Assembly (NCBI RefSeq): GCF_009834125.1
Contig: NZ_CP047146.1
Span: forward strand, 1,171,501-1,235,500
Direction of reading: 5' to 3'
DNA: 64,000 nucleotides
Source of the DNA: Streptomyces sp. GS7
Lineage (GTDB): Bacteria; Actinomycetota; Actinomycetes; Streptomycetales; Streptomycetaceae
Each line of letters begins with the position of its first letter. The first letter of the stretch is position 1. A program made the translations under genes and the position numbers. Below are positions 1 to 64,000 of this stretch, piece by piece. Under the pieces are notes generated by a model. The model was given only the letters and a program-made list of their open reading frames with translations, made no database searches and had not been told where the DNA came from.

Positions 1-129
1 GGCGTGCTCGGGGTGCTGGGCGTCGGCGTGGTCAATGTCCTCTGGTGCCTGTTCGACCAGCCGTGGCGGCAGTGCTGGCACGACAAGTTCGCCCGTACCT
101 TCGTCGCCGACCGGCCGGGATCCGACTGA
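1..129 (+). CDS. RDD family membrane protein, C-terminal fragment
   Basis: Only the last 42 codons are inside the window; the start lies upstream. The visible end (VVNVLWCLFDQPWRQCWHDK, then FARTFVAD) closely matches the end of the next gene (LVNVLWCTWDKPYQQCLHDK), so the two are tandem paralogues. RDD proteins are small multi-pass membrane proteins, some linked to ion transport; the specific role here is unknown. The family assignment rests on paralogy with the complete neighbour. Confidence 0.7.
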   Translation, partial: GVLGVLGVGVVNVLWCLFDQPWRQCWHDKFARTFVADRPGSD

Positions 130-219
130 CCGTCACCCTGTCACCCGGCCCGGCGGCCCGGCTCCGCCGAACGGACGTCGCCGGATGCGGCGGCCGTCCG
201 CAGGGGGTCGACTCGGGCC

Positions 220-999
220 ATGAGTACCGACCAGCCCCGGCCCGGCCCCGGTGAACCGCCGGAGGACGAGCCGTTCCTGAAGAAGCCGTCGGAGCCCCCG
301 GCGGGCGGCGCCCCGTCCAACGGCGCACCGCGCAACGGCTCCGCGCAGGGCGCCGGACCGGGCGGCGAGGGCGGCGCCCCACCCCCGCCCGGCACCCCGC
401 CACCCCCGGGCGGAACCCCACCCCCCGGCGGTCCGCCCCCGGGGGGTCCGCCTCCCGGTGGCCCGCCGCCCCCGCCCGGTGGCCCCCCGCCGTCCTACGG
501 TGGCGGCCCCTACGGCGCGGGGGAGTACGGGGCCGATCCGCTGGCCGGGATGCCGCCGCTGGCGAACCGCGGCAAGCGGCTGCTCGCCCGCATCATCGAC
601 GCGATCATCATCGGCGTACCGGTCTCCCTGATCATGAACGCGATCGTCGGCTGGGTGGACTACTTCAGCACCAACAACGTCGAGACCAGCAAGCAGGCGA
701 CGGTGTCCGGTGTGACGATGCTGGTGTACCTGGTCTACGAGGGGCTGATGCTGACGAGCCGTGGGCAGACCGTCGGCAAGATGGCGATGAAGATCCGGGT
801 CGCGATGCTCTCCAACGGGTCGGTGCCGACCACGCAGGCCGGCTGGACCCGGGCCGCCGTCTACACCCTGCCGGAGATCGTGCCGTGCTGCGGCTTCGTC
901 TTCTGGCTGGTCAACGTCCTGTGGTGCACCTGGGACAAGCCGTACCAGCAGTGCCTGCACGACAAGGCGGCCCGGACCGTGGTGGTGGCCACGGACTGA
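220..999 (+). CDS. RDD family membrane protein with Pro/Gly-rich N-terminus
   Basis: A 259-aa protein. Residues 1 to about 105 are low-complexity, dominated by proline and glycine runs, and probably a disordered cytoplasmic tail. Residues 110-259 form the RDD domain, beginning LANRGKRLLARIIDAIIIG with the characteristic Arg and Asp residues. There are about three hydrophobic segments (near residues 127-145, 165-182 and 215-235) and a conserved RGQTVGKMAMKIRV stretch between the last two. It lies 90 nt after its paralogue. Family role: integral membrane protein of uncertain, possibly transport, function. The ATG is preceded by a distant CAGGGGG, so the ribosome-binding site is weak. Confidence 0.85.
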   Translation: MSTDQPRPGPGEPPEDEPFLKKPSEPPAGGAPSNGAPRNGSAQGAGPGGEGGAPPPPGTPPPPGGTPPPGGPPPGGPPPGGPPPPPGGPPPSYGGGPYGAGEYGADPLAGMPPLANRGKRLLARIIDAIIIGVPVSLIMNAIVGWVDYFSTNNVETSKQATVSGVTMLVYLVYEGLMLTSRGQTVGKMAMKIRVAMLSNGSVPTTQAGWTRAAVYTLPEIVPCCGFVFWLVNVLWCTWDKPYQQCLHDKAARTVVVATD

Positions 1000-1017
1000 G
1001 CGGGCGCCGGCGCCGGG

Positions 1018-1332
1018 TCAGCGGGAGTGCTCGCCGACCCGGGCCCCGGCGCGCGGACGCGGCGGCGCGAAGCGCTCGGCCGGGGCCGGTACCGCCGTCA
1101 ACGGGGCGGGCGCGGCGGGGGACTTGACGCGGGCGGTGTGCCGGCGGACCACCCGTGACATGCCGGGCATCGGGACCGTCATCGCGACCAGCAGCCCGAG
1201 CCCCAGCCCGGCGATGGCAATGACCGCGACCCCGATCCCGGTCTGCGTCTGGGAGAGCAGCAGCATCGCGAGGGTGGAGAGAAAGACGGTGGCCGAACCG
1301 TAGACGAGCTGGGTGGCAGTCGGACGAGGCAT
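1018..1332 (-). CDS. small two-helix membrane protein, unknown function
   Basis: A 104-aa protein with two hydrophobic segments (about residues 8-27 and 32-53) and a basic, proline-rich C-terminal tail. It begins MPRPTATQLVYGSATVFLST. It ends 19 bp from the stop of the convergent RDD gene. I do not recognise a family beyond a conserved-looking Streptomyces small membrane protein. Coding use is supported by strong G/C at third positions and by the membrane-protein composition. Confidence 0.6.
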   Translation of the reverse strand: MPRPTATQLVYGSATVFLSTLAMLLLSQTQTGIGVAVIAIAGLGLGLLVAMTVPMPGMSRVVRRHTARVKSPAAPAPLTAVPAPAERFAPPRPRAGARVGEHSR

Positions 1333-2031
1333 GGCGGAATCCGTCCTCGGAGGGTCGGCAGGGGGGTCGGCTCAAGGGCGCGCCATCGGACGAGCCTACG
1401 GTCCCTTCTGCCCGAGCGGAACGCCAGGTAAGCGTGACCTTACCCACGGGTCGGAAGCACAGGGGGCGCACGGGCTCGTTGCAGGTTTGCCCGACAAGAA
1501 CCCCCCAAAGACGTCCTGCCTGTTGAGGGCGGGGGCGCATGCCCGGCGGGCATATACCTCGGCTGCCGAAGGGCCCCCGGCTCCGCCCGGATCGGGGAAA
1601 AATTTTCCGGTGCGCGGTGTCCGATATCCGTAACACGCGGGCTGGGTAAGGCGGTTGATCAAGTGGGGTGCCGTAGAGGGGAGTTGGGACCGGATGCTCC
1701 GGTTCCGCCGCCGGCGCCTCCGCGTACCGAAGCGGCATGCGGGTGGACGGCGGCGTCGGCCGGCCCCGTCGCCGGGTGGACCCTCCCCGGCGACGGGCGG
1801 ATCCCTCCGCCGCCGGGCCGCCCGTTCCTGACACCGGCCCCCGGATCGTGATCGGCGGGAAGGTCGAGAGGCGGCTCGGTGATAACGCCCATATGAGCCC
1901 CGTAGGTAAATGAAAAATAAAAATCGCAGGTCAGGGCCCTACCGGCCGATACCCCCTAGCGGGCGGTGGTCGACTCACGTTTAGATGCGTCCTACAGTTC
2001 TCTTGTTGACGCCGAGTCTCACGGGGGAGAT
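1333..2031. other. long intergenic region without a convincing gene
   Basis: About 700 bp between the small membrane protein (leftward) and the next gene (rightward). No open frame here has a plausible start, ribosome-binding site and protein-like composition. It contains two AT-rich islands that stand out in this genome: a GGAAAAATTTTCC palindrome at 1596-1608 and an A-rich run at 1904-1924. The second lies about 110 bp before the next start, where promoter elements would be expected. Confidence 0.5.
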
Positions 2032-2388
2032 ATGACGATGACCAGAGGCGGCTTCATCAGGCTTCCAGGAGGAAGCGTGGTGGTCGCCCTTTCACTGCCC
2101 AGACCGGACCACGGCCCGCTCTGCGGACCCTACGACGGCGGCTGCCGTATCCGGGTCCTGGTGCACGCCGTGAACCGCCAGCGCGCCCTGACCAGGCTGC
2201 GCAACCTCGGTCTGCGGGCGGTCTACCTGCGCGGTAACAGCGAGCCGCCGACACCGGACGAGATCACCGCCGTCCTGCACCACCCGGACGGCCTGGTCTG
2301 GCGCGAGGCGCCGGAGGACGAGACGGAGTCCTGGCACCCGATACGGGCGCTGCTGCGGCCCGCCGCCCGCCAGGCCGCGGGCGCCTGA
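2032..2388 (+). CDS. conserved hypothetical protein (118 aa)
   Basis: The start chosen is ATG at 2032 because GGGGGAGA (2023-2030) lies immediately before it; the frame also opens further upstream at 1966 but without a ribosome-binding site. The protein is soluble, with a predicted beta strand near the start (GGSVVVALSLP), then a segment pairing RIRVLVHAVNRQRALTRLRN with a C-terminal arginine- and alanine-rich helix. No catalytic motif is visible and I do not recognise the family. Confidence 0.6.
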   Translation: MTMTRGGFIRLPGGSVVVALSLPRPDHGPLCGPYDGGCRIRVLVHAVNRQRALTRLRNLGLRAVYLRGNSEPPTPDEITAVLHHPDGLVWREAPEDETESWHPIRALLRPAARQAAGA

Positions 2389-2414
2389 CGGGGGCTGCCC
2401 GGCCGCTCTGCCGG

Positions 2415-3011
2415 TCAGCCGCCGAGGACCACCGGCTTGCCGCTGAGCTCCGCGCCCGCCGCGCGGAGCTCTTCCAGCGCCCGCTCGGTGGTCCCGGCGG
2501 CCACTCCGGCCGTCAGGTCCAGCAGCACATGGGTGCGCAGCCCGGCGGCGAGCGCGTCCAGCGCGGTGGCCCGTACGCAGTGATCGGTGGCGATACCGAC
2601 CACGTCCACCTCGGTGACGCCGCGCTCGCGCAGCCAGTCCGCGAGCGGGGTGCCGTTCTCGTCGGCGCCCTCGAAACCGCTGTACGCGGCCGCGTACTCA
2701 CCCTTCGAGAACACCGCGTCGATCGCCCCGGAGGCGATGGCCGGGGCGAAGTTCGGGTGGAAGCCGCTGCCCTCGGTGCCCGCGACGCAGTGCGCCGGCC
2801 AGGAGTCCCGGAAGTCGGGGTGGTCGGAGAAGTGGCCGCCGGGGTCGATGTGGTGGTCGCGGGTGGCCACCACGTGGCGGTAGCAGCCGCCGGCCGCCTG
2901 GCCGATCAGATCGGTGATGGCCGCCGCGACATCCGCACCCCCCGCCACCGCGAGGCTGCCGCCCTCGCAGAAGTCGTTCTGTACGTCGACGACGATGAGT
3001 GCCCGGTGCAT
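2415..3011 (-). CDS. pncA: nicotinamidase (isochorismatase-like hydrolase)
   Basis: A 198-aa cysteine hydrolase that deamidates nicotinamide to nicotinate for NAD salvage. It begins MHRALIVVDVQNDF. The family catalytic triad is present as Asp9, Lys103 (FSKGEY) and Cys145 (ATDHCVRATA), and the metal-site pattern is seen in RDHHIDPGGHFS (Asp52, His54, His60). Length is normal for the family. It lies downstream of pncB on the same strand, 172 bp away, so both successive salvage steps are encoded together. Confidence 0.92.
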   Translation of the reverse strand: MHRALIVVDVQNDFCEGGSLAVAGGADVAAAITDLIGQAAGGCYRHVVATRDHHIDPGGHFSDHPDFRDSWPAHCVAGTEGSGFHPNFAPAIASGAIDAVFSKGEYAAAYSGFEGADENGTPLADWLRERGVTEVDVVGIATDHCVRATALDALAAGLRTHVLLDLTAGVAAGTTERALEELRAAGAELSGKPVVLGG

Positions 3012-3138
3012 GGTGCGTGCCTTCCGGCTCGGATCGAGAGGCGCTGGATTTTTTGCGTGCGGAGGGGTGCGGGGGAGTGCAGAGGAGTGGTGTGACCGAG
3101 GGTAGCCACTGCGGGCGCTGTCGGGGAGGGCCCGGCGG

Positions 3139-3158
3139 CCCCGCGCGGGCGCGGGGCT
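3139..3158 (-). terminator. possible GC-rich hairpin between pncB and pncA
   Basis: A near-perfect 9-bp inverted repeat (GCCCCGCGC / GCGCGGGGC) just downstream of the pncB stop on the minus strand. There is no U-tract, so it may be an mRNA-stabilising or weak termination hairpin. Confidence 0.35.
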
Positions 3159-3183
3159 TCCCCCGGTGCGTACGCGGAGCCGC

Positions 3184-4512
3184 TCAGTGGAACTCGGTGG
3201 CGAGCACCGGCTCCCCGCGCGAGAGCTGGGTCGCCGACAGCGGCAGCCCGGCGCGGGCCGCGATGTGCCGGTCCCGGGCGGCGTCCAGCGGCTCCCGGGC
3301 CACCACCTTGCCGCCGCTGACCAGCGGCACCTGGAGCTGCCGGTCGGCCAGCCCGGCCGGCACCGGACCGGTGCCGATCACCTCGGCCTCGGCCACCCCG
3401 GCCTCGTCGAGCCGGCGCGCCGCCCACTTGCGCCCGCCGACCGAGGACTTGGCGCCCATCGACTTCTTCGCCACCGGCCGCAGCGGGGCGCCCGGCTTCT
3501 CGGTGTCCGCGCGGGCCACCAGCTTGTAGACCATCGAGCAGGTCGGGTGCCCGCTGCCGGTCACCAGCTGGGTGCCGACCCCGTACGCGTCCACCGGCGC
3601 CGCGGCGAGCGAGGCGATGGCGTACTCGTCCAGGTCGCTGGTGACCACGATCCTGGTGCTGGTCGCGCCCAGCTCGTCCAGCTGCTGGCGCACCCGGTGC
3701 GCGATCAGCAGCAGGTCGCCGGAGTCGATCCGTACGGCCCCCAGGCCGGTGCCGGCCACCTCGACCGCGGCGCGCACCGCCTCGGTCACGTCGAAGGTGT
3801 CCACCAGCAGCGTGGTGCCGCTGCCGAGGGTGTCGACCTGCGCGGTGAAGGCGTCCCGCTCGCTGTCGTGCAGCAGGGTGAAGGCGTGCGCGCTGGTGCC
3901 GACCGTGGGGATGTTGTAGCGGAAGCCGGCCGCCAGGTCCGAGGTGACGTGGAAGCCGCCGACGTACGCGGCGCGGGCCGCGGCCACCGCCGACAGCTCG
4001 TGGGTGCGCCGGGCGCCCATCTCCATCAGCGGCCGGTCGCCGGCCGCCACCGCCATCCGGGAGGCCGCCGCGGCCACCGCCGAGTCGTGGTTGAGGATCG
4101 AGAGGATCACCGTCTCCAGCACGACCGCCTCGGCGAAGGTGCCCTCGACACGCATGATCGGCGAGCCGGGGAAGTAGACCTCGCCCTCCGGGTAGCCCCA
4201 GATGTCGCCGCGGAAGCGGTACTCGGCCAGCCACTTGAGCGTCTGCTCGTCGAGGATGCCGCGCTCGCGCAGGAAGCCGAGGATGGTCTCGTCGAAGCGG
4301 AAGTTCTCCACCGCGTCGAGCACCCGCCCGGTCCCCGCCACCACGCCGTAGCGGCGGCCCTCGGGGAGCCGCCGGGTGAAGACCTCGAAGACCGACCGGC
4401 GGTGGGCGCTCCCGGACCGCAACGCGGCCTGGAGCATGGTGAGTTCGTACTGGTCGGTGAAGAGCGCAGTCGACGGCACGGCCACCGGCAGTCCCAGGTC
4501 TGCTGTGTTCAC
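3184..4512 (-). CDS. pncB: nicotinate phosphoribosyltransferase
   Basis: A 442-aa enzyme that joins nicotinate to PRPP to form nicotinate mononucleotide, the committed step of the Preiss-Handler NAD salvage route. Family features include FTDQYELTMLQAALRSG near the N-terminus, FRGDIWGYPEGEVYFPG, and RIDSGDL in the phosphate-binding region. GTG at 4512 is preferred (product begins MNTADLGLPVAVPSTALF) because a GAGGG lies 8-10 nt upstream. An in-frame ATG at 4557 would add 15 residues with no similar site. It is followed by pncA and is divergent from clpS. Confidence 0.92.
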   Translation of the reverse strand: MNTADLGLPVAVPSTALFTDQYELTMLQAALRSGSAHRRSVFEVFTRRLPEGRRYGVVAGTGRVLDAVENFRFDETILGFLRERGILDEQTLKWLAEYRFRGDIWGYPEGEVYFPGSPIMRVEGTFAEAVVLETVILSILNHDSAVAAAASRMAVAAGDRPLMEMGARRTHELSAVAAARAAYVGGFHVTSDLAAGFRYNIPTVGTSAHAFTLLHDSERDAFTAQVDTLGSGTTLLVDTFDVTEAVRAAVEVAGTGLGAVRIDSGDLLLIAHRVRQQLDELGATSTRIVVTSDLDEYAIASLAAAPVDAYGVGTQLVTGSGHPTCSMVYKLVARADTEKPGAPLRPVAKKSMGAKSSVGGRKWAARRLDEAGVAEAEVIGTGPVPAGLADRQLQVPLVSGGKVVAREPLDAARDRHIAARAGLPLSATQLSRGEPVLATEFH

Positions 4513-4751
4513 TTCGGCATCCCTCGCAATTCTCTCCCTGCGCGCCGTGCCGGGCACCGGCTGCGGTCCGGCAGCCCGCGGCGGCGGCCGCAGTCGTCAC
4601 AGCCCCCGGAGAGGCGGCATGGAGATGATGCTACCCCCATTACTCGTCACTCTGACGATAGTGGGGTCGCGGGCCGGACCGCGGCCGGTGCGCCGCGCCG
4701 ACGCGGCCCGCACGGGGGGCATTTGTGCACCACCCGCCCCCTGGTGGCAGC

Positions 4752-5114
4752 ATGGGCCCTGTGAGCGCCCACCCGTCACCCACGATCACTCCCCGGCCGC
4801 ACCGCTGCACCCTCAGTGTTCCGGTCGAGATCGAGCGTCCCGAGTCGAGCGAGGCACCCTTCGAGGTGCCGGAGCCCGACGTCCTGTGGGTCACGATCGT
4901 TCACAACGACCCCGTGAACCTCATGAGCTACGTCTCGTACGTCTTCCAGTCGTACTTCGGCTACTCCAAGGACAAGGCGCACCAGCTGATGCTCGACGTC
5001 CATCACAAAGGCCGCGCGATCGTCTCCAGCGGCACCCGCGAGGAAATGGAGCGCGACGTGCAGGCCATGCACGGCTACGGCCTGTGGGCGACCCTCCAAC
5101 AGGACCGCGCATGA
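4752..5114 (+). CDS. clpS: ATP-dependent Clp protease adaptor ClpS
   Basis: A 120-aa adaptor that binds ClpA/ClpC-type chaperones and delivers N-degron substrates to ClpP. The core ([20 protein letters not shown], then [17 protein letters not shown]) carries the expected N-degron-binding Asn-Asp and helix residues. The N-terminal extension is variable. ATG at 4752 is chosen; GTG at 4761 is an alternative. It overlaps the next gene by four bases (ATGA), so the two are translationally coupled. Confidence 0.92.
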
Positions 5115-5707
5115 CCGGCCAGTTCGAGCCGCTGCCCGACGGCGGCGCCGCCGTACCGCTCGACGAGGTCGAGATCTCCATCCTGCGCAGCCTCGCCGTG
5201 CAGCTCCTGGAGCTGGTCGGCCCGGGCGCGGAGCCCGCCGACGGCGACGACAGCGACGACCTGCTGGCGTCGATCTTCAGCGACGGCCCCAGCGAGCCGC
5301 CCGCCGACCCGGTCCTGGCGCGCCTCTTCCCCGACGCGTACGGCGGTCCGGACCTGGTCCCCGACGACGATGTCCGCGCCGCCTCCGCCGAGTTCCGCCG
5401 CTACACGGAGAACGACCTGCGGGCCCGCAAGCGGGAGGACGCCCTCGCGCTGATCCGCGCGCTGGACGCGCTGGGCTCCGGGAAGGGCGGCGCCGTGCTG
5501 CGGCTGAAGCCCGAGGAGTGCCGGCAGTGGCTCGGCGGGCTCAACGACCTCCGGCTGGCCATCGGCACGCGGCTGGAGGTCACCGACGAGGACGACGGCG
5601 GCGAGCTGCTGCGGCTTCCGGACAGTGATCCGCGCAAGCCGATGGTGCTGGCCTACCTCTGGCTCGGCGGACTCCAGGAGACCCTGGTCGAAGCGCTCAC
5701 CGGATGA
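5111..5707 (+). CDS. DUF2017 family protein
   Basis: A 198-aa acidic, soluble protein. DUF2017 proteins are actinobacterial and typically encoded directly after clpS, as here with a four-base overlap. That context suggests a role near Clp-dependent proteolysis, but no activity is known to me. The sequence opens [24 protein letters not shown] and ends [20 protein letters not shown]; no catalytic motif is evident. Confidence 0.85.
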
Positions 5708-6040
5708 TATCCGGGAGGAAATCCGGGCGTACCACCGCGATTGCCCACCAGGTGTTCGCTCAGCGGAGCCTCAAATCCGGATAACGATCGCGTCACCGCA
5801 CCCATGTGGTGTGCTGCTGCTTCCGAAGTTTGTCCGGATTTCGCTGTGACCCTGCCCACTTTCTCTCTGGGCGATCTCCGGCAGGTCGTGATAAATGTTC
5901 TCGACCTGCCGTCAGCGACGCCACCCCTGTCGCTGCGGGAGCGCTGAGCCGGCCGACCGTCGGCGTACAGGAACTCCATCCGGGGGGATCGGGACCCGAT
6001 CCGGACAGACCGGGTCGGAATGGAGAAAGGCGCACCACTC
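5708..6040 (+). promoter_or_regulatory. hairpin-rich leader of the amino-acid permease
   Basis: A 333-bp gap that contains three inverted repeats in a row before the permease: GGCAGGTCG / CGACCTGCC (arms 5880-5888 and 5902-5910, AT-rich 13-nt spacer), CAGCGAC / GTCGCTG (5913-5919 and 5929-5935), and a palindrome GGATCGGGACCCGATCC (5986-6002). The arrangement would suit a structured 5' leader or operators for dimeric regulators. It matches no riboswitch class I recognise. Confidence 0.4.
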
Positions 6041-7471
6041 ATGACCTCTGTGCAGGTCGACAAGCATCACGACGGCAACGAGGCCGCTGGCAACGCCCCT
6101 GAAGAGGGCTACCAGCGGGGTCTGGGCAATCGCCAGATCCAGATGATCGCCATTGGCGGCGCCATCGGAACCGGTCTGTTCCTCGGGGCGGGCAAAGCGA
6201 TCTCGAAAGCCGGACCGAGCATCATCCTGGCCTACGCCATCGTCGGCCTGGTCATCTTCTTCATCATGCGGGCGCTGGGCGAACTGCTGATGTACCGGCC
6301 GGTCTCCGGTTCGTTCTCCGAATACGGCCGGGAATTCCTCGGCCCCTTCATCGGCTTCGTGACCGGCTGGACGTACTGGCTCTTCTGGGTCGTCACCGGC
6401 ATCACGGAAGTGACCGCCGCGGCCACCTATGTCCAGTACTGGGACAAGGGCATACCGCAGTGGGTGTCGGCGCTGGTCTTCACCGTCGCGCTCTTCGGCA
6501 TCAACCTCATCTCGGTCAAGATCTTCGGTGAACTGGAATTCTGGTTCTCGATGGTCAAGGTCACCGCGATCATCGGCATGATCCTGATCGGCCTCGGCGT
6601 CATCACCCTCGGCTTCTCCAAGGCCGGCGACACCGCGTCGTTCAGTCTCCTGTGGAGCCACGGCGGCTTCTTCCCCAAGGGCATCGGCGGCACGCTGATG
6701 ACGCTCCAGATCGTGATGTTCGCCTTCCTCGCCGTCGAACTCGTCGGCGTCACCGCGGGCGAGGCGAACGAGCCGAAGAAGGTGCTCCCCAGGGCCATCA
6801 ACACCGTGCCGTGGCGGATCGGCCTCTTCTACATCGGCGCACTCATCATCATCCTGTCCGTCGTCAGCTGGACGGCCTTCAAGCCGGGCGTCAGCCCGTT
6901 CGTCGCCGCCTTCCAGCAGATCGGCCTGCCGGCCGGCGCGGGCATCGTCAACTTCGTCGTGCTGACCGCGGCACTGTCCTCGGCCAACTCCGGTATGTAC
7001 TCCACCGGCCGGATGCTGCGCGACCTGGCGCTCAACGGCCAGGGCCCCAAGATCTTCACCCGGCTCAGCAAGACCGGCCTGCCCACCTGGGGCACCGGCA
7101 TCTCGGTCGCGCTGATGCTGTTCGGCGTCTACATCAACTACCAGTGGCCCGGCGACGCGTTCAACTACGTCGTCTCCTTCGCCACCATCTCCGGTATGTG
7201 GGCGTGGATCGTCATCCTGCTCTCGCAGCTGCGCTACCGGGCCAAGGCGAACCGCGGTGAACTGCCGCAGTCCGAGTTCAAGGCCCCCGGCGCCCCCTAC
7301 ACCTCGATCTTCGCGCTGGCCTTCATCGGCATGGTGATCGTGATGATGGGCATCGACCCGGACGCCCGGATCTCGCTCTACGCGGCTCCCCTGTGGGCGG
7401 TCATCATGGGCGTGGGCTACCTCGCCATCAAGCGCCGCGGCGCCGCCGAGGTGGGGGCCTCCGAGAAGTAA
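6041..7471 (+). CDS. amino acid permease (APC superfamily)
   Basis: A 476-aa, roughly 12-helix transporter of the AAT family (asparagine, GABA and aromatic amino-acid permeases). The signature near the N-terminus is GLGNRQIQMIAIGGAIGTGL, followed by the FSEYGREFLGPFIGFVTGWT region. ATG at 6041 is chosen because GGAGAAAGG lies about 10 nt before it; ATG at 6020 is in frame but lies upstream of that site. Substrate cannot be set from sequence; asparagine permease-like transporters are the closest in feel. Transcribed alone, with a terminator 46 bp after the stop. Confidence 0.88.
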   Translation: MTSVQVDKHHDGNEAAGNAPEEGYQRGLGNRQIQMIAIGGAIGTGLFLGAGKAISKAGPSIILAYAIVGLVIFFIMRALGELLMYRPVSGSFSEYGREFLGPFIGFVTGWTYWLFWVVTGITEVTAAATYVQYWDKGIPQWVSALVFTVALFGINLISVKIFGELEFWFSMVKVTAIIGMILIGLGVITLGFSKAGDTASFSLLWSHGGFFPKGIGGTLMTLQIVMFAFLAVELVGVTAGEANEPKKVLPRAINTVPWRIGLFYIGALIIILSVVSWTAFKPGVSPFVAAFQQIGLPAGAGIVNFVVLTAALSSANSGMYSTGRMLRDLALNGQGPKIFTRLSKTGLPTWGTGISVALMLFGVYINYQWPGDAFNYVVSFATISGMWAWIVILLSQLRYRAKANRGELPQSEFKAPGAPYTSIFALAFIGMVIVMMGIDPDARISLYAAPLWAVIMGVGYLAIKRRGAAEVGASEK

Positions 7472-7516
7472 CCCCGCGGCCGGGCCGGGCCCGCACCGCC
7501 CGCCTGTCCAGCATTC

Positions 7517-7553
7517 GGGCCCGTACGTACCACCCTTCGGTACGTACGGGCCC
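7517..7553 (+). terminator. strong hairpin terminator after the permease
   Basis: A perfect 15-bp inverted repeat (GGGCCCGTACGTACC / GGTACGTACGGGCCC) with a 7-nt loop, just after the permease stop and before mec. Confidence 0.75.
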
Positions 7554-7572
7554 TCTGCTTATTCTTGGCCGC

Positions 7573-7998
7573 ATGCTGACCCTCACCAAGGCCCTCCACG
7601 ACCGGATCGTCGAGCACGCCCGCCAGGACCACCCCGACGAGGCGTGCGGCGTGGTCGCGGGCCCGGCCGGCAGCGGGCGCCCCGAGCGGTTCGTCCCGAT
7701 GCTGAACGCGGCCCGCTCGCCCACCTTCTACGAGTTCGACTCCGCCGACCTGCTCAAGCTCTACCGCGAGATGGACGACCTGGACGAGGAACCGGTCATC
7801 ATCTACCACTCGCACACCGCCACCGAGGCATACCCCTCGCGCACGGACATCTCCTACGCCAACGAGCCCGGCGCGCACTACGTCCTCGTCTCCACCGCCG
7901 ATACCGACGACGCCGGGCCCTTCCAGTTCCGCTCGTTCCGCATCGTGGACGGCGAGGTCACCGAGGAAGAGGTCGAGATCGTCGAGGCGTACGCCTGA
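7573..7998 (+). CDS. mec: JAMM/M67 metallopeptidase Mec
   Basis: A 141-aa zinc isopeptidase. In actinobacteria Mec releases cysteine from the CysO-cysteine adduct made by CysM. The complete JAMM motif is visible: Glu23, His79 and His81 (YHSHTATEA) and Asp92 (PSRTD). ATG at 7573 is preferred over an in-frame start inside the permease gene. It lies upstream of the leader peptide, cysO and cysM, completing the sulfide carrier route. Its JAMM fold could also trim the C-terminus of CysO. Confidence 0.92.
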   Translation: MLTLTKALHDRIVEHARQDHPDEACGVVAGPAGSGRPERFVPMLNAARSPTFYEFDSADLLKLYREMDDLDEEPVIIYHSHTATEAYPSRTDISYANEPGAHYVLVSTADTDDAGPFQFRSFRIVDGEVTEEEVEIVEAYA

Positions 7999-8226
7999 GC
8001 CGTGGCCGACCTCATGCCGGGGCCGGACGACGGGCGTGACCTGGGGGTTCACCCCCCGGCGCGGTGCGCCCGGACGGCCCCGCGGGACCCGCGTCCCACC
8101 TGGCGTACAGCAAACGTCCGCATCATGGGACGAGGTTCCAGTACCCGGACCGGGAATGGCTACGATGACCGCATGGTTGACCGGACCGTGGGCGTAGCGG
8201 GTATAGCGAGCGAGCAGAGGCCGGGC

Positions 8227-8364
8227 ATGCTGACGCATGCCCCGCTCGCCACGCGCCGCTCCGCATCCGCCCTCCTGGGCGCCTTCGGCTGCGGAGCCGC
8301 ACGGCTGCACGTCGACCTGTGCCGCCTCTCCAGCGCCATCTGTACGCGCCGCGCCGCCGGCTGA
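8227..8364 (+). CDS. putative cysteine-type leader peptide upstream of cysO
   Basis: A 45-aa open frame with AGAGG (8216-8220) six bases before its ATG. Its C-terminal part reads RLHVDLCRLSSAIC, the motif of short actinobacterial leader peptides commonly found before sulfur and cysteine genes. Cysteine codons fall in FGCGAA, VDLC and SAIC. It sits about 200 bp before cysO, with GC-rich, structure-prone sequence between. The likely role is cis-regulation by translation across the Cys codons rather than a functional protein. An in-frame ATG at 8173 would extend it. Confidence 0.65.
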   Translation: MLTHAPLATRRSASALLGAFGCGAARLHVDLCRLSSAICTRRAAG

Positions 8365-9795
<1,431 letters not shown>

Positions 9796-10022
9796 GCCAC
9801 TCCAGGGGGCGGGGTGCCACCCGGCGGCAGCCGGGCGCCACAGCCGCCCCCCGGACTGGTGATTCCGCCCACAGCTCGCCCCACCAACGGCGCCACAGGA
9901 CCTTTCGCGCCTTACGCTCGTGGGCACCGCACAGACCGCCAAGGACCCGGCAGAACCCGGTAAGGACCCGCCGGGACGACCCATATGGGCCCGCCGCCCC
10001 GCCCACGGAGGTTCACGCCCGC

Positions 10023-10775
10023 ATGAAGCTCACCGTCGTCGGATGCTCGGGGTCGTTCCCCTCCACGGAATCGCCCTGTTCGAGCTACCTCCTGGAGGCC
10101 GACGGCTTCAGGCTGCTCCTCGACATGGGCAACGGCGCCCTCGGCGAGCTGCAGCGCCACTGCGGTCTCTACGACCTGGACGCCGTACTCCTGTCGCACC
10201 TGCACGCCGACCACTGCATCGACCTGTGCGGCTACTTCGTCGTCCGCTACTACCGCCCGGACGGCGGCCGTTGCGCGCCGATGCCGATCTACGGCCCGGC
10301 CGGCACCGAGCGCCGGCTGACCGACGCGCACGCCGACCTGCCGCACGACAAGGCGATGAGCGAGGTCTTCGACTTCCGCACGCTGACCCCGGGCACCGTC
10401 GCCATCGGCCCGTTCACCATCCGTACCGAACTGGTCCGCCACCCCGTCGAGGCGTACGGCTTCCGCATCGAACACGGCGGCCGCTCGCTCACGTACTCCG
10501 GCGACACCGGCCCCTGCGACGCGCTGGACAGCCTCGCCGAGGGCACCGACTTCTTCCTGTGCGAGGCGTCCTTCACGCACGGCAAGGAGGACATCCCCGA
10601 CCTCCACCTCAACGGCCGGGAGGCCGGCGAGCACGCCCAGCGGGCCGGCGCCGGCCGGCTGGTGCTCACCCACATCCCGCCGTGGACCGACCCGGACATC
10701 AGCGTCCGCGACGCCCAGAAGGTCTACGACGGGCCGGTCGAGGTCGCCCGGGCCGGCGTGGCGTACGAGATCTGA
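10023..10775 (+). CDS. metallo-beta-lactamase-fold hydrolase (RNase Z/ElaC-like)
   Basis: A 250-aa protein with the metal motif HLHADH (His59, His61, Asp63, His64), followed by the later ligands in FRIEHGG, YSGDTGPCD and THIPPW. This pattern belongs to the RNase Z / cyclic phosphodiesterase branch of the fold. Substrate cannot be decided; it could be a nucleotide phosphodiesterase or a general hydrolase. Its ATG follows CGGAGG. It shares a bidirectional terminator with the convergent nagE2. Confidence 0.8.
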   Translation: MKLTVVGCSGSFPSTESPCSSYLLEADGFRLLLDMGNGALGELQRHCGLYDLDAVLLSHLHADHCIDLCGYFVVRYYRPDGGRCAPMPIYGPAGTERRLTDAHADLPHDKAMSEVFDFRTLTPGTVAIGPFTIRTELVRHPVEAYGFRIEHGGRSLTYSGDTGPCDALDSLAEGTDFFLCEASFTHGKEDIPDLHLNGREAGEHAQRAGAGRLVLTHIPPWTDPDISVRDAQKVYDGPVEVARAGVAYEI

Positions 10776-10846
10776 CCGCCGCGCGGCCCGGTGCCCTGTA
10801 CGGGCGCGCACCGGCCCCCGGGCACACAGGTACACAGGCACATGGA

Positions 10847-10882
10847 AGGGCCCCGGAACCGCGGTGACGGTTCCGGGGCCCT
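10847..10882. terminator. bidirectional terminator between convergent genes
   Basis: A 15-bp inverted repeat (AGGGCCCCGGAACCG and its complement) with a 6-nt loop, lying between the stop codons of the metallo-hydrolase and nagE2. Confidence 0.8.
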
Positions 10883-10906
10883 CCCGGTGCGCTGCGGACC
10901 GGCCGG

Positions 10907-12160
10907 CTACGCCTTGGTCAGGTCCTCGATCTCCTCCTCGGGCTCGCGGCCCGGGGTGGTGAGGTTGAACCTGGTGATCGCGAAGCGGAACAGCAGGTAG
11001 TAGACGACACCGAAGGCCAGGCCGATCGGGATGATCAGCCACGGCTTGCTCGCCAGGTGCCAGTTCAGCACGTAGTCGATGAAGCCGGCGGAGAAGGTGA
11101 AGCCGTCGTGCACGCCGAGCGCCCAGGTGACGGCCATCGAGACGGCGGTCAGCACCGCGTGGATCGCGTACAGCACCGGCGCGATGAACATGAACGAGAA
11201 CTCGATCGGCTCGGTGATACCGCAGACGAACGAGGTCAGCGCGAGCGAGACCATCATGCCCAGGACGGCCTTGCGGCGCTCCGGGCGGGCGCAGTGCGCG
11301 ATGGCCAGAGCGGCGGCCGGCAGACCGAACATCATGATCGGGAAGAAGCCGGACATGAACTGCCCGGCGGTCGGGTCGCCGGCGAAGAAGCGGCCGATGT
11401 CGCCGTGCACGACCTTGCCCGTGGCGTCGGTGTAGTCACCGAGCTGGAACCACGACACGACGTTGACGAACTGGTGCATACCGATCGGCAGCAGCCCGCG
11501 GTTGATCAGGCCGAAGAGGCCGGCGCCGGCGGCGCCCAGGCCCGTCATCCACTCGCCGAAGCTGGAGATGGCGTTGCCGACGGGCTCCCAGACCAGCAGG
11601 AACAGCACACCGACCGTGGTGCCGACGAAGGCCATGATGATCGGGACGAGCCGGCGGCCGTTGAAGAAGCCCAGCCAGTCCACCAGCTTCTTGCGGTGGT
11701 AGCGCTGCCACAGGACCGCGGCGAGCAGACCGATCACGATGCCGCCGAGGACACCGGGGTTGTTGACGACCGGCTCGACCCACTTGCCGTCCTCGATGTG
11801 CCCGTCCTTGACCGGGAACGCCTTGAGGACGTTGTTGTAGACCAGGAATCCGACCAGGGCGGCGAGTGCCGTGGAGCCGTCGGCCTTCTTCGCGAAGCCG
11901 ATGGCGACGCCTATGCAGAACAGCAGCGGCAGATTGTCGAAGACCGCACCGCCGGCGGCGGCGAAGACCTTGCTGACCGCGATCCAGTGCAGTCCCTTTT
12001 CGCCGAACACGTCCGGCTGGCCGAGACGGTTGAGGATGCCCGCTGCGGGCAGGACGGCGATCGGCAGCTGGAGGCTGCGGCCGATCTTCTGCAGGCCCTG
12101 GAAAAGGCCGGAGCCCCGCTTCTTCGCGGGGGCCGCCTTCGCGGCGGTGGCCGTGCTCAT
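10907..12160 (-). CDS. nagE2: PTS permease EIIC, N-acetylglucosamine type (NagE2-like)
   Basis: A 417-aa integral membrane EIIC of the glucose/GlcNAc PTS family, with no fused EIIB or EIIA. It opens with a basic tail, then LFQGLQKIGRSLQLPIAVLP; the substrate-site GITEPIEFSF motif is present. In Streptomyces NagE2 is the main GlcNAc importer and works with separate NagF (EIIB) and Crr (EIIA). It is near-duplicated by the upstream gene. Dre-like operators lie 60-150 bp upstream, implying DasR control by GlcN-6-P. Confidence 0.88.
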   Translation of the reverse strand: MSTATAAKAAPAKKRGSGLFQGLQKIGRSLQLPIAVLPAAGILNRLGQPDVFGEKGLHWIAVSKVFAAAGGAVFDNLPLLFCIGVAIGFAKKADGSTALAALVGFLVYNNVLKAFPVKDGHIEDGKWVEPVVNNPGVLGGIVIGLLAAVLWQRYHRKKLVDWLGFFNGRRLVPIIMAFVGTTVGVLFLLVWEPVGNAISSFGEWMTGLGAAGAGLFGLINRGLLPIGMHQFVNVVSWFQLGDYTDATGKVVHGDIGRFFAGDPTAGQFMSGFFPIMMFGLPAAALAIAHCARPERRKAVLGMMVSLALTSFVCGITEPIEFSFMFIAPVLYAIHAVLTAVSMAVTWALGVHDGFTFSAGFIDYVLNWHLASKPWLIIPIGLAFGVVYYLLFRFAITRFNLTTPGREPEEEIEDLTKA

Positions 12161-12222
12161 CGGATTCCTCCTGGTGAGGCGGGCCGCGGAATGTGGGGAC
12201 GGCCCGCTGTTGGTCTACGCCT

Positions 12223-12250
12223 TGGTCTACACCACTGGTGGTTTAGACCA
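12223..12250. promoter_or_regulatory. two dre-like DasR operators before nagE2
   Basis: Two palindromes 16 bp apart centre to centre: TGGTCTACACCA (12223-12234) and TGGTTTAGACCA (12239-12250). Both match the TGGTCTAGACCA core of DasR-responsive elements with one or two changes. They lie 63-90 bp upstream of the nagE2 start, in promoter position. A weaker half-match, TGGTCTACGCC, precedes them at 12211. Confidence 0.75.
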
Positions 12251-12294
12251 TTCTTAGCACGTAGCCCCGAGATAAAGGAATCCATTCTTCCAAG

Positions 12295-12306
12295 TGGTGT
12301 GGACCA
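12295..12306. promoter_or_regulatory. third dre-like element near the nagE1 end
   Basis: TGGTGTGGACCA within AGTGGTGTGGACCACA, matching the dre core with two changes but with extended flanking symmetry. It lies 135 bp upstream of the nagE2 start and could act as an auxiliary site. Confidence 0.55.
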
Positions 12307-12398
12307 CATGTCGGCCGGCCTTCGGACCCGCGGATCCAAGAGCCGGCCGACGCACGACGAAAGACCAGGTGGGACGGGCATCGCCCGTCCCCCGCGGG

Positions 12399-13742
12399 CT
12401 ATTTGACGTTCTCCCGCTCCATCGCGTCACCCACCTCGGCCGGCTCCCGGCCCGGCGTCGCCAGATCGAATTTCGTGATCACGAAACGGAAGAGGAGGTA
12501 GTAGACGACGGCGAAACACAACCCGATCGGAATGATCAGCCACGGTTTCGTCGCCAGCCCCCAGTTGATGACGTAGTCGATCAACCCCGCCGAGAAACTG
12601 AAGCTGTCGTGCACACCCAGCCCCCAGCACACCGCCATCGACACACCCGTCAGCACCGCGTGAATCCCGTACAGCACCGGCGCGATGAACAGGAACGAAT
12701 ACTCCACCGGCTCGGTCACCCCCGTCACGAACGAGGTCAGCCCCACCGACAGCATCATCCCGGCCACCTCCTTGCGGCGATGCGGCTTCGCGCAGTGCGC
12801 GATCGCCAGCGCCGCCGCCGGCAGCGCGAACATCATGATCGGGAAGAACCCCGTGGTGAACTGCCCCGCCGACGGATCACCCGCCAGGAACCGGTTGATG
12901 TCACCGTGCACCACCGTCCCGTCCGGCTTGGTGAAACTGCCGAACTGGAACCACACGAACGTATTCAGGAACTGGTGCAGACCCACCACCAGCAGCGCAC
13001 GGTTCGCCACCCCGAAAATCCCCGCACCCCACGACCCCAGCGCCGACAGCCACTCGCTGAAACTCGTCAGACCGTCACCGATCGGCGCCCACACCCCCAG
13101 GCACACCACCGCGAACGCCAGCCCCACGAAGGCCATCACGATCGGCACCAGCCGCCGCCCGTTGAAGAACCCCAGCCAGTCCACCAGCTTCACCCGGTGC
13201 AGCCGCTGCCAGAACCAGGCCGACAGAAAACCCATCACGATGCCGCCGAAAACCCCCGGATTCTGGAACGTCGCCTGCGTCGCCTTCCCCGCCCGGTCGA
13301 CACACACCCCGCCCCACAGCCCCGCCTGCGTGAACGCCTGCCCCGGCGGGCACACCACCGGGAATTGGTGCAGCACCGAGAAATAGACGAGAAAACCGAC
13401 CACCGCCGCCAGCGCCGTCGACCCGTCCGACTTCTTCGCCATCCCGATCGCCACACCGATGCAGAACAGCAGCGGCAGCCCCAGCCCCGAATCCAGCAGC
13501 GCCCCGCCCGCCCCCGCGAACACCTTCGCCACATTCCCCCAGCCCAGCCCCTTGTCGCCGAACACGTCCGGCTGGCCCAGGCGATTGAGAATGCCCGCCG
13601 CGGGCAGCACGGCGATCGGCAACTGAAGGCTGCGGCCCATCTTCTGCAACCCCTGGAAGAGCCCCGCCGCCCGGCTCTTCGCCGGCCTCTTCCCCGGCGC
13701 CGTGCCCGATGCGCCCGCCGCGCCCGATGCGTCCGAAGTCAT
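12399..13742 (-). CDS. nagE1: PTS permease EIIC, N-acetylglucosamine type (NagE1-like)
   Basis: A 447-aa paralogue of NagE2: same EIIC core (LFQGLQKMGRSLQLPIAVLP) and GVTEPVEYSFLF motif. It is longer, with an alanine/glycine-rich N-terminus and a Cys-containing periplasmic-type loop (VCPPGQAFTQAG, then CVDRAGKA) missing in NagE2. GGAGG lies 8 nt before ATG 13742. Third-position C is even stronger here than in NagE2. It has its own dre-like site in the gap shared with nagF. Confidence 0.87.
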   Translation of the reverse strand: MTSDASGAAGASGTAPGKRPAKSRAAGLFQGLQKMGRSLQLPIAVLPAAGILNRLGQPDVFGDKGLGWGNVAKVFAGAGGALLDSGLGLPLLFCIGVAIGMAKKSDGSTALAAVVGFLVYFSVLHQFPVVCPPGQAFTQAGLWGGVCVDRAGKATQATFQNPGVFGGIVMGFLSAWFWQRLHRVKLVDWLGFFNGRRLVPIVMAFVGLAFAVVCLGVWAPIGDGLTSFSEWLSALGSWGAGIFGVANRALLVVGLHQFLNTFVWFQFGSFTKPDGTVVHGDINRFLAGDPSAGQFTTGFFPIMMFALPAAALAIAHCAKPHRRKEVAGMMLSVGLTSFVTGVTEPVEYSFLFIAPVLYGIHAVLTGVSMAVCWGLGVHDSFSFSAGLIDYVINWGLATKPWLIIPIGLCFAVVYYLLFRFVITKFDLATPGREPAEVGDAMERENVK

Positions 13743-13808
13743 CCGCGTCCTCCGCGTGCTCCCGGCGTCGGCCGGGCGGCAACCGGTCCGCCGCTTGCCG
13801 CATACTGG

Positions 13809-13820
13809 TGGTGTAGACCA
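13809..13820. promoter_or_regulatory. dre-like DasR operator between nagE1 and nagF
   Basis: TGGTGTAGACCA, one change from the dre core, in the 226-bp gap between divergent nagE1 and nagF, 67 bp from the nagE1 start. It could serve both genes. Confidence 0.7.
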
Positions 13821-13968
13821 TTCATCGGCGTGCGTTCGGCGCGCACCGCGATGACCGCCATCCTTCGCCAGGAAGCGGTCAAACGCCCACGTAGTTGGGC
13901 TGAACGTGCGTTACCGTGTGAAAACCGTGCGGCGGAACCGCCGGCGGCCGAGACAAGCAGGAGTGGAC

Positions 13969-14202
13969 ATGGCCACCAAGGCTGAGAAGATCGTCGCCGG
14001 ACTCGGCGGGCTCGACAACATCGAAGAGGTCGAGGGCTGCATCACCCGTCTCCGCACCGAGGTCAACGACGCTTCCCTCGTCGACGAGGCCGCCCTCAAG
14101 GCCGCCGGCGCCCACGGCGTCGTCAAGATGGGCACCGCGATCCAGGTCGTCATCGGCACCGACGCCGACCCCATCGCCGCCGAGATCGAAGACATGATGT
14201 GA
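13969..14202 (+). CDS. nagF: PTS EIIB component (NagF-like)
   Basis: A 77-aa cytoplasmic phosphotransfer domain. The phosphocysteine is Cys24 in EEVEGCITRLR, the glucose/GlcNAc EIIB signature. AGGAG (13959-13963) lies 5 nt before ATG 13969. It accepts phosphate from EIIA (Crr, not in this window) and passes it to sugar in the NagE permeases. It is divergent from nagE1 with a dre-like site between. Confidence 0.9.
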   Translation: MATKAEKIVAGLGGLDNIEEVEGCITRLRTEVNDASLVDEAALKAAGAHGVVKMGTAIQVVIGTDADPIAAEIEDMM

Positions 14203-14241
14203 GCACCCGCTCGTGATCCGCGCCTGACGCGCGGCCGCACC

Positions 14242-14275
14242 GAGGGCCTCGTTCCGGTACCGGAACGAGGCCCTC
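14242..14275 (+). terminator. palindromic terminator between nagF and rph
   Basis: A perfect 34-bp palindrome whose arms begin GAGGGCCTCGTTCCGGT, 39 bp after the nagF stop and 25 bp before the rph start. Confidence 0.75.
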
Positions 14276-14299
14276 AGTACAGCCGATAGGGTCGGAGCC

Positions 14300-15031
14300 A
14301 TGTCTCGCATCGACGGCCGCACCCCCGAACAGCTCCGCCCCGTCACCATCGAACGCGGCTGGAGCAAGCACGCCGAAGGCTCCGTCCTCGTCTCCTTCGG
14401 CGACACCAAAGTCTTCTGCACCGCCTCCGTCGCCGAAGGCGTACCCCGCTGGCGCAAGGGCACCGGCGAAGGCTGGGTCACCGCCGAATACGCGATGCTG
14501 CCCCGCTCCACCAACACCCGCGGCGACCGCGAATCCGTCCGCGGCAAGATCGGCGGACGCACCCACGAGATCAGCCGCCTCATCGGCCGCTCACTGCGCG
14601 CCGTCATCGACTTCAAGGCCCTCGGCGAGAACACCATCGTCCTGGACTGCGACGTCCTCCAGGCCGACGGCGGCACCCGTACCGCCGCCATCACCGGCGC
14701 CTACGTCGCCCTCGCCGACTCCATCAGCTGGGCCCAGGGCAAGAAGCTCATCAAGCACGGCCGCCAGCCCCTCACCGGCACCGTCAGCGCCGTCAGCGTC
14801 GGCATCGTCGGCGGCGTCCCGCTCCTCGACCTCTGCTACGAGGAAGACGTCCGCGCCGAAACCGACATGAACGTCGTCTGCACCGGCGACGGCCGCTTCG
14901 TCGAGGTCCAGGGCACCGCCGAGGCCGAGCCCTTCGCCCGCGACGAACTCAACTCCCTCCTCGACCTCGCCGTCACCGGCTGCGCCACCCTCGACACCAC
15001 CCAGCGCGAGGCCCTCGCACGGACCCTCTGA
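14300..15031 (+). CDS. rph: ribonuclease PH
   Basis: A 243-aa phosphorolytic 3'-5' exoribonuclease that trims tRNA 3' ends. Conserved segments: [20 protein letters not shown] at the start, [20 protein letters not shown] with the phosphate-binding arginines, and [19 protein letters not shown] with the catalytic aspartates. Length is normal. It is followed by a lipoprotein gene and rdgB on the same strand; rph and rdgB are widely linked. Confidence 0.95.
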
Positions 15032-15182
15032 GCCCGGCGCGGGCGGCGCAACCGGCCCCGCCGCCCGCCCTGGCCGATCTTCGCCCCCGCCCGCCCGGCC
15101 CTGGCAACCCCCGCCCGCCACCCCGCGTTTCCCCCCTTGCCCCAGTACGCCGCCCGTACGCCGCAAGGGAAGGAACCGCCCC

Positions 15183-15593
15183 ATGGCCCGCCCCCACCTC
15201 CGCCGCACCGCCGCCCCCGCACTCGCCGCGTTGGCCGCCGCCACCCTCGCCGTACCACTGCTCTCCGGCTGCGGCGCCGTCCAGAAGGCCATGGATTGCG
15301 CCAAGACCGCCACCGCCGTCGTCAACGGCGTCGACAAGCTCCAGAAAGCCGCCGACAACGCCCTCGACGACCCCCAGGAAGCCAACAAGGCCCTGGACGA
15401 GATCGACACCAGCCTCAAGAAGGTCGGCAACTCCGCGCACGACCCCGACCTCGCCAAGGCCATCGACAAGATGAACACCGGCATCAAGAACGCCCGCACG
15501 TCCATCGACGCCGACAAGGCCCCCGACCTCAAACCCATCGGCGAGGCCGCCGACGAGATGACGACGATCTGCACCCCCGGCCACACGGGATAA
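15183..15593 (+). CDS. small secreted lipoprotein
   Basis: A 136-aa protein with a signal peptide ending in the lipobox LLSGC (lipidated Cys30). The mature part is lysine/aspartate/alanine-rich and mostly helical (DKLQKAADNALDDPQEANKA). One Cys lies near the start (MDCAKT) and one near the end (TICTPG), a possible disulfide. Function unknown. It sits between rph and rdgB, 9 nt before the latter, so the three are likely co-transcribed. Confidence 0.8.
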   Translation: MARPHLRRTAAPALAALAAATLAVPLLSGCGAVQKAMDCAKTATAVVNGVDKLQKAADNALDDPQEANKALDEIDTSLKKVGNSAHDPDLAKAIDKMNTGIKNARTSIDADKAPDLKPIGEAADEMTTICTPGHTG

Positions 15594-15602
15594 TCACTCC
15601 CC

Positions 15603-16238
15603 ATGCAGCCACAAACCGGCGGGCACCCCGCACCCCCGCGCCGCCTCGTCCTCGCCACCCGCAACGCCGGCAAGATCTCCGAACTCCGCGCCATCCTGGA
15701 AGCGGCCGGCCTCGGCGTCGAACTCGTCGGCGCCGACGCCTATCCCGACGTCCCCGACGTCAAGGAGACCGGCGTCACCTTCGCCGAGAACGCCCTCCTC
15801 AAGGCCCACGCCCTCGCCCGGGCCACCGGCCACCCGGCCGTCGCCGACGACTCCGGCCTCTGCGTCGACGTCCTCGGCGGCGCCCCCGGCATCTTCTCCG
15901 CCCGCTGGGCCGGCCGGCACGGCGACGACCGGGCCAACCTCGACCTCCTCCTCGCCCAGCTCTCCGACATCGCCGACGAGCACCGCGCCGCCCACTTCGC
16001 CTGCGCCGCGGCCCTCGCCCTCCCCGACGGCTCCGAGCGCGTCGTCGAGGGCACCCTCGACGGCACCCTCCGCCACACCCCCACGGGCACCGGCGGCTTC
16101 GGCTACGACCCCATCCTCCAGCCCCTCGGCGAAACCCGTACCTGCGCCGAGCTGACCCCCGCCGAGAAGAACGCCATCAGCCACCGCGGCAAGGCGTTCC
16201 GGGCGTTGGCGGGGGTGGTGGGGGAGTTGCTGGGGTGA
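15603..16238 (+). CDS. rdgB: XTP/dITP diphosphatase (Ham1 family)
   Basis: A 211-aa house-cleaning pyrophosphatase that removes inosine and xanthosine triphosphates. The signature LVLATRNAGKISELRAIL follows a short proline-rich N-terminus; DDSGLCVDVLGGAPGIFSARW and GFGYDPIL are further family motifs, and the end SHRGKAFRAL is typical. The ribosome-binding site is weak, suggesting coupling with the preceding lipoprotein gene. Confidence 0.95.
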   Translation: MQPQTGGHPAPPRRLVLATRNAGKISELRAILEAAGLGVELVGADAYPDVPDVKETGVTFAENALLKAHALARATGHPAVADDSGLCVDVLGGAPGIFSARWAGRHGDDRANLDLLLAQLSDIADEHRAAHFACAAALALPDGSERVVEGTLDGTLRHTPTGTGGFGYDPILQPLGETRTCAELTPAEKNAISHRGKAFRALAGVVGELLG

Positions 16239-16259
16239 GGCCGCACCGGAGGTACGGCG

Positions 16260-16295
16260 AAGGCCCGGCCCCGCGCTCTCGCGGGACCGGGCCTT
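16260..16295. terminator. hairpin between rdgB and tRNA-Leu
   Basis: An inverted repeat AAGGCCCGG / CCGGGCCTT extended by CCCGCG / CGCGGG inside, with one internal mismatch. It lies after the rdgB stop and after the 3' end of the opposing tRNA gene, so it may end transcription from both sides. Confidence 0.65.
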
Positions 16296-16309
16296 TGAAC
16301 CGAAGGTTG

Positions 16310-16393
16310 TACGGCCGGTGGGACTCGAACCCACACGCCTCGAAGGCACTGGTACCTAAAACCAGCCTGTCTTGCCAATTCCAGCACGGCCGC
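16310..16393 (-). tRNA. tRNA-Leu (anticodon UAG)
   Basis: An 84-nt class II tRNA read on the minus strand. The acceptor stem pairs GCGGCCG (5') with CGGCCGT (3'). The anticodon stem CTGGT / ACCAG encloses the loop TTTAGGT, giving UAG. A long variable arm (TGCCTTCGAGGC region) and GGTTCGAGTCC in the T-arm confirm leucine identity class. CCA is not encoded. It is preceded on its strand by the two HNH genes. Confidence 0.93.
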
Positions 16394-16435
16394 TTGCCAC
16401 GGCCATAGTACTTGCTGTGCGCCGAGGAGGCAGGG

Positions 16436-17095
16436 CTATCGTCGGCGTCGGCCGCCCCGGCACCAAGTGTCCGTCATCGCATGGCAGTTGGGGCAGATCA
16501 GTCGCAGATTCTCCCGGCGGTCGTCGCTCCGGTCGCCGTTGATGTGGTCGATCTCCAGGGTCATGGGCCTGCCGAGCCATACGGGGCCCGTGCCGCATTC
16601 GGCACATCGCTCAGGGACACCGATCTGCCGAAGGGCCCGGCGCAGCATCACGGTTTGCGCCCGACGCTGCCCACTGCGCTTGACGAGGATCTGCTCGGGT
16701 GGCTTGACCGGCGTGGTCCCGGGTTTTCCGCGCCCATGGGCCTGTCCCAGGAAGTGATCCGTGCTGATGGCGTGCTCGGATACCCACTGTGTGAACAGCG
16801 CACGGTTGCGGCTGGTGACGGGGTACCCGAGGTGCCGCAGCGCGGATGCGACGGAAATCGATGCGTCGATAGCCTGGTGGAGCGCCTCTTTCGTGGGACG
16901 CGGGCGAGCGGTACGCCGTGTGACCGGTTGGAAGTGCGATACGTCGATCCCGAAGTGGGCGAAACGCCTCAGTAGATGTCGCCGCACTTGATGATAGGAA
17001 CGGCCGCCGCAGAACGCGATGACACCATCGATGTCAGTGCAGTGAGCTGCGGCTTCCGTCAGCAGCTCCCGGGTGTAGCGGACGCTGCGGCTCAT
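16436..17095 (-). CDS. HNH endonuclease domain protein (copy 1)
   Basis: A 219-aa protein. The last 60 residues form an HNH nuclease with zinc ribbon: CAECGTGPVW, then LEIDHINGDRSDDRRENLR and CPNCHA. The N-terminal two thirds hold repeated helical segments, each with an F-G-I-D-x-S-H-F-type phrase (HFGIDVSHF, HAISTDHF) that may bind DNA. ATG 17095 overlaps the stop of copy 2 by four bases, so both are translated from one mRNA. It ends 43 bp from the 5' end of tRNA-Leu. Target unknown: could be a homing-type, restriction or repair nuclease. Confidence 0.85.
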   Translation of the reverse strand: MSRSVRYTRELLTEAAAHCTDIDGVIAFCGGRSYHQVRRHLLRRFAHFGIDVSHFQPVTRRTARPRPTKEALHQAIDASISVASALRHLGYPVTSRNRALFTQWVSEHAISTDHFLGQAHGRGKPGTTPVKPPEQILVKRSGQRRAQTVMLRRALRQIGVPERCAECGTGPVWLGRPMTLEIDHINGDRSDDRRENLRLICPNCHAMTDTWCRGGRRRR

Positions 17096-17751
17096 TGCTC
17101 CCCTTCCGCGCGTCCGCTGTGCTTCCGTTTGCCGCGACCGCGGTACGAGTCCGTTGTCGCGTGACAGTTCGGGCAGAGAAAGCGGAGGTTGCCCCGGCGA
17201 TTGTCCCGCCAGTCTCCGTTGGCGTGGTCCACTTCGAGCAGCATTGGACGGTGGCGCCAAGAGGGCCCCGTGCCGCACAGTGCGCAGCGTTCCTCGGCTC
17301 CGTACGCCAGCATGGCAACTCTCAGACGGCTGCTCGGTACACGGCGGATCAAGGTTTCCGTCTTGACGAGGAGTTCTTCAGGGCTGAGTCGCCGCCGAGC
17401 GCTGGGATTTCTCCGGCCCTGTGGCGAGAAGTGGGACGTATCGATCCCCAGGCTCCGGATCCGGCGGCCGATGTGGGTGTGGTGGCCGCCCACCGGATCG
17501 AGGCCGAGGCGCCGTACCACCTCCGCAACGCTGCGCGAGCAGGTCACGGCGTCGCGGAGTCGGGCCTCGGTGTGGCGCACGCCCGGGGGCGTGAAATGAG
17601 CGGTGTCGATGCCTGCTTCGCGCAACTTGGCCCGTACGTAACGGCGGTTGCCGGGAGTTGGTGTGCTGCCGAACCAGCGGACCACCTCGTCGTACGACGA
17701 TGAGACGTGCGCGGCTGCCGCTAGCCGTTCGCGGGAGTATTTGAGCGCCAT
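17092..17751 (-). CDS. HNH endonuclease domain protein (copy 2)
   Basis: Also 219 aa and paralogous to copy 1. The HNH core is CALCGTGPSW, then LEVDHANGDWRDNRRGNLR and CPNCHA, with all metal and catalytic positions kept. N-terminal phrases IDTAHFTPPG and IDTSHFSPQG repeat the copy-1 pattern. GGGGG lies before ATG 17751. The next ATG of the operon overlaps its stop. No methyltransferase or intron is next to it, so it is not an obvious restriction or homing unit. Confidence 0.85.
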   Translation of the reverse strand: MALKYSRERLAAAAHVSSSYDEVVRWFGSTPTPGNRRYVRAKLREAGIDTAHFTPPGVRHTEARLRDAVTCSRSVAEVVRRLGLDPVGGHHTHIGRRIRSLGIDTSHFSPQGRRNPSARRRLSPEELLVKTETLIRRVPSSRLRVAMLAYGAEERCALCGTGPSWRHRPMLLEVDHANGDWRDNRRGNLRFLCPNCHATTDSYRGRGKRKHSGRAEGEQ

Positions 17752-18376
17752 GCTGCCCCCGTTTTCGTGCTGCGTGCGGGGGCATTCGTCAGACCCCCGC
17801 ACCCGATCGAACTGGCCAACGATCGAACGCGGGGGCGGTCACGCGGAGTTGGGCGGCTTCGGGAGTCCGGCTCGGGGGTCCGGGCGGCGATGGGGGCGAT
17901 GGCTTCCTGGTGGGTGGCCATCGAGGGTGGGGGTCGGTGTGCGGTTCGGCGCGCCGCGGTCCGATCGCGGGGTCGGTGCGGGTGCGGGCCGGGGCGGGTG
18001 CGCGTTCGGAGGCGGGGGGATCGGTCTCGGCGGCGGACGCGGGTTGTGTCACTCACGGCGCGGGTTGTGTCGCTCAGGGCGAGCCGTCCGGAGACGCGCG
18101 CGGTAGGGGACGTCGAGGGGTGCGTCGGGGGTTGTTACACGACTGGTACACAGCCGAGCGGTCACCGCGGCATTCGGGCAATCAGCCTGTGTCCGGGGAG
18201 GGGGAGAGTGGCGATGGCGAAACTGCACCTTTCCGGCGAAGGTCCGTCGATGGGTGCCTTTCGCTGCGTGGTGCCGGAGTGCGGTGACGAGGCGCCGGGG
18301 CCTGTGCGGAGCGGCCTTGGCGGTCGTGTTTGCTGGTGGGGGTTACGGGGCGAGGGTGCCCCGGGAGGAGTATGTG
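17752..18376. other. long divergent intergenic region
   Basis: About 625 bp between the HNH operon (leftward) and the membrane-protein/kinase pair (rightward). No frame has a supported start. It contains a tandem repeat of a 21-bp unit (CGCGGGTTGTGTC followed by a CTCA core) at 18038-18079, and further on a TTGTTACACGACTGGTACAC stretch (from 18133) that is unusually AT-containing for the area and could be a promoter or operator. Confidence 0.45.
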
Positions 18377-18883
18377 ATGACCGACCGCGAAGGGTCCCGC
18401 TGGAGGCGCGGGCGTACCGCTCTGGTGGCCTTTGTCGTGGTGACCGCGCTGGCCGCCGGCGGGGTCTGGTTCAGCCAGGCGTCGGAGCGCGCCTCGGCGG
18501 TGGACGCCGCACCGAAGACCTCGGCCGTACAGGACGTGAAGTCGGACGGGCAGCCGACGGCCGGGCTGCCGGGGGTACGGGACTGCGGGATCGGCGAGCC
18601 GGAGATCAAGCCCCGGGTGATCACGCTGACCTGCGCGGACGCGGGCATGGTGGCGACCGGGATCACCTGGACCCGTTACGACTCCGAGGAAGCGGAGGGC
18701 AAGGGCGTGGTGCAGGTCGAGAAGACCGCGGCGGGGGTGGGGACGGACTCCGGCTACCGGGCGACGTTCCGGCTCTACGGCGCCAAGGAGGTCGACGGCG
18801 CGCGGGCCTTCACGGGCCTGGAGGTGACCTACGAGGGCTCGACGCCGCTCGGTGACACGACGGAGATGTACAACCTCGCGTGA
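18377..18883 (+). CDS. membrane-anchored extracytoplasmic protein, unknown function
   Basis: A 168-aa protein with a basic N-terminus (MTDREGSRWRRGRT), one transmembrane segment (about residues 14-33) and an extracellular domain of about 130 residues containing two cysteines (VRDCGIGEPEI, TLTCADAGM) that may form a disulfide. The domain looks beta-rich (GITWTRYD, YRATFRLYG, FTGLEVTYEG). GGGAGGAG lies 6 nt before ATG 18377. It overlaps the histidine kinase start, so it could be a signal-input partner for that kinase. Confidence 0.75.
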   Translation: MTDREGSRWRRGRTALVAFVVVTALAAGGVWFSQASERASAVDAAPKTSAVQDVKSDGQPTAGLPGVRDCGIGEPEIKPRVITLTCADAGMVATGITWTRYDSEEAEGKGVVQVEKTAAGVGTDSGYRATFRLYGAKEVDGARAFTGLEVTYEGSTPLGDTTEMYNLA

Positions 18884-20157
18884 TGGGCATTCGAGGCCGG
18901 ATCGCCCTGGCCATTTCGTGTATGACGGCGCTGGCCGTTGTGGTGCTCGGGTTCGCCGTGCACCACATTGCCGGCAACGAGCGGGAGCGGTCGGCCCGGG
19001 CGTATCAGGACGAGCGGCTGAGTTCGGCGCTGCAGATCTATGAGCGGGACGGCACGCTGGCGCTGGGCGCGCAGCTGGACGATGCGGCGTTGCCGCCGCC
19101 GCTGCGGGCGGCGGTGTTCCACAACCGTTCGGGGACGTATCTGAGCGGTGGGGAGGATCCCCGGGTGTGGGCGGCGACCGGGGTCGGCGGGGACGGGGCC
19201 CGGCCGGCGCGGTCGCTGTCGGTGTCGGCGGCGTATCCGTCGGACGATCCGGCGCAGGTGGCGCTGGACCGGGCGCTGCTGATCGCCGGGTGCGGCACGG
19301 TGGTGCTGATGGCGGGGGTGTCGTGGTTCGTGGCGCAGCGGCTGTCGCGGCGGCTGCGGCTGAGTGCGGCGGCGGCGCGGCGGATCGCGGCCGGTGAGCC
19401 GCCGGACGCGGACGCGCTGGCCAGCAACGGCCGGGACGAGGTGGCCGAGCTGGGCCGCAGTGTGCACCACATGGCGACGTCGCTGGCGGCGCGGGTGGAG
19501 GCGGAGCGGGAGTTCACCGCGGATGTGGCGCATGAGCTGCGGACGCCGGTGGCCGGGCTGGTGGCGGCGGCGGAGCTGCTGCCGCAGCAGCGTGCGGTGG
19601 AGTTGGTGCGGGACCGGGCGCAGGCGATGCGGCGGCTGGTGGAGGACCTGCTGGAGGTGTCGCGGCTGGACGCGGGGGTGGAGCGGGCCGATCTGGATGC
19701 CTGCGAGCTGCCGTCGCTGGTGCGCGGGATCGTGACGCGGGCGGCGCGGCAGCGCGGGGTGGACGATCTGTCGGTGTCGGTGACGGTCGAGGGGGAGCCG
19801 CGGATCGTGGAGACGGACCGGCGCCGGGTGGAGCGGGTGCTGGTGAATCTGCTGGCGAACGCGGCCAAGCACGGCAAGCCGCCGATCGAGGTGGTGGTGG
19901 CGGGCTCGCGGATCGTGGTGCGCGACCACGGTCCGGGGTATCCGGCGGAGCTGTGCGCGGAGGGGCCGCGGCGGTTCCGTACGGCGGCGCCGGAGCGCGG
20001 TACGGGGCACGGCCTGGGGCTGACGATCGCGGCCGGTCAGGCGGAAGTGCTGGGCGCGCGGCTGGAGTTCGGGGCGGCCGCGGAGGGCGGCGCCGAGGCG
20101 GTGCTGGAGCTGCCGGACCGTGCGGTGGTGGTGGCACCGGAGCCGGCGGCGCCGTAG
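18880..20157 (+). CDS. orphan sensor histidine kinase
   Basis: A 425-aa membrane kinase. Two transmembrane segments (about 8-28 and 132-150) flank an extracellular sensor of about 100 residues, followed by HAMP and then the phosphoacceptor His218 in FTADVAHELRTPVAG. The ATP domain keeps the N box (VNLLANAAKHG), DHGPGY and GHGLGL. No response regulator lies next to it. GTG at 18880 and ATG at 18883 are both possible; both overlap the stop of the preceding membrane-protein gene, which is therefore co-translated. Confidence 0.88.
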   Translation: MMGIRGRIALAISCMTALAVVVLGFAVHHIAGNERERSARAYQDERLSSALQIYERDGTLALGAQLDDAALPPPLRAAVFHNRSGTYLSGGEDPRVWAATGVGGDGARPARSLSVSAAYPSDDPAQVALDRALLIAGCGTVVLMAGVSWFVAQRLSRRLRLSAAAARRIAAGEPPDADALASNGRDEVAELGRSVHHMATSLAARVEAEREFTADVAHELRTPVAGLVAAAELLPQQRAVELVRDRAQAMRRLVEDLLEVSRLDAGVERADLDACELPSLVRGIVTRAARQRGVDDLSVSVTVEGEPRIVETDRRRVERVLVNLLANAAKHGKPPIEVVVAGSRIVVRDHGPGYPAELCAEGPRRFRTAAPERGTGHGLGLTIAAGQAEVLGARLEFGAAAEGGAEAVLELPDRAVVVAPEPAAP

Positions 20158-20182
20158 CCAGGGCCTGACCCACCGGACAGGC

Positions 20183-20223
20183 CAGGGGGCCGTCGCCGTG
20201 CGGCAGGGGCGCGACGGCCCCTG
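20183..20223 (+). terminator. hairpin after the histidine kinase
   Basis: A GC-rich inverted repeat (CAGGGGCCGTCGC-type arms with one bulged G) about 25 bp after the kinase stop. The following stretch to 20307 is a low-complexity run of GTTACGGCG-like units. Confidence 0.55.
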
Positions 20224-20307
20224 CCGCGGCGGGTGTTACGGCGTTACGGCGTGCCGGTGCTGCGGTGTGACGGCGTCACAGCGTGATGGCGGCACGGTGT
20301 GACGGCG

Positions 20308-20775
20308 TTACAGTCCCAGATCCTTGATGATCTTGGCGACGTGCCCGGTGGCCTTGACGTTGTACAGCGCGCGCTCGACCTTGCCGTCCTCGTCGAGGAT
20401 GACGGTGGAGCGGATCACGCCGGTGACGGTCTTGCCGTAGAGCTTCTTCTCGCCGAAGGCGCCGTAGGCGGTCAGGACCTCCTTCTCGGGGTCGCCGAGC
20501 AGGGTGACCTTGAGGTCTTCCTTCTCGCGGAACGTGGCGAGCTTCTCCGGCTTGTCGGGCGAGATGCCGATGACGTCGTAGCCGTGGCCGGCGAGGAAGT
20601 CGAGGTTGTCGGTGAAGTCGCACGCCTGCTTGGTGCAGCCGGGGGTGAGCGCGGCCGGGTAGAAGTAGACGATGACCTTGCGGCCCTTGTGGTCGGCGAG
20701 CGAGACCTGCTTGCCGTCCGCGTCGGGCAGGGTGAAGGCGGGCGCGTTGTCGCCGGGCTGGAGCCGCTCGCTCAT
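20308..20775 (-). CDS. bcp: thioredoxin-dependent peroxiredoxin (Bcp/PrxQ)
   Basis: A 155-aa thiol peroxidase that reduces hydrogen peroxide and organic hydroperoxides using thioredoxin. The peroxidatic Cys47 is in LTPGCTKQACDF with the resolving Cys52 five residues on, the PrxQ arrangement. The fold core YFYPAALTPG and VIGISPDKPEKL are clear. Length is normal and the gene stands alone. Confidence 0.93.
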   Translation of the reverse strand: MSERLQPGDNAPAFTLPDADGKQVSLADHKGRKVIVYFYPAALTPGCTKQACDFTDNLDFLAGHGYDVIGISPDKPEKLATFREKEDLKVTLLGDPEKEVLTAYGAFGEKKLYGKTVTGVIRSTVILDEDGKVERALYNVKATGHVAKIIKDLGL

Positions 20776-21047
20776 GCCGCGACCTCGCTCCGCGTGCTGT
20801 GCTCCCTCATGGTGGCCTCCGTCTCCTGGCGGGTGGTTCCGTACGCCCCGAACACTAGCCAGGCGGGCGGCGGGACGGGGCGAGGGGCGGTGCGGCTGCC
20901 CGAAACGGGGGTGCTGTGGGGCGCGCGGAGGTACGAGCTGACAGACTGTCCCTTAAGGATCGGTGCACGGAGCGTGGTGGCCGGTTCCCCACGGGGCTCG
21001 GTGGCCGGCCCTTGGACGCATCGGCACGAGATGACGGAGGCAGCGCG

Positions 21048-21368
21048 GTGTCGGAAGCCAGGACCCCTGCGCAGATCGAGGCGGACATCGTCCGCAGGCG
21101 GCAGGCTCTCGCCGTGACGCTCGACGAGATCGGTGTGCGGCTGCACCCGAAGACGATCGTGGGCGATGCGAAGGCGAAGGCGGCACAGGCCGTGGACCGT
21201 ACGGCGGGGCGGGCCTATGTGGCCGCCCACCGCGCGCTGTCGGACATGCGGGGCCAGCTGGTGTCGGAGGACGGCGCACCGCGGCTGGAGCGGATCATTC
21301 CGGTGGCCGTGATCGGGGTGGCCGTGGTGGGTCTGCTGGCGCTGGGCTCCAGGAAGCGGCGCGACTAG
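21048..21368 (+). CDS. DUF3618 domain protein
   Basis: A 106-aa protein: an N-terminal DUF3618 segment (TPAQIEADIVRRRQALAVTL, DEIGVRLHPK), a lysine/alanine-rich helix, and one C-terminal transmembrane segment (VAVIGVAVVGLLAL) followed by a short basic tail. GTG at 21048 is chosen for the ACGGAGG 7 nt upstream. Members are small tail-anchored membrane proteins of unknown function in actinobacteria. Confidence 0.82.
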   Translation: MSEARTPAQIEADIVRRRQALAVTLDEIGVRLHPKTIVGDAKAKAAQAVDRTAGRAYVAAHRALSDMRGQLVSEDGAPRLERIIPVAVIGVAVVGLLALGSRKRRD

Positions 21369-21450
21369 GGCCGCTCGGAGCGGGCTGCCCGGGGCCGCCG
21401 AACCGGCCCGCGGTGCATGATCGCCGGCGCCGGGCAGGTACGGTCATGCC

Positions 21451-21801
21451 GTGAGCCCGAATAACACCCAGGACACCCACGACAAGCTGCCGATCCGGAT
21501 GCTGCACGACCGCGTGCTGGTCCGGACGGACATCCCCGAGGGCGAGCGCCGCTCGACCGGGGGCATCGTCATTCCCGCGACCGCGGCGGTCGGCCGCCGC
21601 CTGGCCTGGGCCGAGGTGGTCGCGGTCGGGCAGAACGTACGGACCGTCGAGGTGGGCGACCGGGTGCTGTACGACCCGGAGGACCGGGCCGAGGTCGAGG
21701 TGCGCGGGGTGGCGTACGTGCTGATGCGCGAGCGCGACCTGCACGCGGTGGCCGCGGAGCGGCTGGAGGGCGCGGACGACGCGACCGGGCTGTACCTGTA
21801 G
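21451..21801 (+). CDS. GroES-like co-chaperonin family protein
   Basis: A 116-aa protein with the Cpn10 beta-barrel pattern (MLHDRVLVRTD, GGIVIPATAAVGRRLAWAEV, VEVGDRVLYDPED). It is a divergent paralogue rather than the canonical groES: no groEL is nearby and the mobile-loop segment differs (GERRSTGG). GTG start. The specific function is not clear. Confidence 0.8.
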   Translation: MSPNNTQDTHDKLPIRMLHDRVLVRTDIPEGERRSTGGIVIPATAAVGRRLAWAEVVAVGQNVRTVEVGDRVLYDPEDRAEVEVRGVAYVLMRERDLHAVAAERLEGADDATGLYL

Positions 21802-21843
21802 GGCTCCCGACTCGTAGGACTCCTGGCTCTCTCTAGGACTCCT

Positions 21844-21889
21844 GGCTCCCTCGGGGGTGGTGACCTGGTTCACCACCTCCGAGGGAGCC
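21844..21889 (+). terminator. intrinsic-type terminator after the GroES-like gene
   Basis: A long inverted repeat (GGCTCCCTCGG / CCGAGGGAGCC, plus inner TGGTGA / TCACCA) followed by TTTT, one of the few with a U-run in this window. Just before it, an 18-bp unit (TAGGACTCCTGGCTC core) is present twice in tandem, from 21816. Confidence 0.85.
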
Positions 21890-21909
21890 TTTTGCTAGCC
21901 TCGGGGGAA

Positions 21910-21950
21910 CCCGACGAGACGCGCCGTACCGGGTCACGACAAGACGACGC
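21910..21950 (+). ncRNA. guanidine-III riboswitch (ykkC-III / mini-ykkC-III type)
   Basis: The 41-nt segment begins CCCGACGAG and ends CAAGACGACGC. It aligns without gaps to the guanidine-III aptamer I recall from Thermobifida fusca, with changes mostly in paired positions. The invariant parts GACGAG, GCGCCGTACC and GACAAGACG are present, as needed for the pseudoknotted guanidinium pocket. It lies 36 nt upstream of sugE, whose product exports guanidinium, so ligand binding would be expected to turn expression on. Type assignment is from memory; a covariance-model search was not run. Confidence 0.88.
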
Positions 21951-21985
21951 ACCCCTGTTGAAGCTCTGTTCACGGAGGTGCCGTC

Positions 21986-22306
21986 ATGGCATGGATCCTG
22001 CTTGCCGTCGCCGGTCTGCTGGAGGTCGGCTGGTCGATCGGGATGAAGTTCACCGACGGTTTCACCCGGCTGTGGCCCAGTGTGTTCACCGGCGCGGGCA
22101 TCGTCGCCAGCATGCTGCTGCTCTCCTACGCGGCCCGGACGCTGCCGATCGGCACGGCGTACGGCGTGTGGGTGGGCATCGGGGCGGCCGGCGCGGCGGT
22201 CGTCGGGATGCTGGTGCTCGGCGAGCCGGCGACCGCGGCGCGGATCTTCTTCATCTGCCTGCTGCTGGTGGCGGTGGTCGGGTTGAAGGCGACGTCGGGG
22301 CACTGA
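21986..22306 (+). CDS. sugE: SMR family guanidinium exporter (SugE/Gdx)
   Basis: A 106-aa four-helix small multidrug resistance protein. Glu13 in GLLEVGWSIGMKF is the essential proton/substrate residue, and the SugE/Gdx branch is supported by the LPIGTAYGVWVGIG loop. CGGAGG lies 8 nt before ATG 21986. A guanidine riboswitch lies directly upstream, which strongly supports guanidinium export. The last 17 codons plus stop are duplicated 96 bp downstream. Confidence 0.93.
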   Translation: MAWILLAVAGLLEVGWSIGMKFTDGFTRLWPSVFTGAGIVASMLLLSYAARTLPIGTAYGVWVGIGAAGAAVVGMLVLGEPATAARIFFICLLLVAVVGLKATSGH

Positions 22307-22403
22307 TGCTGGCTGGGGGTCCGGGGGTTGTCCCCCGGGAGGTGCGGTATCTGCCTGCTGCTGGTGGCGGTGGTCGGGTTGAAGGCGACGTCGGGGCACT
22401 GAT
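22253..22403 (+). repeat. 55-bp direct duplication of the sugE 3' end
   Basis: The 55 bases 22253-22307 (end of sugE including its stop) recur exactly at 22349-22403, separated by 41 bp that contain a CCGGGGG / CCCCCGG hairpin (22321-22338). The second copy has no start or ribosome-binding site and is a non-coding remnant. The exact match suggests a recent tandem duplication. Confidence 0.9.
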
Positions 22404-22460
22404 CCGGGCGTTGCGGCCTTCCGGGCCCGATCCGTCGGACGGGCCCGGGCACCGCCGGGT

Positions 22461-24698
22461 TCAGTCCCCGGGATACGCGGCCAGGTCGTCGGCGTTCGGA
22501 ACGAAGGTCGGGAACGACTGGGTGGGCCCGGTGGGGGGTCCCGCGGTCGGGAACTGCGGTGGGGTCGGTACGCCGGTCGGTCCGGTGGGGGTGCCGGTCC
22601 CGGGCGGGGCGGTGGTGGCCGTGGGGTTGCCGGTGTCGGTCGGGCCGGTGGACGGCGAGGCCGATCCGCTCGGCGATTCCGGGGTGCTGCCGGACGGTTC
22701 GGGGGTCGCGCTCTGCTCGGCGCCTTCCTCCAGTTGCAGGTCGAAGTCCCGTACGGGGCGGCCGTTGAGGGCGGCGGCGGTGTAGTCGGCCCAGATCTGG
22801 GCGGGGAAGTCGCCGCCGTTGAGCCGGGGTTGGCCGGCCGCGCCGTACAGCGGCTCCTGGGCGGCGTTGTCCGGGTTCTGGCCCAGTACGGCGACGACGG
22901 TGGCGAGTTCGGGGGTGTAGCCGGCGAACCAGGCGGCCTTGTCGTCCTCCGCGGTGCCGGTCTTGCCGGCGGCCGGGCGCGCGGCGGCCTGGGCGGCCTG
23001 GGCGGTGCCGCCGTCGACGACGCTCTGGAGGATCTGGGTGGTGGTGTCGGCGGCGGCGCGGCTGACGGCGGTGGTCTGCTCGCGGTCCGGGAGTTCGACG
23101 TCCTCGCCGCTCTTGGTGACGGAGTCGACCAGGGTGTACGGGAGTTGGCTGCCGTGCCGGGCGAGGGTCGCGTAGACCTGGGTCATGTCGAGCACGCTGG
23201 GGGTGGCGGTGCCCAGGGAGACGGCGCCCCGGGAGGAGGCCAGGCTGGGCGTCTTGGCGGGGATGCCGAGGGCGATCGCGGTGTTCTTGACGGTGTCCGG
23301 GCCGACGTCGATGCCCATCTGGGCGTAGACGGAGTTGACGGACTTGTCGGTGGCCTCGGTGACGGTGATCGGCCCGTAGGAGCGGTCGTCCTCGTTGGCG
23401 GGCGCGAAGCCGGTGGGGCGGCCGCGGCTGACGGTCATGCGCTTGTCGGTGCCGTCGTACACGGTGTTGGGGGTGATCCGGGTGCCGTCCTGGGTGGTGG
23501 AGTTGTTCTGCACGGCGGCGGCGAAGACCAGCGGCTTGAAGGTGGAGCCGACCTGGTAGTCGTGGCGGGTGGCGCCGTTGACGTACTGCTTGGCGTAGTC
23601 GATGCCGCCGTAGAGGGCGACGACCCGGCCGGTTGCGGGGTCGATGGAGGCGCCGCCGGCGCGCACGTACCCGTCGACCTTGCGGGTGTCGCTGAGCTTG
23701 TCCATGAGCTGGGTGTCGACGGCCTTGACGAAGGCGTTCTGGCGTTTGCGGTCGATGGTGGTGGTGATGCGGTAGCCGCCGGCCCGCAGGGTGCTCTCGT
23801 CGAGGATGCCGTGGTCGGTCAGATAGTCCTTGGCGGCTTCGACGAGGTAGCCGCGCTGCCCGGAGAGGCCGTGGGACGCCTTGGCCTTGCCGAGCGGGGG
23901 GAAGGTCATCGCGGCCCGCTCGGTGCGGCTGAGCCACTTCTTCTTGACCATGCCGTCCAGGACGTAGTTCCAGCGGGCCACCGCGCGCGGCTTGTTCTCC
24001 GGGTGGGCGGTGATGTCGTACGCGCTGGGGGCGTTGAGGAGGGCGGCGAGGTAGGCGCCCTCGGCGGTGGTGAGCTTGTCGGAGGTCTTGGAGTAGTACG
24101 CCTGGGCGGCGGCCTGGATGCCGTAGGCGTTGCGGCCGTAGTAGCTGGTGTTGAGGTAGCCCTCCAGGATCTTGTCCTTGCTGACCTCGCGGTCCAGCTT
24201 GATCGCGATGAAGAACTCCTTGGCCTTGCGGGTGAGGGTCTGCTCCTGGCCGAGGTAGTAGTTCTTCACGTACTGCTGGGTGATGGTGGAGCCGGACTGC
24301 TTGCCCTTGCCGGTCACGGTGTTCCAGGCGGCCCGGACCATCGCGGCGGGGTCGACGGCGGACTCGGAGTGGAAGTCCCGGTCCTCGGCGGCGAGTACGG
24401 CCCGCTGGACGGTTCTGGGGACGTGGCTGAGCGGGACGTTCTCGCGGTTGACGTCGCCGTCGCGGGCGAGTTCGGAGCCGTCGGAGTAGAGGTAGACGTT
24501 GCTCTGCGCCTTGGCGGCGCTGTTGGCGGGCGGGATGCCGACGAGCAGGTACCCGGCGACCAGCCCGCCCACGATCAGCAGGAGGAAGAGCAGGACGCTG
24601 CCCGCCACCATGCGCCAGGTGGGGACGGCCCGGCGCCAGCCGGTGCGCCGGGGGCGGGGCTCGGGGCCCGCGCCGTCGCCTTGCGGATCGTCGCTCAT
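22461..24698 (-). CDS. bifunctional penicillin-binding protein (transglycosylase/transpeptidase)
   Basis: A 745-aa class A PBP. Short cytoplasmic tail, one transmembrane segment (about 30-50), then the glycosyltransferase domain with AAEDRDFHSE, GSTITQQYVKN and GYLNTSYYGRNAYGI motifs. The transpeptidase domain carries the serine motif GSTFKPLVFA, SVNS and KTGTAEDDKAAWF. The C-terminus is a Pro/Thr/Gly-rich tail. It polymerises and cross-links peptidoglycan outside the membrane. Streptomyces encode several such paralogues. Confidence 0.93.
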   Translation of the reverse strand: MSDDPQGDGAGPEPRPRRTGWRRAVPTWRMVAGSVLLFLLLIVGGLVAGYLLVGIPPANSAAKAQSNVYLYSDGSELARDGDVNRENVPLSHVPRTVQRAVLAAEDRDFHSESAVDPAAMVRAAWNTVTGKGKQSGSTITQQYVKNYYLGQEQTLTRKAKEFFIAIKLDREVSKDKILEGYLNTSYYGRNAYGIQAAAQAYYSKTSDKLTTAEGAYLAALLNAPSAYDITAHPENKPRAVARWNYVLDGMVKKKWLSRTERAAMTFPPLGKAKASHGLSGQRGYLVEAAKDYLTDHGILDESTLRAGGYRITTTIDRKRQNAFVKAVDTQLMDKLSDTRKVDGYVRAGGASIDPATGRVVALYGGIDYAKQYVNGATRHDYQVGSTFKPLVFAAAVQNNSTTQDGTRITPNTVYDGTDKRMTVSRGRPTGFAPANEDDRSYGPITVTEATDKSVNSVYAQMGIDVGPDTVKNTAIALGIPAKTPSLASSRGAVSLGTATPSVLDMTQVYATLARHGSQLPYTLVDSVTKSGEDVELPDREQTTAVSRAAADTTTQILQSVVDGGTAQAAQAAARPAAGKTGTAEDDKAAWFAGYTPELATVVAVLGQNPDNAAQEPLYGAAGQPRLNGGDFPAQIWADYTAAALNGRPVRDFDLQLEEGAEQSATPEPSGSTPESPSGSASPSTGPTDTGNPTATTAPPGTGTPTGPTGVPTPPQFPTAGPPTGPTQSFPTFVPNADDLAAYPGD

Positions 24699-25069
24699 GA
24701 CTGTGTGACTCCTAGGCCGCCGCCGATGGTTGTGCCGCGGCGGATCGGTGTCGTATCAGGACGGTGTCGTACGGGACGGTGCCGTACGGGTGGTGTGCGG
24801 TGGTACCTGCGCGGTGCCGGGGGCGGCGGCGGACACCCGAGAGGAACTGTCGCATCCTGCGTCCCCGCCCCCGGGGGTGGCGCACACCCGCGTCCGCCCC
24901 CGGACCGGCTGAATGGCGCCCCTGACTCACCCGCAAGGGTGATAAATCGATGGTGCCCATCGCGGGCGGACCTTAGGCTCCGGTGTTTTGCCGTCCGGCC
25001 CTTCCGGGGTCGACCGGGGACGGTGCACGACGACCACGGCCGAGCGGCCAAGAACTGGGGGAGCGGGGC
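24699..25069. other. divergent promoter region, PBP / ABC exporter
   Basis: A 371-bp gap between divergent genes with no supported frame. It contains repeated GTACGGGACGGTG units (near 24768-24795), a TCACCC GCAA GGGTGA hairpin with a GNRA-type loop (24927-24942), and next to it a CGATGG tgc CCATCG inverted repeat (24948-24962). The last two lie about 110-130 bp before the exporter start. Confidence 0.45.
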
Positions 25070-25858
25070 GTGTTGTACGGGGCCGTGGTGGCCGGCAGCT
25101 TCCGGCGGTACGCCACCTATCGCGTCGCCACCGCGGCGGGGGTGGTCACCAACACCGCCTTCGGGTTCATCATCGCCTACACCTATCTCGCCCTGTGGAG
25201 CCAGCGCCCGCATCTCGGCGGCTACGACCGGGCGCAGGCGCTGACCTTCGTCTGGGCCGGGCAGGCGCTGTTCGCGCTGATCGCGTACGGCGGCCTGGAC
25301 GAGCTGCAGGACCGGATCCGCAACGGCGACGTCGCGGTGGACCTCTACCGCCCGGCCGACCTCCAACTGTGGTGGCTGGCCACCGAGCTGGGGCGGGCCG
25401 GGCTCCAGCTGATCGGCCGCGGGGTGGTGCCGATGGCGGTGGGCGCGCTGGCGTTCCCGCTGGCGCTGCCGGGCAGCGCGCTGACCTGGGGCTGGTTCCT
25501 GCTGTCGGTGGCGCTGGGGGTGGTGGTCAGCTTCGCGCTGCGGTATCTCGTCGCGCTGGCGTCGTTCTGGCTGCTGGACAGCTCGGGGCTGGCCATGGTC
25601 AGCATGCTGTCGTGCATGTTCTTCTCGGGGCTGGTGCTGCCGCTGCGGGTCTTCCCGGGCGCGCTGGCCGACCTCGCGCAGCTGCTGCCGTGGGCGGCGC
25701 TGCTCCAGGTGCCGGCCGATGTGCTGATGGAGGCCCGGACGGGCGGTGCGCTGCTGCGCGGGCTGGCGTTCCAGGCGGCCTGGGCGGTGGTGCTGCTGGC
25801 GCTGGGGCGGCTGGTGCAGTCGGCGGCCACCCGCAAGGTGGTGGTGCAGGGTGGTTAG
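25070..25858 (+). CDS. ABC-2 type exporter permease, subunit 1
   Basis: A 262-aa membrane protein with about six transmembrane helices, starting MLYGAVVAGSFRRYATYRVA. It belongs to the ABC-2 permease group found as adjacent pairs of about 260-290 aa plus one ATPase (the viologen-exporter-like type). GTG 25070 has GGGGGAG upstream. Its stop overlaps the second permease start by 8 bp, so the three genes form one unit. Substrate unknown. Confidence 0.85.
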   Translation: MLYGAVVAGSFRRYATYRVATAAGVVTNTAFGFIIAYTYLALWSQRPHLGGYDRAQALTFVWAGQALFALIAYGGLDELQDRIRNGDVAVDLYRPADLQLWWLATELGRAGLQLIGRGVVPMAVGALAFPLALPGSALTWGWFLLSVALGVVVSFALRYLVALASFWLLDSSGLAMVSMLSCMFFSGLVLPLRVFPGALADLAQLLPWAALLQVPADVLMEARTGGALLRGLAFQAAWAVVLLALGRLVQSAATRKVVVQGG

Positions 25859-26714
25859 GGCCCGTCCGACGCTGTCCCGCCGCACCGGCCCGGGCGACCG
25901 CGCGGCCGCCGTGCGGGACGGGCTGTGCGCGTACGGGCTGCTGGTGTGGATGTGGGTGCGGGCGACGCTCGCCTACCGGACGTCGTTCCTGCTGACGGCG
26001 TTCGGGAACTTCGCGGCCAGCGGGCTGGACTTCGTGGCGATCCTGCTGATGTTCTCCCGGATCCGCGCGCTCGGCGGCTTCTCGCTGCCCGAGGTCGCCT
26101 TCCTCTACGGCACGTGCAGCCTGGCGCTGGGCCTGTCGGATCTGCTGCTCGGCAATCTGAGCCGGCTCGGCGCGCGGATCCGCGACGGCACCCTGGACAC
26201 CCTGCTGGTGCGGCCCGCGCCGGTCTTCGTCCAGATCGCCGCCGACCGGTTCGCGCTGCGCCGCCTGGGCCGCACCTTCCAGGCGCTGCTGGTGCTGGGC
26301 TGGGCGCTGGGGCGGATCGACGTGGACTGGACGGTGGGCCGGGTCCTGATGGTGCCGCTGATGGCGGTGTGCGGTACGGCGATCTTCGGGGCGGTGTACA
26401 CGGCCGGGGCGGCCTTCCAGTTCTGGGCGCAGGACGCCGCCGAGCTCCAGAACTCGCTGACCTACGGCGGCAATGCGCTGCTCCAGTACCCGCCGACGGT
26501 GTTCGCCCGGGACCTGGTGCGCGGGGTCACCTTCATCGTCCCGCTGGCCTTCGTGAACTGGCTGCCCGCGCTGTGGCTGCTGGACCGCCCCGACCCGCTG
26601 GGGCTGCCGCGCTGGGTGGCTTTCCTGGGGCCGGCGGTGGCGGCGCTGATGTGCGCGGGCGCCGGGCTGGCCTGGCGGCGCGGGGTCCGGTCGTACCGCA
26701 GCACCGGCAGCTGA
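25851..26714 (+). CDS. ABC-2 type exporter permease, subunit 2
   Basis: A 287-aa partner permease with about six helices (LVWMWVRATLAYRTSFLLTA, then SGLDFVAILLMFSRI). The GTG start at 25851 overlaps the previous gene by 8 bp. With subunit 1 it would form a heterodimeric membrane channel driven by the ATPase downstream. Confidence 0.85.
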   Translation: MVRARPTLSRRTGPGDRAAAVRDGLCAYGLLVWMWVRATLAYRTSFLLTAFGNFAASGLDFVAILLMFSRIRALGGFSLPEVAFLYGTCSLALGLSDLLLGNLSRLGARIRDGTLDTLLVRPAPVFVQIAADRFALRRLGRTFQALLVLGWALGRIDVDWTVGRVLMVPLMAVCGTAIFGAVYTAGAAFQFWAQDAAELQNSLTYGGNALLQYPPTVFARDLVRGVTFIVPLAFVNWLPALWLLDRPDPLGLPRWVAFLGPAVAALMCAGAGLAWRRGVRSYRSTGS

Positions 26715-26752
26715 GAGAGCATCAAGTAGGAGCAATGGAGGGGAAGTTACCG

Positions 26753-27760
26753 GTGTCAGGGGATCCGCTGATCGAGCTGGACGGGGTCGAGAAGGTCTTC
26801 ACCGTGCGGCGCCGGGCGGGCCGGCTGCGGCGCACCAAGCACGAGGTGCGGGCCGTGGACGGCATCACCTTCCGGGTGCCGCGCGGCGAGATGGTCGGCT
26901 ACATCGGGCCCAACGGCGCCGGGAAGTCCACCACCATCAAGATGCTGACGGGCATTCTGGTGCCCAGCGGCGGGCGGCTGCGGGTCGCCGGCGTCGACCC
27001 GGCGCGGGAGCGGACCCGGCTCACCCGCCGGATCGGGGTGGTCTTCGGGCAGCGCACCACCCTGTGGTGGGACCTGCCGCTGAAGGACTCCTACGACCTG
27101 GTGCGCCGGATGTACCGGGTTCCGGACGCCGTCTACCGCGCCAACCTGGCGCGCTGCGTCGAACTCCTGGACCTGGCCCCGCTGCTGGACGTCCCGGTCC
27201 GGCAGCTGTCGCTGGGCCAGCGGATGCGCGGCGACATCGCGGCGGCGCTGCTGCACGACCCTGAGGTGCTCTACCTGGACGAGCCGACGATCGGCCTGGA
27301 CGTCGTCAGCAAGGCGAAGGTCCGCTCCTTCCTGCGCGAGGTGAACGCCGAACGCGGCACCACGGTCCTGCTGACCACCCACGACCTGACCGACATCGAG
27401 CAGCTGTGCCGCCGGGTGATGGTCATCGACCACGGCCGGCTGGTCCACGACGGGGATCTGGCGGGGCTGCGGGCGGCGGCGGACGGCGAGCGGATGCTGG
27501 TGGTGGACCTGGCGCGGGAGCTGCCGCCCATCGAGGGCGTCCCGGGCGCCCGTACGGTCAAGGTGGAGGGCCCGCGGCAGTGGCTTGCCTTCCCGGCGAC
27601 CGGGAGCGCGGCACCGCTGGTCGCGGCGGTCGCCGACCGCTTTCCGCTGGTCGACCTGTCCGTGCGGGAGCCGGACATCGAGGCGCTGATCGCCGAGCTG
27701 TACGCGGGCGGTGGCGCGGCCCGGCGCGAGGCGGGCGACGCGCATCCGGGCGCGCTCTAG
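26753..27760 (+). CDS. ABC exporter ATP-binding protein
   Basis: A 335-aa ATPase. Walker A is GPNGAGKST, the signature LSLGQRMRGD, Walker B VLYLDEPTIGLD and the switch His in LTTHDL. A C-terminal extension of about 90 residues is typical of drug-exporter ATPases of this group. GTG 26753 is preferred since GGAGGGG lies 8-9 nt before it; ATG 26735 is in frame but its purine box sits too close. It energises the two preceding permeases. Confidence 0.9.
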   Translation: MSGDPLIELDGVEKVFTVRRRAGRLRRTKHEVRAVDGITFRVPRGEMVGYIGPNGAGKSTTIKMLTGILVPSGGRLRVAGVDPARERTRLTRRIGVVFGQRTTLWWDLPLKDSYDLVRRMYRVPDAVYRANLARCVELLDLAPLLDVPVRQLSLGQRMRGDIAAALLHDPEVLYLDEPTIGLDVVSKAKVRSFLREVNAERGTTVLLTTHDLTDIEQLCRRVMVIDHGRLVHDGDLAGLRAAADGERMLVVDLARELPPIEGVPGARTVKVEGPRQWLAFPATGSAAPLVAAVADRFPLVDLSVREPDIEALIAELYAGGGAARREAGDAHPGAL

Positions 27761-27769
27761 TCTGTCCGT

Positions 27770-28525
27770 ATGACTGACGAACGGCTCCCCCAGCTGCGCG
27801 CCTCCGACGCCGACCGCGAGCGGGTCGCCGAGATCCTGCGGGACGCCCTCGCCGAGGGCCGGCTGGACATGGCGGAGTTCGACGAGCGGTTCGACGCCAC
27901 GTACCAGGCCCGTACGTACGGGGAGTTGGAGCGGATCACCGCCGACCTGCCGGCCGGGGCACCGGCGCCGCCCTCGCTCCGCAAGGAGCCCGCGGCCGGC
28001 GGCGCGGTCGACGCGGTCGGCCCGGTCACCGCATGGCCCGAGCGCATCCGCCCGGACGTCCAGGGCTCCACCTCCGGCGTCGGGATCATGGGTGGGTTCG
28101 AGCGCAAGGGCCGGTGGACGATCGGGCGCCGGTTCACCGCGATCTGCTGTATGGGCGGCGGTGAACTCGACCTGCGCGAGGCCAACTTCGCGGCGCCGGA
28201 GGTCGAGATCAGCGTCTTCGCGCTGATGGGCGGCGTCAATGTCATCGTGCCGCCGGGCGTCGAGGTGGAGACGCGCGGGCTGGGCATCATGGGCGGTTTC
28301 GACTCCCGGGAGGACGGCACTCCGGGGGAGCCCGGCGCGCCCCGGGTGATCGTCACCGGCGTGGCCCTGATGGGCGGCGTCGGCGTGGAGCGCAAGCTGC
28401 CCAAGGAGGAGCGGCTCCGCCTCAAGGCCGAGCGCCGGGAGGAGCAGCTCCGGCTGCGGTCCGGGCGCCGGGAGGAGCGGCGGCGGCTGCGGGACGAGCG
28501 CCGCGGGCGCCGCGAGCTGGAGTGA
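27770..28525 (+). CDS. DUF1707 domain protein with LiaF-like C-terminal repeats
   Basis: A 251-aa soluble protein. Residues 1-60 are a DUF1707 domain (LRASDADRERVAEILRDALA, RLDMAEFDERFDATYQA). The rest has glycine-rich beta repeats (GIMGGFERKGRW, ALMGGVNVIVPPG, GIMGGFDSRE, ALMGGVGV) like the C-terminal domain of LiaF/cell-wall-stress proteins. The end is a charged Arg/Glu helix. The function may relate to envelope stress sensing; this is family-level inference. Confidence 0.85.
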   Translation: MTDERLPQLRASDADRERVAEILRDALAEGRLDMAEFDERFDATYQARTYGELERITADLPAGAPAPPSLRKEPAAGGAVDAVGPVTAWPERIRPDVQGSTSGVGIMGGFERKGRWTIGRRFTAICCMGGGELDLREANFAAPEVEISVFALMGGVNVIVPPGVEVETRGLGIMGGFDSREDGTPGEPGAPRVIVTGVALMGGVGVERKLPKEERLRLKAERREEQLRLRSGRREERRRLRDERRGRRELE

Positions 28526-28540
28526 CCGCGCCGGCTCCCG

Positions 28541-29851
28541 TCAGAGCGCCTCCGGCGCGCGCCGCCGGAGGCGGTCCAGGTCGACGGCGTCGGCCATCGC
28601 ACGGTAGCCCCGGTCGCTGGGGTGCAGATGGTCGCCGGAGTCGTACGAGGCGCGCAGCTGCTCCGGCTCGTCGGGGTCGCGGAGCGCCTTGTCGAAGTCG
28701 ATGACGTCGTCGTAGACGCTGCCGGAGCGGATGACCCGGTTGACCCGTTCGCGTACCGCGTTCAGCCGGTGGGAGTAGCCGCGGTGCGCGCCGAAGGGGG
28801 TCAGGGTGCTGCCGATGACCCGCACCCCGCGGGCGTGCGCCTCGCGGACCAGCCGCCGCATCCCCGCCAGCACCTTGTCCGGGTCGAGCTGGCGCGGGGA
28901 CTTGAACAGGTCGTTCAGGCCGATCTCGACGACCACCGCCTTCACGCCCGCGCGGGAGAGCGCGTCGCGGTCCAGGCGGGCCAGGGCGCTGGGCCCGTTG
29001 GTGGGCGAGTAGCGGCTGCCGTTGATCAGCAGGCGGTTGCCGCTGATGCCCTCGTTGAGGACGCCGTAGCGGGGCACGTCGGGCTCGTCGCGCAGCCGGG
29101 CGGCGAGGAAGTCGGTCCAGCGGTGGTTGGCGCCCGGGGTGGAGGTGATGCCGTCGGTGATCGAGTCGCCGAGGGCGACGACCGTGCCCTGCGCCCGGGT
29201 GCTCCACACGTCCACCCCGGTCAGATAGCGCCAGTACGGGCTCTGCTCGGTGTAGGCGGTGCCGGTGGCGTCCTCGGTGCGGTCGCCGCGCGCCAGGTAG
29301 GACGTCTGGCGGGCGTACGGGTGGTAGGTGGCGGGGCCGGAGGGGGCGGGGGAGTAGGTGGTGACCAGCAGGTCGGCGTCGCCGGGGACGGCCAGCCGGA
29401 CCGGGTCGCTGGTGATCTGGCCGCCGATCGGGATGGTCACCGAGTGTTCGCCGCCGAACGACAGCCGGCGCATGGTGCCGGCCGCGGCGGTCGGGTCGCC
29501 GGTGCCCGCGGCCAGCGCCAGCGAGGCGTGGCTGAAGGTCAGCGGGCGGGTGCCGAACAGGTTGGACAGCTGGATGCGGGCGTCGGTGCCGCCGACGCTG
29601 GTGTGCACGACGTTCCGTATCGACATCTGCGCGTAGCCGTCCTGGGTGCCGGGCTCGGCGGACGCGGCGGCCGCCGACCAGGTGCCGACCCACCGCCCGG
29701 AGGCCGCCGGGGCGGCCGGGGGGTGCGGGGCGTGCGGGGCGCTGCCCGGAGTGCCGCGCTCGCCGTCGAAACCGGCGAATATCGCGGCCGAGATCAGCAC
29801 CACCACTGCCGCCATACCGGCGAGCAGGGTGTAACCCACACGTCTGTTCAT
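28541..29851 (-). CDS. secreted SGNH/GDSL hydrolase
   Basis: A 436-aa exported esterase-like enzyme. ATG 29851 gives an N-terminal signal anchor (VGYTLLAGMAAVVVLISAAI). Catalytic blocks in order: GDSITDG (Ser), GNRLL, EIGLNDL, and DHLHPSDRGY (Asp/His). An N-terminal beta domain (residues 75-215) precedes the hydrolase. It could act on polysaccharide acetyl groups or lipids; substrate unknown. Confidence 0.88.
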   Translation of the reverse strand: MNRRVGYTLLAGMAAVVVLISAAIFAGFDGERGTPGSAPHAPHPPAAPAASGRWVGTWSAAAASAEPGTQDGYAQMSIRNVVHTSVGGTDARIQLSNLFGTRPLTFSHASLALAAGTGDPTAAAGTMRRLSFGGEHSVTIPIGGQITSDPVRLAVPGDADLLVTTYSPAPSGPATYHPYARQTSYLARGDRTEDATGTAYTEQSPYWRYLTGVDVWSTRAQGTVVALGDSITDGITSTPGANHRWTDFLAARLRDEPDVPRYGVLNEGISGNRLLINGSRYSPTNGPSALARLDRDALSRAGVKAVVVEIGLNDLFKSPRQLDPDKVLAGMRRLVREAHARGVRVIGSTLTPFGAHRGYSHRLNAVRERVNRVIRSGSVYDDVIDFDKALRDPDEPEQLRASYDSGDHLHPSDRGYRAMADAVDLDRLRRRAPEAL

Positions 29852-30159
29852 GCGGGAGTGGTCTCCTGGGGCTGGCGGAGCTGCGTGCTCCGGGCGGGCA
29901 GGGACAGCTGGACGCGTACGGCACGGCACGACCCGCGCCCGTGGCCGGCGGCACCGTCACGGTGCGGCGGGCGTCCATGATCCCACGGACCCCGGGGGGC
30001 CGCCCGGGGAACTCGTGCGGGGTTCCGGGAGTAGGGCACTGTGGGACATACGGGCGTGCGGACGGTATGCGCGGGACGGACGGAACAGGTGGTACGGCGC
30101 CGCGCACGGTGCGGGCGTACGGACGGCGGGCGGGGACGACGGTGGGAACGGTGGAGCGG
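29852..30159. other. divergent intergenic region
   Basis: A 308-bp gap between the SGNH hydrolase and the DUF445 gene, which point away from each other. Open frames cross it, but none has a ribosome-binding site. I see no clear operator or hairpin. Confidence 0.4.
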
Positions 30160-31509
30160 ATGGACGACACGAAGGCTCAGGTGTCACGGATGGCGCCGCC
30201 CGCGGCGCCGGTGGCCGGCGGCGCGCCGGCCGGGCGGCCGGCAGGCCCCGGCGGCTTCCGGTACAGCGCCGCCGACGAGGAGAAGCGGCAGGCCGTGCGC
30301 CGGATGAAGACCCTGGCGACCTGCCTGCTGCTGGCCGTCGCGCTGGTCTACGTCCTGGCGAAGTGGGCCGGGGCGGCCGGGGCGGGCGGCTGGACGGGGT
30401 TCGTCGCGGCGGCGGCGGAAGCCGGGATGGTCGGCGCGCTGGCCGACTGGTTCGCGGTCACCGCGCTCTTCAAGCGGCCCCTGGGACTGCCGATCCCGCA
30501 CACCGCCATCATCCCCACCAAGAAGGACCAACTCGGCCGGAGCCTGGGCGACTTCGTCGGGGAGAACTTCCTCTCCGGCGAGGTGGTCCGCCGCCGCCTG
30601 CGCTCCGTCGGCATCGGCGCCCGGCTGGGCGGCTGGCTCGCCGAGCCGCACAACGCCGACCGGGTCACCGCCGAGCTGTCCGCCGCGCTGCGCGGGGCGC
30701 TGACCGTGCTGCGCGACTCCGACGTCCAGGCGGTGGTCGGCGAGGCCATCACCCGGCGCGCCGACGCCCAGGAGATCGCGCCCGGCCTCGGCACCCTGCT
30801 GGAGAAGGTCGTCTCCGAGGGCGGCCACACCCGGGTCGTCGACCTGGTCTGCGCCCGCGCCCACGACTGGCTGGTGGAGCACGGCGACTCGGTCATGGCG
30901 GCGGTCTCCGGCGGCGCCCCCGGGTGGACGCCCCGCTTCGTCGACCGCAAGGTGGGCGACCGGGTCTACAAGGAGCTGCTCCGCTTCGTCACCGAGATGC
31001 GGGACATGCCCGAGCACCCGGCGCGCGGTGCGGTGGACCGCTTCCTCAAGGACTTCGCGGGCGACCTGCAGACCGATCCGGGCACCCGCGAGAAGGTCGA
31101 ACGGCTCAAGTCGCAGGTGCTGGGCCGCGGCGAGGTACAGGACCTGATCGCCTCCGCCTGGGGCTCGGTCCGCGCCATGATCGTGGCCGCCGCCGAGGAC
31201 GAGCGCAGCGAACTGCGGCTGCGCACCCGCGCCGCGCTGCTGTCCCTGGGGCAGCGGCTGGCCGCCGACGGCCGGCTCCAGGGCAAGGTCGACGGCTGGC
31301 TGGAAGGCGCCGCGGTCTACGTGGTGACGACGTATCAGGGCGAGATCACCTCCCTGATCACGGACACCGTCGCGGGCTGGGACGCCGAGCACACCTCGAA
31401 GAAGATCGAGGCACACATCGGCCGCGACCTCCAGTTCATCCGCATCAACGGCACGGTCGTGGGCGCGCTGGCGGGCCTGTGCATCTACGCGGTGTCCCAG
31501 GCGTTCTGA
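30160..31509 (+). CDS. DUF445 family membrane protein
   Basis: A 449-aa protein with an Ala/Pro/Gly N-terminus, one or two helices near residues 45-95 (LATCLLLAVALVYVLAKW, AEAGMVGALADWFAVTALF), a long cytoplasmic, charged middle, and a hydrophobic end (VVGALAGLCIYAVSQAF). The DUF445 signature ALADWFAVTALFKRPLGLPIP is intact. ATG 30160 is taken; GTG 30151 and ATG 30190 are close alternatives. Function unknown. A repeat element starts 18 bp after its stop. Confidence 0.82.
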   Translation: MDDTKAQVSRMAPPAAPVAGGAPAGRPAGPGGFRYSAADEEKRQAVRRMKTLATCLLLAVALVYVLAKWAGAAGAGGWTGFVAAAAEAGMVGALADWFAVTALFKRPLGLPIPHTAIIPTKKDQLGRSLGDFVGENFLSGEVVRRRLRSVGIGARLGGWLAEPHNADRVTAELSAALRGALTVLRDSDVQAVVGEAITRRADAQEIAPGLGTLLEKVVSEGGHTRVVDLVCARAHDWLVEHGDSVMAAVSGGAPGWTPRFVDRKVGDRVYKELLRFVTEMRDMPEHPARGAVDRFLKDFAGDLQTDPGTREKVERLKSQVLGRGEVQDLIASAWGSVRAMIVAAAEDERSELRLRTRAALLSLGQRLAADGRLQGKVDGWLEGAAVYVVTTYQGEITSLITDTVAGWDAEHTSKKIEAHIGRDLQFIRINGTVVGALAGLCIYAVSQAF

Positions 31510-31526
31510 GGGCCGGTTGGCCCCCT

Positions 31527-31707
31527 CCCACGTTGTCGGCTGTCCCGCCGTGGGGGTTCTGTTTTTGCGCCTTCGGCGCGGGGTGTTGTCCGCTGCGCGG
31601 GGCTTTCGGGGTGCGGTGACGGTCCTCCGGGGCCGGTGTGCAGGACTGCTTCGCTTTACGTCCTGCACACCGGCCCCTCCGGCCCGTCCCCTCCCGTGGG
31701 TGGTGGG
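31527..31707 (+). repeat. intergenic repeat, copy A
   Basis: First full copy of a repeat family found four times here. It begins CCCACGTTGTCGGCTG, then a TTCG-loop hairpin GCGCCTTCGGCGC (31567-31579), a constant GGTGACGGTCCTCCGG stretch, an 18-bp hairpin (arms 31629-31646 and 31660-31677) around the loop TGCTTCGCTTTAC, and ends CCCTCCCGTGGGTGGTGGG. It starts 18 bp after the DUF445 stop, on the gene's strand. Confidence 0.9.
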
Positions 31708-31807
31708 GAGAAACGGTGGATGGGGGCCGGGCCGAGTGGTCCACTGACGCTTTCCATGCACCCACGAACCGGCACGGTCCCACTCACGCGCACCCCACCC
31801 GCCTTTT

Positions 31808-31986
31808 CCCACCCACCCACGGGAGGGGGCGGGCCGGAGGGGCTGGGTGTCCGGACGTAAAGCGAAGCAGTCCGGACACCCAGCCCCGGAGGACCGTCAC
31901 CGCACCCGACAGCCCCGCGCAGCGGCCCCGCCCGCCGCAGGCGCCACGGCGGCAAACCCCCACGGCGGGTAAGCCGAAAACGTGGG
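31808..31986 (-). repeat. intergenic repeat, copy B (inverted, variant stem)
   Basis: Full copy in reverse orientation, facing copy A with about 100 bp between. The hairpin arms (31839-31856, 31870-31887) read GGGGCTGGGTGTCCGGAC and its complement: six of eighteen stem positions differ from copy A, all compensated. The 13-nt loop (GTAAAGCGAAGCA on this strand) is unchanged. It ends with the CCCACGTTTTCGGCT border at 31986. Confidence 0.9.
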
Positions 31987-32023
31987 AAGTCAGCCCAGCG
32001 CGCAGCGACTAGGCTCGGGCGAC

Positions 32024-32308
32024 GTGCGAAAACGGACCTACGGCGGGAAAGCCGAAAACGTGGGGCGCGGCAAAGCGCAGCGGAACGGCGCAGCGGCCTG
32101 GCTACTGCTGCCCTACGTGCTGTTCCTGGCGGTGCTGCCGCTCGTGAACCGGGTGACGCCGACCGTCGCCGGGCTGCCGTTCCTCTTCTTCTGGATGCTG
32201 CTGGCGACGTTGCTGACGCCGCTCGCGGTATGGCTGGCGTGGCGCGGTGACCTCCGGCGTGCCCGGTCGCAGGCCCCCGGTCCGGCGGACGAGCGGGGGC
32301 GGGGATGA
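32024..32308 (+). CDS. DUF3311 family membrane protein
   Basis: A 94-aa protein with two transmembrane helices (AWLLLPYVLFLAVLPLV and FLFFWMLLATLLTPLAVWLA), the DUF3311 pattern. Such genes lie directly before sodium-solute symporters, as here with a four-base ATGA overlap, and may be an accessory subunit. GTG 32024 is the likely start. Codons 5-24 (TYGGKAENVGRGKAQRNG) are encoded by a fragment of the intergenic repeat, so the N-terminus seems to have been extended or replaced by it. Confidence 0.8.
   Translation: MRKRTYGGKAENVGRGKAQRNGAAAWLLLPYVLFLAVLPLVNRVTPTVAGLPFLFFWMLLATLLTPLAVWLAWRGDLRRARSQAPGPADERGRG
32039..32090 (-). repeat. intergenic repeat fragment, copy E (inside a gene)
   Basis: A partial copy made only of the border module. 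Its GTGGGGCGCGGCAAAGCGCA stretch recurs in copy D (about 48116-48135), and AAAGCCGAAAACGTGGG matches the borders of B and C. It is translated in frame as part of the DUF3311 N-terminus. Confidence 0.75.
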
Positions 32309-33885
32309 ACGCCACCGTCGCCACCACCATCTTCGCCGCCTTCATGGTGCTGACCGTGGCCCTGGGCCTGCTGGCGGTCCGCGGCCGGGGGGCCGCAACA
32401 GAGGGGCAGCCCGAAGGGCTTCCAGGGAAGGGCGGTGGTGGGCGACGGGCGGGCCTTACGGAGTGGTCGGTGGGCGGGCGCAGTCTGGGCACCGTCTTCA
32501 TCTGGGTGCTGATGGCAGGGGAGAGCTACACCAGCTTCAGCTACCTGGGCGCGGCGGGCTGGGGCTACAACTTCGGCGCGCCGGTGCTCTACGTCCTGGC
32601 CTACATGTCGTGCGGCTACGCGATCGGCTATGTCGTCGGGCCGATGCTGTGGGCGTACGCCCGCCGGCACGGTCTGGTCGGCATCACCGACATCGTCGCG
32701 CACCGCTACCGGCGGCCCTGGCTCGGCGCCGCCGTCGCGGTGCTCGCCACCGTGTGCCTGCTGCCGTACATCCAGCTGCAGATCACCGGCATGGGCGTGG
32801 TGGTCTCCACCATCTCCTACGGCGCGATCAGCCTCAACTGGGCCTATTTCATCGGCTTCGCGGTCACCACCGGCTTCGTCGTCGTCAGCGGGCTGCGCGG
32901 CAGCGCCTGGGTGTCGGTGCTCAAGGACCTCCTCGTCATCGTGACGCTGGGCTTCCTGGCGGTCTACGTGCCGCTGCACTACTTCGGCGGCTACGGCCCG
33001 CTCCTGCACCGCATCGTCGCCGAGAAGCCGGGGTGGCTGACCTTTCCGGGCCACCGGTCGGGCGGGCTGGGCCAGGTCTGGTTCATCACCACCACGCTCG
33101 TCAACTCCCTGACGGTGGTGGTCTTCCCGACGACCGTGGCGGGCTATCTCGGCGCCCGCAACGCCGATGCGCTGCGCCGCAACGCGATCTACCTCCCCTT
33201 CTACAACGTCCTGTTGTTCGTGCCGATGCTGTTGGGGCTGGCGGCGCTGTTCGTGGTGCCGGGGCTGGCCGGTGCCGACTCCAACCTGGCGCTGTTCAAG
33301 CTGGTGGTGGACTCGCTTCCGGCCTGGGCGGTGGGCGTCGTCGGGGTGGCCGCGGCGCTCTCCTCCATCGTGCCGATGGCCGTGTTCATGCTGGTCATCG
33401 GCACGATGTGGGGGAGGAGCGTGCTGGGTGCGATCCCCCGGCTGGCGACCCGTCAGAAGCTGTGGTCGCAACTCGTCGTGGTCGCCGCCGGGGGGCTCGC
33501 GCTGGTCCTCACCTACACCGCTCCCACCACCCTCGTACGGCTGTCCCTGATCTCCTACGAGGGGATGGCGCAGCTGGTGCCGATGCTGCTGCTGGGGCTG
33601 GTGTGGCGCCGGTTGACGGTGTACGCGGCGGTGAGCGGCCTGACGGCGGGCTTCGCGCTGGTGTGTGTGCTGGTCTTCGGGGGACACGATCCGGTGTGGG
33701 GGATGAACGCGGGCATCGTCGGCCTCGCGCTGAACGCGGCGGTGGCGCTGACGGTGACTTGGCTGGGTCCGCGGGAGGCGGGCGACGACCGCCCGGACGG
33801 CGAGGTCCTGGCGCTGGACGACGGGTTCCCGCGGGGCGGGGTGCCGGCACCGGGCGGCCCGGTCAGTACGCCGGTGTCGCGGTGA
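32305..33885 (+). CDS. sodium:solute symporter (monocarboxylate/SSS family)
   Basis: A 526-aa transporter with 13 or so helices. SSS features: SVGGRSLGTVFIWVLMAGES near the start, GAAGWGYNFGAPVLYVL, and the conserved region LPYIQLQITGMGVVVSTISY. The C-terminus is a hydrophilic tail. Coupled by ATGA overlap to the DUF3311 gene, an arrangement typical of actinobacterial carboxylate/solute symporters. Substrate not deducible. Its 3' end overlaps the convergent lipoprotein gene by 23 bp. Confidence 0.88.
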   Translation: MNATVATTIFAAFMVLTVALGLLAVRGRGAATEGQPEGLPGKGGGGRRAGLTEWSVGGRSLGTVFIWVLMAGESYTSFSYLGAAGWGYNFGAPVLYVLAYMSCGYAIGYVVGPMLWAYARRHGLVGITDIVAHRYRRPWLGAAVAVLATVCLLPYIQLQITGMGVVVSTISYGAISLNWAYFIGFAVTTGFVVVSGLRGSAWVSVLKDLLVIVTLGFLAVYVPLHYFGGYGPLLHRIVAEKPGWLTFPGHRSGGLGQVWFITTTLVNSLTVVVFPTTVAGYLGARNADALRRNAIYLPFYNVLLFVPMLLGLAALFVVPGLAGADSNLALFKLVVDSLPAWAVGVVGVAAALSSIVPMAVFMLVIGTMWGRSVLGAIPRLATRQKLWSQLVVVAAGGLALVLTYTAPTTLVRLSLISYEGMAQLVPMLLLGLVWRRLTVYAAVSGLTAGFALVCVLVFGGHDPVWGMNAGIVGLALNAAVALTVTWLGPREAGDDRPDGEVLALDDGFPRGGVPAPGGPVSTPVSR

Positions 33886-34927
33886 CGTCCGAACTCGGCG
33901 TGTCACTCGGGGTGTTGCCGCTCGCCGCGCCACTGCTCGACGTGCCGGACGGGGTCTTGGTGTTCTTCTTGCCGTTGTCGGAGACCGCGAACCACAGGCC
34001 CATCTTGCCCTGGCCGTTGATGTCGCCGGGCTGCTTGTCGCCGGTGAACCAGTAGACCGGCCAGCAGTCGATGGCGAGCTGGCGGGTGCCGTCGGGGCGG
34101 GTGACGGTGGAGACGAGGTGCGGGGAGATGCCGTTGAGCTTGGAGCGGTCGGCGGGCTTGGCGGGCTTCCAGGTGTCCAGGCAGGTGTCGTTGCAGCCGA
34201 ACTTCATCGGCCAGGCGCTGTCCTTGTTGAAGCGGTAGAGGGTGCGGCCCATGCCGTCGACGAGGATCTTGCCGAGCTGCGGCTGGGCGAACACCCCTAC
34301 GTCGCCGGGCTGCTGGGTGCCCGCCTTGGTGCCGTCGGAGGCCAGCGCGTGCCAGGTGCCGCCCACGCCGTGGCCCTTGGTGTCGCCGGGCTTGGTGTCC
34401 TTGGCGAAGCGGTAGGCGGGCCAGCCGCCGATGGTCAGCTGCTTGGTGCCGTCGGCGCGGGTGACCGAGCCGAGGGCGTCGGGGGCGATCCCGGCGGGGG
34501 CGGTGGCGCCGTCGGCGGGGACCGGCGGCCAGGTGGTCGCGCAGTCGCCGGAGCAGTTGGAGGTGGGGGGTTTCGCGGTGTCCTTGTCGAAGCGGTAGAG
34601 GGTCATGCCCTGGGCGTCGGTGACGACCGGGCCGAGGGTGTCGGACTGGTGCAGGGCGAGGGCGCCGGCGGGCTTGCCGGCCGCGGCGGGCTTGCCGCTG
34701 TCGCCGCCGGCCTGGCCGCCGTAGCCGCTGGTGGTGCTGCCGTAGCCGGTGCCGTAGTCGCTGCTGCCCTGGCCGGCGGGCTGGACGTTGTCGGTGCCGC
34801 TCCCGGTGCCGGCGGCGTGTCCGCTGCCGTTGCTGCCGCAGGCGGTGGTGAGGGTGAGGGCGGCGGCGAGGGCGGTGACGGCCAGGACGGCGTGCCGCCG
34901 GGCCGAGGGGGGTGTGGTGACGGGCAT
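33863..34927 (-). CDS. surface lipoprotein with four Yx(F/W)xxD repeats (SCO0930-like)
   Basis: A 354-aa lipoprotein: signal peptide with lipobox LTTAC (Cys30), a Gly/Ser/Tyr-rich linker (residues 31-85), then four copies of the COG4315/Lipoprotein_15 repeat. Diagnostic motifs are LYRFDKD, AYRFAKD, LYRFNKD and VYWFTGD, with paired cysteines NCSGDCATTWPP and GCNDTCLDTW. A Ser/Thr/Pro tail follows. The biochemical role is not established; its operon neighbours are redox proteins, so a role in electron transfer at the cell surface is inferred. Confidence 0.88.
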   Translation of the reverse strand: MPVTTPPSARRHAVLAVTALAAALTLTTACGSNGSGHAAGTGSGTDNVQPAGQGSSDYGTGYGSTTSGYGGQAGGDSGKPAAAGKPAGALALHQSDTLGPVVTDAQGMTLYRFDKDTAKPPTSNCSGDCATTWPPVPADGATAPAGIAPDALGSVTRADGTKQLTIGGWPAYRFAKDTKPGDTKGHGVGGTWHALASDGTKAGTQQPGDVGVFAQPQLGKILVDGMGRTLYRFNKDSAWPMKFGCNDTCLDTWKPAKPADRSKLNGISPHLVSTVTRPDGTRQLAIDCWPVYWFTGDKQPGDINGQGKMGLWFAVSDNGKKNTKTPSGTSSSGAASGNTPSDTPSSDVTATPAY

Positions 34928-34940
34928 GGCGAATCTCCTT

Positions 34941-34968
34941 GGGTGAGGGTGAGGGTGGGGGTGAGGGG
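34941..34968 (+). other. G-quadruplex-capable tract before the lipoprotein gene
   Basis: Five runs of three to five G separated by TGA or TGAG (GGGTGAGGGTGAGGGT and on), 14 bp upstream of the lipoprotein start. On the coding strand this is a C-rich leader just before the AAGGAG ribosome-binding site, so a G4 would form on the template strand. Confidence 0.6.
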
Positions 34969-35027
34969 ATGTGGGGGCGGGAGCGTGGGGGATGGGGGAG
35001 TGGGGGGCAACGGGTGGTCGGGGTGGG

Positions 35028-36632
35028 TCAGTTGCCGCTCTGGATGCGGAGGGCGAGGGCCGGGCAGCGGCGTACCGCGAGCTGGGCGCGGCGCCGCATA
35101 CGGGCCGGCAGCGGCATACCGGCCGTCTCGGGGTAGCCGTCCGGGCCGAGCCGGATCATCGCCGGTACCACCTCCGCGCACAGGCCGTGGCCGCGGCACA
35201 GCGTCCAGTCGACCAGCAGCCGTTCGGGCGGCGGGGGCGGTGGCGGGGGTGCCGAGGGCGGCGGCGGGTAGCGGGGCGGGGCGGGGGGTTGCGGCCGGTG
35301 TCCGGTGACCGGGAGCGCTCCGGTCACCGGACGGCCGCACCCGAACCCGTGCGCGTGGCGGTCGAACTCCTCGGGGAAGGCGGCGAGGGCCGATGCCACG
35401 AAGCGCGCGGTACCGTCCGGGTGGCTGCAGGCGCCGCGGCCGCGCACCGCCCGCAGGCGGGCGTGCACGGCCTCCAGGGCGGCGTCCCCGCCACCCCGTA
35501 CGGCGCGGTCGAGCTGGTCGGCGAGGGCGGGAAGACCCAGCACGCAGGGCCCGCACTGCCCGGCGGACTCGGCGGCCATCCAGCGCGCGACCCGTACGGT
35601 CTCGCCCGCCGGGCAGGTGTCGTGGGGCAGCGGCAGGACCGCCCCGGCGCCCAGCACCGCGTCGTGGGCGGCCAGCGCGTCGCGGGAGAGGGTCGCGGTC
35701 CGTGCGGCGTCGGGGGAGAGCCAGGTGCCGTGGTAGCCGCCGAGGAGGACGCCCTGCCCGGCGTCCAGGCCGCAGTGCGTGAGGACCTGGAGCAGCGGCG
35801 TCCCGTAGGCGGCCTCCACGACCTGGCGGCCGGCGACGGTCAGCAGCAGGGTGCCGGGCTCGGTGGGCAGGCCCGCGGTGCGGTAGCCGAGGGCGCCGAG
35901 CCGTGCGGCCAGGGCGAGTTGGGCGTAGGTCTCGGCGTTGGAGAGCAGGGTGGGCAGGCCGTCCAGGCCGCGTTCGCTGGAGCGGACCTTGCGGCCGGAG
36001 GGCAGTGCGGGGCCGCCGGACAGGCCGCCGGTGAGCGCGGTGCCCTCGCCGGTGACGAACCGCTCGGGCAGCCGGGTGACCCGTAACGGCGGCCGGACCG
36101 GGCCGCGTTCGGCGATGGCGCGGCGCACCGAGTCCGCCACGTCCGGGCGGGTCACCCCGATCGCGATCTGCCGGGCGCCGATCGCGCCGGCGGCCAGCAG
36201 CGCGCCGTCCAGTACCAGATGCGGTACGTGCAGCAGCAGCGCGGTGTCCTTGAGGCAACTGGGCTCGCCCTCGCTGCCGTTGACGACCACCGCCGACCTG
36301 CCGTCGGCGCGGCGGATGCCGTCCAGGACGGCGGCCACCTTGCGGGCGAACGGGAAGCCGGCGCCGCCCCGGCCGCGCAGATCGGTGTCCTCGGCCAGCG
36401 CCACCAGCTCCTGCGCGCTCAGCCGGGGCGGCTGGCCGTGCAGCGTCAGATGGGCGACCCGGTCGAGGCGGGGCAGTTCGTCGAGCCCGGCCAGCAGCCG
36501 GGGCGGACCCACGGACGTCAGGCCGGGGAGCGGGGCGGCAACAACGGGGAAGCCAGGGGCGCTTGCGAGGACGGGCAGCCGTGCGGTGTCCGCGGTGGCG
36601 GACAGCGGGTGGGCGGGGGCGGGGGCGGTCAT
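35028..36632 (-). CDS. NuoF-like flavoprotein fused to a ferredoxin domain
   Basis: A 534-aa protein. Residues 55-330 resemble the FMN/NADH-binding part of NuoF (DLRGRGGAGFPFARK, NGSEGEPSCLKD, LLSNAETYAQLA). SAGQCGPCVLGLP with a later CSHPDGT supplies the iron-sulfur region, though the usual cysteine pattern is shortened. After a polyproline linker (about 440-465) comes a small ferredoxin: DWTLCRGHGLCAE and a final RRCPALAL. It probably passes electrons from NAD(P)H to its membrane neighbour. The ATG overlaps the stop of the haem protein gene. Confidence 0.85.
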   Translation of the reverse strand: MTAPAPAHPLSATADTARLPVLASAPGFPVVAAPLPGLTSVGPPRLLAGLDELPRLDRVAHLTLHGQPPRLSAQELVALAEDTDLRGRGGAGFPFARKVAAVLDGIRRADGRSAVVVNGSEGEPSCLKDTALLLHVPHLVLDGALLAAGAIGARQIAIGVTRPDVADSVRRAIAERGPVRPPLRVTRLPERFVTGEGTALTGGLSGGPALPSGRKVRSSERGLDGLPTLLSNAETYAQLALAARLGALGYRTAGLPTEPGTLLLTVAGRQVVEAAYGTPLLQVLTHCGLDAGQGVLLGGYHGTWLSPDAARTATLSRDALAAHDAVLGAGAVLPLPHDTCPAGETVRVARWMAAESAGQCGPCVLGLPALADQLDRAVRGGGDAALEAVHARLRAVRGRGACSHPDGTARFVASALAAFPEEFDRHAHGFGCGRPVTGALPVTGHRPQPPAPPRYPPPPSAPPPPPPPPERLLVDWTLCRGHGLCAEVVPAMIRLGPDGYPETAGMPLPARMRRRAQLAVRRCPALALRIQSGN

Positions 36633-37279
36633 CGGGGCTCGCTTCCTGTGGTGCGGCGCGGGCCGCGCAGCCGCAGGGCGAGCCGTACGGCCACCCCGGC
36701 GAGCGCGATCCCGTATCCCGCCACCGCCCAACCCGCGGCGGCCCGGCCGGACTTGAGGCCGTGCAGCAGGGCCAGCGCCCAGGCGGGGTAGGCGACCGTG
36801 TGCAGCGCCCGCCACCAGCGCGCGGAGCTGCGGCCGGTGAACGCGCCGCGCACCGCCCCGCTCACCGCGACCGCCACGAACCCGTACGCGGCGAGCGTGC
36901 CGAAGCCGATGAGCATCGGTCGCACGCCGTCGGTGAACGGCACCGCGGCGGCCGCCGCCCCGGTCTGCCCCTGGGCGACCTTCACCCAGATGTGCAGGCC
37001 CAGGAAGCCCAGGCCCGCGATGCCGGTGCCGCGGTGCACGGCCTGCGCGAGCAGCCGGTGCGGGGTGTGCAGCACCATCCGGTCCGTGGCGGCCAGCCCC
37101 CACAGGACCGTGGCGGAGAGCGAGACCAGGGCCAGCACCCCGGCGCCGTAGTCCAGGAAGTGCACCGTGCTGTCCATCGCGCCGGAGTGCAGGGTGACGG
37201 CGAGGAAGAGCAGCAGTGCGGCCGGAAGTGCCGGGCGCAGCAGGGTGGTTGGGGCGGAGCGTGGGGGCGGGGCGGGCAT
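36629..37279 (-). CDS. ferric reductase-like / cytochrome b-type membrane protein
   Basis: A 216-aa protein with six predicted helices. Histidines suited to haem b ligation lie in HTPHRLLAQAVHRGTG, LGLHIWVK, LHTVAYPAW and LLHGLKSG. It matches the ferric-reductase-like transmembrane fold but lacks the flavin/NAD domain, which the next gene could supply. GGGAGG lies before ATG 37279. First gene of a three-gene set (haem protein, flavoprotein-ferredoxin, lipoprotein). Confidence 0.82.
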   Translation of the reverse strand: MPAPPPRSAPTTLLRPALPAALLLFLAVTLHSGAMDSTVHFLDYGAGVLALVSLSATVLWGLAATDRMVLHTPHRLLAQAVHRGTGIAGLGFLGLHIWVKVAQGQTGAAAAAVPFTDGVRPMLIGFGTLAAYGFVAVAVSGAVRGAFTGRSSARWWRALHTVAYPAWALALLHGLKSGRAAAGWAVAGYGIALAGVAVRLALRLRGPRRTTGSEPR

Positions 37280-37627
37280 CAGACCTCCCGAGGGCGGGAC
37301 GTAGCAGGTTGCCGTACGCAAATTCCGGCGATATATCCCGGCAGTGGTATTTATTCCGAGGGGCTCCGGGGCATTTGTCCGGACCACTATTCGTGTGACC
37401 CCCGGTAACACTCAACATTCCGTAACCGGCCGGATACTCGCGGCCGTAATCCGGATGACCAAAAGCATCACCGAACCTCCCCTGGATTTCCTGATGTTTA
37501 GCGCGCTGTGACAAATTCCTGCACGTGCGTCGCGGACGTCGGGGAGGACTCCGGATGATGCCGACTCAGGCGCACGCAGGGCGTCAACTCCCTGTCCAGC
37601 CGCATCCCCGCCAGGATCGAGGTAGCG
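37280..37627. promoter_or_regulatory. shared divergent control region, redox cluster / PucR regulator
   Basis: A 348-bp gap between divergent genes. It is less GC-rich than its surroundings, with AT-rich stretches at 37318-37355 and 37480-37510, and likely holds promoters for both directions. No perfect operator-like palindrome was found. Confidence 0.45.
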
Positions 37628-38683
37628 ATGTGTGATCTCCTGAACCGCCTTTGGGCGCAGCCCCGCGGCGAGTGGACCCGGGTCGTGAGAAATGAACTTC
37701 CGGACCTTGTGGAGGAGGTGGTCGCGGAGTTGCAGCGTGGATTTCCGGCAATGGCCGCACTTCTCGGTGACACGCCTGTGGAAGATGCCCAATGGGCGCT
37801 GGAACAGGCACTGCTGACCTGTCTCGGGTACCAGAAATCATCGCAAAGCAAGCCCCCGGCGGTGCCGTCCGTCGTGACCCCGATGCCGGTGGCTCGGGCC
37901 CGTCAGGACCTCTTCGACGTCCTCGCCGGACAGCGCGAGACCCCGGAGGGCGGCCTCGGTGAACTGGCCCGGGCGGCCGGCTGGCCGGTCCCCGACACCG
38001 TCCAGGCCGTGGTCCTCGCCACCCCCGCCGAGGCGCCCCAACTGGCCGCCGCCCTGGGGCACGCGCTCATCGGCAGCGTCGACGGCTACGCCGCCCTCTT
38101 CGTGCCCGACCCGGCGACCCAGACCAGGGCCCGCCTGGAAGCCGCCCTCAAGGGCCGCGCCGCCGCCGTCGGCCATGCCGTCCCCGCCGCGGACGCCGCC
38201 TCCTCGCTGCGCTGGGCGCGCTATCTGCTGTCCCTGGCGCCCGGCCGGGGCGGCCCGGAGACGCGCCCCACGTTCGTCGACGACCACCTCTCGGCGCTGC
38301 TGCTCCTCCAGGACGAGTCGCTGGCCGACGCCCTGACGTCCCGTTGGCTGGGCCCGCTCGCCGAGTTGACGCCGCGTCAGAACGAGCGGCTGGAGGTCAC
38401 CCTGCTGGCCTGGCTGGAGGGCGGCGGCGCCCCCGAGGCCGCCAAGCTGCTGCACGTCCATCCGCAGACCGTCCGCTACCGATTGCGTCAGATCGAGAAG
38501 CTCTTCGGCCCGGCGCTGCGTGATCCGCGGACCCGCTTCGAGCTGGAGATGGCCCTCCGCAGCCGCCGTCTGATGGCCCATGTCCGCAGCCGGCGGGCCC
38601 GCGCCGGCCGCCGGGCGCGCGCGGTGGCGTCCAGTATCCGGCCCCTCGGCATGGCCAGGGAGGCCCGGGTCAACGGCCTGTGA
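37628..38683 (+). CDS. PucR-type helix-turn-helix regulator
   Basis: A 351-aa regulator. The C-terminal HTH_30 domain is clear: LLAWLEGGGAPEAAKLLHVH followed by PQTVRYRLRQIEKLFG. The N-terminal 100 residues are helical and the middle is a GGDEF-like/CdaR-type sensor remnant (VLATPAEAPQLAAALGHALI). It lies divergent from the redox operon, the most likely target. A strong terminator follows. Confidence 0.87.
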   Translation: MCDLLNRLWAQPRGEWTRVVRNELPDLVEEVVAELQRGFPAMAALLGDTPVEDAQWALEQALLTCLGYQKSSQSKPPAVPSVVTPMPVARARQDLFDVLAGQRETPEGGLGELARAAGWPVPDTVQAVVLATPAEAPQLAAALGHALIGSVDGYAALFVPDPATQTRARLEAALKGRAAAVGHAVPAADAASSLRWARYLLSLAPGRGGPETRPTFVDDHLSALLLLQDESLADALTSRWLGPLAELTPRQNERLEVTLLAWLEGGGAPEAAKLLHVHPQTVRYRLRQIEKLFGPALRDPRTRFELEMALRSRRLMAHVRSRRARAGRRARAVASSIRPLGMAREARVNGL

Positions 38684-38711
38684 CGCGCCGGCCGTACCCA
38701 CCGAACACACC

Positions 38712-38758
38712 GTCGGCCGCCGTCCCCGCTCCTTCCCGGAGCGGGGACGGCGGCCGAC
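38712..38758. terminator. strong terminator between convergent genes
   Basis: A perfect 21-bp inverted repeat (arms 38712-38732 and 38738-38758, loop TTCCC) between the stop codons of the PucR-type regulator and the DUF1996 gene. Confidence 0.85.
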
Positions 38759-38770
38759 TGCCGTGCGGGA

Positions 38771-40249
38771 TCAGGAGCAGGTCTGCCCGCCGTTGATGCA
38801 CCCGACCGCCCGGTTCATCAGCCCGTCCGGCATCACGTCGATGAAGTCCCCGTGGTCCGTCACCGGTTTGCGCAGCTGCTCGGGGAAGCTGTCCACCGCG
38901 AAGCTGTCGCCCGGCGGGACGTCGTACGTCAGCCGCTCGACGAGCTGCGGCACCGCCGTGAAGCCCTGCGGGCAGGCGCCGTTCCGGCCGGCGAAGGCCA
39001 TGTGGTCGCGGTGGTTGCCGCTGTCCGTGGTGCGGCCGTTCCAGCAGCCGGGGAAGGCCAGCGTGCGGACCACCTGCGAACCCCTGGGGCACAGCGGGTA
39101 CTTGTCCGTCAGCTGCCGGTTCTCGAAACCGGTGCAGCTCCAGGAGGCGTGCGCGTTCTTCGGCCCGTTGGTGAACGCCTTGGCGTCGCCGGTGATCACC
39201 CGCAGGAAGCGCGGCATCGCCCGTACGGCGCCCGTCTGGCTGCCGCGGTAGGTCAGCGTCACCGAGGCCGGGGTCAGCACCGAGCCGGAGTTGCCGTCGC
39301 CCCCGGCGCCCGGCTTCGGCGAGGTGGTGCCGTCCAGCTTGCGCAGCACCGGCCAGTAGTACGTGGACAGATCGCCGTTGGAGCAGGTGGTGCCGGACGC
39401 GGCCAGCGACTGCTCGGTGGAGAAGGCGTCGGTGGTCTTGTTGCCGACGTAGTCGTGGGTGTGGTGGGCGCCGTTGGACACGCCCGGGGTCACGATGACG
39501 TTGTCGGAGTTGAAGTGGCCGTTCTCGTTGCGTCCGCACGCGCTGGTGAAGGTACCGGTGGACGCGCCCCGGCCCCTGGGCGTGAGGAACGGCGGGCCGC
39601 CGGTGCCCGGCGCGACGGTGGTGATGTCCGTGAAGTCGTCCTGCGAGGGCCCGGTCTGCTGGTGGTGCCCGCTCTGCCCCTGGCCCGGCTGCTGCCCCTG
39701 CCGCTGGTTTCTGCCCCGGCCCTGGCTCTGACTTTGGCCCTGACGCCAACTCAGGTCCCGGTCGGGGGACGTTCCGGTGGGCTTGGTGGTGCAGGCGCTC
39801 ATCCGCATCAGGTCGTCCGGGCGTTGGGCGCCGCCGTGGGCGATCGCGTCCGCCATCGCCCCGATGGTCTGCCGGCGCTGCCGCTCCAGCGTGCCGAGCG
39901 TCGCGCTGCTGCCGCCGCCCGACGTCATCGTCCGGTACGCGTCCGACACCTGGCGGTCGAGGGAGGCCAGCCCCTGGGAGACCTGGAGGCGGGCGCCGCT
40001 CGGTACCGTCCGCAGGTTCTCGCCGACATCGGGGCAGGAGATGGTGGCGGCGGTCGCGGTGAGGTGCTGATGGCCCGGTACGGGGTCCGGGCCGGAGTTG
40101 TGGGCCAGTGCGGTACTGGCGATGGCCGTGAGCGCGCCGCCGCCCAGCAGGAGGGCCATCGCGGCGACCGTCATGCGGGTACTCAACCGCGAGCGTTTGT
40201 GGGCCTGTTGGCGTTGCTGGTGGCGCTGTGGGTGGGTCCGTCGGCTCAT
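38771..40249 (-). CDS. secreted DUF1996 protein
   Basis: A 492-aa exported protein: twin-basic N-terminus and signal peptide (MTVAAMALLLGGGALTAIAS), a helical region with DLMRMSACT, a low-complexity Gln/Gly/Arg linker (about 165-195), and a C-terminal DUF1996 domain with many cysteines (SACGRNENGHFNSDN, HTHDYVGN, FPGCWNG, DHMAFAGRNGACP, CINGGQTCS). Fungal and bacterial members are secreted; their activity is unknown to me. The Asn/His-rich motifs suggest a metal or carbohydrate-active site. Confidence 0.87.
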   Translation of the reverse strand: MSRRTHPQRHQQRQQAHKRSRLSTRMTVAAMALLLGGGALTAIASTALAHNSGPDPVPGHQHLTATAATISCPDVGENLRTVPSGARLQVSQGLASLDRQVSDAYRTMTSGGGSSATLGTLERQRRQTIGAMADAIAHGGAQRPDDLMRMSACTTKPTGTSPDRDLSWRQGQSQSQGRGRNQRQGQQPGQGQSGHHQQTGPSQDDFTDITTVAPGTGGPPFLTPRGRGASTGTFTSACGRNENGHFNSDNVIVTPGVSNGAHHTHDYVGNKTTDAFSTEQSLAASGTTCSNGDLSTYYWPVLRKLDGTTSPKPGAGGDGNSGSVLTPASVTLTYRGSQTGAVRAMPRFLRVITGDAKAFTNGPKNAHASWSCTGFENRQLTDKYPLCPRGSQVVRTLAFPGCWNGRTTDSGNHRDHMAFAGRNGACPQGFTAVPQLVERLTYDVPPGDSFAVDSFPEQLRKPVTDHGDFIDVMPDGLMNRAVGCINGGQTCS

Positions 40250-40275
40250 GTGGGGATCACTTCGCTTCGTCCGTT

Positions 40276-40409
40276 GGGGGAAGGGGAGGCGCTGGGACTG
40301 GGGAGGGACGGGAAGGGCAGGGGAGGGGAGGGGAGGGTGCGGGGAAGGGACAGGAAGGAGGTGGGGAAGGGGGCAGGGGAAGGGGAAGGGGGGACTGGGG
40401 GAGGGTGGG
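40276..40409. other. purine-rich tract with G-quadruplex motif
   Basis: About 130 bp of almost pure G/A on the + strand, including four G-runs spaced by single A (GGGGAGGGGAGGGGAGGG at 40320-40337). It lies between two leftward genes, so the mRNA reads it as a C/T tract in the leader of the DUF1996 gene. Confidence 0.65.
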
Positions 40410-40429
40410 TACCGGGGCCTGCGGCTCCG

Positions 40430-41086
40430 TCAGGTGCTGTGCAGGGTGCCGAAGTCGACCTGGCCGGTGTGCTCCAGGACCGTGATGTGGTCCAGGACGA
40501 CGGCGTTGGCCCGGTCGGCCAGTGCGCGGACGACGGAGTTGCGGGTCTGGTCGCGGACGAGCGCGACCAGACCGAAGACCTTGCCGTGGGAGCGGCGCAG
40601 CAGCTCCGCGAAGAGCGGGCCGAAGTTCTCGTCCGAGGCGGCGCCGAGCTGGTCGAGCCAGCCCTGCTGCTCGGCGGTGGGCTGGTTGGGCAGTGCGATG
40701 CCGAGTTGCTGTGCGGCCTCCCGCGACCGGCGGTCCAACTCGGTGTGGCCGGCGACGAGATGGTCGCCCGCGGTGCGGACGGCGGCGGTCCGGCCGCGCG
40801 CCTGCGCCTGCCGGCCGGCGGGCATCTCCCACAGGCCGGCCAGCCGGACCTTTTTGACGAAGTCCCGGTCCATCGCGGTCAGCGGGCCGTAGCGGGTGTT
40901 CACGGTGCCCCCGCCGTCGTCGTCGTAGCCCACCGTGTTGGTGGCCGCGGACGCGCTCTCGCCGAAGAGCTGCACGGGCAGCAGTAGCGCCGTGAGCGTG
41001 GCCAGCAGCGCGCAGACCACCAGGCCGGTGGCGATGGCCCGCCCGGAGGCGGGGGATTTCTTCCTGGTGCGGGGGATCGAGCGCAT
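40430..41086 (-). CDS. secreted DUF4142 protein
   Basis: A 218-aa exported, mostly helical protein. After a signal sequence (IATGLVVCALLATLTALLLP) comes the DUF4142 four-helix region (LTAMDRDFVKKVRLAGLWEM, DHLVAGHTELDRRSREAAQQ). The family resembles ferritin-like/DUF305 helical bundles and is of unknown function. It lies upstream of the DUF1996 gene on the same strand. Confidence 0.85.
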   Translation of the reverse strand: MRSIPRTRKKSPASGRAIATGLVVCALLATLTALLLPVQLFGESASAATNTVGYDDDGGGTVNTRYGPLTAMDRDFVKKVRLAGLWEMPAGRQAQARGRTAAVRTAGDHLVAGHTELDRRSREAAQQLGIALPNQPTAEQQGWLDQLGAASDENFGPLFAELLRRSHGKVFGLVALVRDQTRNSVVRALADRANAVVLDHITVLEHTGQVDFGTLHST

Positions 41087-41210
41087 GACCGGGACGCTAG
41101 GCGCGGCCGGGGCCGTTCGGCCCCGGATCCTCACCCCTGGACAAATACCGGCCCGCGCCGCCGCGGCCCTGCTAACGTCCCGGTGTGCGCCGCGGGCGGA
41201 TACGCGCTGG

Positions 41211-43100
41211 TCAGCCCGCGTACAGCGCGTCGATCTCGGACGCGTACGCCTTGACGATCGCCGCCCGGCGCAGCTTCAGCGACGGCGTCAGCAGCCCCGC
41301 CTCCTGGCTGAACTCGCCCGGCAGCACCCGGAACGCGCGGATCGACTCGGCGCGCGACACCGCGGCGTTCGCACGGGCCACCGCCCGCCGCACCTCGGCC
41401 TGCAACTCCTCCTCCGGCGACGGCACCCGCGGCGCCGCCCCGGAGCCGTCCGGGTCGCCGTCGCCGGCCGCCGCCTCGATGCGCAGCCGCCGCCAGTGCG
41501 CGAGCGCTTCCGGGTCCAGGGTGATCAGCGCGGCCACGTACGGGCGGTCGTCGCCCACCACCACGCACTGGGAGACCAGCGGATGGGCGCACAGCCGCTG
41601 CTCCAGTGCCTGCGGGGCGACGCTGGAGCCGCTGCTGGTGATGATGACGTCCTTCTTGCGGCCGGTGATGACCAGATAGCCGTCCTCGTCCAGCCGGCCG
41701 AGGTCGCCGGTCGGCAGCCAGCCGCCGTACAGGCCGGGGGAGTTGCCGCGGTAGCCGCCGCCGGTCAGTCCCGTGTCGTCGAGGTATCCGGCGAAGACCA
41801 CCGCCCCGCGCACCCACACCTCCCCGTCCAGCGCCAGGTGCACCGCGCTGCCGGGCAGCGGGCGGCCCACCGTCCCGAACCGCACCCGGCCCGGGGGCTG
41901 GACGGTGATCGCCCCGCTGGTCTCGGTCAGGCCGTAGCCGTCGTAGACGGTGATGCCGGCGCCGGCGTACTGCAGCCCCAGCTCCCGGCGCAGCGGTGAG
42001 CCGCCGGAGACCGCGGTCCGCACCCGGCCGCCCAGCAGCGCGCGGAGGCGGGAGTACACCAGCCGGTCGTAGAGCGCGTGCCGGGCCCGCAGCCACGGGC
42101 CGGGGCCGCGCCCGGTGCCCCGTGCCCGCGCCGCCTGCGCCTCCGCGTGGCGCACCGCCACCGCCATCGCCGCGTCGAACATCCGCCCCCGGCCGGCCTG
42201 TTCGGCGGCCAGCCGGGCGCGGGTGGTGAGCTTCTCGAAGACGTACGGCACCGCGAAGAGGAACGTCGGCCGGAACGACGCCAGCGCCGGCAGCAGTTCC
42301 TCCGACGCCCATTCCGGCTGGTGGCCGAGCAGCACCCCGCCGCGCAGGCACGCCACCTGCACCATCAGCCCGTAGATGTGCGCGAACGGCAGGAACGCCA
42401 GCAGCGAGGGGCGTTCGCCGGGCGCGGCCAGCAGGCCGCCCCAGCCGGCGAGGAGGGTGTCGCACTCGGCGGCCAGGTTGGCGTGGGTGATCACGCAGCC
42501 GCGCGGCCGGCCGGTGGTCCCCGAGGTGTGCACGATCGCGGCGGTGCTGTGCGGGGCGACCGCATGGCGCAGCCGGTGCACCTCCGCCCGGGGCAGCCGG
42601 GTGCCCTCCTCCGTCAGCCGCCGTACGCAGTCCCGGTCCAGCTGCCAGATGCGCCGCAGCGCCGGGTCCCGGTCGGTCGCGTCGCACGCCTCGGCCACCG
42701 TCATCGCCTGCGCCTCGTTCTCGACGACGATCGCCGCCACCCGCGCCCCGGTCAGGATGCACCGCAGCTGCTCGGCCGACGCGGTCGGGTACACCGGCAC
42801 CACATGCCCGCCGATCGCCCACAGCGCATAGCTGAACAGCGTCCACTCGTACCGCGTGCGGGACATCACCGCGACCCTGGTGCCCGGCCGGATGCCGTCC
42901 GCCAGCAGCCCTCTGGCCAGCCCGGTCACCTCGTCGCGGAACGTCGCCGCGGACACCTCGCGCCAGCCACCGGGGGCATCGGCGTCGCGGCGGGCGAGCT
43001 GGGCGAAGTCCGGGCGGTGCGCGGCCGTGTCGAAGACGGAGTCGGCGAGGCCGCCGGTCCGCAGTGGAGCCGCCAGGGCCGGGACGCTGATGTCGCGCAT
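41211..43100 (-). CDS. long-chain acyl-CoA synthetase (AMP-binding)
   Basis: A 629-aa ANL-family ligase that activates a carboxylate through an acyl-AMP. P-loop HTSGTTGRPRGCVITH, YGLTETSGAI, and TGDLGRLDEDGYLVITGRKK are all present, with the catalytic lysine region near the end (TPSLKLRR). Closest to the FadD15-like long-chain group. GAGG lies before ATG 43100. Transcribed alone. Confidence 0.92.
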   Translation of the reverse strand: MRDISVPALAAPLRTGGLADSVFDTAAHRPDFAQLARRDADAPGGWREVSAATFRDEVTGLARGLLADGIRPGTRVAVMSRTRYEWTLFSYALWAIGGHVVPVYPTASAEQLRCILTGARVAAIVVENEAQAMTVAEACDATDRDPALRRIWQLDRDCVRRLTEEGTRLPRAEVHRLRHAVAPHSTAAIVHTSGTTGRPRGCVITHANLAAECDTLLAGWGGLLAAPGERPSLLAFLPFAHIYGLMVQVACLRGGVLLGHQPEWASEELLPALASFRPTFLFAVPYVFEKLTTRARLAAEQAGRGRMFDAAMAVAVRHAEAQAARARGTGRGPGPWLRARHALYDRLVYSRLRALLGGRVRTAVSGGSPLRRELGLQYAGAGITVYDGYGLTETSGAITVQPPGRVRFGTVGRPLPGSAVHLALDGEVWVRGAVVFAGYLDDTGLTGGGYRGNSPGLYGGWLPTGDLGRLDEDGYLVITGRKKDVIITSSGSSVAPQALEQRLCAHPLVSQCVVVGDDRPYVAALITLDPEALAHWRRLRIEAAAGDGDPDGSGAAPRVPSPEEELQAEVRRAVARANAAVSRAESIRAFRVLPGEFSQEAGLLTPSLKLRRAAIVKAYASEIDALYAG

Positions 43101-43266
43101 GGGACCTCCCTCGGGGGGAGGGAAGTTACCGGCAGGTTTCCCGGCTGCCCAGGAGTACGGCTACTCTTGAGCGGAAGTCGACAAGTCTTTGTCGCGGAAC
43201 GAGCCCTGTGCCACCACGCGCCGGGCGCGAACGGCCCACCGGGCCACGGGAAGAGGGGGACGCCGG

Positions 43267-43572
43267 ATGTATCGCATCGTCGACGCCTGGCGCCTCTACA
43301 CCTCCGCGCTGTTCTTCCTCCTCGCCGGACTCCTGCTCGCCCAGAGCGGTCTGACGACCGCGCTGACCGCCGCAGCGACCGCCGCCGCGATCCTGCTGCT
43401 GTGCAGCGCCCTGGCCCTGGCGGCCACCGCCCGCCCGGTTCCCCCTGGCCGCATCCGCACGGCCATCCGCGACCGCGAGCGCCGTACGGCGTTCCTGCCG
43501 CAGCGCGACCCCGACGCCGCCGGCCGGCCGCGCCCGCGAGCACCGGGCCGCGCCCTCCCGACGGCCGCGTAG
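43267..43572 (+). CDS. small membrane protein paired with a YidC paralogue
   Basis: A 101-aa protein, two hydrophobic helices (LFFLLAGLLLAQSGLTTAL, AAILLLCSALALAATA) and a basic, proline-rich tail. It probably belongs to the DUF6412 group found beside YidC-like insertases in Streptomyces; that name is from memory. GAGGGGG lies before ATG 43267. It may be a partner or substrate of the insertase 240 bp downstream. Confidence 0.7.
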   Translation: MYRIVDAWRLYTSALFFLLAGLLLAQSGLTTALTAAATAAAILLLCSALALAATARPVPPGRIRTAIRDRERRTAFLPQRDPDAAGRPRPRAPGRALPTAA

Positions 43573-43810
43573 ACGCCCCGGCACCTCGGCGCAACTCCCG
43601 GGCAGCCCCCGGGATTCACGGGCATTCAGGACTCTTCGCGGGTGTTCGCGGGCACTCACGGCACTTTCGGGCCGGCAGCTCCGCCGCCCCCGCGTGCCTG
43701 CCCGCTCCCGCCCGCCGCCCCCTTTGCCCCGCCCCTGTACCGGTGCGCGTCCACGCCGCTCGTCACGCCGATCCCGTTCCGGCACGACGAGACCCGTGGA
43801 GGGCTCACCC

Positions 43811-44800
43811 ATGTCCGTTTTCGACGTACTCGGCGATGCGCTGGCGCGCGGCGCCGACACCCTCGCCCCGCTCTTCGGCGCCTCGGCCACGGCCGTCGCC
43901 ATCGTCCTGTTCACCCTCGGCGTGCGCGCCGCGCTGCACCCGCTCGCCCGCGCCGCGGCCCGCGGCGAGAAGTCCCGTGCCGCGCTCGCCCCGCAGATCG
44001 CCGCACTCCAGCGCCGGCACCGGGGCGACCGCGAACGGCTCCAGCAGGCCATGACCGAGCTGTACGCCAAGTCCGGCGCCTCGCCGCTGGCCGGCTGCCT
44101 GCCGACCGCGCTCCAAGTGCCGGTCTTCTTCGTGACGTACCGCATCTTCACCAGCGGGAACGCGACCCTGCTCGGCCATACGCTGCTGGGCGCGCCGCTC
44201 GGCGGCAGCTGGCGCCAGGCGCTCGCGGACGGCGGGGTGTTCGGACCGCACGGGCTGGTCTACCTCGGGCTGTTCGCGCTGATCGGGGCGGTCGCCACCT
44301 GGAACTACCGGCGGGCGCGGGCCACGGCGGCGGCCAACCCGGCGCCGGCGGCGGGCCCCGGCGGTACGGCCGTACCCGGTATGGGCACCCTCGCCAAGGT
44401 GATGCCGCTGCTGTCCTTCGGCACGCTGATCACCGTCGCGGTGGTGCCGCTGGCGGCCGGGCTCTACCTGGTGACCTCGACGGCCTGGACCGCGTGCGAA
44501 CGGGCGCTGCTGAACCGGGACCGGAAGCCGGTGCGGGAGCCGGAGTCGGCCCCCGCTCAAGCGCAGGGCCGCACGCCGTCCGGCGGCGGTGCGCGGAAGC
44601 GGGCGCCCAGGACGCGGGCGGCCCGGCAGCAGGCCGCCCGGGCGCGGGCGAACGCCGCCGCGCGGGCGGACCGGGCCGCGAAGCCGGGCGAGGACGGCGG
44701 CCGGGCCGCCACGCCTGGACCGGCGGAACCGGCGGAACCGGCGGATCCGGCGCCCGGATCTTCCTCCGCTGCTGACCAGGCCGTTACTACCCCTCGGTAG
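43811..44800 (+). CDS. YidC/Oxa1-family membrane insertase (paralogue)
   Basis: A 329-aa protein with the Oxa1 core of five helices: ALHPLARAAARGEKSRAALA with the positive cytoplasmic loop, LYAKSGASPLAGCLPTALQV, then FFVTYRIF. It lacks the long signal-type N-terminus of the main YidC and carries an Ala/Arg-rich C-terminal tail of about 95 residues. GGAGGG lies 7 nt before ATG 43811. Probably a second insertase with a narrow client set; not the essential rpmH-linked copy. Confidence 0.85.
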   Translation: MSVFDVLGDALARGADTLAPLFGASATAVAIVLFTLGVRAALHPLARAAARGEKSRAALAPQIAALQRRHRGDRERLQQAMTELYAKSGASPLAGCLPTALQVPVFFVTYRIFTSGNATLLGHTLLGAPLGGSWRQALADGGVFGPHGLVYLGLFALIGAVATWNYRRARATAAANPAPAAGPGGTAVPGMGTLAKVMPLLSFGTLITVAVVPLAAGLYLVTSTAWTACERALLNRDRKPVREPESAPAQAQGRTPSGGGARKRAPRTRAARQQAARARANAAARADRAAKPGEDGGRAATPGPAEPAEPADPAPGSSSAADQAVTTPR

Positions 44801-44939
44801 CGGTCCACTCCGTGGACGGGGGTCTTGCGGACCGGACCCTGTTCTTGGAGGATCGGCCAAAACGCTCGATGGCCGTCCCCCATCGGCCGGCCCTGAAGAA
44901 CCCTTCGGGGCCGACCCTACGACCACGGGAGTTGTGACG

Positions 44940-45797
44940 ATGAAGCTGCTGCGCGTCGGAACGGTGGGGGCGGAACGCCCGGCGCTGCTCGACGACACCG
45001 GCGTCCTGCGGGACCTGTCGGACACGGTGCCGGACATCGACGGCGCACTGCTCGCGGACGACGCGGCGCTGGCCCGGATACGGGCCGCCGCCGCGTCCGG
45101 CGGGCTGCCCGCGCTGGACACCGCCGGGCTGCGCACCGGCCCGCCGGTCGCCCGGATCGGCAAGGTGGTGTGCATCGGGCTGAACTACCACGACCACGCC
45201 CGGGAGACGGGGGCCGCGACCCCCGAGGAGCCGATCATCTTCATGAAGGCCCCGGACACGGTCGTGGGCCCCGACGACCCGGTCCTGGTGCCGCGCGGCA
45301 GCGTGAAGACCGACTGGGAGGTGGAGTTGGCCGTCGTCATCGGCCGTACCGCCCGCTACCTGGAGAGCGACGAGCAGGCGCTCGCGGCGGTGGCCGGGTA
45401 CGCGGTGGCGCACGACGTCTCCGAGCGCGCCTTCCAGATCGAGCGCGGCGGCCAGTGGGACAAGGGCAAGAACTGCGAGACGTTCAACCCGCTGGGCCCG
45501 TGGCTGGTGACCGCCGACGAGGTGCCCGACCCGCAGGCCCTGGGCATCCGGCTGTGGGTCAACGGGGAGCTGAAGCAGGACGGCACGACCGCCGAGCAGA
45601 TCTTCCCGGTGGCCGAAGTGGTCCGCTACGTCAGCCAGTTCATGACGCTCTACCCGGGCGACGTCATCAACACCGGCACTCCGGCCGGGGTCGCGATGGG
45701 ACAGCCCGAGCCGAAGCCGTATCTGCGGGCCGGCGACGTGGTGGAGCTGGAGATCGACGGGTTGGGGCGGCAGCGGCAGTCGCTGCGCTCTGCTTGA
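44940..45797 (+). CDS. fumarylacetoacetate hydrolase family protein
   Basis: A 285-aa metal-dependent hydrolase/isomerase. Core motifs: GLNYHDHARE, EPIIFMKAPDT, and TDWEVELAVVIG with the metal-binding acidic residues, plus GDVINTGTPAGVAMG. The family acts on 2-oxo-enol acids in aromatic degradation or as oxaloacetate tautomerase/decarboxylase; the substrate here is open. Repeat copy C starts 5 bp after its stop. Confidence 0.9.
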   Translation: MKLLRVGTVGAERPALLDDTGVLRDLSDTVPDIDGALLADDAALARIRAAAASGGLPALDTAGLRTGPPVARIGKVVCIGLNYHDHARETGAATPEEPIIFMKAPDTVVGPDDPVLVPRGSVKTDWEVELAVVIGRTARYLESDEQALAAVAGYAVAHDVSERAFQIERGGQWDKGKNCETFNPLGPWLVTADEVPDPQALGIRLWVNGELKQDGTTAEQIFPVAEVVRYVSQFMTLYPGDVINTGTPAGVAMGQPEPKPYLRAGDVVELEIDGLGRQRQSLRSA

Positions 45798-45801
45798 GCT
45801 C

Positions 45802-45984
45802 CCCACGTTTTCGGCTTTCCCGCCGTGGGGGTTGCTCGCTTTTGCGCCTTCGGCGCGGGGTGTTGTCCGCTGCGCGGGGCTTTCGGGGTGCGGTGACGGT
45901 CCTCCGGGGCCGGTGTGCAGGACTGCTTCGCTTTACGTCCTGCACACCGGCCCCTCCGGCCCGTCCCCTCCCGTTGTGGGTGGG
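45802..45984 (+). repeat. intergenic repeat, copy C
   Basis: Full copy, same order as copy A: border CCCACGTTTTCGGCTT, TTCG hairpin at 45844-45856, 18-bp hairpin (45906-45923 / 45937-45954) with loop TGCTTCGCTTTAC, and GGGTGGG end. It starts 5 bp after the FAH-gene stop and is nearly identical to A from 45840 to 45970. Confidence 0.92.
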
Positions 45985-46066
45985 TAAAACCGGTGGGGGT
46001 GCACGTAGGGGGACGGTGCGGGCCCATGGGTGGAAGAAACCGTCACCGGACCCCCGCACCGCTTCC

Positions 46067-46309
46067 TCATGGCGTGCCGTCCTGACGCTCGGCGTCGCTG
46101 CCCGTTGCCCGTACGGCGTCGACGCACGCGGTCAGACCACGCAGCAGCTCCGCGAGGTCTTCCTCGCTCAGCTCGTCCATCCACGCGGTACGGGCCTTGA
46201 GTTCCGCCCGCACGAGGTCGAGTTGCCGGTAAGGTTCCCGATACCTGACGTGCCGGTTCCACGCCTCCTCGGCCCAGTGGCACCACCGCGACCATGCGCC
46301 CGCGCTCAT
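46067..46309 (-). CDS. small protein, third gene of a mini-operon
   Basis: An 80-aa soluble protein, helical, Trp- and Arg-rich (WSRWCHWAEEAWNRHVRYRE, then LDLVRAELKARTAWMDELSE). Its ATG at 46309 overlaps the stop of the preceding gene by four bases. No recognised domain. Members of this kind accompany XRE/DUF397 loci in Streptomyces. Confidence 0.65.
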   Translation of the reverse strand: MSAGAWSRWCHWAEEAWNRHVRYREPYRQLDLVRAELKARTAWMDELSEEDLAELLRGLTACVDAVRATGSDAERQDGTP

Positions 46310-46512
46310 GTGCGCACCGCCTTCGCGTGGGGGTGCCGACGGATCTCGACGTTGCGGTCGATCACCGTCGTCATGTCTCCGACGGCACGCGCCACCGCAC
46401 GCTGCTGGGCCAGGGCGGCGCACACGTCGCACCCGGCAGCGGGCTCGGGCTCGGGCTCGGGCACCGGAACCGGGTCCGGCAGGTGAACGGGGCGGCAGTT
46501 GCGGGGCGTCAA
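46306..46512 (-). CDS. small protein, second gene of a mini-operon (TTG start)
   Basis: A 68-aa protein, with a Pro/Glu repeat (PVPVPEPEPEPA) and then CDVCAALAQQRAVARAVGD, giving a CxxC pair. A TTG start at 46512 fits best: it overlaps the preceding stop as TTGA, with GGAGG seven bases upstream. Function unknown; the CxxC could bind metal or be redox-active. Confidence 0.6.
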   Translation of the reverse strand: MTPRNCRPVHLPDPVPVPEPEPEPAAGCDVCAALAQQRAVARAVGDMTTVIDRNVEIRRHPHAKAVRT

Positions 46513-46622
46513 CTCACCACCTCCAGATGGTGAATCCGGCGCGGTCCGGCGTAGGTTCCGTGCGCCGCGAGCCACAGAGCCCGCAAAAGCAGTTCGGAGA
46601 GCCACAGGCTGCGTTTGCGCAT
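46509..46622 (-). CDS. 37-aa peptide, first gene of a mini-operon
   Basis: A very short gene: MRKRSLWLSELLLRALWLAA and on to HHLEVVS. It has a strong AGGAGG eight bases before its ATG at 46622 and its stop overlaps the next start. It is amphipathic/hydrophobic and basic at the N-terminus. The coupling of three tiny genes by four-base overlaps supports it being translated. Confidence 0.6.
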   Translation of the reverse strand: MRKRSLWLSELLLRALWLAAHGTYAGPRRIHHLEVVS

Positions 46623-46737
46623 GTCGTCAACCTCCTGGTGGTTGGTTGCCGCGCCCCGGGCCGTGCGGTCGGTCGCCGGGGTCTTTCGCGTTCTGGTGGA
46701 GGCATCAACTCACCACAGAACCAGTAGCCTTGAGAGG

Positions 46738-46758
46738 CTTGACCACGCGGCAGTCAAG
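46738..46758. promoter_or_regulatory. inverted repeat before the XRE regulator gene
   Basis: CTTGAC and GTCAAG separated by 9 bp, 53 bp upstream of the XRE start and in the divergent gap. A candidate autoregulatory operator; the TTGAC could also be part of a -35 box. Confidence 0.45.
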
Positions 46759-46810
46759 TACAGCCCTGGCGTCTGATCGTTCAGCGCCGGCATAGGGGGA
46801 GGTCAGAGGG

Positions 46811-47635
46811 GTGGCCGAGGACGAACGGCTGGGGTACTTGACTCCGCTGCAGCGCTTTGGGGCAACGGTCAGAGACGTGCGCACGGGTCGGAAGATCACG
46901 CAGAAACACCTTGGGACGTATGCCGGTTATTCAGAGGCGTATGTGTCAAAGGTTGAAAAGGGCACGATGAAGCCCTCTCAACGGTTCGCGGAGAAGTGCG
47001 ACTGCGTGTTTCAGACACGCGGCATGTTTGTGCGACTGCTCGGAGACATTGAACGCGACGACAACCCCTCGTGGTTTGTGCCGTATCTCGAAAGAGAGCG
47101 GGAGGCGTCGCGGGTTCTCGACTTCTCAACAACGAGCATCATGGGGATTTTTCAGACCGAGGAGTACGCGCACGCCGTCTTCCGCGCGGGGCATCCGCGT
47201 GAGTCCGCAGAATTTATACACACCAAGGTGGGCGCACGTCTAAGGCGACGCGACATCCTGACTCAGGATAACCGGCCACTGGTTTGGGTTGTGCTTCACG
47301 AGGCTTGTTTGCGCACAGTAGTAGGTGGAACTGCCGTAATGGCCGCGCAACTTGATCACCTCGTCTTGTCGGCCGAATCGCCGAGTGTGGACTTTCAGGT
47401 CGTGCCGTTTTCTGTCGGAGCTGCGGCGGCACATGTCCCGGCGTTTACTCTGCTTACCTTTGGCGAGGATCCCAGCGTTGTGTACTCGGATGATCCGCAG
47501 GGAGGGCGACTTTACCAACAACCCGAAACCGTGGCTCTCTTCTCGGAGCATTACGATCGGCTGAGGTCACACGCGTTGGCGCCCACTGACTCACTTACCT
47601 TTATCGACAAAATCCGCAAGGAGTATCTGTCATGA
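46811..47635 (+). CDS. XRE helix-turn-helix regulator with DUF5753
   Basis: A 274-aa protein. N-terminal HTH (FGATVRDVRTGRKITQKHLG, AGYSEAYVSKVEKGTMKPSQ) followed by the DUF5753 ligand-type domain (LEREREASRVLDFSTTSIMG, IFQTEEYAHAVFR). Streptomyces have dozens of these, usually followed by DUF397 genes, as here with an ATGA overlap; some affect development and antibiotic production. Base composition is clearly lower in GC than its neighbours, with many A/T third positions, a sign of transfer. Confidence 0.9.
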   Translation: MAEDERLGYLTPLQRFGATVRDVRTGRKITQKHLGTYAGYSEAYVSKVEKGTMKPSQRFAEKCDCVFQTRGMFVRLLGDIERDDNPSWFVPYLEREREASRVLDFSTTSIMGIFQTEEYAHAVFRAGHPRESAEFIHTKVGARLRRRDILTQDNRPLVWVVLHEACLRTVVGGTAVMAAQLDHLVLSAESPSVDFQVVPFSVGAAAAHVPAFTLLTFGEDPSVVYSDDPQGGRLYQQPETVALFSEHYDRLRSHALAPTDSLTFIDKIRKEYLS

Positions 47636-47838
47636 CGTTGACCGAGGCTGTCTGGGAGAAATCTTCCTACAGCGGCTCAAGTGGCGGGCAATGCATAGAG
47701 TTCTCCCGTGCGTTCGCCCCATCCGGACTCATTCCCGTCCGCGACTCAAAGGTCCCTTCCGGACCCGCGCTGATCTTCCCTGTCTCGCAGTGGTCGGCAT
47801 TCATCGAGTCGGTGAAGGATGACGCATTCACGGCCTAG
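47632..47838 (+). CDS. DUF397 protein
   Basis: A 68-aa protein with the family phrase WEKSSYSGSSGGQCIEFS and a C-terminal ALIFPVSQWSAFIESVKD. DUF397 proteins work with, and probably antagonise, the XRE/DUF5753 partner encoded directly upstream. Also of lowered GC. Confidence 0.9.
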   Translation: MTLTEAVWEKSSYSGSSGGQCIEFSRAFAPSGLIPVRDSKVPSGPALIFPVSQWSAFIESVKDDAFTA

Positions 47839-47848
47839 CACACGCGCG

Positions 47849-47885
47849 ACGGCCACCGTCCAACGCCACCACGGAGGGTGGCCGT
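47849..47885 (+). terminator. hairpin after the XRE/DUF397 pair
   Basis: Arms ACGGCCACC (47849-47857) and GGTGGCCGT (47877-47885) with a 19-nt loop, 11 bp after the DUF397 stop. Confidence 0.6.
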
Positions 47886-47956
47886 TCGCATGCCCGCGAG
47901 CGCCAGAGTGGCGGCGAGCTTTGACCACCGGACAGAAGCCGGGATCCCCTTCTATT

Positions 47957-48163
47957 CCCCCACCCGCGGGAGGGGACGGGCCGGAGGGGCCGGTGTGCAG
48001 GACGTAAAGCGAAGCAGTCCTGCACACCGGCCCCGGAGGACCGTCACCGCATCCCGAAAGCCCCGCGCAGCGGACCCCGCCCGCCGCAGGCGCAACGGCG
48101 TCGCAGCCAAAAACGTGGGGCGCGGCAAAGCGCAGCGAAACGGTGGGTCAGCCGACAACGTGG
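47957..48163 (-). repeat. intergenic repeat, copy D (with extra border module)
   Basis: Full copy in reverse orientation; hairpin arms 47986-48003 and 48017-48034 identical to A and C, loop GTAAAGCGAAGCA on this strand. Its border region is longer: two CCCACG modules in tandem with CGCGGCAAAGCGCAGCG between. The outer border overlaps the 3' end and stop codon of the haem-degrading-domain gene. Confidence 0.9.
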
Positions 48164-48651
48164 GAAGGAAAGAGAAACCGCTCCAGCGCCTCGACGACCA
48201 GCGCGTGGTCGTCCGCCTGCGGCAGTCCGGACACCGCGACCGCCCCGACGACGCCGGTCCCCCGCAGCCGGACGGGGAAGGCGCCGCCGTGTGCCGCGTA
48301 GCGGTCCGGGTCGAGGCGGGAACTCTCCTCGAACGTCCGGCCCTTGGCGCGGAAGCGGGCGCCGACCAGGTACGAGGACTCCCCGTAGCGCTCGACGACG
48401 GCGCATTTGCGGGCGATCCAGGCGTCGTTGTCGGCGGAGGTGCCCGGCAGGGCGCAGTGGAACAGCTGCTGGCCGCCGCGCCGGATGCCGACCGTGACGG
48501 CGGCGCCGCGCTCCCGCGCCAACGCGACCAGCAGCGAACCCAGCGCCCAGGCCTCGTCGTTGCCGAAGGTGTCGAAGAGCAGCCGCTCCTCCTGGGCGGT
48601 CAGCTCGCCGATCTCGTCGACCGCGGCGGGCGCCCCCGCGGACCCGCTCAT
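48148..48651 (-). CDS. haem-degrading-domain (HbpS/UPF0303-like) protein
   Basis: A 167-aa protein of the PF03928 group (FNTFGN-like region LFDTFGNDEAWALGSLLVAL, FHCALPGTSADNDAWIARK, GGAFPVRL, GVVGAVAVSGLPQADDH). Some Streptomyces relatives bind or degrade haem. ATG 48651 overlaps the stop of the dehydrogenase gene. The final residues SHVVG and the stop codon are encoded by the border of repeat copy D. Confidence 0.85.
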   Translation of the reverse strand: MSGSAGAPAAVDEIGELTAQEERLLFDTFGNDEAWALGSLLVALARERGAAVTVGIRRGGQQLFHCALPGTSADNDAWIARKCAVVERYGESSYLVGARFRAKGRTFEESSRLDPDRYAAHGGAFPVRLRGTGVVGAVAVSGLPQADDHALVVEALERFLFPSHVVG

Positions 48652-49769
48652 GCCGCCGCCCCGATCCGGACCGTCCGGCCCTCGGCCGCCGAGATCCGGG
48701 CGGCCTCCAGGACGCGCAGCGCCGCCGCGGCCTCGGCGGCGGTCACCGGCGGTTCGCCGCCCTCCCGCAGGGCCCGCTCGATCGCGGCGTAGTAGGCGGG
48801 GTAGTCGCCCGGCAGCGTCTCCACCGGCTCGCCGCCGCCGCTGCGGGGGGCCGCCCCGGCGCCGAGGCGGCCCCAGCCGGTCCGCTTCTCCACGCCCCAC
48901 TCCACACCCTCGTCGCCGGGGCGTTGGCCCTCGCGCAGCGCGGCCTCCTGCGGGTCCAGGCCGTGCTTGGTGTAGCCGGCCCGGTTCCCCAGCACCCGGA
49001 AGCGGGAGCCGAGAAGGGCGGTGGTGGCGCTCACCCACAGATGGGAACGGACGCCGTTGGCGTGGGTGATCGCGATGAAGGTGTCGTCGTCGGCCTCCGC
49101 GCCCGGGCGGCGGATGTCGGACTCGGCGTACACGGAGGCGGCCGGGCCGAAGAGGGTCAGCGCCTGGTCGACGAGGTGGCTGCCGAGGTCGTAGAGCAGC
49201 CCGCCGAGTTCGGCCGGGTCGCCGGACTCGCGCCAGCCGCCCTTGGGCTGGGGCCGCCAGCGCTCGAAGCGGGACTCGAAGCGCCACACCTCGCCGAGCG
49301 CACCGTCCTCGATCAGCTTGCGCACGGTCAGGAAGTCGTTGTCCCAGCGGCGGTTCTGGAAGACGGAGAGCAGCAGCCCGCGGTCGGCGGCGAGCGCGGC
49401 GAGCTTCTCGGCCTCGGCGGCGGTGGCGGCCAGCGGCTTGTCGACGACGACCGGGACACCGGCCTCCAGCGCGGCGGTGGCGAGCGGGACGTGCGTCTTG
49501 TTCGGGCTCGCCAGCACGATCAGGTCCAGCTCGCCGGCGGCGGCCCGGTCCAGGACGGCCTCGGGGGTGGCCACCGTGCGGACCTGCGGATGCTCGGCGC
49601 GGGCCTGAGCCTGCCGTTCGGGGTCGGAGGTCGAGACGGTGTCGAGCAGCAGCCCTTCGGTGGCGGCGATCAGCGGGGCGTGGAAGACCGACCCCGCCAG
49701 GCCGTATCCGACGAGGCCGACGCGGAAGGGCGGGCGGGGGGAGTGGGGGGTGCCCAGGGGGTCATTCAT
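48648..49769 (-). CDS. Gfo/Idh/MocA family dehydrogenase
   Basis: A 373-aa NAD(P)-dependent sugar or inositol dehydrogenase. Rossmann motif GLVGYGLAGSVFHAP, EKP-type catalytic lysine in VVVDKPLAATAAEAEKLA, and LYDLGSHLVDQAL with the His. It is divergent from a ROK regulator with an operator-like palindrome between, so expression is likely sugar-controlled. Substrate unknown. Confidence 0.9.
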   Translation of the reverse strand: MNDPLGTPHSPRPPFRVGLVGYGLAGSVFHAPLIAATEGLLLDTVSTSDPERQAQARAEHPQVRTVATPEAVLDRAAAGELDLIVLASPNKTHVPLATAALEAGVPVVVDKPLAATAAEAEKLAALAADRGLLLSVFQNRRWDNDFLTVRKLIEDGALGEVWRFESRFERWRPQPKGGWRESGDPAELGGLLYDLGSHLVDQALTLFGPAASVYAESDIRRPGAEADDDTFIAITHANGVRSHLWVSATTALLGSRFRVLGNRAGYTKHGLDPQEAALREGQRPGDEGVEWGVEKRTGWGRLGAGAAPRSGGGEPVETLPGDYPAYYAAIERALREGGEPPVTAAEAAAALRVLEAARISAAEGRTVRIGAAA

Positions 49770-49776
49770 GCCGTCC

Positions 49777-49801
49777 ACTTTCGCAACGCTGTTGCCAAAG
49801 T
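49777..49801. promoter_or_regulatory. operator-like palindrome between dehydrogenase and ROK genes
   Basis: ACTTTCGCAAC gct GTTGCCAAAGT: an 11-bp inverted repeat with one mismatch, filling most of the 56-bp divergent gap. Its size and AT-rich ends fit a ROK/NagC-type binding site. Confidence 0.65.
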
Positions 49802-49825
49802 GCAAGCAGCGCGGACAATGGGGGT

Positions 49826-50980
49826 GTGAGCAGCAACGATCCCGACCCCCCGGCCACCGCCCCCACGACATCCGCCGCCGGCCCCGGCGCGAACCTCCTC
49901 GCCCTGCGCGGGCACAACGCCGCGCTGGTGCTCGGGCTGCTGCGCGCGGCGGGGGAGGCGGGGGCCAGCCGTCCGGAGCTGGCCGAGCGCACCGGTCTCA
50001 CCCCGCAGGCGGTCAGCAAGATCACTGCCCGGCTGCGGGCCGACGGCCTGGCCGAGGAGGCGGGCCGCCGCGCCTCCACCGGCGGCAAACCCCGCACCGT
50101 ACTGCGCCTGGTCCCCGGCGCCCGGTACGCCGTCGGCCTGCACCTGGACCGCGACGAGATCCGCTGCGTGCTGGCCGACCTCGCGGGCCGGCCGGTCGCG
50201 GAGCGCCGGGCGCCGCTGGATCTCGGCGCCGGCGCCGAGGCGGTGCTGACCACCGCCGCGCGCGAGGTCGCGGCGCTGCGGGACGCGGCGGGCGGGCCGC
50301 CGGTGCTCGGCGCCGGGGTGGCCTGCCCCGGGCCGCTCGACCACGGGAGCGGTGTGCTGCGCCAGGTCACCGGCCTCCCGCAGTGGGACGGCTTCCCGCT
50401 GCGGGACGCGCTCGCCGCCCGCCTCGGCCTGCCCGTCGTCCTCGACAAGGACACCAACGCGGCGGCGCTCGGCATCGGCCGCGCACCCGAGGAGGCCGGC
50501 GCCTCCTTCGCCTACCTCCACCTGGGCACCGGACTGGGCGCCGGGCTCGTCCTCGGCGGCGCCCTCTACCGCGGCCCGCACACCGGCGCCGGCGAATTCG
50601 GCCACCAGGTCGTGCAGTTGGACGGGCCGCGGTGCGGCTGCGGGCGGCGCGGCTGCGTCGAGGCGCTGTGCCTGGCGGCGGTGGCCCGCGGCGATCTCCC
50701 GGCGGCGGCCCGGGTGCTGGGCGTGGCCGCGGCCAACCTCGTCGAACTGCTGGACATCGACCGGGTGCTGCTCGGGGGCCGCACCGTACGCGCACACCCG
50801 GAGGCGTTCCGGGACGGTGTGGCCCGGGTCCTCGCCGACCACGCGGCGCTGCGCGGCCGGCCGCGGCCGGCGTCCGGCGGCGGGCCCGGGGCCGCGCCCG
50901 CGGTGGCCCTGGCCCGCGGCGGGTCCCGGACCGTCGCGGACGGCGCCGCCGAGCTGGTGCTGACGGGGCTGTTCCGCTAG
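49826..50980 (+). CDS. ROK family transcriptional regulator
   Basis: A 384-aa protein: winged HTH at residues 25-85 (LGLLRAAGEAGASRPELAER, GLTPQAVSKITARLRADGLA), then a ROK sugar-kinase-like domain with DKDTNAAALG, GTGLGAGLVLGG and the zinc motif CGCGRRGCVEALC. Likely a sugar-responsive repressor of the divergent dehydrogenase gene. GTG start. Confidence 0.9.
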   Translation: MSSNDPDPPATAPTTSAAGPGANLLALRGHNAALVLGLLRAAGEAGASRPELAERTGLTPQAVSKITARLRADGLAEEAGRRASTGGKPRTVLRLVPGARYAVGLHLDRDEIRCVLADLAGRPVAERRAPLDLGAGAEAVLTTAAREVAALRDAAGGPPVLGAGVACPGPLDHGSGVLRQVTGLPQWDGFPLRDALAARLGLPVVLDKDTNAAALGIGRAPEEAGASFAYLHLGTGLGAGLVLGGALYRGPHTGAGEFGHQVVQLDGPRCGCGRRGCVEALCLAAVARGDLPAAARVLGVAAANLVELLDIDRVLLGGRTVRAHPEAFRDGVARVLADHAALRGRPRPASGGGPGAAPAVALARGGSRTVADGAAELVLTGLFR

Positions 50981-51062
50981 GGCCCGGCGGATGGGTCACA
51001 GGCGCGCGCCGCTACCCGAGGGGCGTGGCGCACGCCCCCGCCGCCGGTGCGAAGATCGCCGG

Positions 51063-51836
51063 GTGGAGTTCCCGTACGGCCAGGAACCTGGCGCACCCAT
51101 CCGGTCCGGCATCCCCGAGCACGGACGCATCCCCAAGTACTACGCGGCGAAGGTCGAAATCGCCGCACTGCTCACGGAGTTGGGCGAAGGCGAACCGCTG
51201 CCCGCGGAGCGTGAACTGGCCCTGCGGTTCGCGGTCTCGCGGGAGACGCTGCGCCAGGCCCTGCGCGAGCTGGTACTGGAGGGGCGGCTGAAGCGGCTGG
51301 GGCGCGGCACGGTCGTCGCCGGGCCCAAGATGGAGCAGCCGCTGTCCCTCGCCAGCTACACCGAGGGCGTACGCCGTCAGGGCCGCACCCCCGGCCGGCA
51401 CCTGGTCTCGCTGGACCGCTTCCCCTGCCCGCCGGCGCTCGCCGCCGATCTTGCGGTAGCGGCCGGCGACGAGGTCTGGCACATGGAGCGGGTGCTGCTC
51501 GCCGACGACGAGCGGGTGGGGCTGGAGAGCACCTACGTCGCGGTGGCCCGGGTCCCGGATCTGGCGGCCGACTTCGCGCCGGACTCCTCCTTCTACGCCT
51601 ACCTCCACGAGCGGCTCGGCATCGGCTTCGGGGACGCGGACGAGCGCCTGGAGACGGTGCTGGCCACCCCGCGCGAGGCGCTGCTGATCGGCACCCCCGG
51701 CGCACTGCCGATGCTGCTGATCCACCGGCTGTCGCGGGACACCGAGGGGCGCCCGCTGGAGCGGGTGCGGTCGCTGTACCGCGGGGACCGGTTCTCGTTC
51801 ACCGCGCATCTGGGCACCCGGCCCGCGACCCCGTAG
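51063..51836 (+). CDS. GntR/HutC-family regulator of the phosphonate locus
   Basis: A 257-aa regulator. The N-terminal wHTH (GEGEPLPAERELALRFAVSR, ETLRQALRELVLEGRLKRLG) is followed by a UTRA effector domain (VWHMERVLLADDERVGLEST). GTG 51063 preferred. It lies directly before the phosphonate genes, as in many phosphonate clusters, and probably senses the phosphonate or an intermediate. Confidence 0.88.
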   Translation: MEFPYGQEPGAPIRSGIPEHGRIPKYYAAKVEIAALLTELGEGEPLPAERELALRFAVSRETLRQALRELVLEGRLKRLGRGTVVAGPKMEQPLSLASYTEGVRRQGRTPGRHLVSLDRFPCPPALAADLAVAAGDEVWHMERVLLADDERVGLESTYVAVARVPDLAADFAPDSSFYAYLHERLGIGFGDADERLETVLATPREALLIGTPGALPMLLIHRLSRDTEGRPLERVRSLYRGDRFSFTAHLGTRPATP

Positions 51837-51919
51837 CCGCCCGGCCGCCGCGTGCCACGGCCGCCCCGGATCCGGACGGCGGCACCGCGACCCCGTCGCA
51901 ATATCACGGAAGGATAACG

Positions 51920-51929
51920 GGTCTAGGCC
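51920..51929. promoter_or_regulatory. HutC-type operator candidate before the phosphonate operon
   Basis: GGTCTAGGCC, one base from the palindrome GGTCTAGACC typical of HutC/DasR-type sites, 77 bp upstream of the FAD oxidoreductase start. A GACCC 12 bp further on forms a wider imperfect repeat with GGGTC. Confidence 0.45.
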
Positions 51930-52005
51930 AACTTTGGACCCCTGTTCACCGTCCCGTCGCCGAACCGCCCCCCGCGGGCCACCCACCGCCGCGACCGTCT
52001 GGGGC

Positions 52006-53127
52006 ATGCGAGTCATAGTCGTCGGAGCCGGCGTGCTGGGAACCCTGCACGCCTGGCACGCAGTTGAACGAGGCCACGAAGTCCTGCACATCGAGCGGGA
52101 GGCCGAGGCCCGCGGCGCCTCGGTCCGCAACTTCGGGCAGATCTGGGTCAGCGGCCGGGCCGGCGGCGAGGAGCTGGCCACCGCACTCCGCGCCCGCGAA
52201 CTCTGGGAGGGCATCGGCGACCGCGTCCCCGGTGTCGGCTTCCGCGCCATCGGCTCGCTGACCGTCGTCCGCAACGACGCCGAACGCGCGGTCGCCGAGG
52301 CCGCCACCCGCCGCCCCGACGCCGACGACCGCGGCTACCGCCTCCTCGACGCCGAGCAGGCCCGCGCCGTCAACCCCGCCCTGCGCGGCGACTTCACCGG
52401 CGCCCTGTGGTGCGAACGGGACGCCGCCGTGGAACCCCGCGTCGCCCAACGCGCCCTGAAGGAAGCGCTGCTGGCGTCCGGCCGGTACACCTACCTCGGT
52501 GGGCGCGAGGTCCGCGAGGTGGTCGGGGAGCGCGCGGTCCGCGACGATCACGGCGACACCCATCACGGCGACGCGGTGGTCCTGTGCACCGGCGCCTGGC
52601 TCGGCGGCCTGGTCCGGGAACTCGTCCCCGACCTGCCGGTGCGCCGGGTACGCCTCCAGATGATGCAGACCGAACCGCTCGGCGAACCGCTCACCACCTC
52701 CGTCGCCGACGCCGACAGCTTCCGCTACTACCCCGCCTACCGCGGCGACGCCCTGGACGCCCTCAACGCCGGCCAGGCCCAGACCCCGACCGCCGCCGCG
52801 CACAAGATGCAGCTGCTGATGGTCCAGCGCGCCGACGGCGGACTGACCATCGGCGACACCCACGAATACCGGGCGCCGTTCGCCTTCGACACCGTCGAGG
52901 AGCCCTACGAGCACCTCACCGGTGTCGTCGAGACGATCCTCGGCCGCCCGCTGCCCCGCATCCGCCACCGCTGGGCCGGGGTCTACGCCCAGTGCACGGA
53001 CACCACCCGCGTCGTCCACCGCCAGCAGGTCCGCGACGGCGTCTGGCTGGTCACCGGGCCCGGCGGACGCGGTATGACCTGCTCCCCGGCCATCGCCGAA
53101 ACCACCGCGAACGAACTGGGATGGTGA
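52006..53127 (+). CDS. FAD-dependent oxidoreductase of phosphonate loci (TIGR03364-like)
   Basis: A 373-aa DAO-fold flavoenzyme. The ADP-binding GAGVLGTLHAWHAVERG begins near residue 7, and the C-terminal FAD motif is VTGPGGRGMTCSPAIAE. Family members sit with phosphonatase genes and are thought to oxidise 2-aminoethylphosphonate or its N-methyl form to phosphonoacetaldehyde. ATG 52006 starts MRVIVVGAG; upstream in-frame codons are unlikely. It overlaps the hydrolase gene. Confidence 0.87.
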   Translation: MRVIVVGAGVLGTLHAWHAVERGHEVLHIEREAEARGASVRNFGQIWVSGRAGGEELATALRARELWEGIGDRVPGVGFRAIGSLTVVRNDAERAVAEAATRRPDADDRGYRLLDAEQARAVNPALRGDFTGALWCERDAAVEPRVAQRALKEALLASGRYTYLGGREVREVVGERAVRDDHGDTHHGDAVVLCTGAWLGGLVRELVPDLPVRRVRLQMMQTEPLGEPLTTSVADADSFRYYPAYRGDALDALNAGQAQTPTAAAHKMQLLMVQRADGGLTIGDTHEYRAPFAFDTVEEPYEHLTGVVETILGRPLPRIRHRWAGVYAQCTDTTRVVHRQQVRDGVWLVTGPGGRGMTCSPAIAETTANELGW

Positions 53128-53873
53128 GCCAGTTGACACCCCGTCCGACCCCCACCGCGCACGACCGGGACGCCGTCCGGCTGGCCGTCCTCGACATGGC
53201 CGGCACCACCGTCGCCGACGACGGCCTGGTGGAGCAGGCGTTCGACGCCGCCGCCCGGCACATGGGCGTCGAGCCGGGCAGCCCCGCCCACGCCGAGCAA
53301 CTCGCCTACGTACGGGCCACCATGGGCGAATCCAAGATCTCCGTCTTCCGGCACCTCTTCGCCGCCCCCGACGGCGACCCCGGTGCCACCGAGGACGCCG
53401 CCCGCCGCGCCAACCGCGCCTTCGAGACGGCCTACGGCGACCTGGTCGACGACGGCAGGATCGCCCCCCTCCCCGGCGCCCGCGAGGCCATCGAGACCCT
53501 CTGGCAGGCCGGCCGCACCGTCGTGCTGACCACCGGCTTCGCCCGCGTCACCCAGGACGCGATCCTCGACGCCCTGGGCTGGCGCGACCTGGCCGCGCTG
53601 ACCCTGTGCCCCGCCGACGCCGGCGGCCGCGGCCGCCCCTACCCCGACATGGTGCTCACCGCCCTGCTCCGCACCGGCGCCGCCGCCGACGTACGGCAGA
53701 TCGCGGTGGCCGGCGACACCTCCTACGACATGATCGCCGGTCGCCGCAGCGGCGCCTCGGTCGTCGCCGGCGTGCTGACAGGGGCACACGAGGCGGCGCA
53801 ACTGGAGGCCGCCGGCGCCACCCACGTCCTCGGGTCGGTCGCCGAACTGCCCGCGCTGCTGGGGGTGGTGTGA
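53121..53873 (+). CDS. phosphonatase-like HAD hydrolase
   Basis: A 250-aa HAD enzyme. LDMAGTTVADDG carries the nucleophile Asp and the AGTT typical of phosphonoacetaldehyde hydrolases; GESKISVFRHLF holds a lysine in the cap region; VAGDTSYDMIAGR is the acidic end motif. It would split phosphonoacetaldehyde into acetaldehyde and phosphate. Start at ATG 53121 or GTG 53124; both overlap the previous stop. Confidence 0.87.
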   Translation: MVSQLTPRPTPTAHDRDAVRLAVLDMAGTTVADDGLVEQAFDAAARHMGVEPGSPAHAEQLAYVRATMGESKISVFRHLFAAPDGDPGATEDAARRANRAFETAYGDLVDDGRIAPLPGAREAIETLWQAGRTVVLTTGFARVTQDAILDALGWRDLAALTLCPADAGGRGRPYPDMVLTALLRTGAAADVRQIAVAGDTSYDMIAGRRSGASVVAGVLTGAHEAAQLEAAGATHVLGSVAELPALLGVV

Positions 53874-53874
53874 G

Positions 53875-55023
53875 ATGCCCGCCCCCACCGCCGCCCCCGC
53901 CCGCCCCGGCGCGCCCGCCACCGCTCCGGCCTGCGGCATCCGCTTCGACGACGTCACCGTCGGCTACGGCCCACACGGCGGGCACGGTGAGAACACTGTC
54001 CTCGACTCCTTCGACCTCACCGTCGAACCCGGCGAGGTGATGGCCCTCCTCGGCCCGTCCGGCTCCGGCAAGACCACCGCGCTGCGGGCCGTCGCCGGCT
54101 TCGTCCGGCCGGTGCGCGGCCGGGTGCTGATCGGCGGCCGGGACGTCACCGACCTCCCGCCGTACAAGCGCGGCATCGGCATGGTCGTCCAGCAGTACGC
54201 GCTGTTCCCGCACATGAAGGTCGCCGAGAACGTCGCCTTCGGACTCAAGGCGCGCAAGACGCCCCGCGCCGAGATCCCCGGCCGGGTCGCCGAGGCACTG
54301 GAGATGACCGGCATGGCCGGCTACGCCGCCCGGCACCCCCGGGAGCTGTCCGGCGGCCAGCAGCAGCGCGTCGCCATCGCCCGCGCGCTCGCCATCCGAC
54401 CCCGCGTCCTGCTGCTGGACGAACCGCTGTCCGCGCTCGACGCCCGGCTCCGCTCCGACATGCTCGCCGAACTCGCCCGCCTGCACCGCGAGTTGCCCGA
54501 CGTCACCATCCTCTACGTCACCCACGACCAGGTCGAGGCGCTGACCCTGGCCGACCGGATCGCCGTCCTGGACAACGCCCGGCTGCGCGACTGCGGCACC
54601 CCGCAGCAGCTCTACCGCAGCCCGCGCACCGAGTTCACCGCCTCGTTCGTGGGCACCGCGAACCTGCTGCCGGTGACCGTACGCGACGGCGGGGCGGACT
54701 TCGCCGGCCGGCCGCTGACCGTTCCTGTCGGCGAGGCCGCCTCTGGAGCCACCGCCACCCTCTGCGTCCGCCCGCACCTCGTCGGCCTCGGCCCGAGCCC
54801 GGCGCCCGGCGGCAACACCCTGCACGGCACGGTCACCGAGATCCAGTGGCGCGGTGCCACCCACCGGCTGTACGTCGCGGCCCACGGCCACCGGATCATG
54901 GCCGACGTCCGCGAACTGCGCGAACCCCCGGCGCCCGGCACCGAGATCGCCCTGCACTTCGCCCCGGAGGACGCCGTCCTCATCCCGGCGGGCCTCGTGG
55001 CGGACGGGGCGCCGCATGCCTGA
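53875..55023 (+). CDS. phnT: 2-aminoethylphosphonate ABC importer ATPase
   Basis: A 382-aa ATPase of the putrescine/iron/phosphonate type. Walker A GPSGSGKTT, Q-loop VVQQYALFPHMK, signature LSGGQQQR, Walker B LLLDEPLSALD, and a C-terminal TOBE-like domain (about 290-370). It is one base after the hydrolase stop and overlaps the first permease by 8 bp. Substrate assignment rests on the neighbouring catabolic genes. Confidence 0.85.
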   Translation: MPAPTAAPARPGAPATAPACGIRFDDVTVGYGPHGGHGENTVLDSFDLTVEPGEVMALLGPSGSGKTTALRAVAGFVRPVRGRVLIGGRDVTDLPPYKRGIGMVVQQYALFPHMKVAENVAFGLKARKTPRAEIPGRVAEALEMTGMAGYAARHPRELSGGQQQRVAIARALAIRPRVLLLDEPLSALDARLRSDMLAELARLHRELPDVTILYVTHDQVEALTLADRIAVLDNARLRDCGTPQQLYRSPRTEFTASFVGTANLLPVTVRDGGADFAGRPLTVPVGEAASGATATLCVRPHLVGLGPSPAPGGNTLHGTVTEIQWRGATHRLYVAAHGHRIMADVRELREPPAPGTEIALHFAPEDAVLIPAGLVADGAPHA

Positions 55024-55996
55024 ACACCAGCCCCGCACCCACCCCCGCCGCACCGCGGCCCTCTGGGCGCTGCCGCCGGCCGCCGCCCTCGGCCTGGTCT
55101 TCCTCTACCCGCTCGCCCTGGTGGTGGCCCAGTCCGTCACCCCCGAGAACGGCGCGGCTGCCTCCACCGCCCCCTACGCCGCCGTCCTCGCCACGGCCTC
55201 CTTCCAGGGCGCGCTCGCCACCACCGTGCTCCTCGCGGCCGGCGCCACCCTCGGCGCGCTGCTGCTCGGCCTCGCGCTCTCCCTCGTCATCGCCTTCGTC
55301 CCGTTCCCCGGCGGCCGGGCCCTGGCCCGCTTCATCGACGTCTTCCTGGCCTTCCCGTCCTTCCTGATCACCCTCGCCCTGCTGTTCCTCTACGGCACCG
55401 CCGGCATCGCCAACGGCCTGTGGACGGACCTCACCGGCGCCGCCCACGGCCCGCTGGACTTCCTGCACACCCCGTGGGGCGTCCTGCTGGCCGAGGTCAC
55501 CTACTTCACGCCGTTCGTGATGCGCCCCCTGCTCGCCGCGTTCTCCCAGGTGGAGACCGGCCAGCTGGAGGCCGCCGCCTGCCTGGGCGCGCGGCCGTGG
55601 CGCATCGTGCGGACGGTGATCCTCCCGGAGGCGCTGCCCTCACTCGCGGCCGGCGGGGCGCTCGTCCTCGTCCTGAGCCTCAACGAGTTCGGGATCGTCC
55701 TGTTCACCGGCGCCAAGAACGTCGTCACCCTGCCGGTGCTCGTCTACAGCAAGGCGATCCTCGACGGCGACTACACCGGCGCCTGCGTCGTCGCGGTCGT
55801 CAACGTCGCGCTGTCCGCCGCGCTCTACGCCCTCTACCGGACGGCCGTCTCCCGTACCGCCGCCGGCCGGGGCACCTCCCGCACCGCCCGGCCCCGCACC
55901 GGCCCGGACCGGGCCACCGGCGACCGAACCGCCACCGGCCGCCCCCGCACGGACACCCCCACCCGCACCGGAGCCGCCCACCATGCTCGTGCCTAG
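55016..55996 (+). CDS. phnU: 2-aminoethylphosphonate ABC importer permease 1
   Basis: A 326-aa permease with six helices and the EAA loop LEAAACLGARPWRIVRTVIL. An Arg/Thr/Pro-rich tail of about 45 residues follows the last helix, longer than usual. It overlaps both neighbours (8 and 14 bp). Confidence 0.83.
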   Translation: MPEHQPRTHPRRTAALWALPPAAALGLVFLYPLALVVAQSVTPENGAAASTAPYAAVLATASFQGALATTVLLAAGATLGALLLGLALSLVIAFVPFPGGRALARFIDVFLAFPSFLITLALLFLYGTAGIANGLWTDLTGAAHGPLDFLHTPWGVLLAEVTYFTPFVMRPLLAAFSQVETGQLEAAACLGARPWRIVRTVILPEALPSLAAGGALVLVLSLNEFGIVLFTGAKNVVTLPVLVYSKAILDGDYTGACVVAVVNVALSAALYALYRTAVSRTAAGRGTSRTARPRTGPDRATGDRTATGRPRTDTPTRTGAAHHARA

Positions 55997-56780
55997 CGCG
56001 TCCGCCCGACGGGCCGTGTGGGCGGCCTTCTTCCTCCTCTTCCTGCCCGTCTTCGCCCTCCCGCTCCTGGTGATCGCCGCCGCCTCCTTCGCCGCCGACT
56101 GGAGCGGCGCCCTCCCCTCCCACCTCACCCTGACCAACTATCAGGACATCGCGCAGGGCAGCGCCCCCACCGCCCTGCTCACCAGCGTCCTGACCGCCCT
56201 CGCCGCCGGCGCCGCCGCCCTCGTCATCGGCACCTGGGCCGCGCTCGCCGCCGAAAGACTCGGCCGCCGCGCCCGCCGCCTGCTCGACACCCTCTTCCTC
56301 CTCCCCGTCGCCGTCCCCTCCGTCGTCGTCGGCCTCTCCCTCCTCGTCGCCTTCTCCCGGCCCCCGTTCCTCCTCAACGGCACCCCGCAGATCGTGATCA
56401 CCGCCCACACCGTGCTGGTCACCGCCTTCGCCCACCAGTCCGTGACCGCCGCACTCGGCCGCCTCGACCCTGCCTACGAGCAGAGCGCCGCCGGTCTCGG
56501 CGCCCGCCCCTCGTACGTCCTGTGGCGGGTCAAGCTGCCGCTGCTCCTGCCGTCCCTCACCGCGGCCGCCGGCCTGTGCTTCGCCCTCTCCATGGGCGAG
56601 TTGAGCGCCACGATGATGCTCTACCCCCCGGACTGGATGTCGCTGCCCGTCCAGATCTTCGCGGCCACCGACCGCGGCTCCCTCTTCACCGGCGCCGCGC
56701 TGGCCGTCGCCCTGATGGCCACCACCCTGCTCGTCCTCGCCGGCGTCGCCCGCATCCGCACCAGGGCCGGCTACCGCTGA
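55983..56780 (+). CDS. phnV: 2-aminoethylphosphonate ABC importer permease 2
   Basis: A 265-aa permease with six helices; EAA-type loop YEQSAAGLGARPSYVLWRVK. ATG 55983 lies 14 bp inside the previous gene. It pairs with permease 1 to form the channel. Confidence 0.83.
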   Translation: MLVPSASARRAVWAAFFLLFLPVFALPLLVIAAASFAADWSGALPSHLTLTNYQDIAQGSAPTALLTSVLTALAAGAAALVIGTWAALAAERLGRRARRLLDTLFLLPVAVPSVVVGLSLLVAFSRPPFLLNGTPQIVITAHTVLVTAFAHQSVTAALGRLDPAYEQSAAGLGARPSYVLWRVKLPLLLPSLTAAAGLCFALSMGELSATMMLYPPDWMSLPVQIFAATDRGSLFTGAALAVALMATTLLVLAGVARIRTRAGYR

Positions 56781-56858
56781 CCCTTGCCCCCCAAGCTCCC
56801 CCCCACGCCCCCCCGCACCGCCCCAACTCCCCTCCTCACCACAGGAGTCACCCACACC

Positions 56859-57941
56859 ATGACCCCGCGCCCCCGCCCCCGCCCCGTACGCCCCGCCCTC
56901 ACCGCCGGCACCGCCGCCCTCGTCCTCGCCGGCACCCTCACCGCCTGCGGTACCGGCTCCTCCGCCGACCCCGACGCCAAGGAGATCACCGTCTACAGCG
57001 CCGACGGCCTCAAGAGCGAAAAGGGCGACGGCTTCTACGACAAGGTCTTCAAGGACTTCGAGAAGCAGACCGGCATCAAGGTCGACTACGTCGAGTCCGG
57101 CTCCGGCGCCGCCGTCCAGCGCCTGGCCCGCGAGCGCTCCAACACCAAGGCCGACGTCGTCGTCACCCTGCCCCCCTTCATCCAACAGGCCGACGACAAG
57201 GGACTGTTGGACGTCTACCGCCCCCAGGGCTCCGACAAGGTCGCCGCCGCGGACAAGGACCCCAACGGCAGATGGACCTCCGTCGTCAACAACTACTTCT
57301 GCTTCATCTACAACAAGAAGGAACTCCCGCAGCCCCCGGCCACCTGGCAGGACCTCACCGACCACCGCTTCGCCGGCAAGCTCCAGTACTCCACTCCGGG
57401 CGTCGCCGGCGACGGCACCGCCGTCGTCATCAAGGCCCTGCACGACTTCGGCGGCCAGGGCCCGGCCATGGACGCCCTCAAGAAGCTCCAGGCCAACAAC
57501 GTCGGCCCGTCCTCCTCCACCGGCCAGCTCGCCCCCAAGGTCGACAAGGGCGAACTCCTCGTCGCCAACGGCGATGTGCAGATGAACTACGCCAACATGA
57601 AGTCCATGCCCCAGCAGGGCATCTTCTTCCCCGCCGCCGCACCCGGCGCCAAGCCCGCCACCTTCGCCCTCCCCTACGCCGCCGGCCTGGTCAAGAACGC
57701 CCCGCACGCCGCCAACGCCAAGAAGTTCCTCGACTACCTCCTCAGCACCCCCGTCCAGGAGGAGGTCTCCGCCATCGGCGGCGGCTTCACCTCCCGCACC
57801 GACCTCAAGCCCACCGACCCCAACGCCACCGCCCTCGCCAAGATCATGAACGGTGTGCAGATCTTCCAGCCCGACTGGAACGACATCGACAAGAACCTCG
57901 ACACCTACGTCAACGCCTGGAAGACCGCCACCGGCAGCTGA
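56859..57941 (+). CDS. phnS: 2-aminoethylphosphonate substrate-binding lipoprotein
   Basis: A 360-aa binding protein. Lipobox LTAC (Cys30) after a Pro/Arg-rich signal peptide, then a type-2 periplasmic fold like iron(III)/putrescine binding proteins (ITVYSADGLKSEKGDGFYD, VVNNYFCFIYNKKEL, WQDLTDHRFAGKLQYSTPG). ACAGGAG lies 11 nt before the ATG. It captures the phosphonate at the outer face for the ABC importer. Confidence 0.85.
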   Translation: MTPRPRPRPVRPALTAGTAALVLAGTLTACGTGSSADPDAKEITVYSADGLKSEKGDGFYDKVFKDFEKQTGIKVDYVESGSGAAVQRLARERSNTKADVVVTLPPFIQQADDKGLLDVYRPQGSDKVAAADKDPNGRWTSVVNNYFCFIYNKKELPQPPATWQDLTDHRFAGKLQYSTPGVAGDGTAVVIKALHDFGGQGPAMDALKKLQANNVGPSSSTGQLAPKVDKGELLVANGDVQMNYANMKSMPQQGIFFPAAAPGAKPATFALPYAAGLVKNAPHAANAKKFLDYLLSTPVQEEVSAIGGGFTSRTDLKPTDPNATALAKIMNGVQIFQPDWNDIDKNLDTYVNAWKTATGS

Positions 57942-57967
57942 CGGCCGACCCCGCTCCTCCTCACGCC

Positions 57968-58007
57968 CCCGGTGATCACCGGGCCACATCCCCGGTGATC
58001 ACCGGGG
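57968..58007 (+). repeat. twin palindromes after the phosphonate operon
   Basis: CCCGGTGATCACCGGG (57968-57983) and CCCCGGTGATCACCGGGG (57990-58007), both loopless palindromes sharing the same centre, 26 bp after the substrate-binding-protein stop. They could act as a terminator by pairing with each other, or as a protein-binding site. Confidence 0.7.
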
Positions 58008-58209
58008 TCACCCGGCCGCCTACTGACTTAGGCTGGGGCCCGTCGGCCATCCGTACGAGACATGGATCACGTCCCCGCGCACACCGGCCGCGTCACCCCG
58101 TGACCGGCGGCGGCCCGTGAACCGTGACCGTGCCCCGCCAGCGGAACCGGCCGACGCCCTGGCCAGCCCCTGGCCAGCCCTGGTCAACACGCACGGCAGG
58201 AGTCCGGAA

Positions 58210-58989
58210 GTGGCAGAGCGCAAGCCGATCGAGTCATGGCTCACCGACATGGACGGCGTGCTGATGCACGAAGGCGTCCCCGTCCCCGGCGCCGACGCCT
58301 TCATCAAGCGGCTCCGCGAATCGGGCAAGCCCTTCCTCGTCCTGACCAACAACTCCATCTACACCCCGCGCGACCTGCACGCCCGCCTCAACCGCATCGG
58401 CCTCGACGTCCCCTGGGAGTCCATCTGGACCTCCGCGCTGGCCACCGCCCAGTTCCTCGACGACCAGCGCCCCGGCGGCACCGCCTACGTCATCGGCGAG
58501 GCCGGCCTCACCACCGCCCTGCACGACATCGGCTACATCCTCACCGACCACGCACCCGACTACGTCGTCCTCGGCGAGACCCGCACCTACAGCTTCGAGG
58601 CCCTCACCAAGGCCATCCGGCTGATCAACAACGGCGCCCGCTTCATCGCCACCAACCCCGACGAGACCGGCCCGTCACGGGAGGGCGCGCTGCCCGCGAC
58701 CGGATCGGTGGCCGCACTGATCACCAAGGCCACCGGCGTCGAACCGTACTTCGTCGGCAAGCCCAACCCGCTGATGATGCGCCACGCCCTCAACGCCATC
58801 GGCGCCCACTCCGAGACCTCCGCCATGATCGGCGACCGCATGGACACCGACGTCGTCGCCGGCCTGGAAGCGGGCATGGAGACCTTCCTCGTCCTCACCG
58901 GCCTCACCCGCCCTGGGGACGTCGAACGGCACCCCTTCCGTCCCTCCCGCGTCGTCGACTCGATCGCGGACCTGGTGGACCTGGTCTGA
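58210..58989 (+). CDS. HAD-IIA family phosphatase (NagD-like)
   Basis: A 259-aa phosphatase. Nucleophile motif LTDMDGVLMHEG, FLVLTNNS, FVGKPNPLMMRHAL with the catalytic Lys, and GDRMDTDVVAGLEAG. The large C2A cap is present. GTG 58210 is chosen for the AGGAG 7 nt upstream; earlier in-frame ATG 58117 lacks one. Likely acts on nucleotides or small phosphate esters. It may be independent of the phosphonate operon. Confidence 0.9.
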   Translation: MAERKPIESWLTDMDGVLMHEGVPVPGADAFIKRLRESGKPFLVLTNNSIYTPRDLHARLNRIGLDVPWESIWTSALATAQFLDDQRPGGTAYVIGEAGLTTALHDIGYILTDHAPDYVVLGETRTYSFEALTKAIRLINNGARFIATNPDETGPSREGALPATGSVAALITKATGVEPYFVGKPNPLMMRHALNAIGAHSETSAMIGDRMDTDVVAGLEAGMETFLVLTGLTRPGDVERHPFRPSRVVDSIADLVDLV

Positions 58990-59146
58990 CCCGGCAGGTC
59001 CGGAGCGGGGGAGGGGCCGAACCCGGCACACCCCCGCCCGGCGGCCGGCCCCACCGCCCCCGCCCACCCGAACGGCGCACCACCGCCCCGCCCCGGATGC
59101 GCCCGGCCGCGCACGGGCGGACCTTCGGAGTATCCGGAGGTGCACC

Positions 59147-59515
59147 ATGCGCTCACCGCAACTCACGCTCTGCGCCGCGGTCGCCGCATGCGCGGTGACG
59201 ACGGCGCCCGCCCACACCGACGACGAACGCGGCGCCAGGACCGCCCAGGTCGCCGTCACCCCCGCCCCGGCCGCGCGTCCGGCCCTCGCCCCCGCCACCA
59301 CCCCGGCCCACCCGGCCGAGGGCCCGGCACGGCCGCCCCGCCCGGCGACCGCCCCCAGCGCCCAGCCCGCCGCCGCGCACCGCGAACTCAGCAGCACCTC
59401 CGCCGTCACCCTGGTCCTGGCAGGCGGCGCCATCCTCGTCATCGCCGGCCAACTGCTGCGCCTGCGGCTCCGCCTGCGACGTGAACGCCAGGGGAGCAGC
59501 GGTGTCGAGGAGTGA
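59147..59515 (+). CDS. small surface protein with C-terminal membrane anchor
   Basis: A 122-aa protein with a signal peptide (LTLCAAVAACAVTTAPAHT), a Pro/Ala-rich middle of about 55 residues, and a C-terminal helix (VTLVLAGGAILVIAGQLL) followed by a basic tail (RLRLRLRRER). There is no clear LPxTG-type motif before the helix. GGAGGTG precedes ATG 59147. It overlaps the sortase-like gene, suggesting they function together. Confidence 0.75.
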   Translation: MRSPQLTLCAAVAACAVTTAPAHTDDERGARTAQVAVTPAPAARPALAPATTPAHPAEGPARPPRPATAPSAQPAAAHRELSSTSAVTLVLAGGAILVIAGQLLRLRLRLRRERQGSSGVEE

Positions 59516-60392
59516 ACCCACGCGCCGGGCCCCCCGCGAAGAACGGGAGGGCCGAGCGCTCCGGGAGAACGGAAAGCCCGAACACCGGAGACCGGAGCCC
59601 GGGAGGCAGGAGCACCAGAGCCACGAGAACGGAAAGGCGGAACACCGGAAGACGGCCGGCTCCGGCATCCGCCCCAACCTCCTCATCGGCGCCACCTGGG
59701 CCGCGCTGCTGCTGACGCTCTGGCTCTGCGACGGCCGCGACCTCGCCGGCGGCAGCATGGCCCAGCTCCCCACCACCGGAGACATCGCCGCCGTCGGCCG
59801 CCCCCACGCCCGGCCCCCGGCACCCGCCCGCCACCGGGTCGCCGCCGCCCCCGCCGCCGAACCGACCCGGATCACCATCGCCGCCCTCGGCCTCCGGGCC
59901 GCCATCGCCGCCCGCGGCCGGGACGGGAACGGCGTGCTGACCCCGGTGGCCTCGTCTCCGTCCGGCCCGCCCGCCCACGTCGGCCCACCCGCCCCCATCG
60001 GCTGGTACGCCGCAGGCCCCCGCCCCGGCGAACCCGGCGCCGCCGTCCTCACCACCGGCCCGGACTCCCGCACCACCGACCCCACCGACCCCGCGGACCT
60101 CCCGCACGGCACCCCGCGGGCCGCCCGGCACCGGCTGACCGGCATCAGACCCGGGGACCGCATCGACATCCAGCGCTCCGACGGCACCACCGCCCAGTTC
60201 ACCGTCGAAGAAATCCAGGTCTACGACCTCGACCGCCTCACCGCCCACACGGCATACACCGCCCACCGACCCGGCCGCTCCGAACTCCGGCTGATCACCC
60301 ACGTCCCCGCCGGCAACGCCGCGCGCGGCCACCCCGCCCCGGTCGTGATCTCGGCCTACCTCTCCGGCATCCGCCCCGCCCCCCACACGTAG
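59502..60392 (+). CDS. class F sortase-like protein, catalytic residues missing
   Basis: A 296-aa protein: charged low-complexity N-terminus (about 1-55), one transmembrane helix (LLIGATWAALLLTLWLC), a linker, then a sortase-like beta barrel (TRITIAALGLRAAIAARGRD, PIGWYAAGPRPGEPG, LTGIRPGDRIDIQRSDGT). The usual GHxD histidine region reads VLTTGPDSR, and the LxTC cysteine motif reads LRLITHVPAG. Both catalytic residues therefore seem absent, so it is probably not an active transpeptidase. GTG 59502 preferred. Confidence 0.8.
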   Translation: MSRSEPTRRAPREEREGRALRENGKPEHRRPEPGRQEHQSHENGKAEHRKTAGSGIRPNLLIGATWAALLLTLWLCDGRDLAGGSMAQLPTTGDIAAVGRPHARPPAPARHRVAAAPAAEPTRITIAALGLRAAIAARGRDGNGVLTPVASSPSGPPAHVGPPAPIGWYAAGPRPGEPGAAVLTTGPDSRTTDPTDPADLPHGTPRAARHRLTGIRPGDRIDIQRSDGTTAQFTVEEIQVYDLDRLTAHTAYTAHRPGRSELRLITHVPAGNAARGHPAPVVISAYLSGIRPAPHT

Positions 60393-60580
60393 CCGGCCCG
60401 CACCCCGCTCACCACCGCACACCCACGCCGCGCACGCACCCAAGCCCCGAGAGCACGGACACCGGAGAGCGCACACATCCGCAGCGCGGACACCGAGACC
60501 GCAGACACAAGCCGCGGGCGCGGGCGGGGGACCGAGGGCGCGTACAAACCCTCGGAGCGCGGGCGGGGCCCGAGAGAGCA

Positions 60581-60621
60581 CACAAAAAACTGAGGCCCCC
60601 CGCAATGCGAGGGGCCTCAGT
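60581..60621 (-). terminator. intrinsic terminator of tRNA-Lys
   Basis: Arms ACTGAGGCCCC / GGGGCCTCAGT with, on the minus strand, GTTTTTTG directly after. Classic rho-independent form just downstream of the tRNA. Confidence 0.9.
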
Positions 60622-60627
60622 CCTACG

Positions 60628-60701
60628 TGCGCCGCCAGGGACTCGAACCCCGGACCCGCTGATTAAGAGTCAGCTGCTCTAACCAACTGAGCTAGCGGCG
60701 C
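60628..60701 (-). tRNA. tRNA-Lys (anticodon CUU)
   Basis: A 74-nt tRNA. The acceptor stem pairs GCGCCGC with GCGGCGC, D-arm AGCTCAGTTGGTTAGAGC, anticodon arm CTGACTCTTAATCAG giving CUU, and T-arm GGTTCGAGTCC. CCA is not encoded. It has its own terminator. Confidence 0.96.
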
Positions 60702-60963
60702 GCGCTGACAAGAAGAACTCTACACGAACTCCGGAGGTGGTCCGTACCCGAGAAGCCGCCCCCCACGCATCGAACTGCTGTGATCCACGCCACTCCCACC
60801 GCGCCCTGTAGTTGCCCACCTCGCCGGCCCTCACCTCGCCGGGATCACCCGCCACCGGGGGCGAAGGTCCCGCGATCTCGGGACCCTCTTCCGGTAGTTC
60901 GCCCCTATTGGTCCGGTGAAGATCGAGTTCGTCGGTGTAGCACGCCAGTTGCCCCATCAACAT
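60679..60963 (-). CDS. possible small protein running into tRNA-Lys
   Basis: A 94-codon frame with AGGAG seven bases before ATG 60963 (product MLMGQLACYTDELDLHRTNR and on). Third-position GC is lower than in typical genes here and the last 23 bases overlap the 5' end of tRNA-Lys on the same strand, which is unusual. It may be a genuine small gene, or a remnant whose stop lies in the tRNA by chance. Confidence 0.35.
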   Translation of the reverse strand: MLMGQLACYTDELDLHRTNRGELPEEGPEIAGPSPPVAGDPGEVRAGEVGNYRARWEWRGSQQFDAWGAASRVRTTSGVRVEFFLSARAASSVG

Positions 60964-61349
60964 GCGGTATCTCCTGCCAGTTGAGAGGCTGAGGCGAACA
61001 CCGAGGCGCACGAACGGAACGAGCAGCCCAGCCCGGAGGAGAACGGGAATGACAGCCCGGGACACGCCGCCGCACACGGCCGCGACGGCGCCGCCGACCG
61101 CACGGCGGCACACCGGAGCCGCCCGCGCCCGCACCGCGGCCGCCGCACCGCCGCCCCCGCGCCAGGCCCCGCCCCCCGGGCGCTCACCGGACGCGCCCCG
61201 CCCCCGCCCCCGGCACCCCGCCGATCATGGCGTCCATCACTACTCCTCCGTCATCTGCAACCCCATCCCGAAAGCCGACGTCTGCTAGGACGCGAGCCCC
61301 GGACCCGGGGCCCAGGGACTCGCCCCATCGTCCGGAAAGGTTGATCGTC
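60964..61349. other. intergenic region before the ssgA-like gene
   Basis: About 386 bp between the small frame beside tRNA-Lys and the ssgA-like gene. Very C-rich on the + strand; no supported gene, and no operator-like palindrome that stands out. Confidence 0.4.
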
Positions 61350-61769
61350 ATGGTGTCGACAGCCAAGCGCACCCTTGAGATGCAGCTCCTCCTGGGGCCG
61401 GACGAAACGGTCCCGGTGGCCGGCCGGTTCAGCTACCGGAGCGACCGCCCCTACGAGGTCGAGGTCGTCTTCATCAGCCGCGGCGAGACCGTCGCCACCT
61501 GGCTGTTCGCCCGCGACCTGCTGCTCGGCGGGCTCTGTGGCGAGGCCGGGGAGGGCGACGTACGGGTATGGCCCGCCGGCCGCCCCGGTGGACCCCGCCG
61601 CGTCCACATCGAGCTGACCACCGACGACAGCATCTGCGAACTGTCGGTACGCGCGAGCGAACTCACCGCCTGGCTGGAGCAGACCGCGGCCATCGTGCCG
61701 CCCGGCCACGAGGCCCGCTACCTCGATATCGACGCCCACCTGGCCCGCCTGCTGGCAGGGAAGTGCTGA
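61350..61769 (+). CDS. SsgA-like sporulation/cell-division protein
   Basis: A 139-aa member of the SALP family, found only in sporulating actinobacteria, where it helps position septa or remodel the wall (SsgA and SsgB recruit FtsZ). The core LEMQLLLGPDETVPVAGRFS, YRSDRPYEVEVVF and WLFARDLLLGGL are diagnostic. GGAAAGG lies before ATG 61350. Which paralogue (SsgA-G) cannot be said. It overlaps the next gene by one base. Confidence 0.9.
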   Translation: MVSTAKRTLEMQLLLGPDETVPVAGRFSYRSDRPYEVEVVFISRGETVATWLFARDLLLGGLCGEAGEGDVRVWPAGRPGGPRRVHIELTTDDSICELSVRASELTAWLEQTAAIVPPGHEARYLDIDAHLARLLAGKC

Positions 61770-63013
61770 TGACTCCCATGACGACGACCTCCGACACCCG
61801 CCTCGCCATACGCGCGACCGCCCCGCCCGCCACGGCACCCCGTACCGCGGCCGACGACGGCGCCCCCGGAGCGCACCCGCGCACCGTCACCGACCCCGCC
61901 GTCCGCATACCGGCCCAGGCCACCCCCACGGACGCCGGCGCCGACTCCGCGGCCGACCCCGACGGCGCACCCGCTCCGCACGATCCCTGCACGCACGGCT
62001 TCCTCCCCGAGCGGCCCCCCGTGCGCTCCATGATCGGAACCTGGACCCGGCTCGACGCCATGGCGCGCGCCGCCGCGGTCGCCCCGGACCACGAAACCGC
62101 CATCGCCGTCGTCGAACGCGCCCACCGCGCCGACGAGTTGAGCGCCCTGCGGCAGCGCGTCTCCCGCCTCTCACCGCGCAACGCGGAGGCCGCCGCGATG
62201 CGCGTCGCGGTCATCGCGGTGTCCTGCGGCTGGACCGCCCTCGACCCGCAGGCCCCGGCCGCCCGCGAGGTCGCCAACGACGGCTTCCTGGAACTCTGGT
62301 CCGCCATCGCGCACCGCATCGACCACGACCAGTTCGTCGCCCTGCCCACCCTCGCCCTCCACAACTGGGCCCCCGAACGCAAACCCCGCCGCCACATCCC
62401 CATCGACCAACTCGCCCGCACCGAACAGCTCGTCCCGATCGTGCGCTGGGCCCCCGAAGGCCAGCCGCTCAGCCGCCTGGACCGGCTGATGCTCGCCGCG
62501 ACCCGGCTGGAGGCGCACGGCATCTGGCTGTTCCGCCTCGCCGACACCCTCGCCGGCCGCGCCCCCGACGACTCCTCCACCCCGACGGCACTGCGCCGCC
62601 TGGTCCGCATCCAGCACGCGCTGCGCGCCCAGCTCCACTCCGAGGCGGCGGAACTGGCTGCGGCCCCGGCCACCGACCAGCAGCGCGCCGTCCTCGGCGC
62701 ACTCGCCGAACAGGGCGCCCTGGAACCCCCGGTCCTCCAGGCCGCGGACGCCGTACTGGGCATCGGCGGCCGTCGCATGGGCGAAGGCCGTCGCCAGCTT
62801 CTGCGCCGCCACCTCCCGGCCCAGCACCGCGCCTGGCTCAGCGCCATGGACCGCCACTGCGCGCCCGTACGCACCCTCGCGCACCGCGGCGGCCCCGACG
62901 CCGCCGTCTACCGCGAGGCCCAGGAATCCCTCATCGCCCTGCGCCGCACCTACAACGCGCTGGTCCACACCGCGGCCGCCCCCACCACCGGTCCCCTCCC
63001 CACCGCGGCCTGA
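61769..63013 (+). CDS. unknown 414-aa protein coupled to the SsgA-like gene
   Basis: The start codon overlaps the ssgA-like stop (TGATG). Residues 1-85 are Ala/Thr/Pro-rich and probably unstructured. The rest is helical, with many His and Trp residues (WSAIAHRIDHDQFVALPTLA, LHNWAPERKPRRHIP, RLEAHGIWLFRLADTLAG, HRAWLSAMDRHCAPVRTLAH). I do not recognise a family with confidence; a haem-dioxygenase-like helical fold crossed my mind but no motif proves it. Translational coupling suggests a role with the SsgA-like protein. Confidence 0.75.
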   Translation: MTPMTTTSDTRLAIRATAPPATAPRTAADDGAPGAHPRTVTDPAVRIPAQATPTDAGADSAADPDGAPAPHDPCTHGFLPERPPVRSMIGTWTRLDAMARAAAVAPDHETAIAVVERAHRADELSALRQRVSRLSPRNAEAAAMRVAVIAVSCGWTALDPQAPAAREVANDGFLELWSAIAHRIDHDQFVALPTLALHNWAPERKPRRHIPIDQLARTEQLVPIVRWAPEGQPLSRLDRLMLAATRLEAHGIWLFRLADTLAGRAPDDSSTPTALRRLVRIQHALRAQLHSEAAELAAAPATDQQRAVLGALAEQGALEPPVLQAADAVLGIGGRRMGEGRRQLLRRHLPAQHRAWLSAMDRHCAPVRTLAHRGGPDAAVYREAQESLIALRRTYNALVHTAAAPTTGPLPTAA

Positions 63014-63086
63014 CCGGAGCGCCGGTCCTCCCGCCATGCCCCGGTCCGGTTCCGTGCGGGATCGTCCCGGCCCCGGGACTGTCTAC

Positions 63087-63101
63087 CTGACGCAACGTCA
63101 G
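63087..63101. promoter_or_regulatory. TetR-type operator candidate before the acyl-CoA synthetase
   Basis: CTGACGCAACGTCAG: a perfect 6-bp inverted repeat around CAA, 15 bp before the ATG. Such TGACG-CGTCA palindromes often bind TetR-family repressors of fatty-acid genes. Confidence 0.5.
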
Positions 63102-63115
63102 TTACCCTGCGCGCC

Positions 63116-64000
63116 ATGGCGGCCCACCACCCCCGCACCATCGCCGAGTTCGTCCGCGCACAATGGGGCGACCACCGCATCGGGCTGAAGTACGGCGAGT
63201 CGGCGCTCACCCGGCACCAGTTGGCCGCGGGTGCCGCCGCACGGGCCGTGCTGCTGGGGGAGTTGCTGCCGCGCGGGGCGGAGCCGCACATCGGGGTGCT
63301 GCTGGACAACGTGCCCGAATACCCGCTGTGGATCGGCGCGGCGGCGCTCGCCGGGGCGGCCGTCGCGGGCATCAACCCCACCCGCCGCGGCCCGGAGCTG
63401 GTCCGCGACATCGCCCACACCGACTGCGCGCTGCTGATCACCGAACGCGCCCACCTGCCGCTGCTCGCCGGGCTGGACCTGCCCGTCCCGCCCGAGCGCG
63501 TGCTGATCGTGGACGATCCGGCATACGAGGAGCTGCTCGCGCCGTACGAGGGGGCGCGGCCGGACGGGGTCGCCGCGGTGGCGGGACCCGGCGGCGGTGC
63601 CCGGACGCCGGGTCCCGCCACCCGCCTGCTGCTCTGCTTCACCTCCGGATCCACCGGCGCGCCGAAGGCCGCCGTCTGCACCCAGGGCAGGCTGGCCGCC
63701 GCCGGGCACTCCCTCGTCCGGTATTTCGCGGTGCGGCCGGACGACGTCCACTACCTCTGCATGCCGATGTTCCACGGCAACGCGGTGATCGCCGGCTGGG
63801 CTCCGGCGCTCGCCGGCGGTGCGGCCGTGGCGCTGCGCCGCCGCTTCTCGGCCTCCGCCTTCCTCCCCGACGTGCGCCGCTACGAGGCCACGTACTTCAC
63901 CTACGTCGGCCGGGCCGTGCAGTACCTGCTCGCCACCCCGCCCGCCCCGGACGACCGCGACAACCCGCTGCGCACCGGGTTCGGGACCGAGGCGGGCGCC
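63116..64000 (+). CDS. acyl-CoA synthetase (AMP-binding), 5' part
   Basis: 295 codons are visible and the gene runs off the window. It begins MAAHHPRTIAEFVRAQWGDH. The adenylate P-loop is LLLCFTSGSTGAPKAAVCTQ near residue 170, and MPMFHGNAVIAGWAPALAGG follows, typical of FadD17-like synthetases. No ribosome-binding site is apparent, so it may be leaderless. A TetR-like palindrome lies just upstream. Confidence 0.88.
   Translation, partial: MAAHHPRTIAEFVRAQWGDHRIGLKYGESALTRHQLAAGAAARAVLLGELLPRGAEPHIGVLLDNVPEYPLWIGAAALAGAAVAGINPTRRGPELVRDIAHTDCALLITERAHLPLLAGLDLPVPPERVLIVDDPAYEELLAPYEGARPDGVAAVAGPGGGARTPGPATRLLLCFTSGSTGAPKAAVCTQGRLAAAGHSLVRYFAVRPDDVHYLCMPMFHGNAVIAGWAPALAGGAAVALRRRFSASAFLPDVRRYEATYFTYVGRAVQYLLATPPAPDDRDNPLRTGFGTEAGA

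Follow-up and report, generated by a model that had tools for sequence, protein, structure and literature searches.

Palindromic repeats in one group of Streptomyces look like gene-end spacers maintained by recombination

Are the structured repeats that recur in two clusters of the window analyzed here, a 64,000-nt stretch of Streptomyces sp. GS7 (genome G000), mobile DNA, a REP-like element, or traces of a duplicated block? A sequence-only reading had marked four full copies (A–D) and one fragment (E), could put no known name to them, and had proposed searching this and other Streptomyces genomes for further copies and for empty sites. All five pieces lie where it placed them (Table 1) and the repeats are real; the four copies, however, are halves of two composites (A+B and C+D), each near-palindromic and built of two inverted arms of ~180 bp that flank a variable centre. 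Four perfect copies of the tip GGACTGCTTCGCTTTACGTCC are present, and the edge module is found four times with 0–2 mismatches (in A, B, E and C), the two edge modules of D being more diverged; in the shuffled window, the mean number of occurrences was 0.00 for both patterns. The edge modules stand inverted at both composite ends, as terminal inverted repeats, and most composites contain two distinct arm types. In composite 1, the inverted arms 31609-31712 and 31804-31907 are 85% complementary; in composite 2, the arms 45853-45973 and 47967-48087 are 95% complementary across an interval of 1993 nt, A/B and C/D thus forming mirror halves.

Table 1. Coordinates of the composites and associated features within the window
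Feature	Position	Strand	Remarks
Left arm A, composite 1	31525..31712	+	Edge module 31525-31558; small GC hairpins; tip hairpin 31615-31691; tip 31643-31663 (+)
Centre, composite 1	31713..31803	.	Largely alignable across 8 aligned G000 composites
Right arm B, composite 1	31804..31988	-	Tip 31853-31873 (-)
E, solitary edge module	32037..32090	-	In frame, 5' coding end of predicted gene 32024-32308 (+)
Left arm C and part of centre, composite 2	45781..46052	+	Outer submodule with last codons and TGA stop of predicted gene 44940-45797; tip 45920-45940 (+)
Cassette between composite 2 arms, ~1.9 kb	46053..47950	.	HTH/DUF5753 and DUF397 genes
HTH + DUF5753 regulator gene in cassette	46811..47635	+	PF19054, 1.2e-49
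DUF397 gene in cassette	47632..47838	+	PF04149, 2e-19
Right arm D, composite 2	47957..48168	-	Two edge modules; outermost with stop 48148-48150 (- strand) of convergent predicted gene 48148-48651; tip 48000-48020 (-)

The cassette of composite 2 is not present in the same composite of genomes G215 and G335. The earlier description of the repeats as intergenic and free of open frames needs qualification: E lies in frame at the coding start of the predicted gene that follows (its site in G215 holds four tandem 15-codon copies), and the outer modules of C and D supply the final codons and the stops of both flanking predicted genes. Gene ends, here and in the counts below, are predictions by our in-house codon-usage gene finder, not annotation. 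Because the repeat provides C-terminal codons and stops, it could mislead automatic gene calling.

Each arm contains a long hairpin with covarying stems, in which 1173 of 1260 pairs, counted over 90 distinct stems, are Watson-Crick. The DNA folding of 31520-32095 gave z = -19.9, and the RNA folding of unit C gave z = -4.6. While the stem covaries, the loop UGCUUCGCUUUAC and its closing GGAC/GTCC are mostly constant, a pattern that speaks for an RNA element, in which the arm would act as a structured 3' UTR and a protein or small RNA binding its loop would control the upstream message. However, the remaining stem pairs show no wobble preference (11 G-T versus 18 C-A, p=0.26), for which reason selection on the stem at the RNA level was dropped, and Rfam yielded no match reaching the gathering score; 18 sub-threshold matches (17 microRNA-type, one viral packaging hairpin) were taken as chance. 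Nor is the tip universal, a short GGACTNCGTCC tip being found in the copies of G090 and in several of those of G137. The GTDB loci were retrieved by the exact tip, and the constancy of the tip among them is therefore a product of this way of choosing them.

Beyond the window, scoring the best 40 of 94 first-look candidates gave at least 51 repeat matches at no fewer than 21 places spread over the G000 chromosome, both numbers being lower bounds. No two of these places share sequence over more than about 600 bp, which is the length of the repeat itself. It follows that the copies do not belong to one recently duplicated block or a local tandem artefact, a reading that the mutual identity of arms A, C and D (94–96%, all inside 17 kb) would favor, but that the spread of places, the ~600-bp limit and the occupation of the same sites in other species leave with next to no probability. 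The close likeness of A, C and D fits local gene conversion.

In a survey of 150 sampled genomes of the genus, with the best five candidates scored per genome, five carried the repeat at E<=1e-10, the genome of the window included; over this and further searches, the carriers other than G000 include, among the matches listed, G215, G335, G064, G137 and G086 (G215 and G086 being drafts). Many draft contigs end in the repeat. Phage records gave no match, and the one matching record in the plasmid collection is a 2.8-Mb linear replicon of Streptomyces sp. BHT-5-2; a phage- or plasmid-borne element was thus rejected. We read the family as a chromosomal one specific to one clade, a single group of Streptomyces. 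One repeat copy has an inserted island that encodes Cas1. In G335, the island's relative lies within different sequence; we therefore claim no specificity and rejected provirus targeting of the repeat.

The distribution of occupied sites bears directly on whether these repeats move. Nineteen of 20 places compared are filled in both G000 and G215, and all of the at least 19 places found in G215 (from the best 40 of 146 candidates, again a lower bound) are places of G000; the one G000 place of 21 outside this comparison, 7395, is filled in G335. At place 5605, the element of G000 is matched in G215 by a spacer of ~296 bp that lacks it. In G335, the repeat adjoins the right-hand gene at 5605, so that a loss in G215 is just as likely as a gain in G000. 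In a tree of 11 genomes built on one gene, the species occupied at C-D were not resolved as one group or several.

We considered whether the repeat is a selfish, functionless element of the non-autonomous MITE or REPIN type, moved by a hairpin-reading enzyme and surviving in convergent gaps since it is harmful elsewhere. Its many places in G000, its patchy occurrence in the genus, the free variation of the stem beneath a mostly unchanged tip, the existence of full and half forms, and the filled and empty states of place 5605 are what this reading can call upon. The near-complete sharing of places with G215 and the G335 repeat at 5605 argue against it, as does the outcome of the transposase search: genome-wide, with PF01797 (Y1_Tnp) as the only profile and with the genes between arms examined in a few split composites, there were 0 matches in the carriers G215, G335, G064, G137 and G086, and 3 in G000 only. 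A RAYT-driven REP was rejected, as its defining gene was not found in those five carriers. By eye, the composite ends show no target duplication, a comparison made with no near-identical empty site at hand. Of the two possibilities raised by the sequence-only reading, a non-autonomous mobile element thus finds no support at present, whereas the likeness to REP in form and location stands. We consider selfish movement a doubtful account, although one to be kept in mind.

The gene setting is distinctive. Thirty of 44 distinct composites lie in convergent gaps, as compared with 45 of 427 repeat-free control gaps of >= 60 bp (Fisher 9e-17; three duplicate composites and, from the gene-setting count, 55 elements without usable flanking genes were left out). 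Half arms were never found in divergent gaps (0 of 57). The edge module was recognizable in 148 distinct arms drawn from 218 tip matches; 140 of these have a nearby outer gene, and in 116 that gene reads into the arm, with a median of 4 bp from edge to stop (69 arms within -12..+8; full range -19 to 114). For 24 arms the nearest outer gene points away (12–275 bp), and eight arms have no nearby outer gene. Copies that abut stops with almost no spare spacer are unlike random insertions, a further point against a selfish element. That 116 of 140 arms stand in the sense direction behind the stop of a gene also accords with the RNA element described above; half arms in codirectional gaps, however, show no orientation bias (16 sense versus 12 antisense), and together with the absent wobble preference this leaves the RNA element improbable to us. 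Judged by sequence and position, the repeats look like gene-end spacers maintained by recombination rather than jumping DNA, and probably insulate gene 3' ends.

A scan of composite 1 for terminators found two overlapping weak sites on one strand only, with 0.6 expected, and a sigma-70 scan of the same composite gave no match. T/A runs flank both sides of 17 of 55 centres and neither side of another 17; this survey left out four of the 59 centres, which were too short or contained N, and 26 of 59 composites without clear edges or genes. The classical bidirectional U-tract terminator is therefore not general, and a central terminator of this kind was not upheld as a feature of the family.

In three of four genomes, the copies of one genome resemble each other more closely than they do their same-site counterparts in a more distant species. 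Identity between arms of the same type at other sites of the same genome is 0.889 in G000 (n=155), 0.922 in G215 (n=94) and 0.891 in G335 (n=16), whereas arms of the same type at the same site in G000 and G335 share 0.768 (n=7). Between G000 and G215, same-site arms share 0.904 (n=18) and other-site arms 0.888 (n=242). In G064, identity among copies of the same type reaches only 0.795 (n=9), and homogenization is thus not shown there. These counts comprise 62 of 74 arms, the 12 others belonging to the diverged places 660, 8243, 852 and 6074 and two more. Places 660 and 8243 have site-specific stems common to G000 and G215, which we take as plain vertical descent. The family as a whole is best read as place-stable between species and homogenized by recombination.

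Composites also turn over in place. At two of seven comparable two-armed places, stems and centre are inverted between G000 and G215; places AE and 1579 are also inverted relative to G335. In the comparison of G000 with G215, AE shows exchanged arms, its centre not being clearly flipped. The gene enclosed by two arms at place 852 runs opposite to its G215 counterpart and, across a shorter segment, to that of G335; G048 has this gene in the other orientation as well. Such inversions, and a structure that is more conserved than the stem sequence, could suggest that the arms are hairpin recombination sites, comparable to attC sites or invertons, between which a recombinase flips the centre or gene. 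Yet the inversions are seen across species only and might be products of ordinary homologous recombination, genes occur in few composites, and no recombinase was linked to the repeat in a search limited to Y1_Tnp; we regard site-specific inversion as quite unlikely, more so than the RNA element.

The account that we favor, with about even confidence, is a chromosomal family of gene-end repeats of REPIN- or BIME-like build without RAYT, kept alike by recombination and retained for shielding 3' ends. The copies would be kept alike by ectopic gene conversion and by crossing-over from arm to arm, and the same exchanges may flip composites and convert full forms to half forms and the reverse. GC hairpins stacked right behind the two stops of a convergent gene pair would end or trim the transcripts of both genes, and composites would be retained because each gene is shielded from the read-through of the other. 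A bolder form, which we offer tentatively, is that the family represents a class of bacterial repeat not described before, one marked by its tie to stop codons. Such a RAYT-free hairpin cassette would fill the convergent spacer from stop to stop, could give the last codons and the stop, would be place-stable across species while being overwritten through recombination with sister copies, and would flip in place, possibly with the help of a factor that recognizes the GGAC-TGCTTCGCTTTAC-GTCC tip.

No published name or description of the repeat was found in the titles and abstract openings searched, which included little subscription literature; with Rfam equally silent, the earlier statement that the element has no known name stands. 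For the best-known palindromic repeats of bacteria, the explanation is a transposase. Rickettsia palindromic elements are short repeat modules tolerated in frame inside proteins, as E is in a predicted protein, although here just the 45-bp edge module is in frame, in the one gene seen. Pneumococcal BOX elements are modular intergenic repeats with hairpins, and by description the present repeat is similar in both respects but differs in host and modules. Like intrinsic bidirectional terminators, it occupies convergent gaps with strong GC hairpins; unlike them, it forms a family with shared sequence and has two-sided T-runs in a minority of centres. BIMEs are mosaics of REP units, and the present repeat likewise combines inverted palindromic units with linkers in a mosaic, although its sequence and size differ and its composites mostly pair two distinct arm types. 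Gene conversion was reportedly proposed for REP by Higgins in 1988.

REP sequences and REPINs, as portrayed in PMC8049555, are intergenic palindromic units that occur as singlets, doublets and inverted pairs with a variable spacer and persist for long times; the present repeat is also palindromic, extragenic and often an inverted doublet. It differs in that its arm measures ~180 bp, rather than the 20–40 bp given for a REP unit in PMC3733652, whose title also names the GTAG or CGTC tag that lies beside the REP hairpin. On REP and stop codons, nothing on point was found in the titles and abstract openings. Since the edges lie within a few bases of stops, the old question of 3'-end formation by REP becomes directly testable by deleting arms. 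Further differences from REP and REPINs are that the edges of the present repeat are fixed to stop codons, that its arms are modular, and that the five other carriers lack a Y1/RAYT gene; with fixed places and homogenization in three genomes, this makes the family a natural test of ectopic gene conversion in Streptomyces.

The four full repeat copies and the edge-module fragment (E, 32037-32090) described in the sequence-only reading were all found in the window. Their sequences stood; their separateness did not, as A and B form the two inverted arms of one composite and C and D those of a second. In the source genome (G000, 9.07 Mb), a search with unit C, in which 40 of 94 candidates were scored, yielded no fewer than 51 matches, which fall at 21 places. 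Eight two-armed places aligned to a single layout, consisting of a left arm, a centre of roughly 100 bp and an inverted right arm, with edge modules starting CTTCCCACGTTNTCGGC closing both ends; most arms contain one to three such modules per side. The flanks of these places are unrelated, since alignments between places stop at about 600 bp or less.

Each arm runs from an optional submodule, CGCTGCGCTTGGCTGGC, through the edge module and small GC hairpins to a long hairpin and CCCCTCCGGCCCGTCCCCTCCCGT. The long hairpin closes on GGAC-TGCTTCGCTTTAC-GTCC. Exceptions are the copies in G090 and several of those in G137, which have a short GGACTNCGTCC there instead. Of the 1260 pairs in 90 distinct stems (14 per stem), 1173 are Watson-Crick, and 48 stems are perfect; the 11 G-T and 18 C-A pairs do not point to wobble tolerance at the RNA level (p=0.26). 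G000 and G215 have two stem types in common, as a rule one on each arm, while G335 and G064 have versions of their own.

Flanking genes, predicted at all fetched loci with a simple codon-usage gene finder, place the repeats at gene ends. Among elements with usable flanking genes (55 others were left out), the 44 composites, counted after removal of three duplicates, lie in 30 convergent, 12 codirectional and 2 divergent gaps, and the 57 half arms in 29, 28 and 0, respectively; of the 427 gaps of 60 bp or more that lack the repeat in the same loci, only 45 are convergent. An edge module could be recognised in 148 distinct arms (from 218 tip matches in all); for these, the nearest outer gene reads into the arm in 116 cases and points away in 24, with none present in 8. 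Where the gene reads in, the median distance from the edge, submodule included, to the stop codon is 4 bp (range -19 to 114), and in 69 of the 116 arms the edge lies within -12 to +8 of the stop; for genes pointing away, the distance is scattered (12-275 bp). The outer modules of C-D contain the final codons, stop included, of each predicted flanking gene. The module at E is part of the reading frame at the beginning of a predicted small membrane-protein gene, putatively DUF3311-like; it occurs once there in G000 and as four tandem in-frame copies in G215. At window 31510-32110, repeat-less relatives (L076, L079, L083, L084) have, by inspection, a sortase-like gene with the same two neighbours; where the repeat is present this gene is absent, and G390 lacks both.

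In E. coli, REP sequences affect transcription termination and the lifetime of mRNAs. Converging gene ends, stop-codon abutment and stacked hairpins suggest a probable role at gene 3' ends for the repeats described here, where they would end or trim transcripts and shield converging genes from one another. A classical bidirectional terminator does not appear to be a general feature, because T-runs flank only 17 of 55 composite centres on both sides and a simple terminator scan of composite 1 found little.

The places are stable between species. In G215, the closest of ten relatives compared (96.3% in one flanking gene), 19 of 20 G000 places compared are filled, and all 19 G215 places found coincide with G000 places; G335 and G064 have the repeat at some of these places too. 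At the sole exception, place 5605, the G000 element spans stop codon to stop codon, and G215 has a spacer of ~296 bp with no good match in the loci compared; the repeat in G335 adjoins the right-hand gene, which makes a loss in G215 no less probable than a gain in G000.

The sequences behave differently. In an identity count that omits 12 of 74 arms, the identity of same-type arms at different places within one genome was 0.889 in G000 (n=155), 0.922 in G215 (94), 0.891 in G335 (16) and only 0.795 in G064 (9). Between species, same-site identity hardly exceeded other-site identity for G000-G335 (0.768, n=7, versus 0.761, n=97) and G000-G215 (0.904, n=18, versus 0.888, n=242). Judged from these identities, copies track genome more than place in G000, G215 and G335; G064 does not show this. 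Places 660 and 8243, among those omitted, oppose homogenisation, having their own stems common to G000 and G215. The near-identity of C to A and D is as would be expected from local gene conversion.

Of seven comparable two-armed places, 2778 and 8206 are wholly inverted between G000 and G215 (stems and centre) and four are unchanged; at AE, the arms are swapped and the centre is not clearly flipped. Comparison of G000 with G335 shows inversion at AE and 1579. At CD, both G000 arms have the same stem type, while G215 and G335 each combine the two types, one in the reverse order of the other. Place 852 (L103, G000:C1:852344-853932) holds a single gene, SDR-like by inspection, enclosed by inverted arms. 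Relative to both flanks, this gene is inverted against G215 (1.1 kb aligned), G335 (about 0.55 kb, 75%) and G048, and because all three have it the other way round, the G000 order looks derived.

Features located in the window and in compared loci
Feature	Location	Strand	Remark
HTH/DUF5753 + DUF397 gene cassette	window 46053-47950		between arms C and D, about 1.9 kb
Cas1 island	L101:2974-18770 (G000:C1:about 3101973-3117769)		inside right arm of one repeat copy
Degraded Cas1-island relative	L122 (G335:C1:3598843-3602328)		truncated Cas1 beside PolB remnant, by inspection
Guanidine-III riboswitch	window 21894-21953	+	Rfam

The C-D composites of G215 and G335 have no HTH/DUF5753 + DUF397 cassette, so it either arrived later in G000 or was lost in the other two. 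Cassette parts match elsewhere in other genomes, and a terminator-like sequence after it resembles, by eye, one in the Cas1 island ends. This island (about 15.8 kb, 60% GC, 144-bp terminal inverted repeats) encodes a solo Cas1, a PolB-like protein whose match falls below the Pfam cut-off, a packaging-type ATPase (PHROGs), HTH/DUF5753 and, by inspection, a DUF397-like ORF; no capsid protein was identified in it. G215 has a repeat at this place without the island. The island looks like a low-GC provirus or casposon-like element, resembling published Cas1-encoding tectivirus-like proviruses; Toil-like proviruses that encode Cas1, from S. noursei and S. albulus, are treated in passages of PMC5894146, and the casposon paper PMC4046053 features a Streptomyces albulus island. 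Since the left end of the degraded relative does not lie within a recognisable repeat, such islands do not depend on the repeat as their target.

In a genus sample, 5 of 150 genomes, the source included, had matches at E<=1e-10. Scanning GTDB contigs for exact copies of the tip gave at least 120 stretches; among the matches listed, all titles but one are Streptomyces (lydicus, nigrescens, albospinus, kronopolitis, sioyaensis, albireticuli, eurocidicus and others). The one listed outside the genus, an Acidothermaceae MAG contig (L223), could be contamination or chance. The phage records searched gave no match, and the plasmid collection gave one record, a 2.8-Mb linear replicon. Draft contigs L146, L159, L172, L176, L182, L187 and L193 stop no more than a few hundred bases from the repeat, an indication that it interrupts assembly.

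No Rfam family fits the repeat, and the paper searches turned up no description of it. REPINs depend on RAYT transposases. They are the closest known kind, sharing the form of inverted units with a variable spacer, as a passage of PMC8049555 presents it; the same source cites the E. coli effects of REP mentioned above. The Streptomyces units are far longer, however, and Y1_Tnp is absent from the carriers G215, G335, G064, G137 and G086. For these two reasons we do not class the family as REPIN, yet it works like one.
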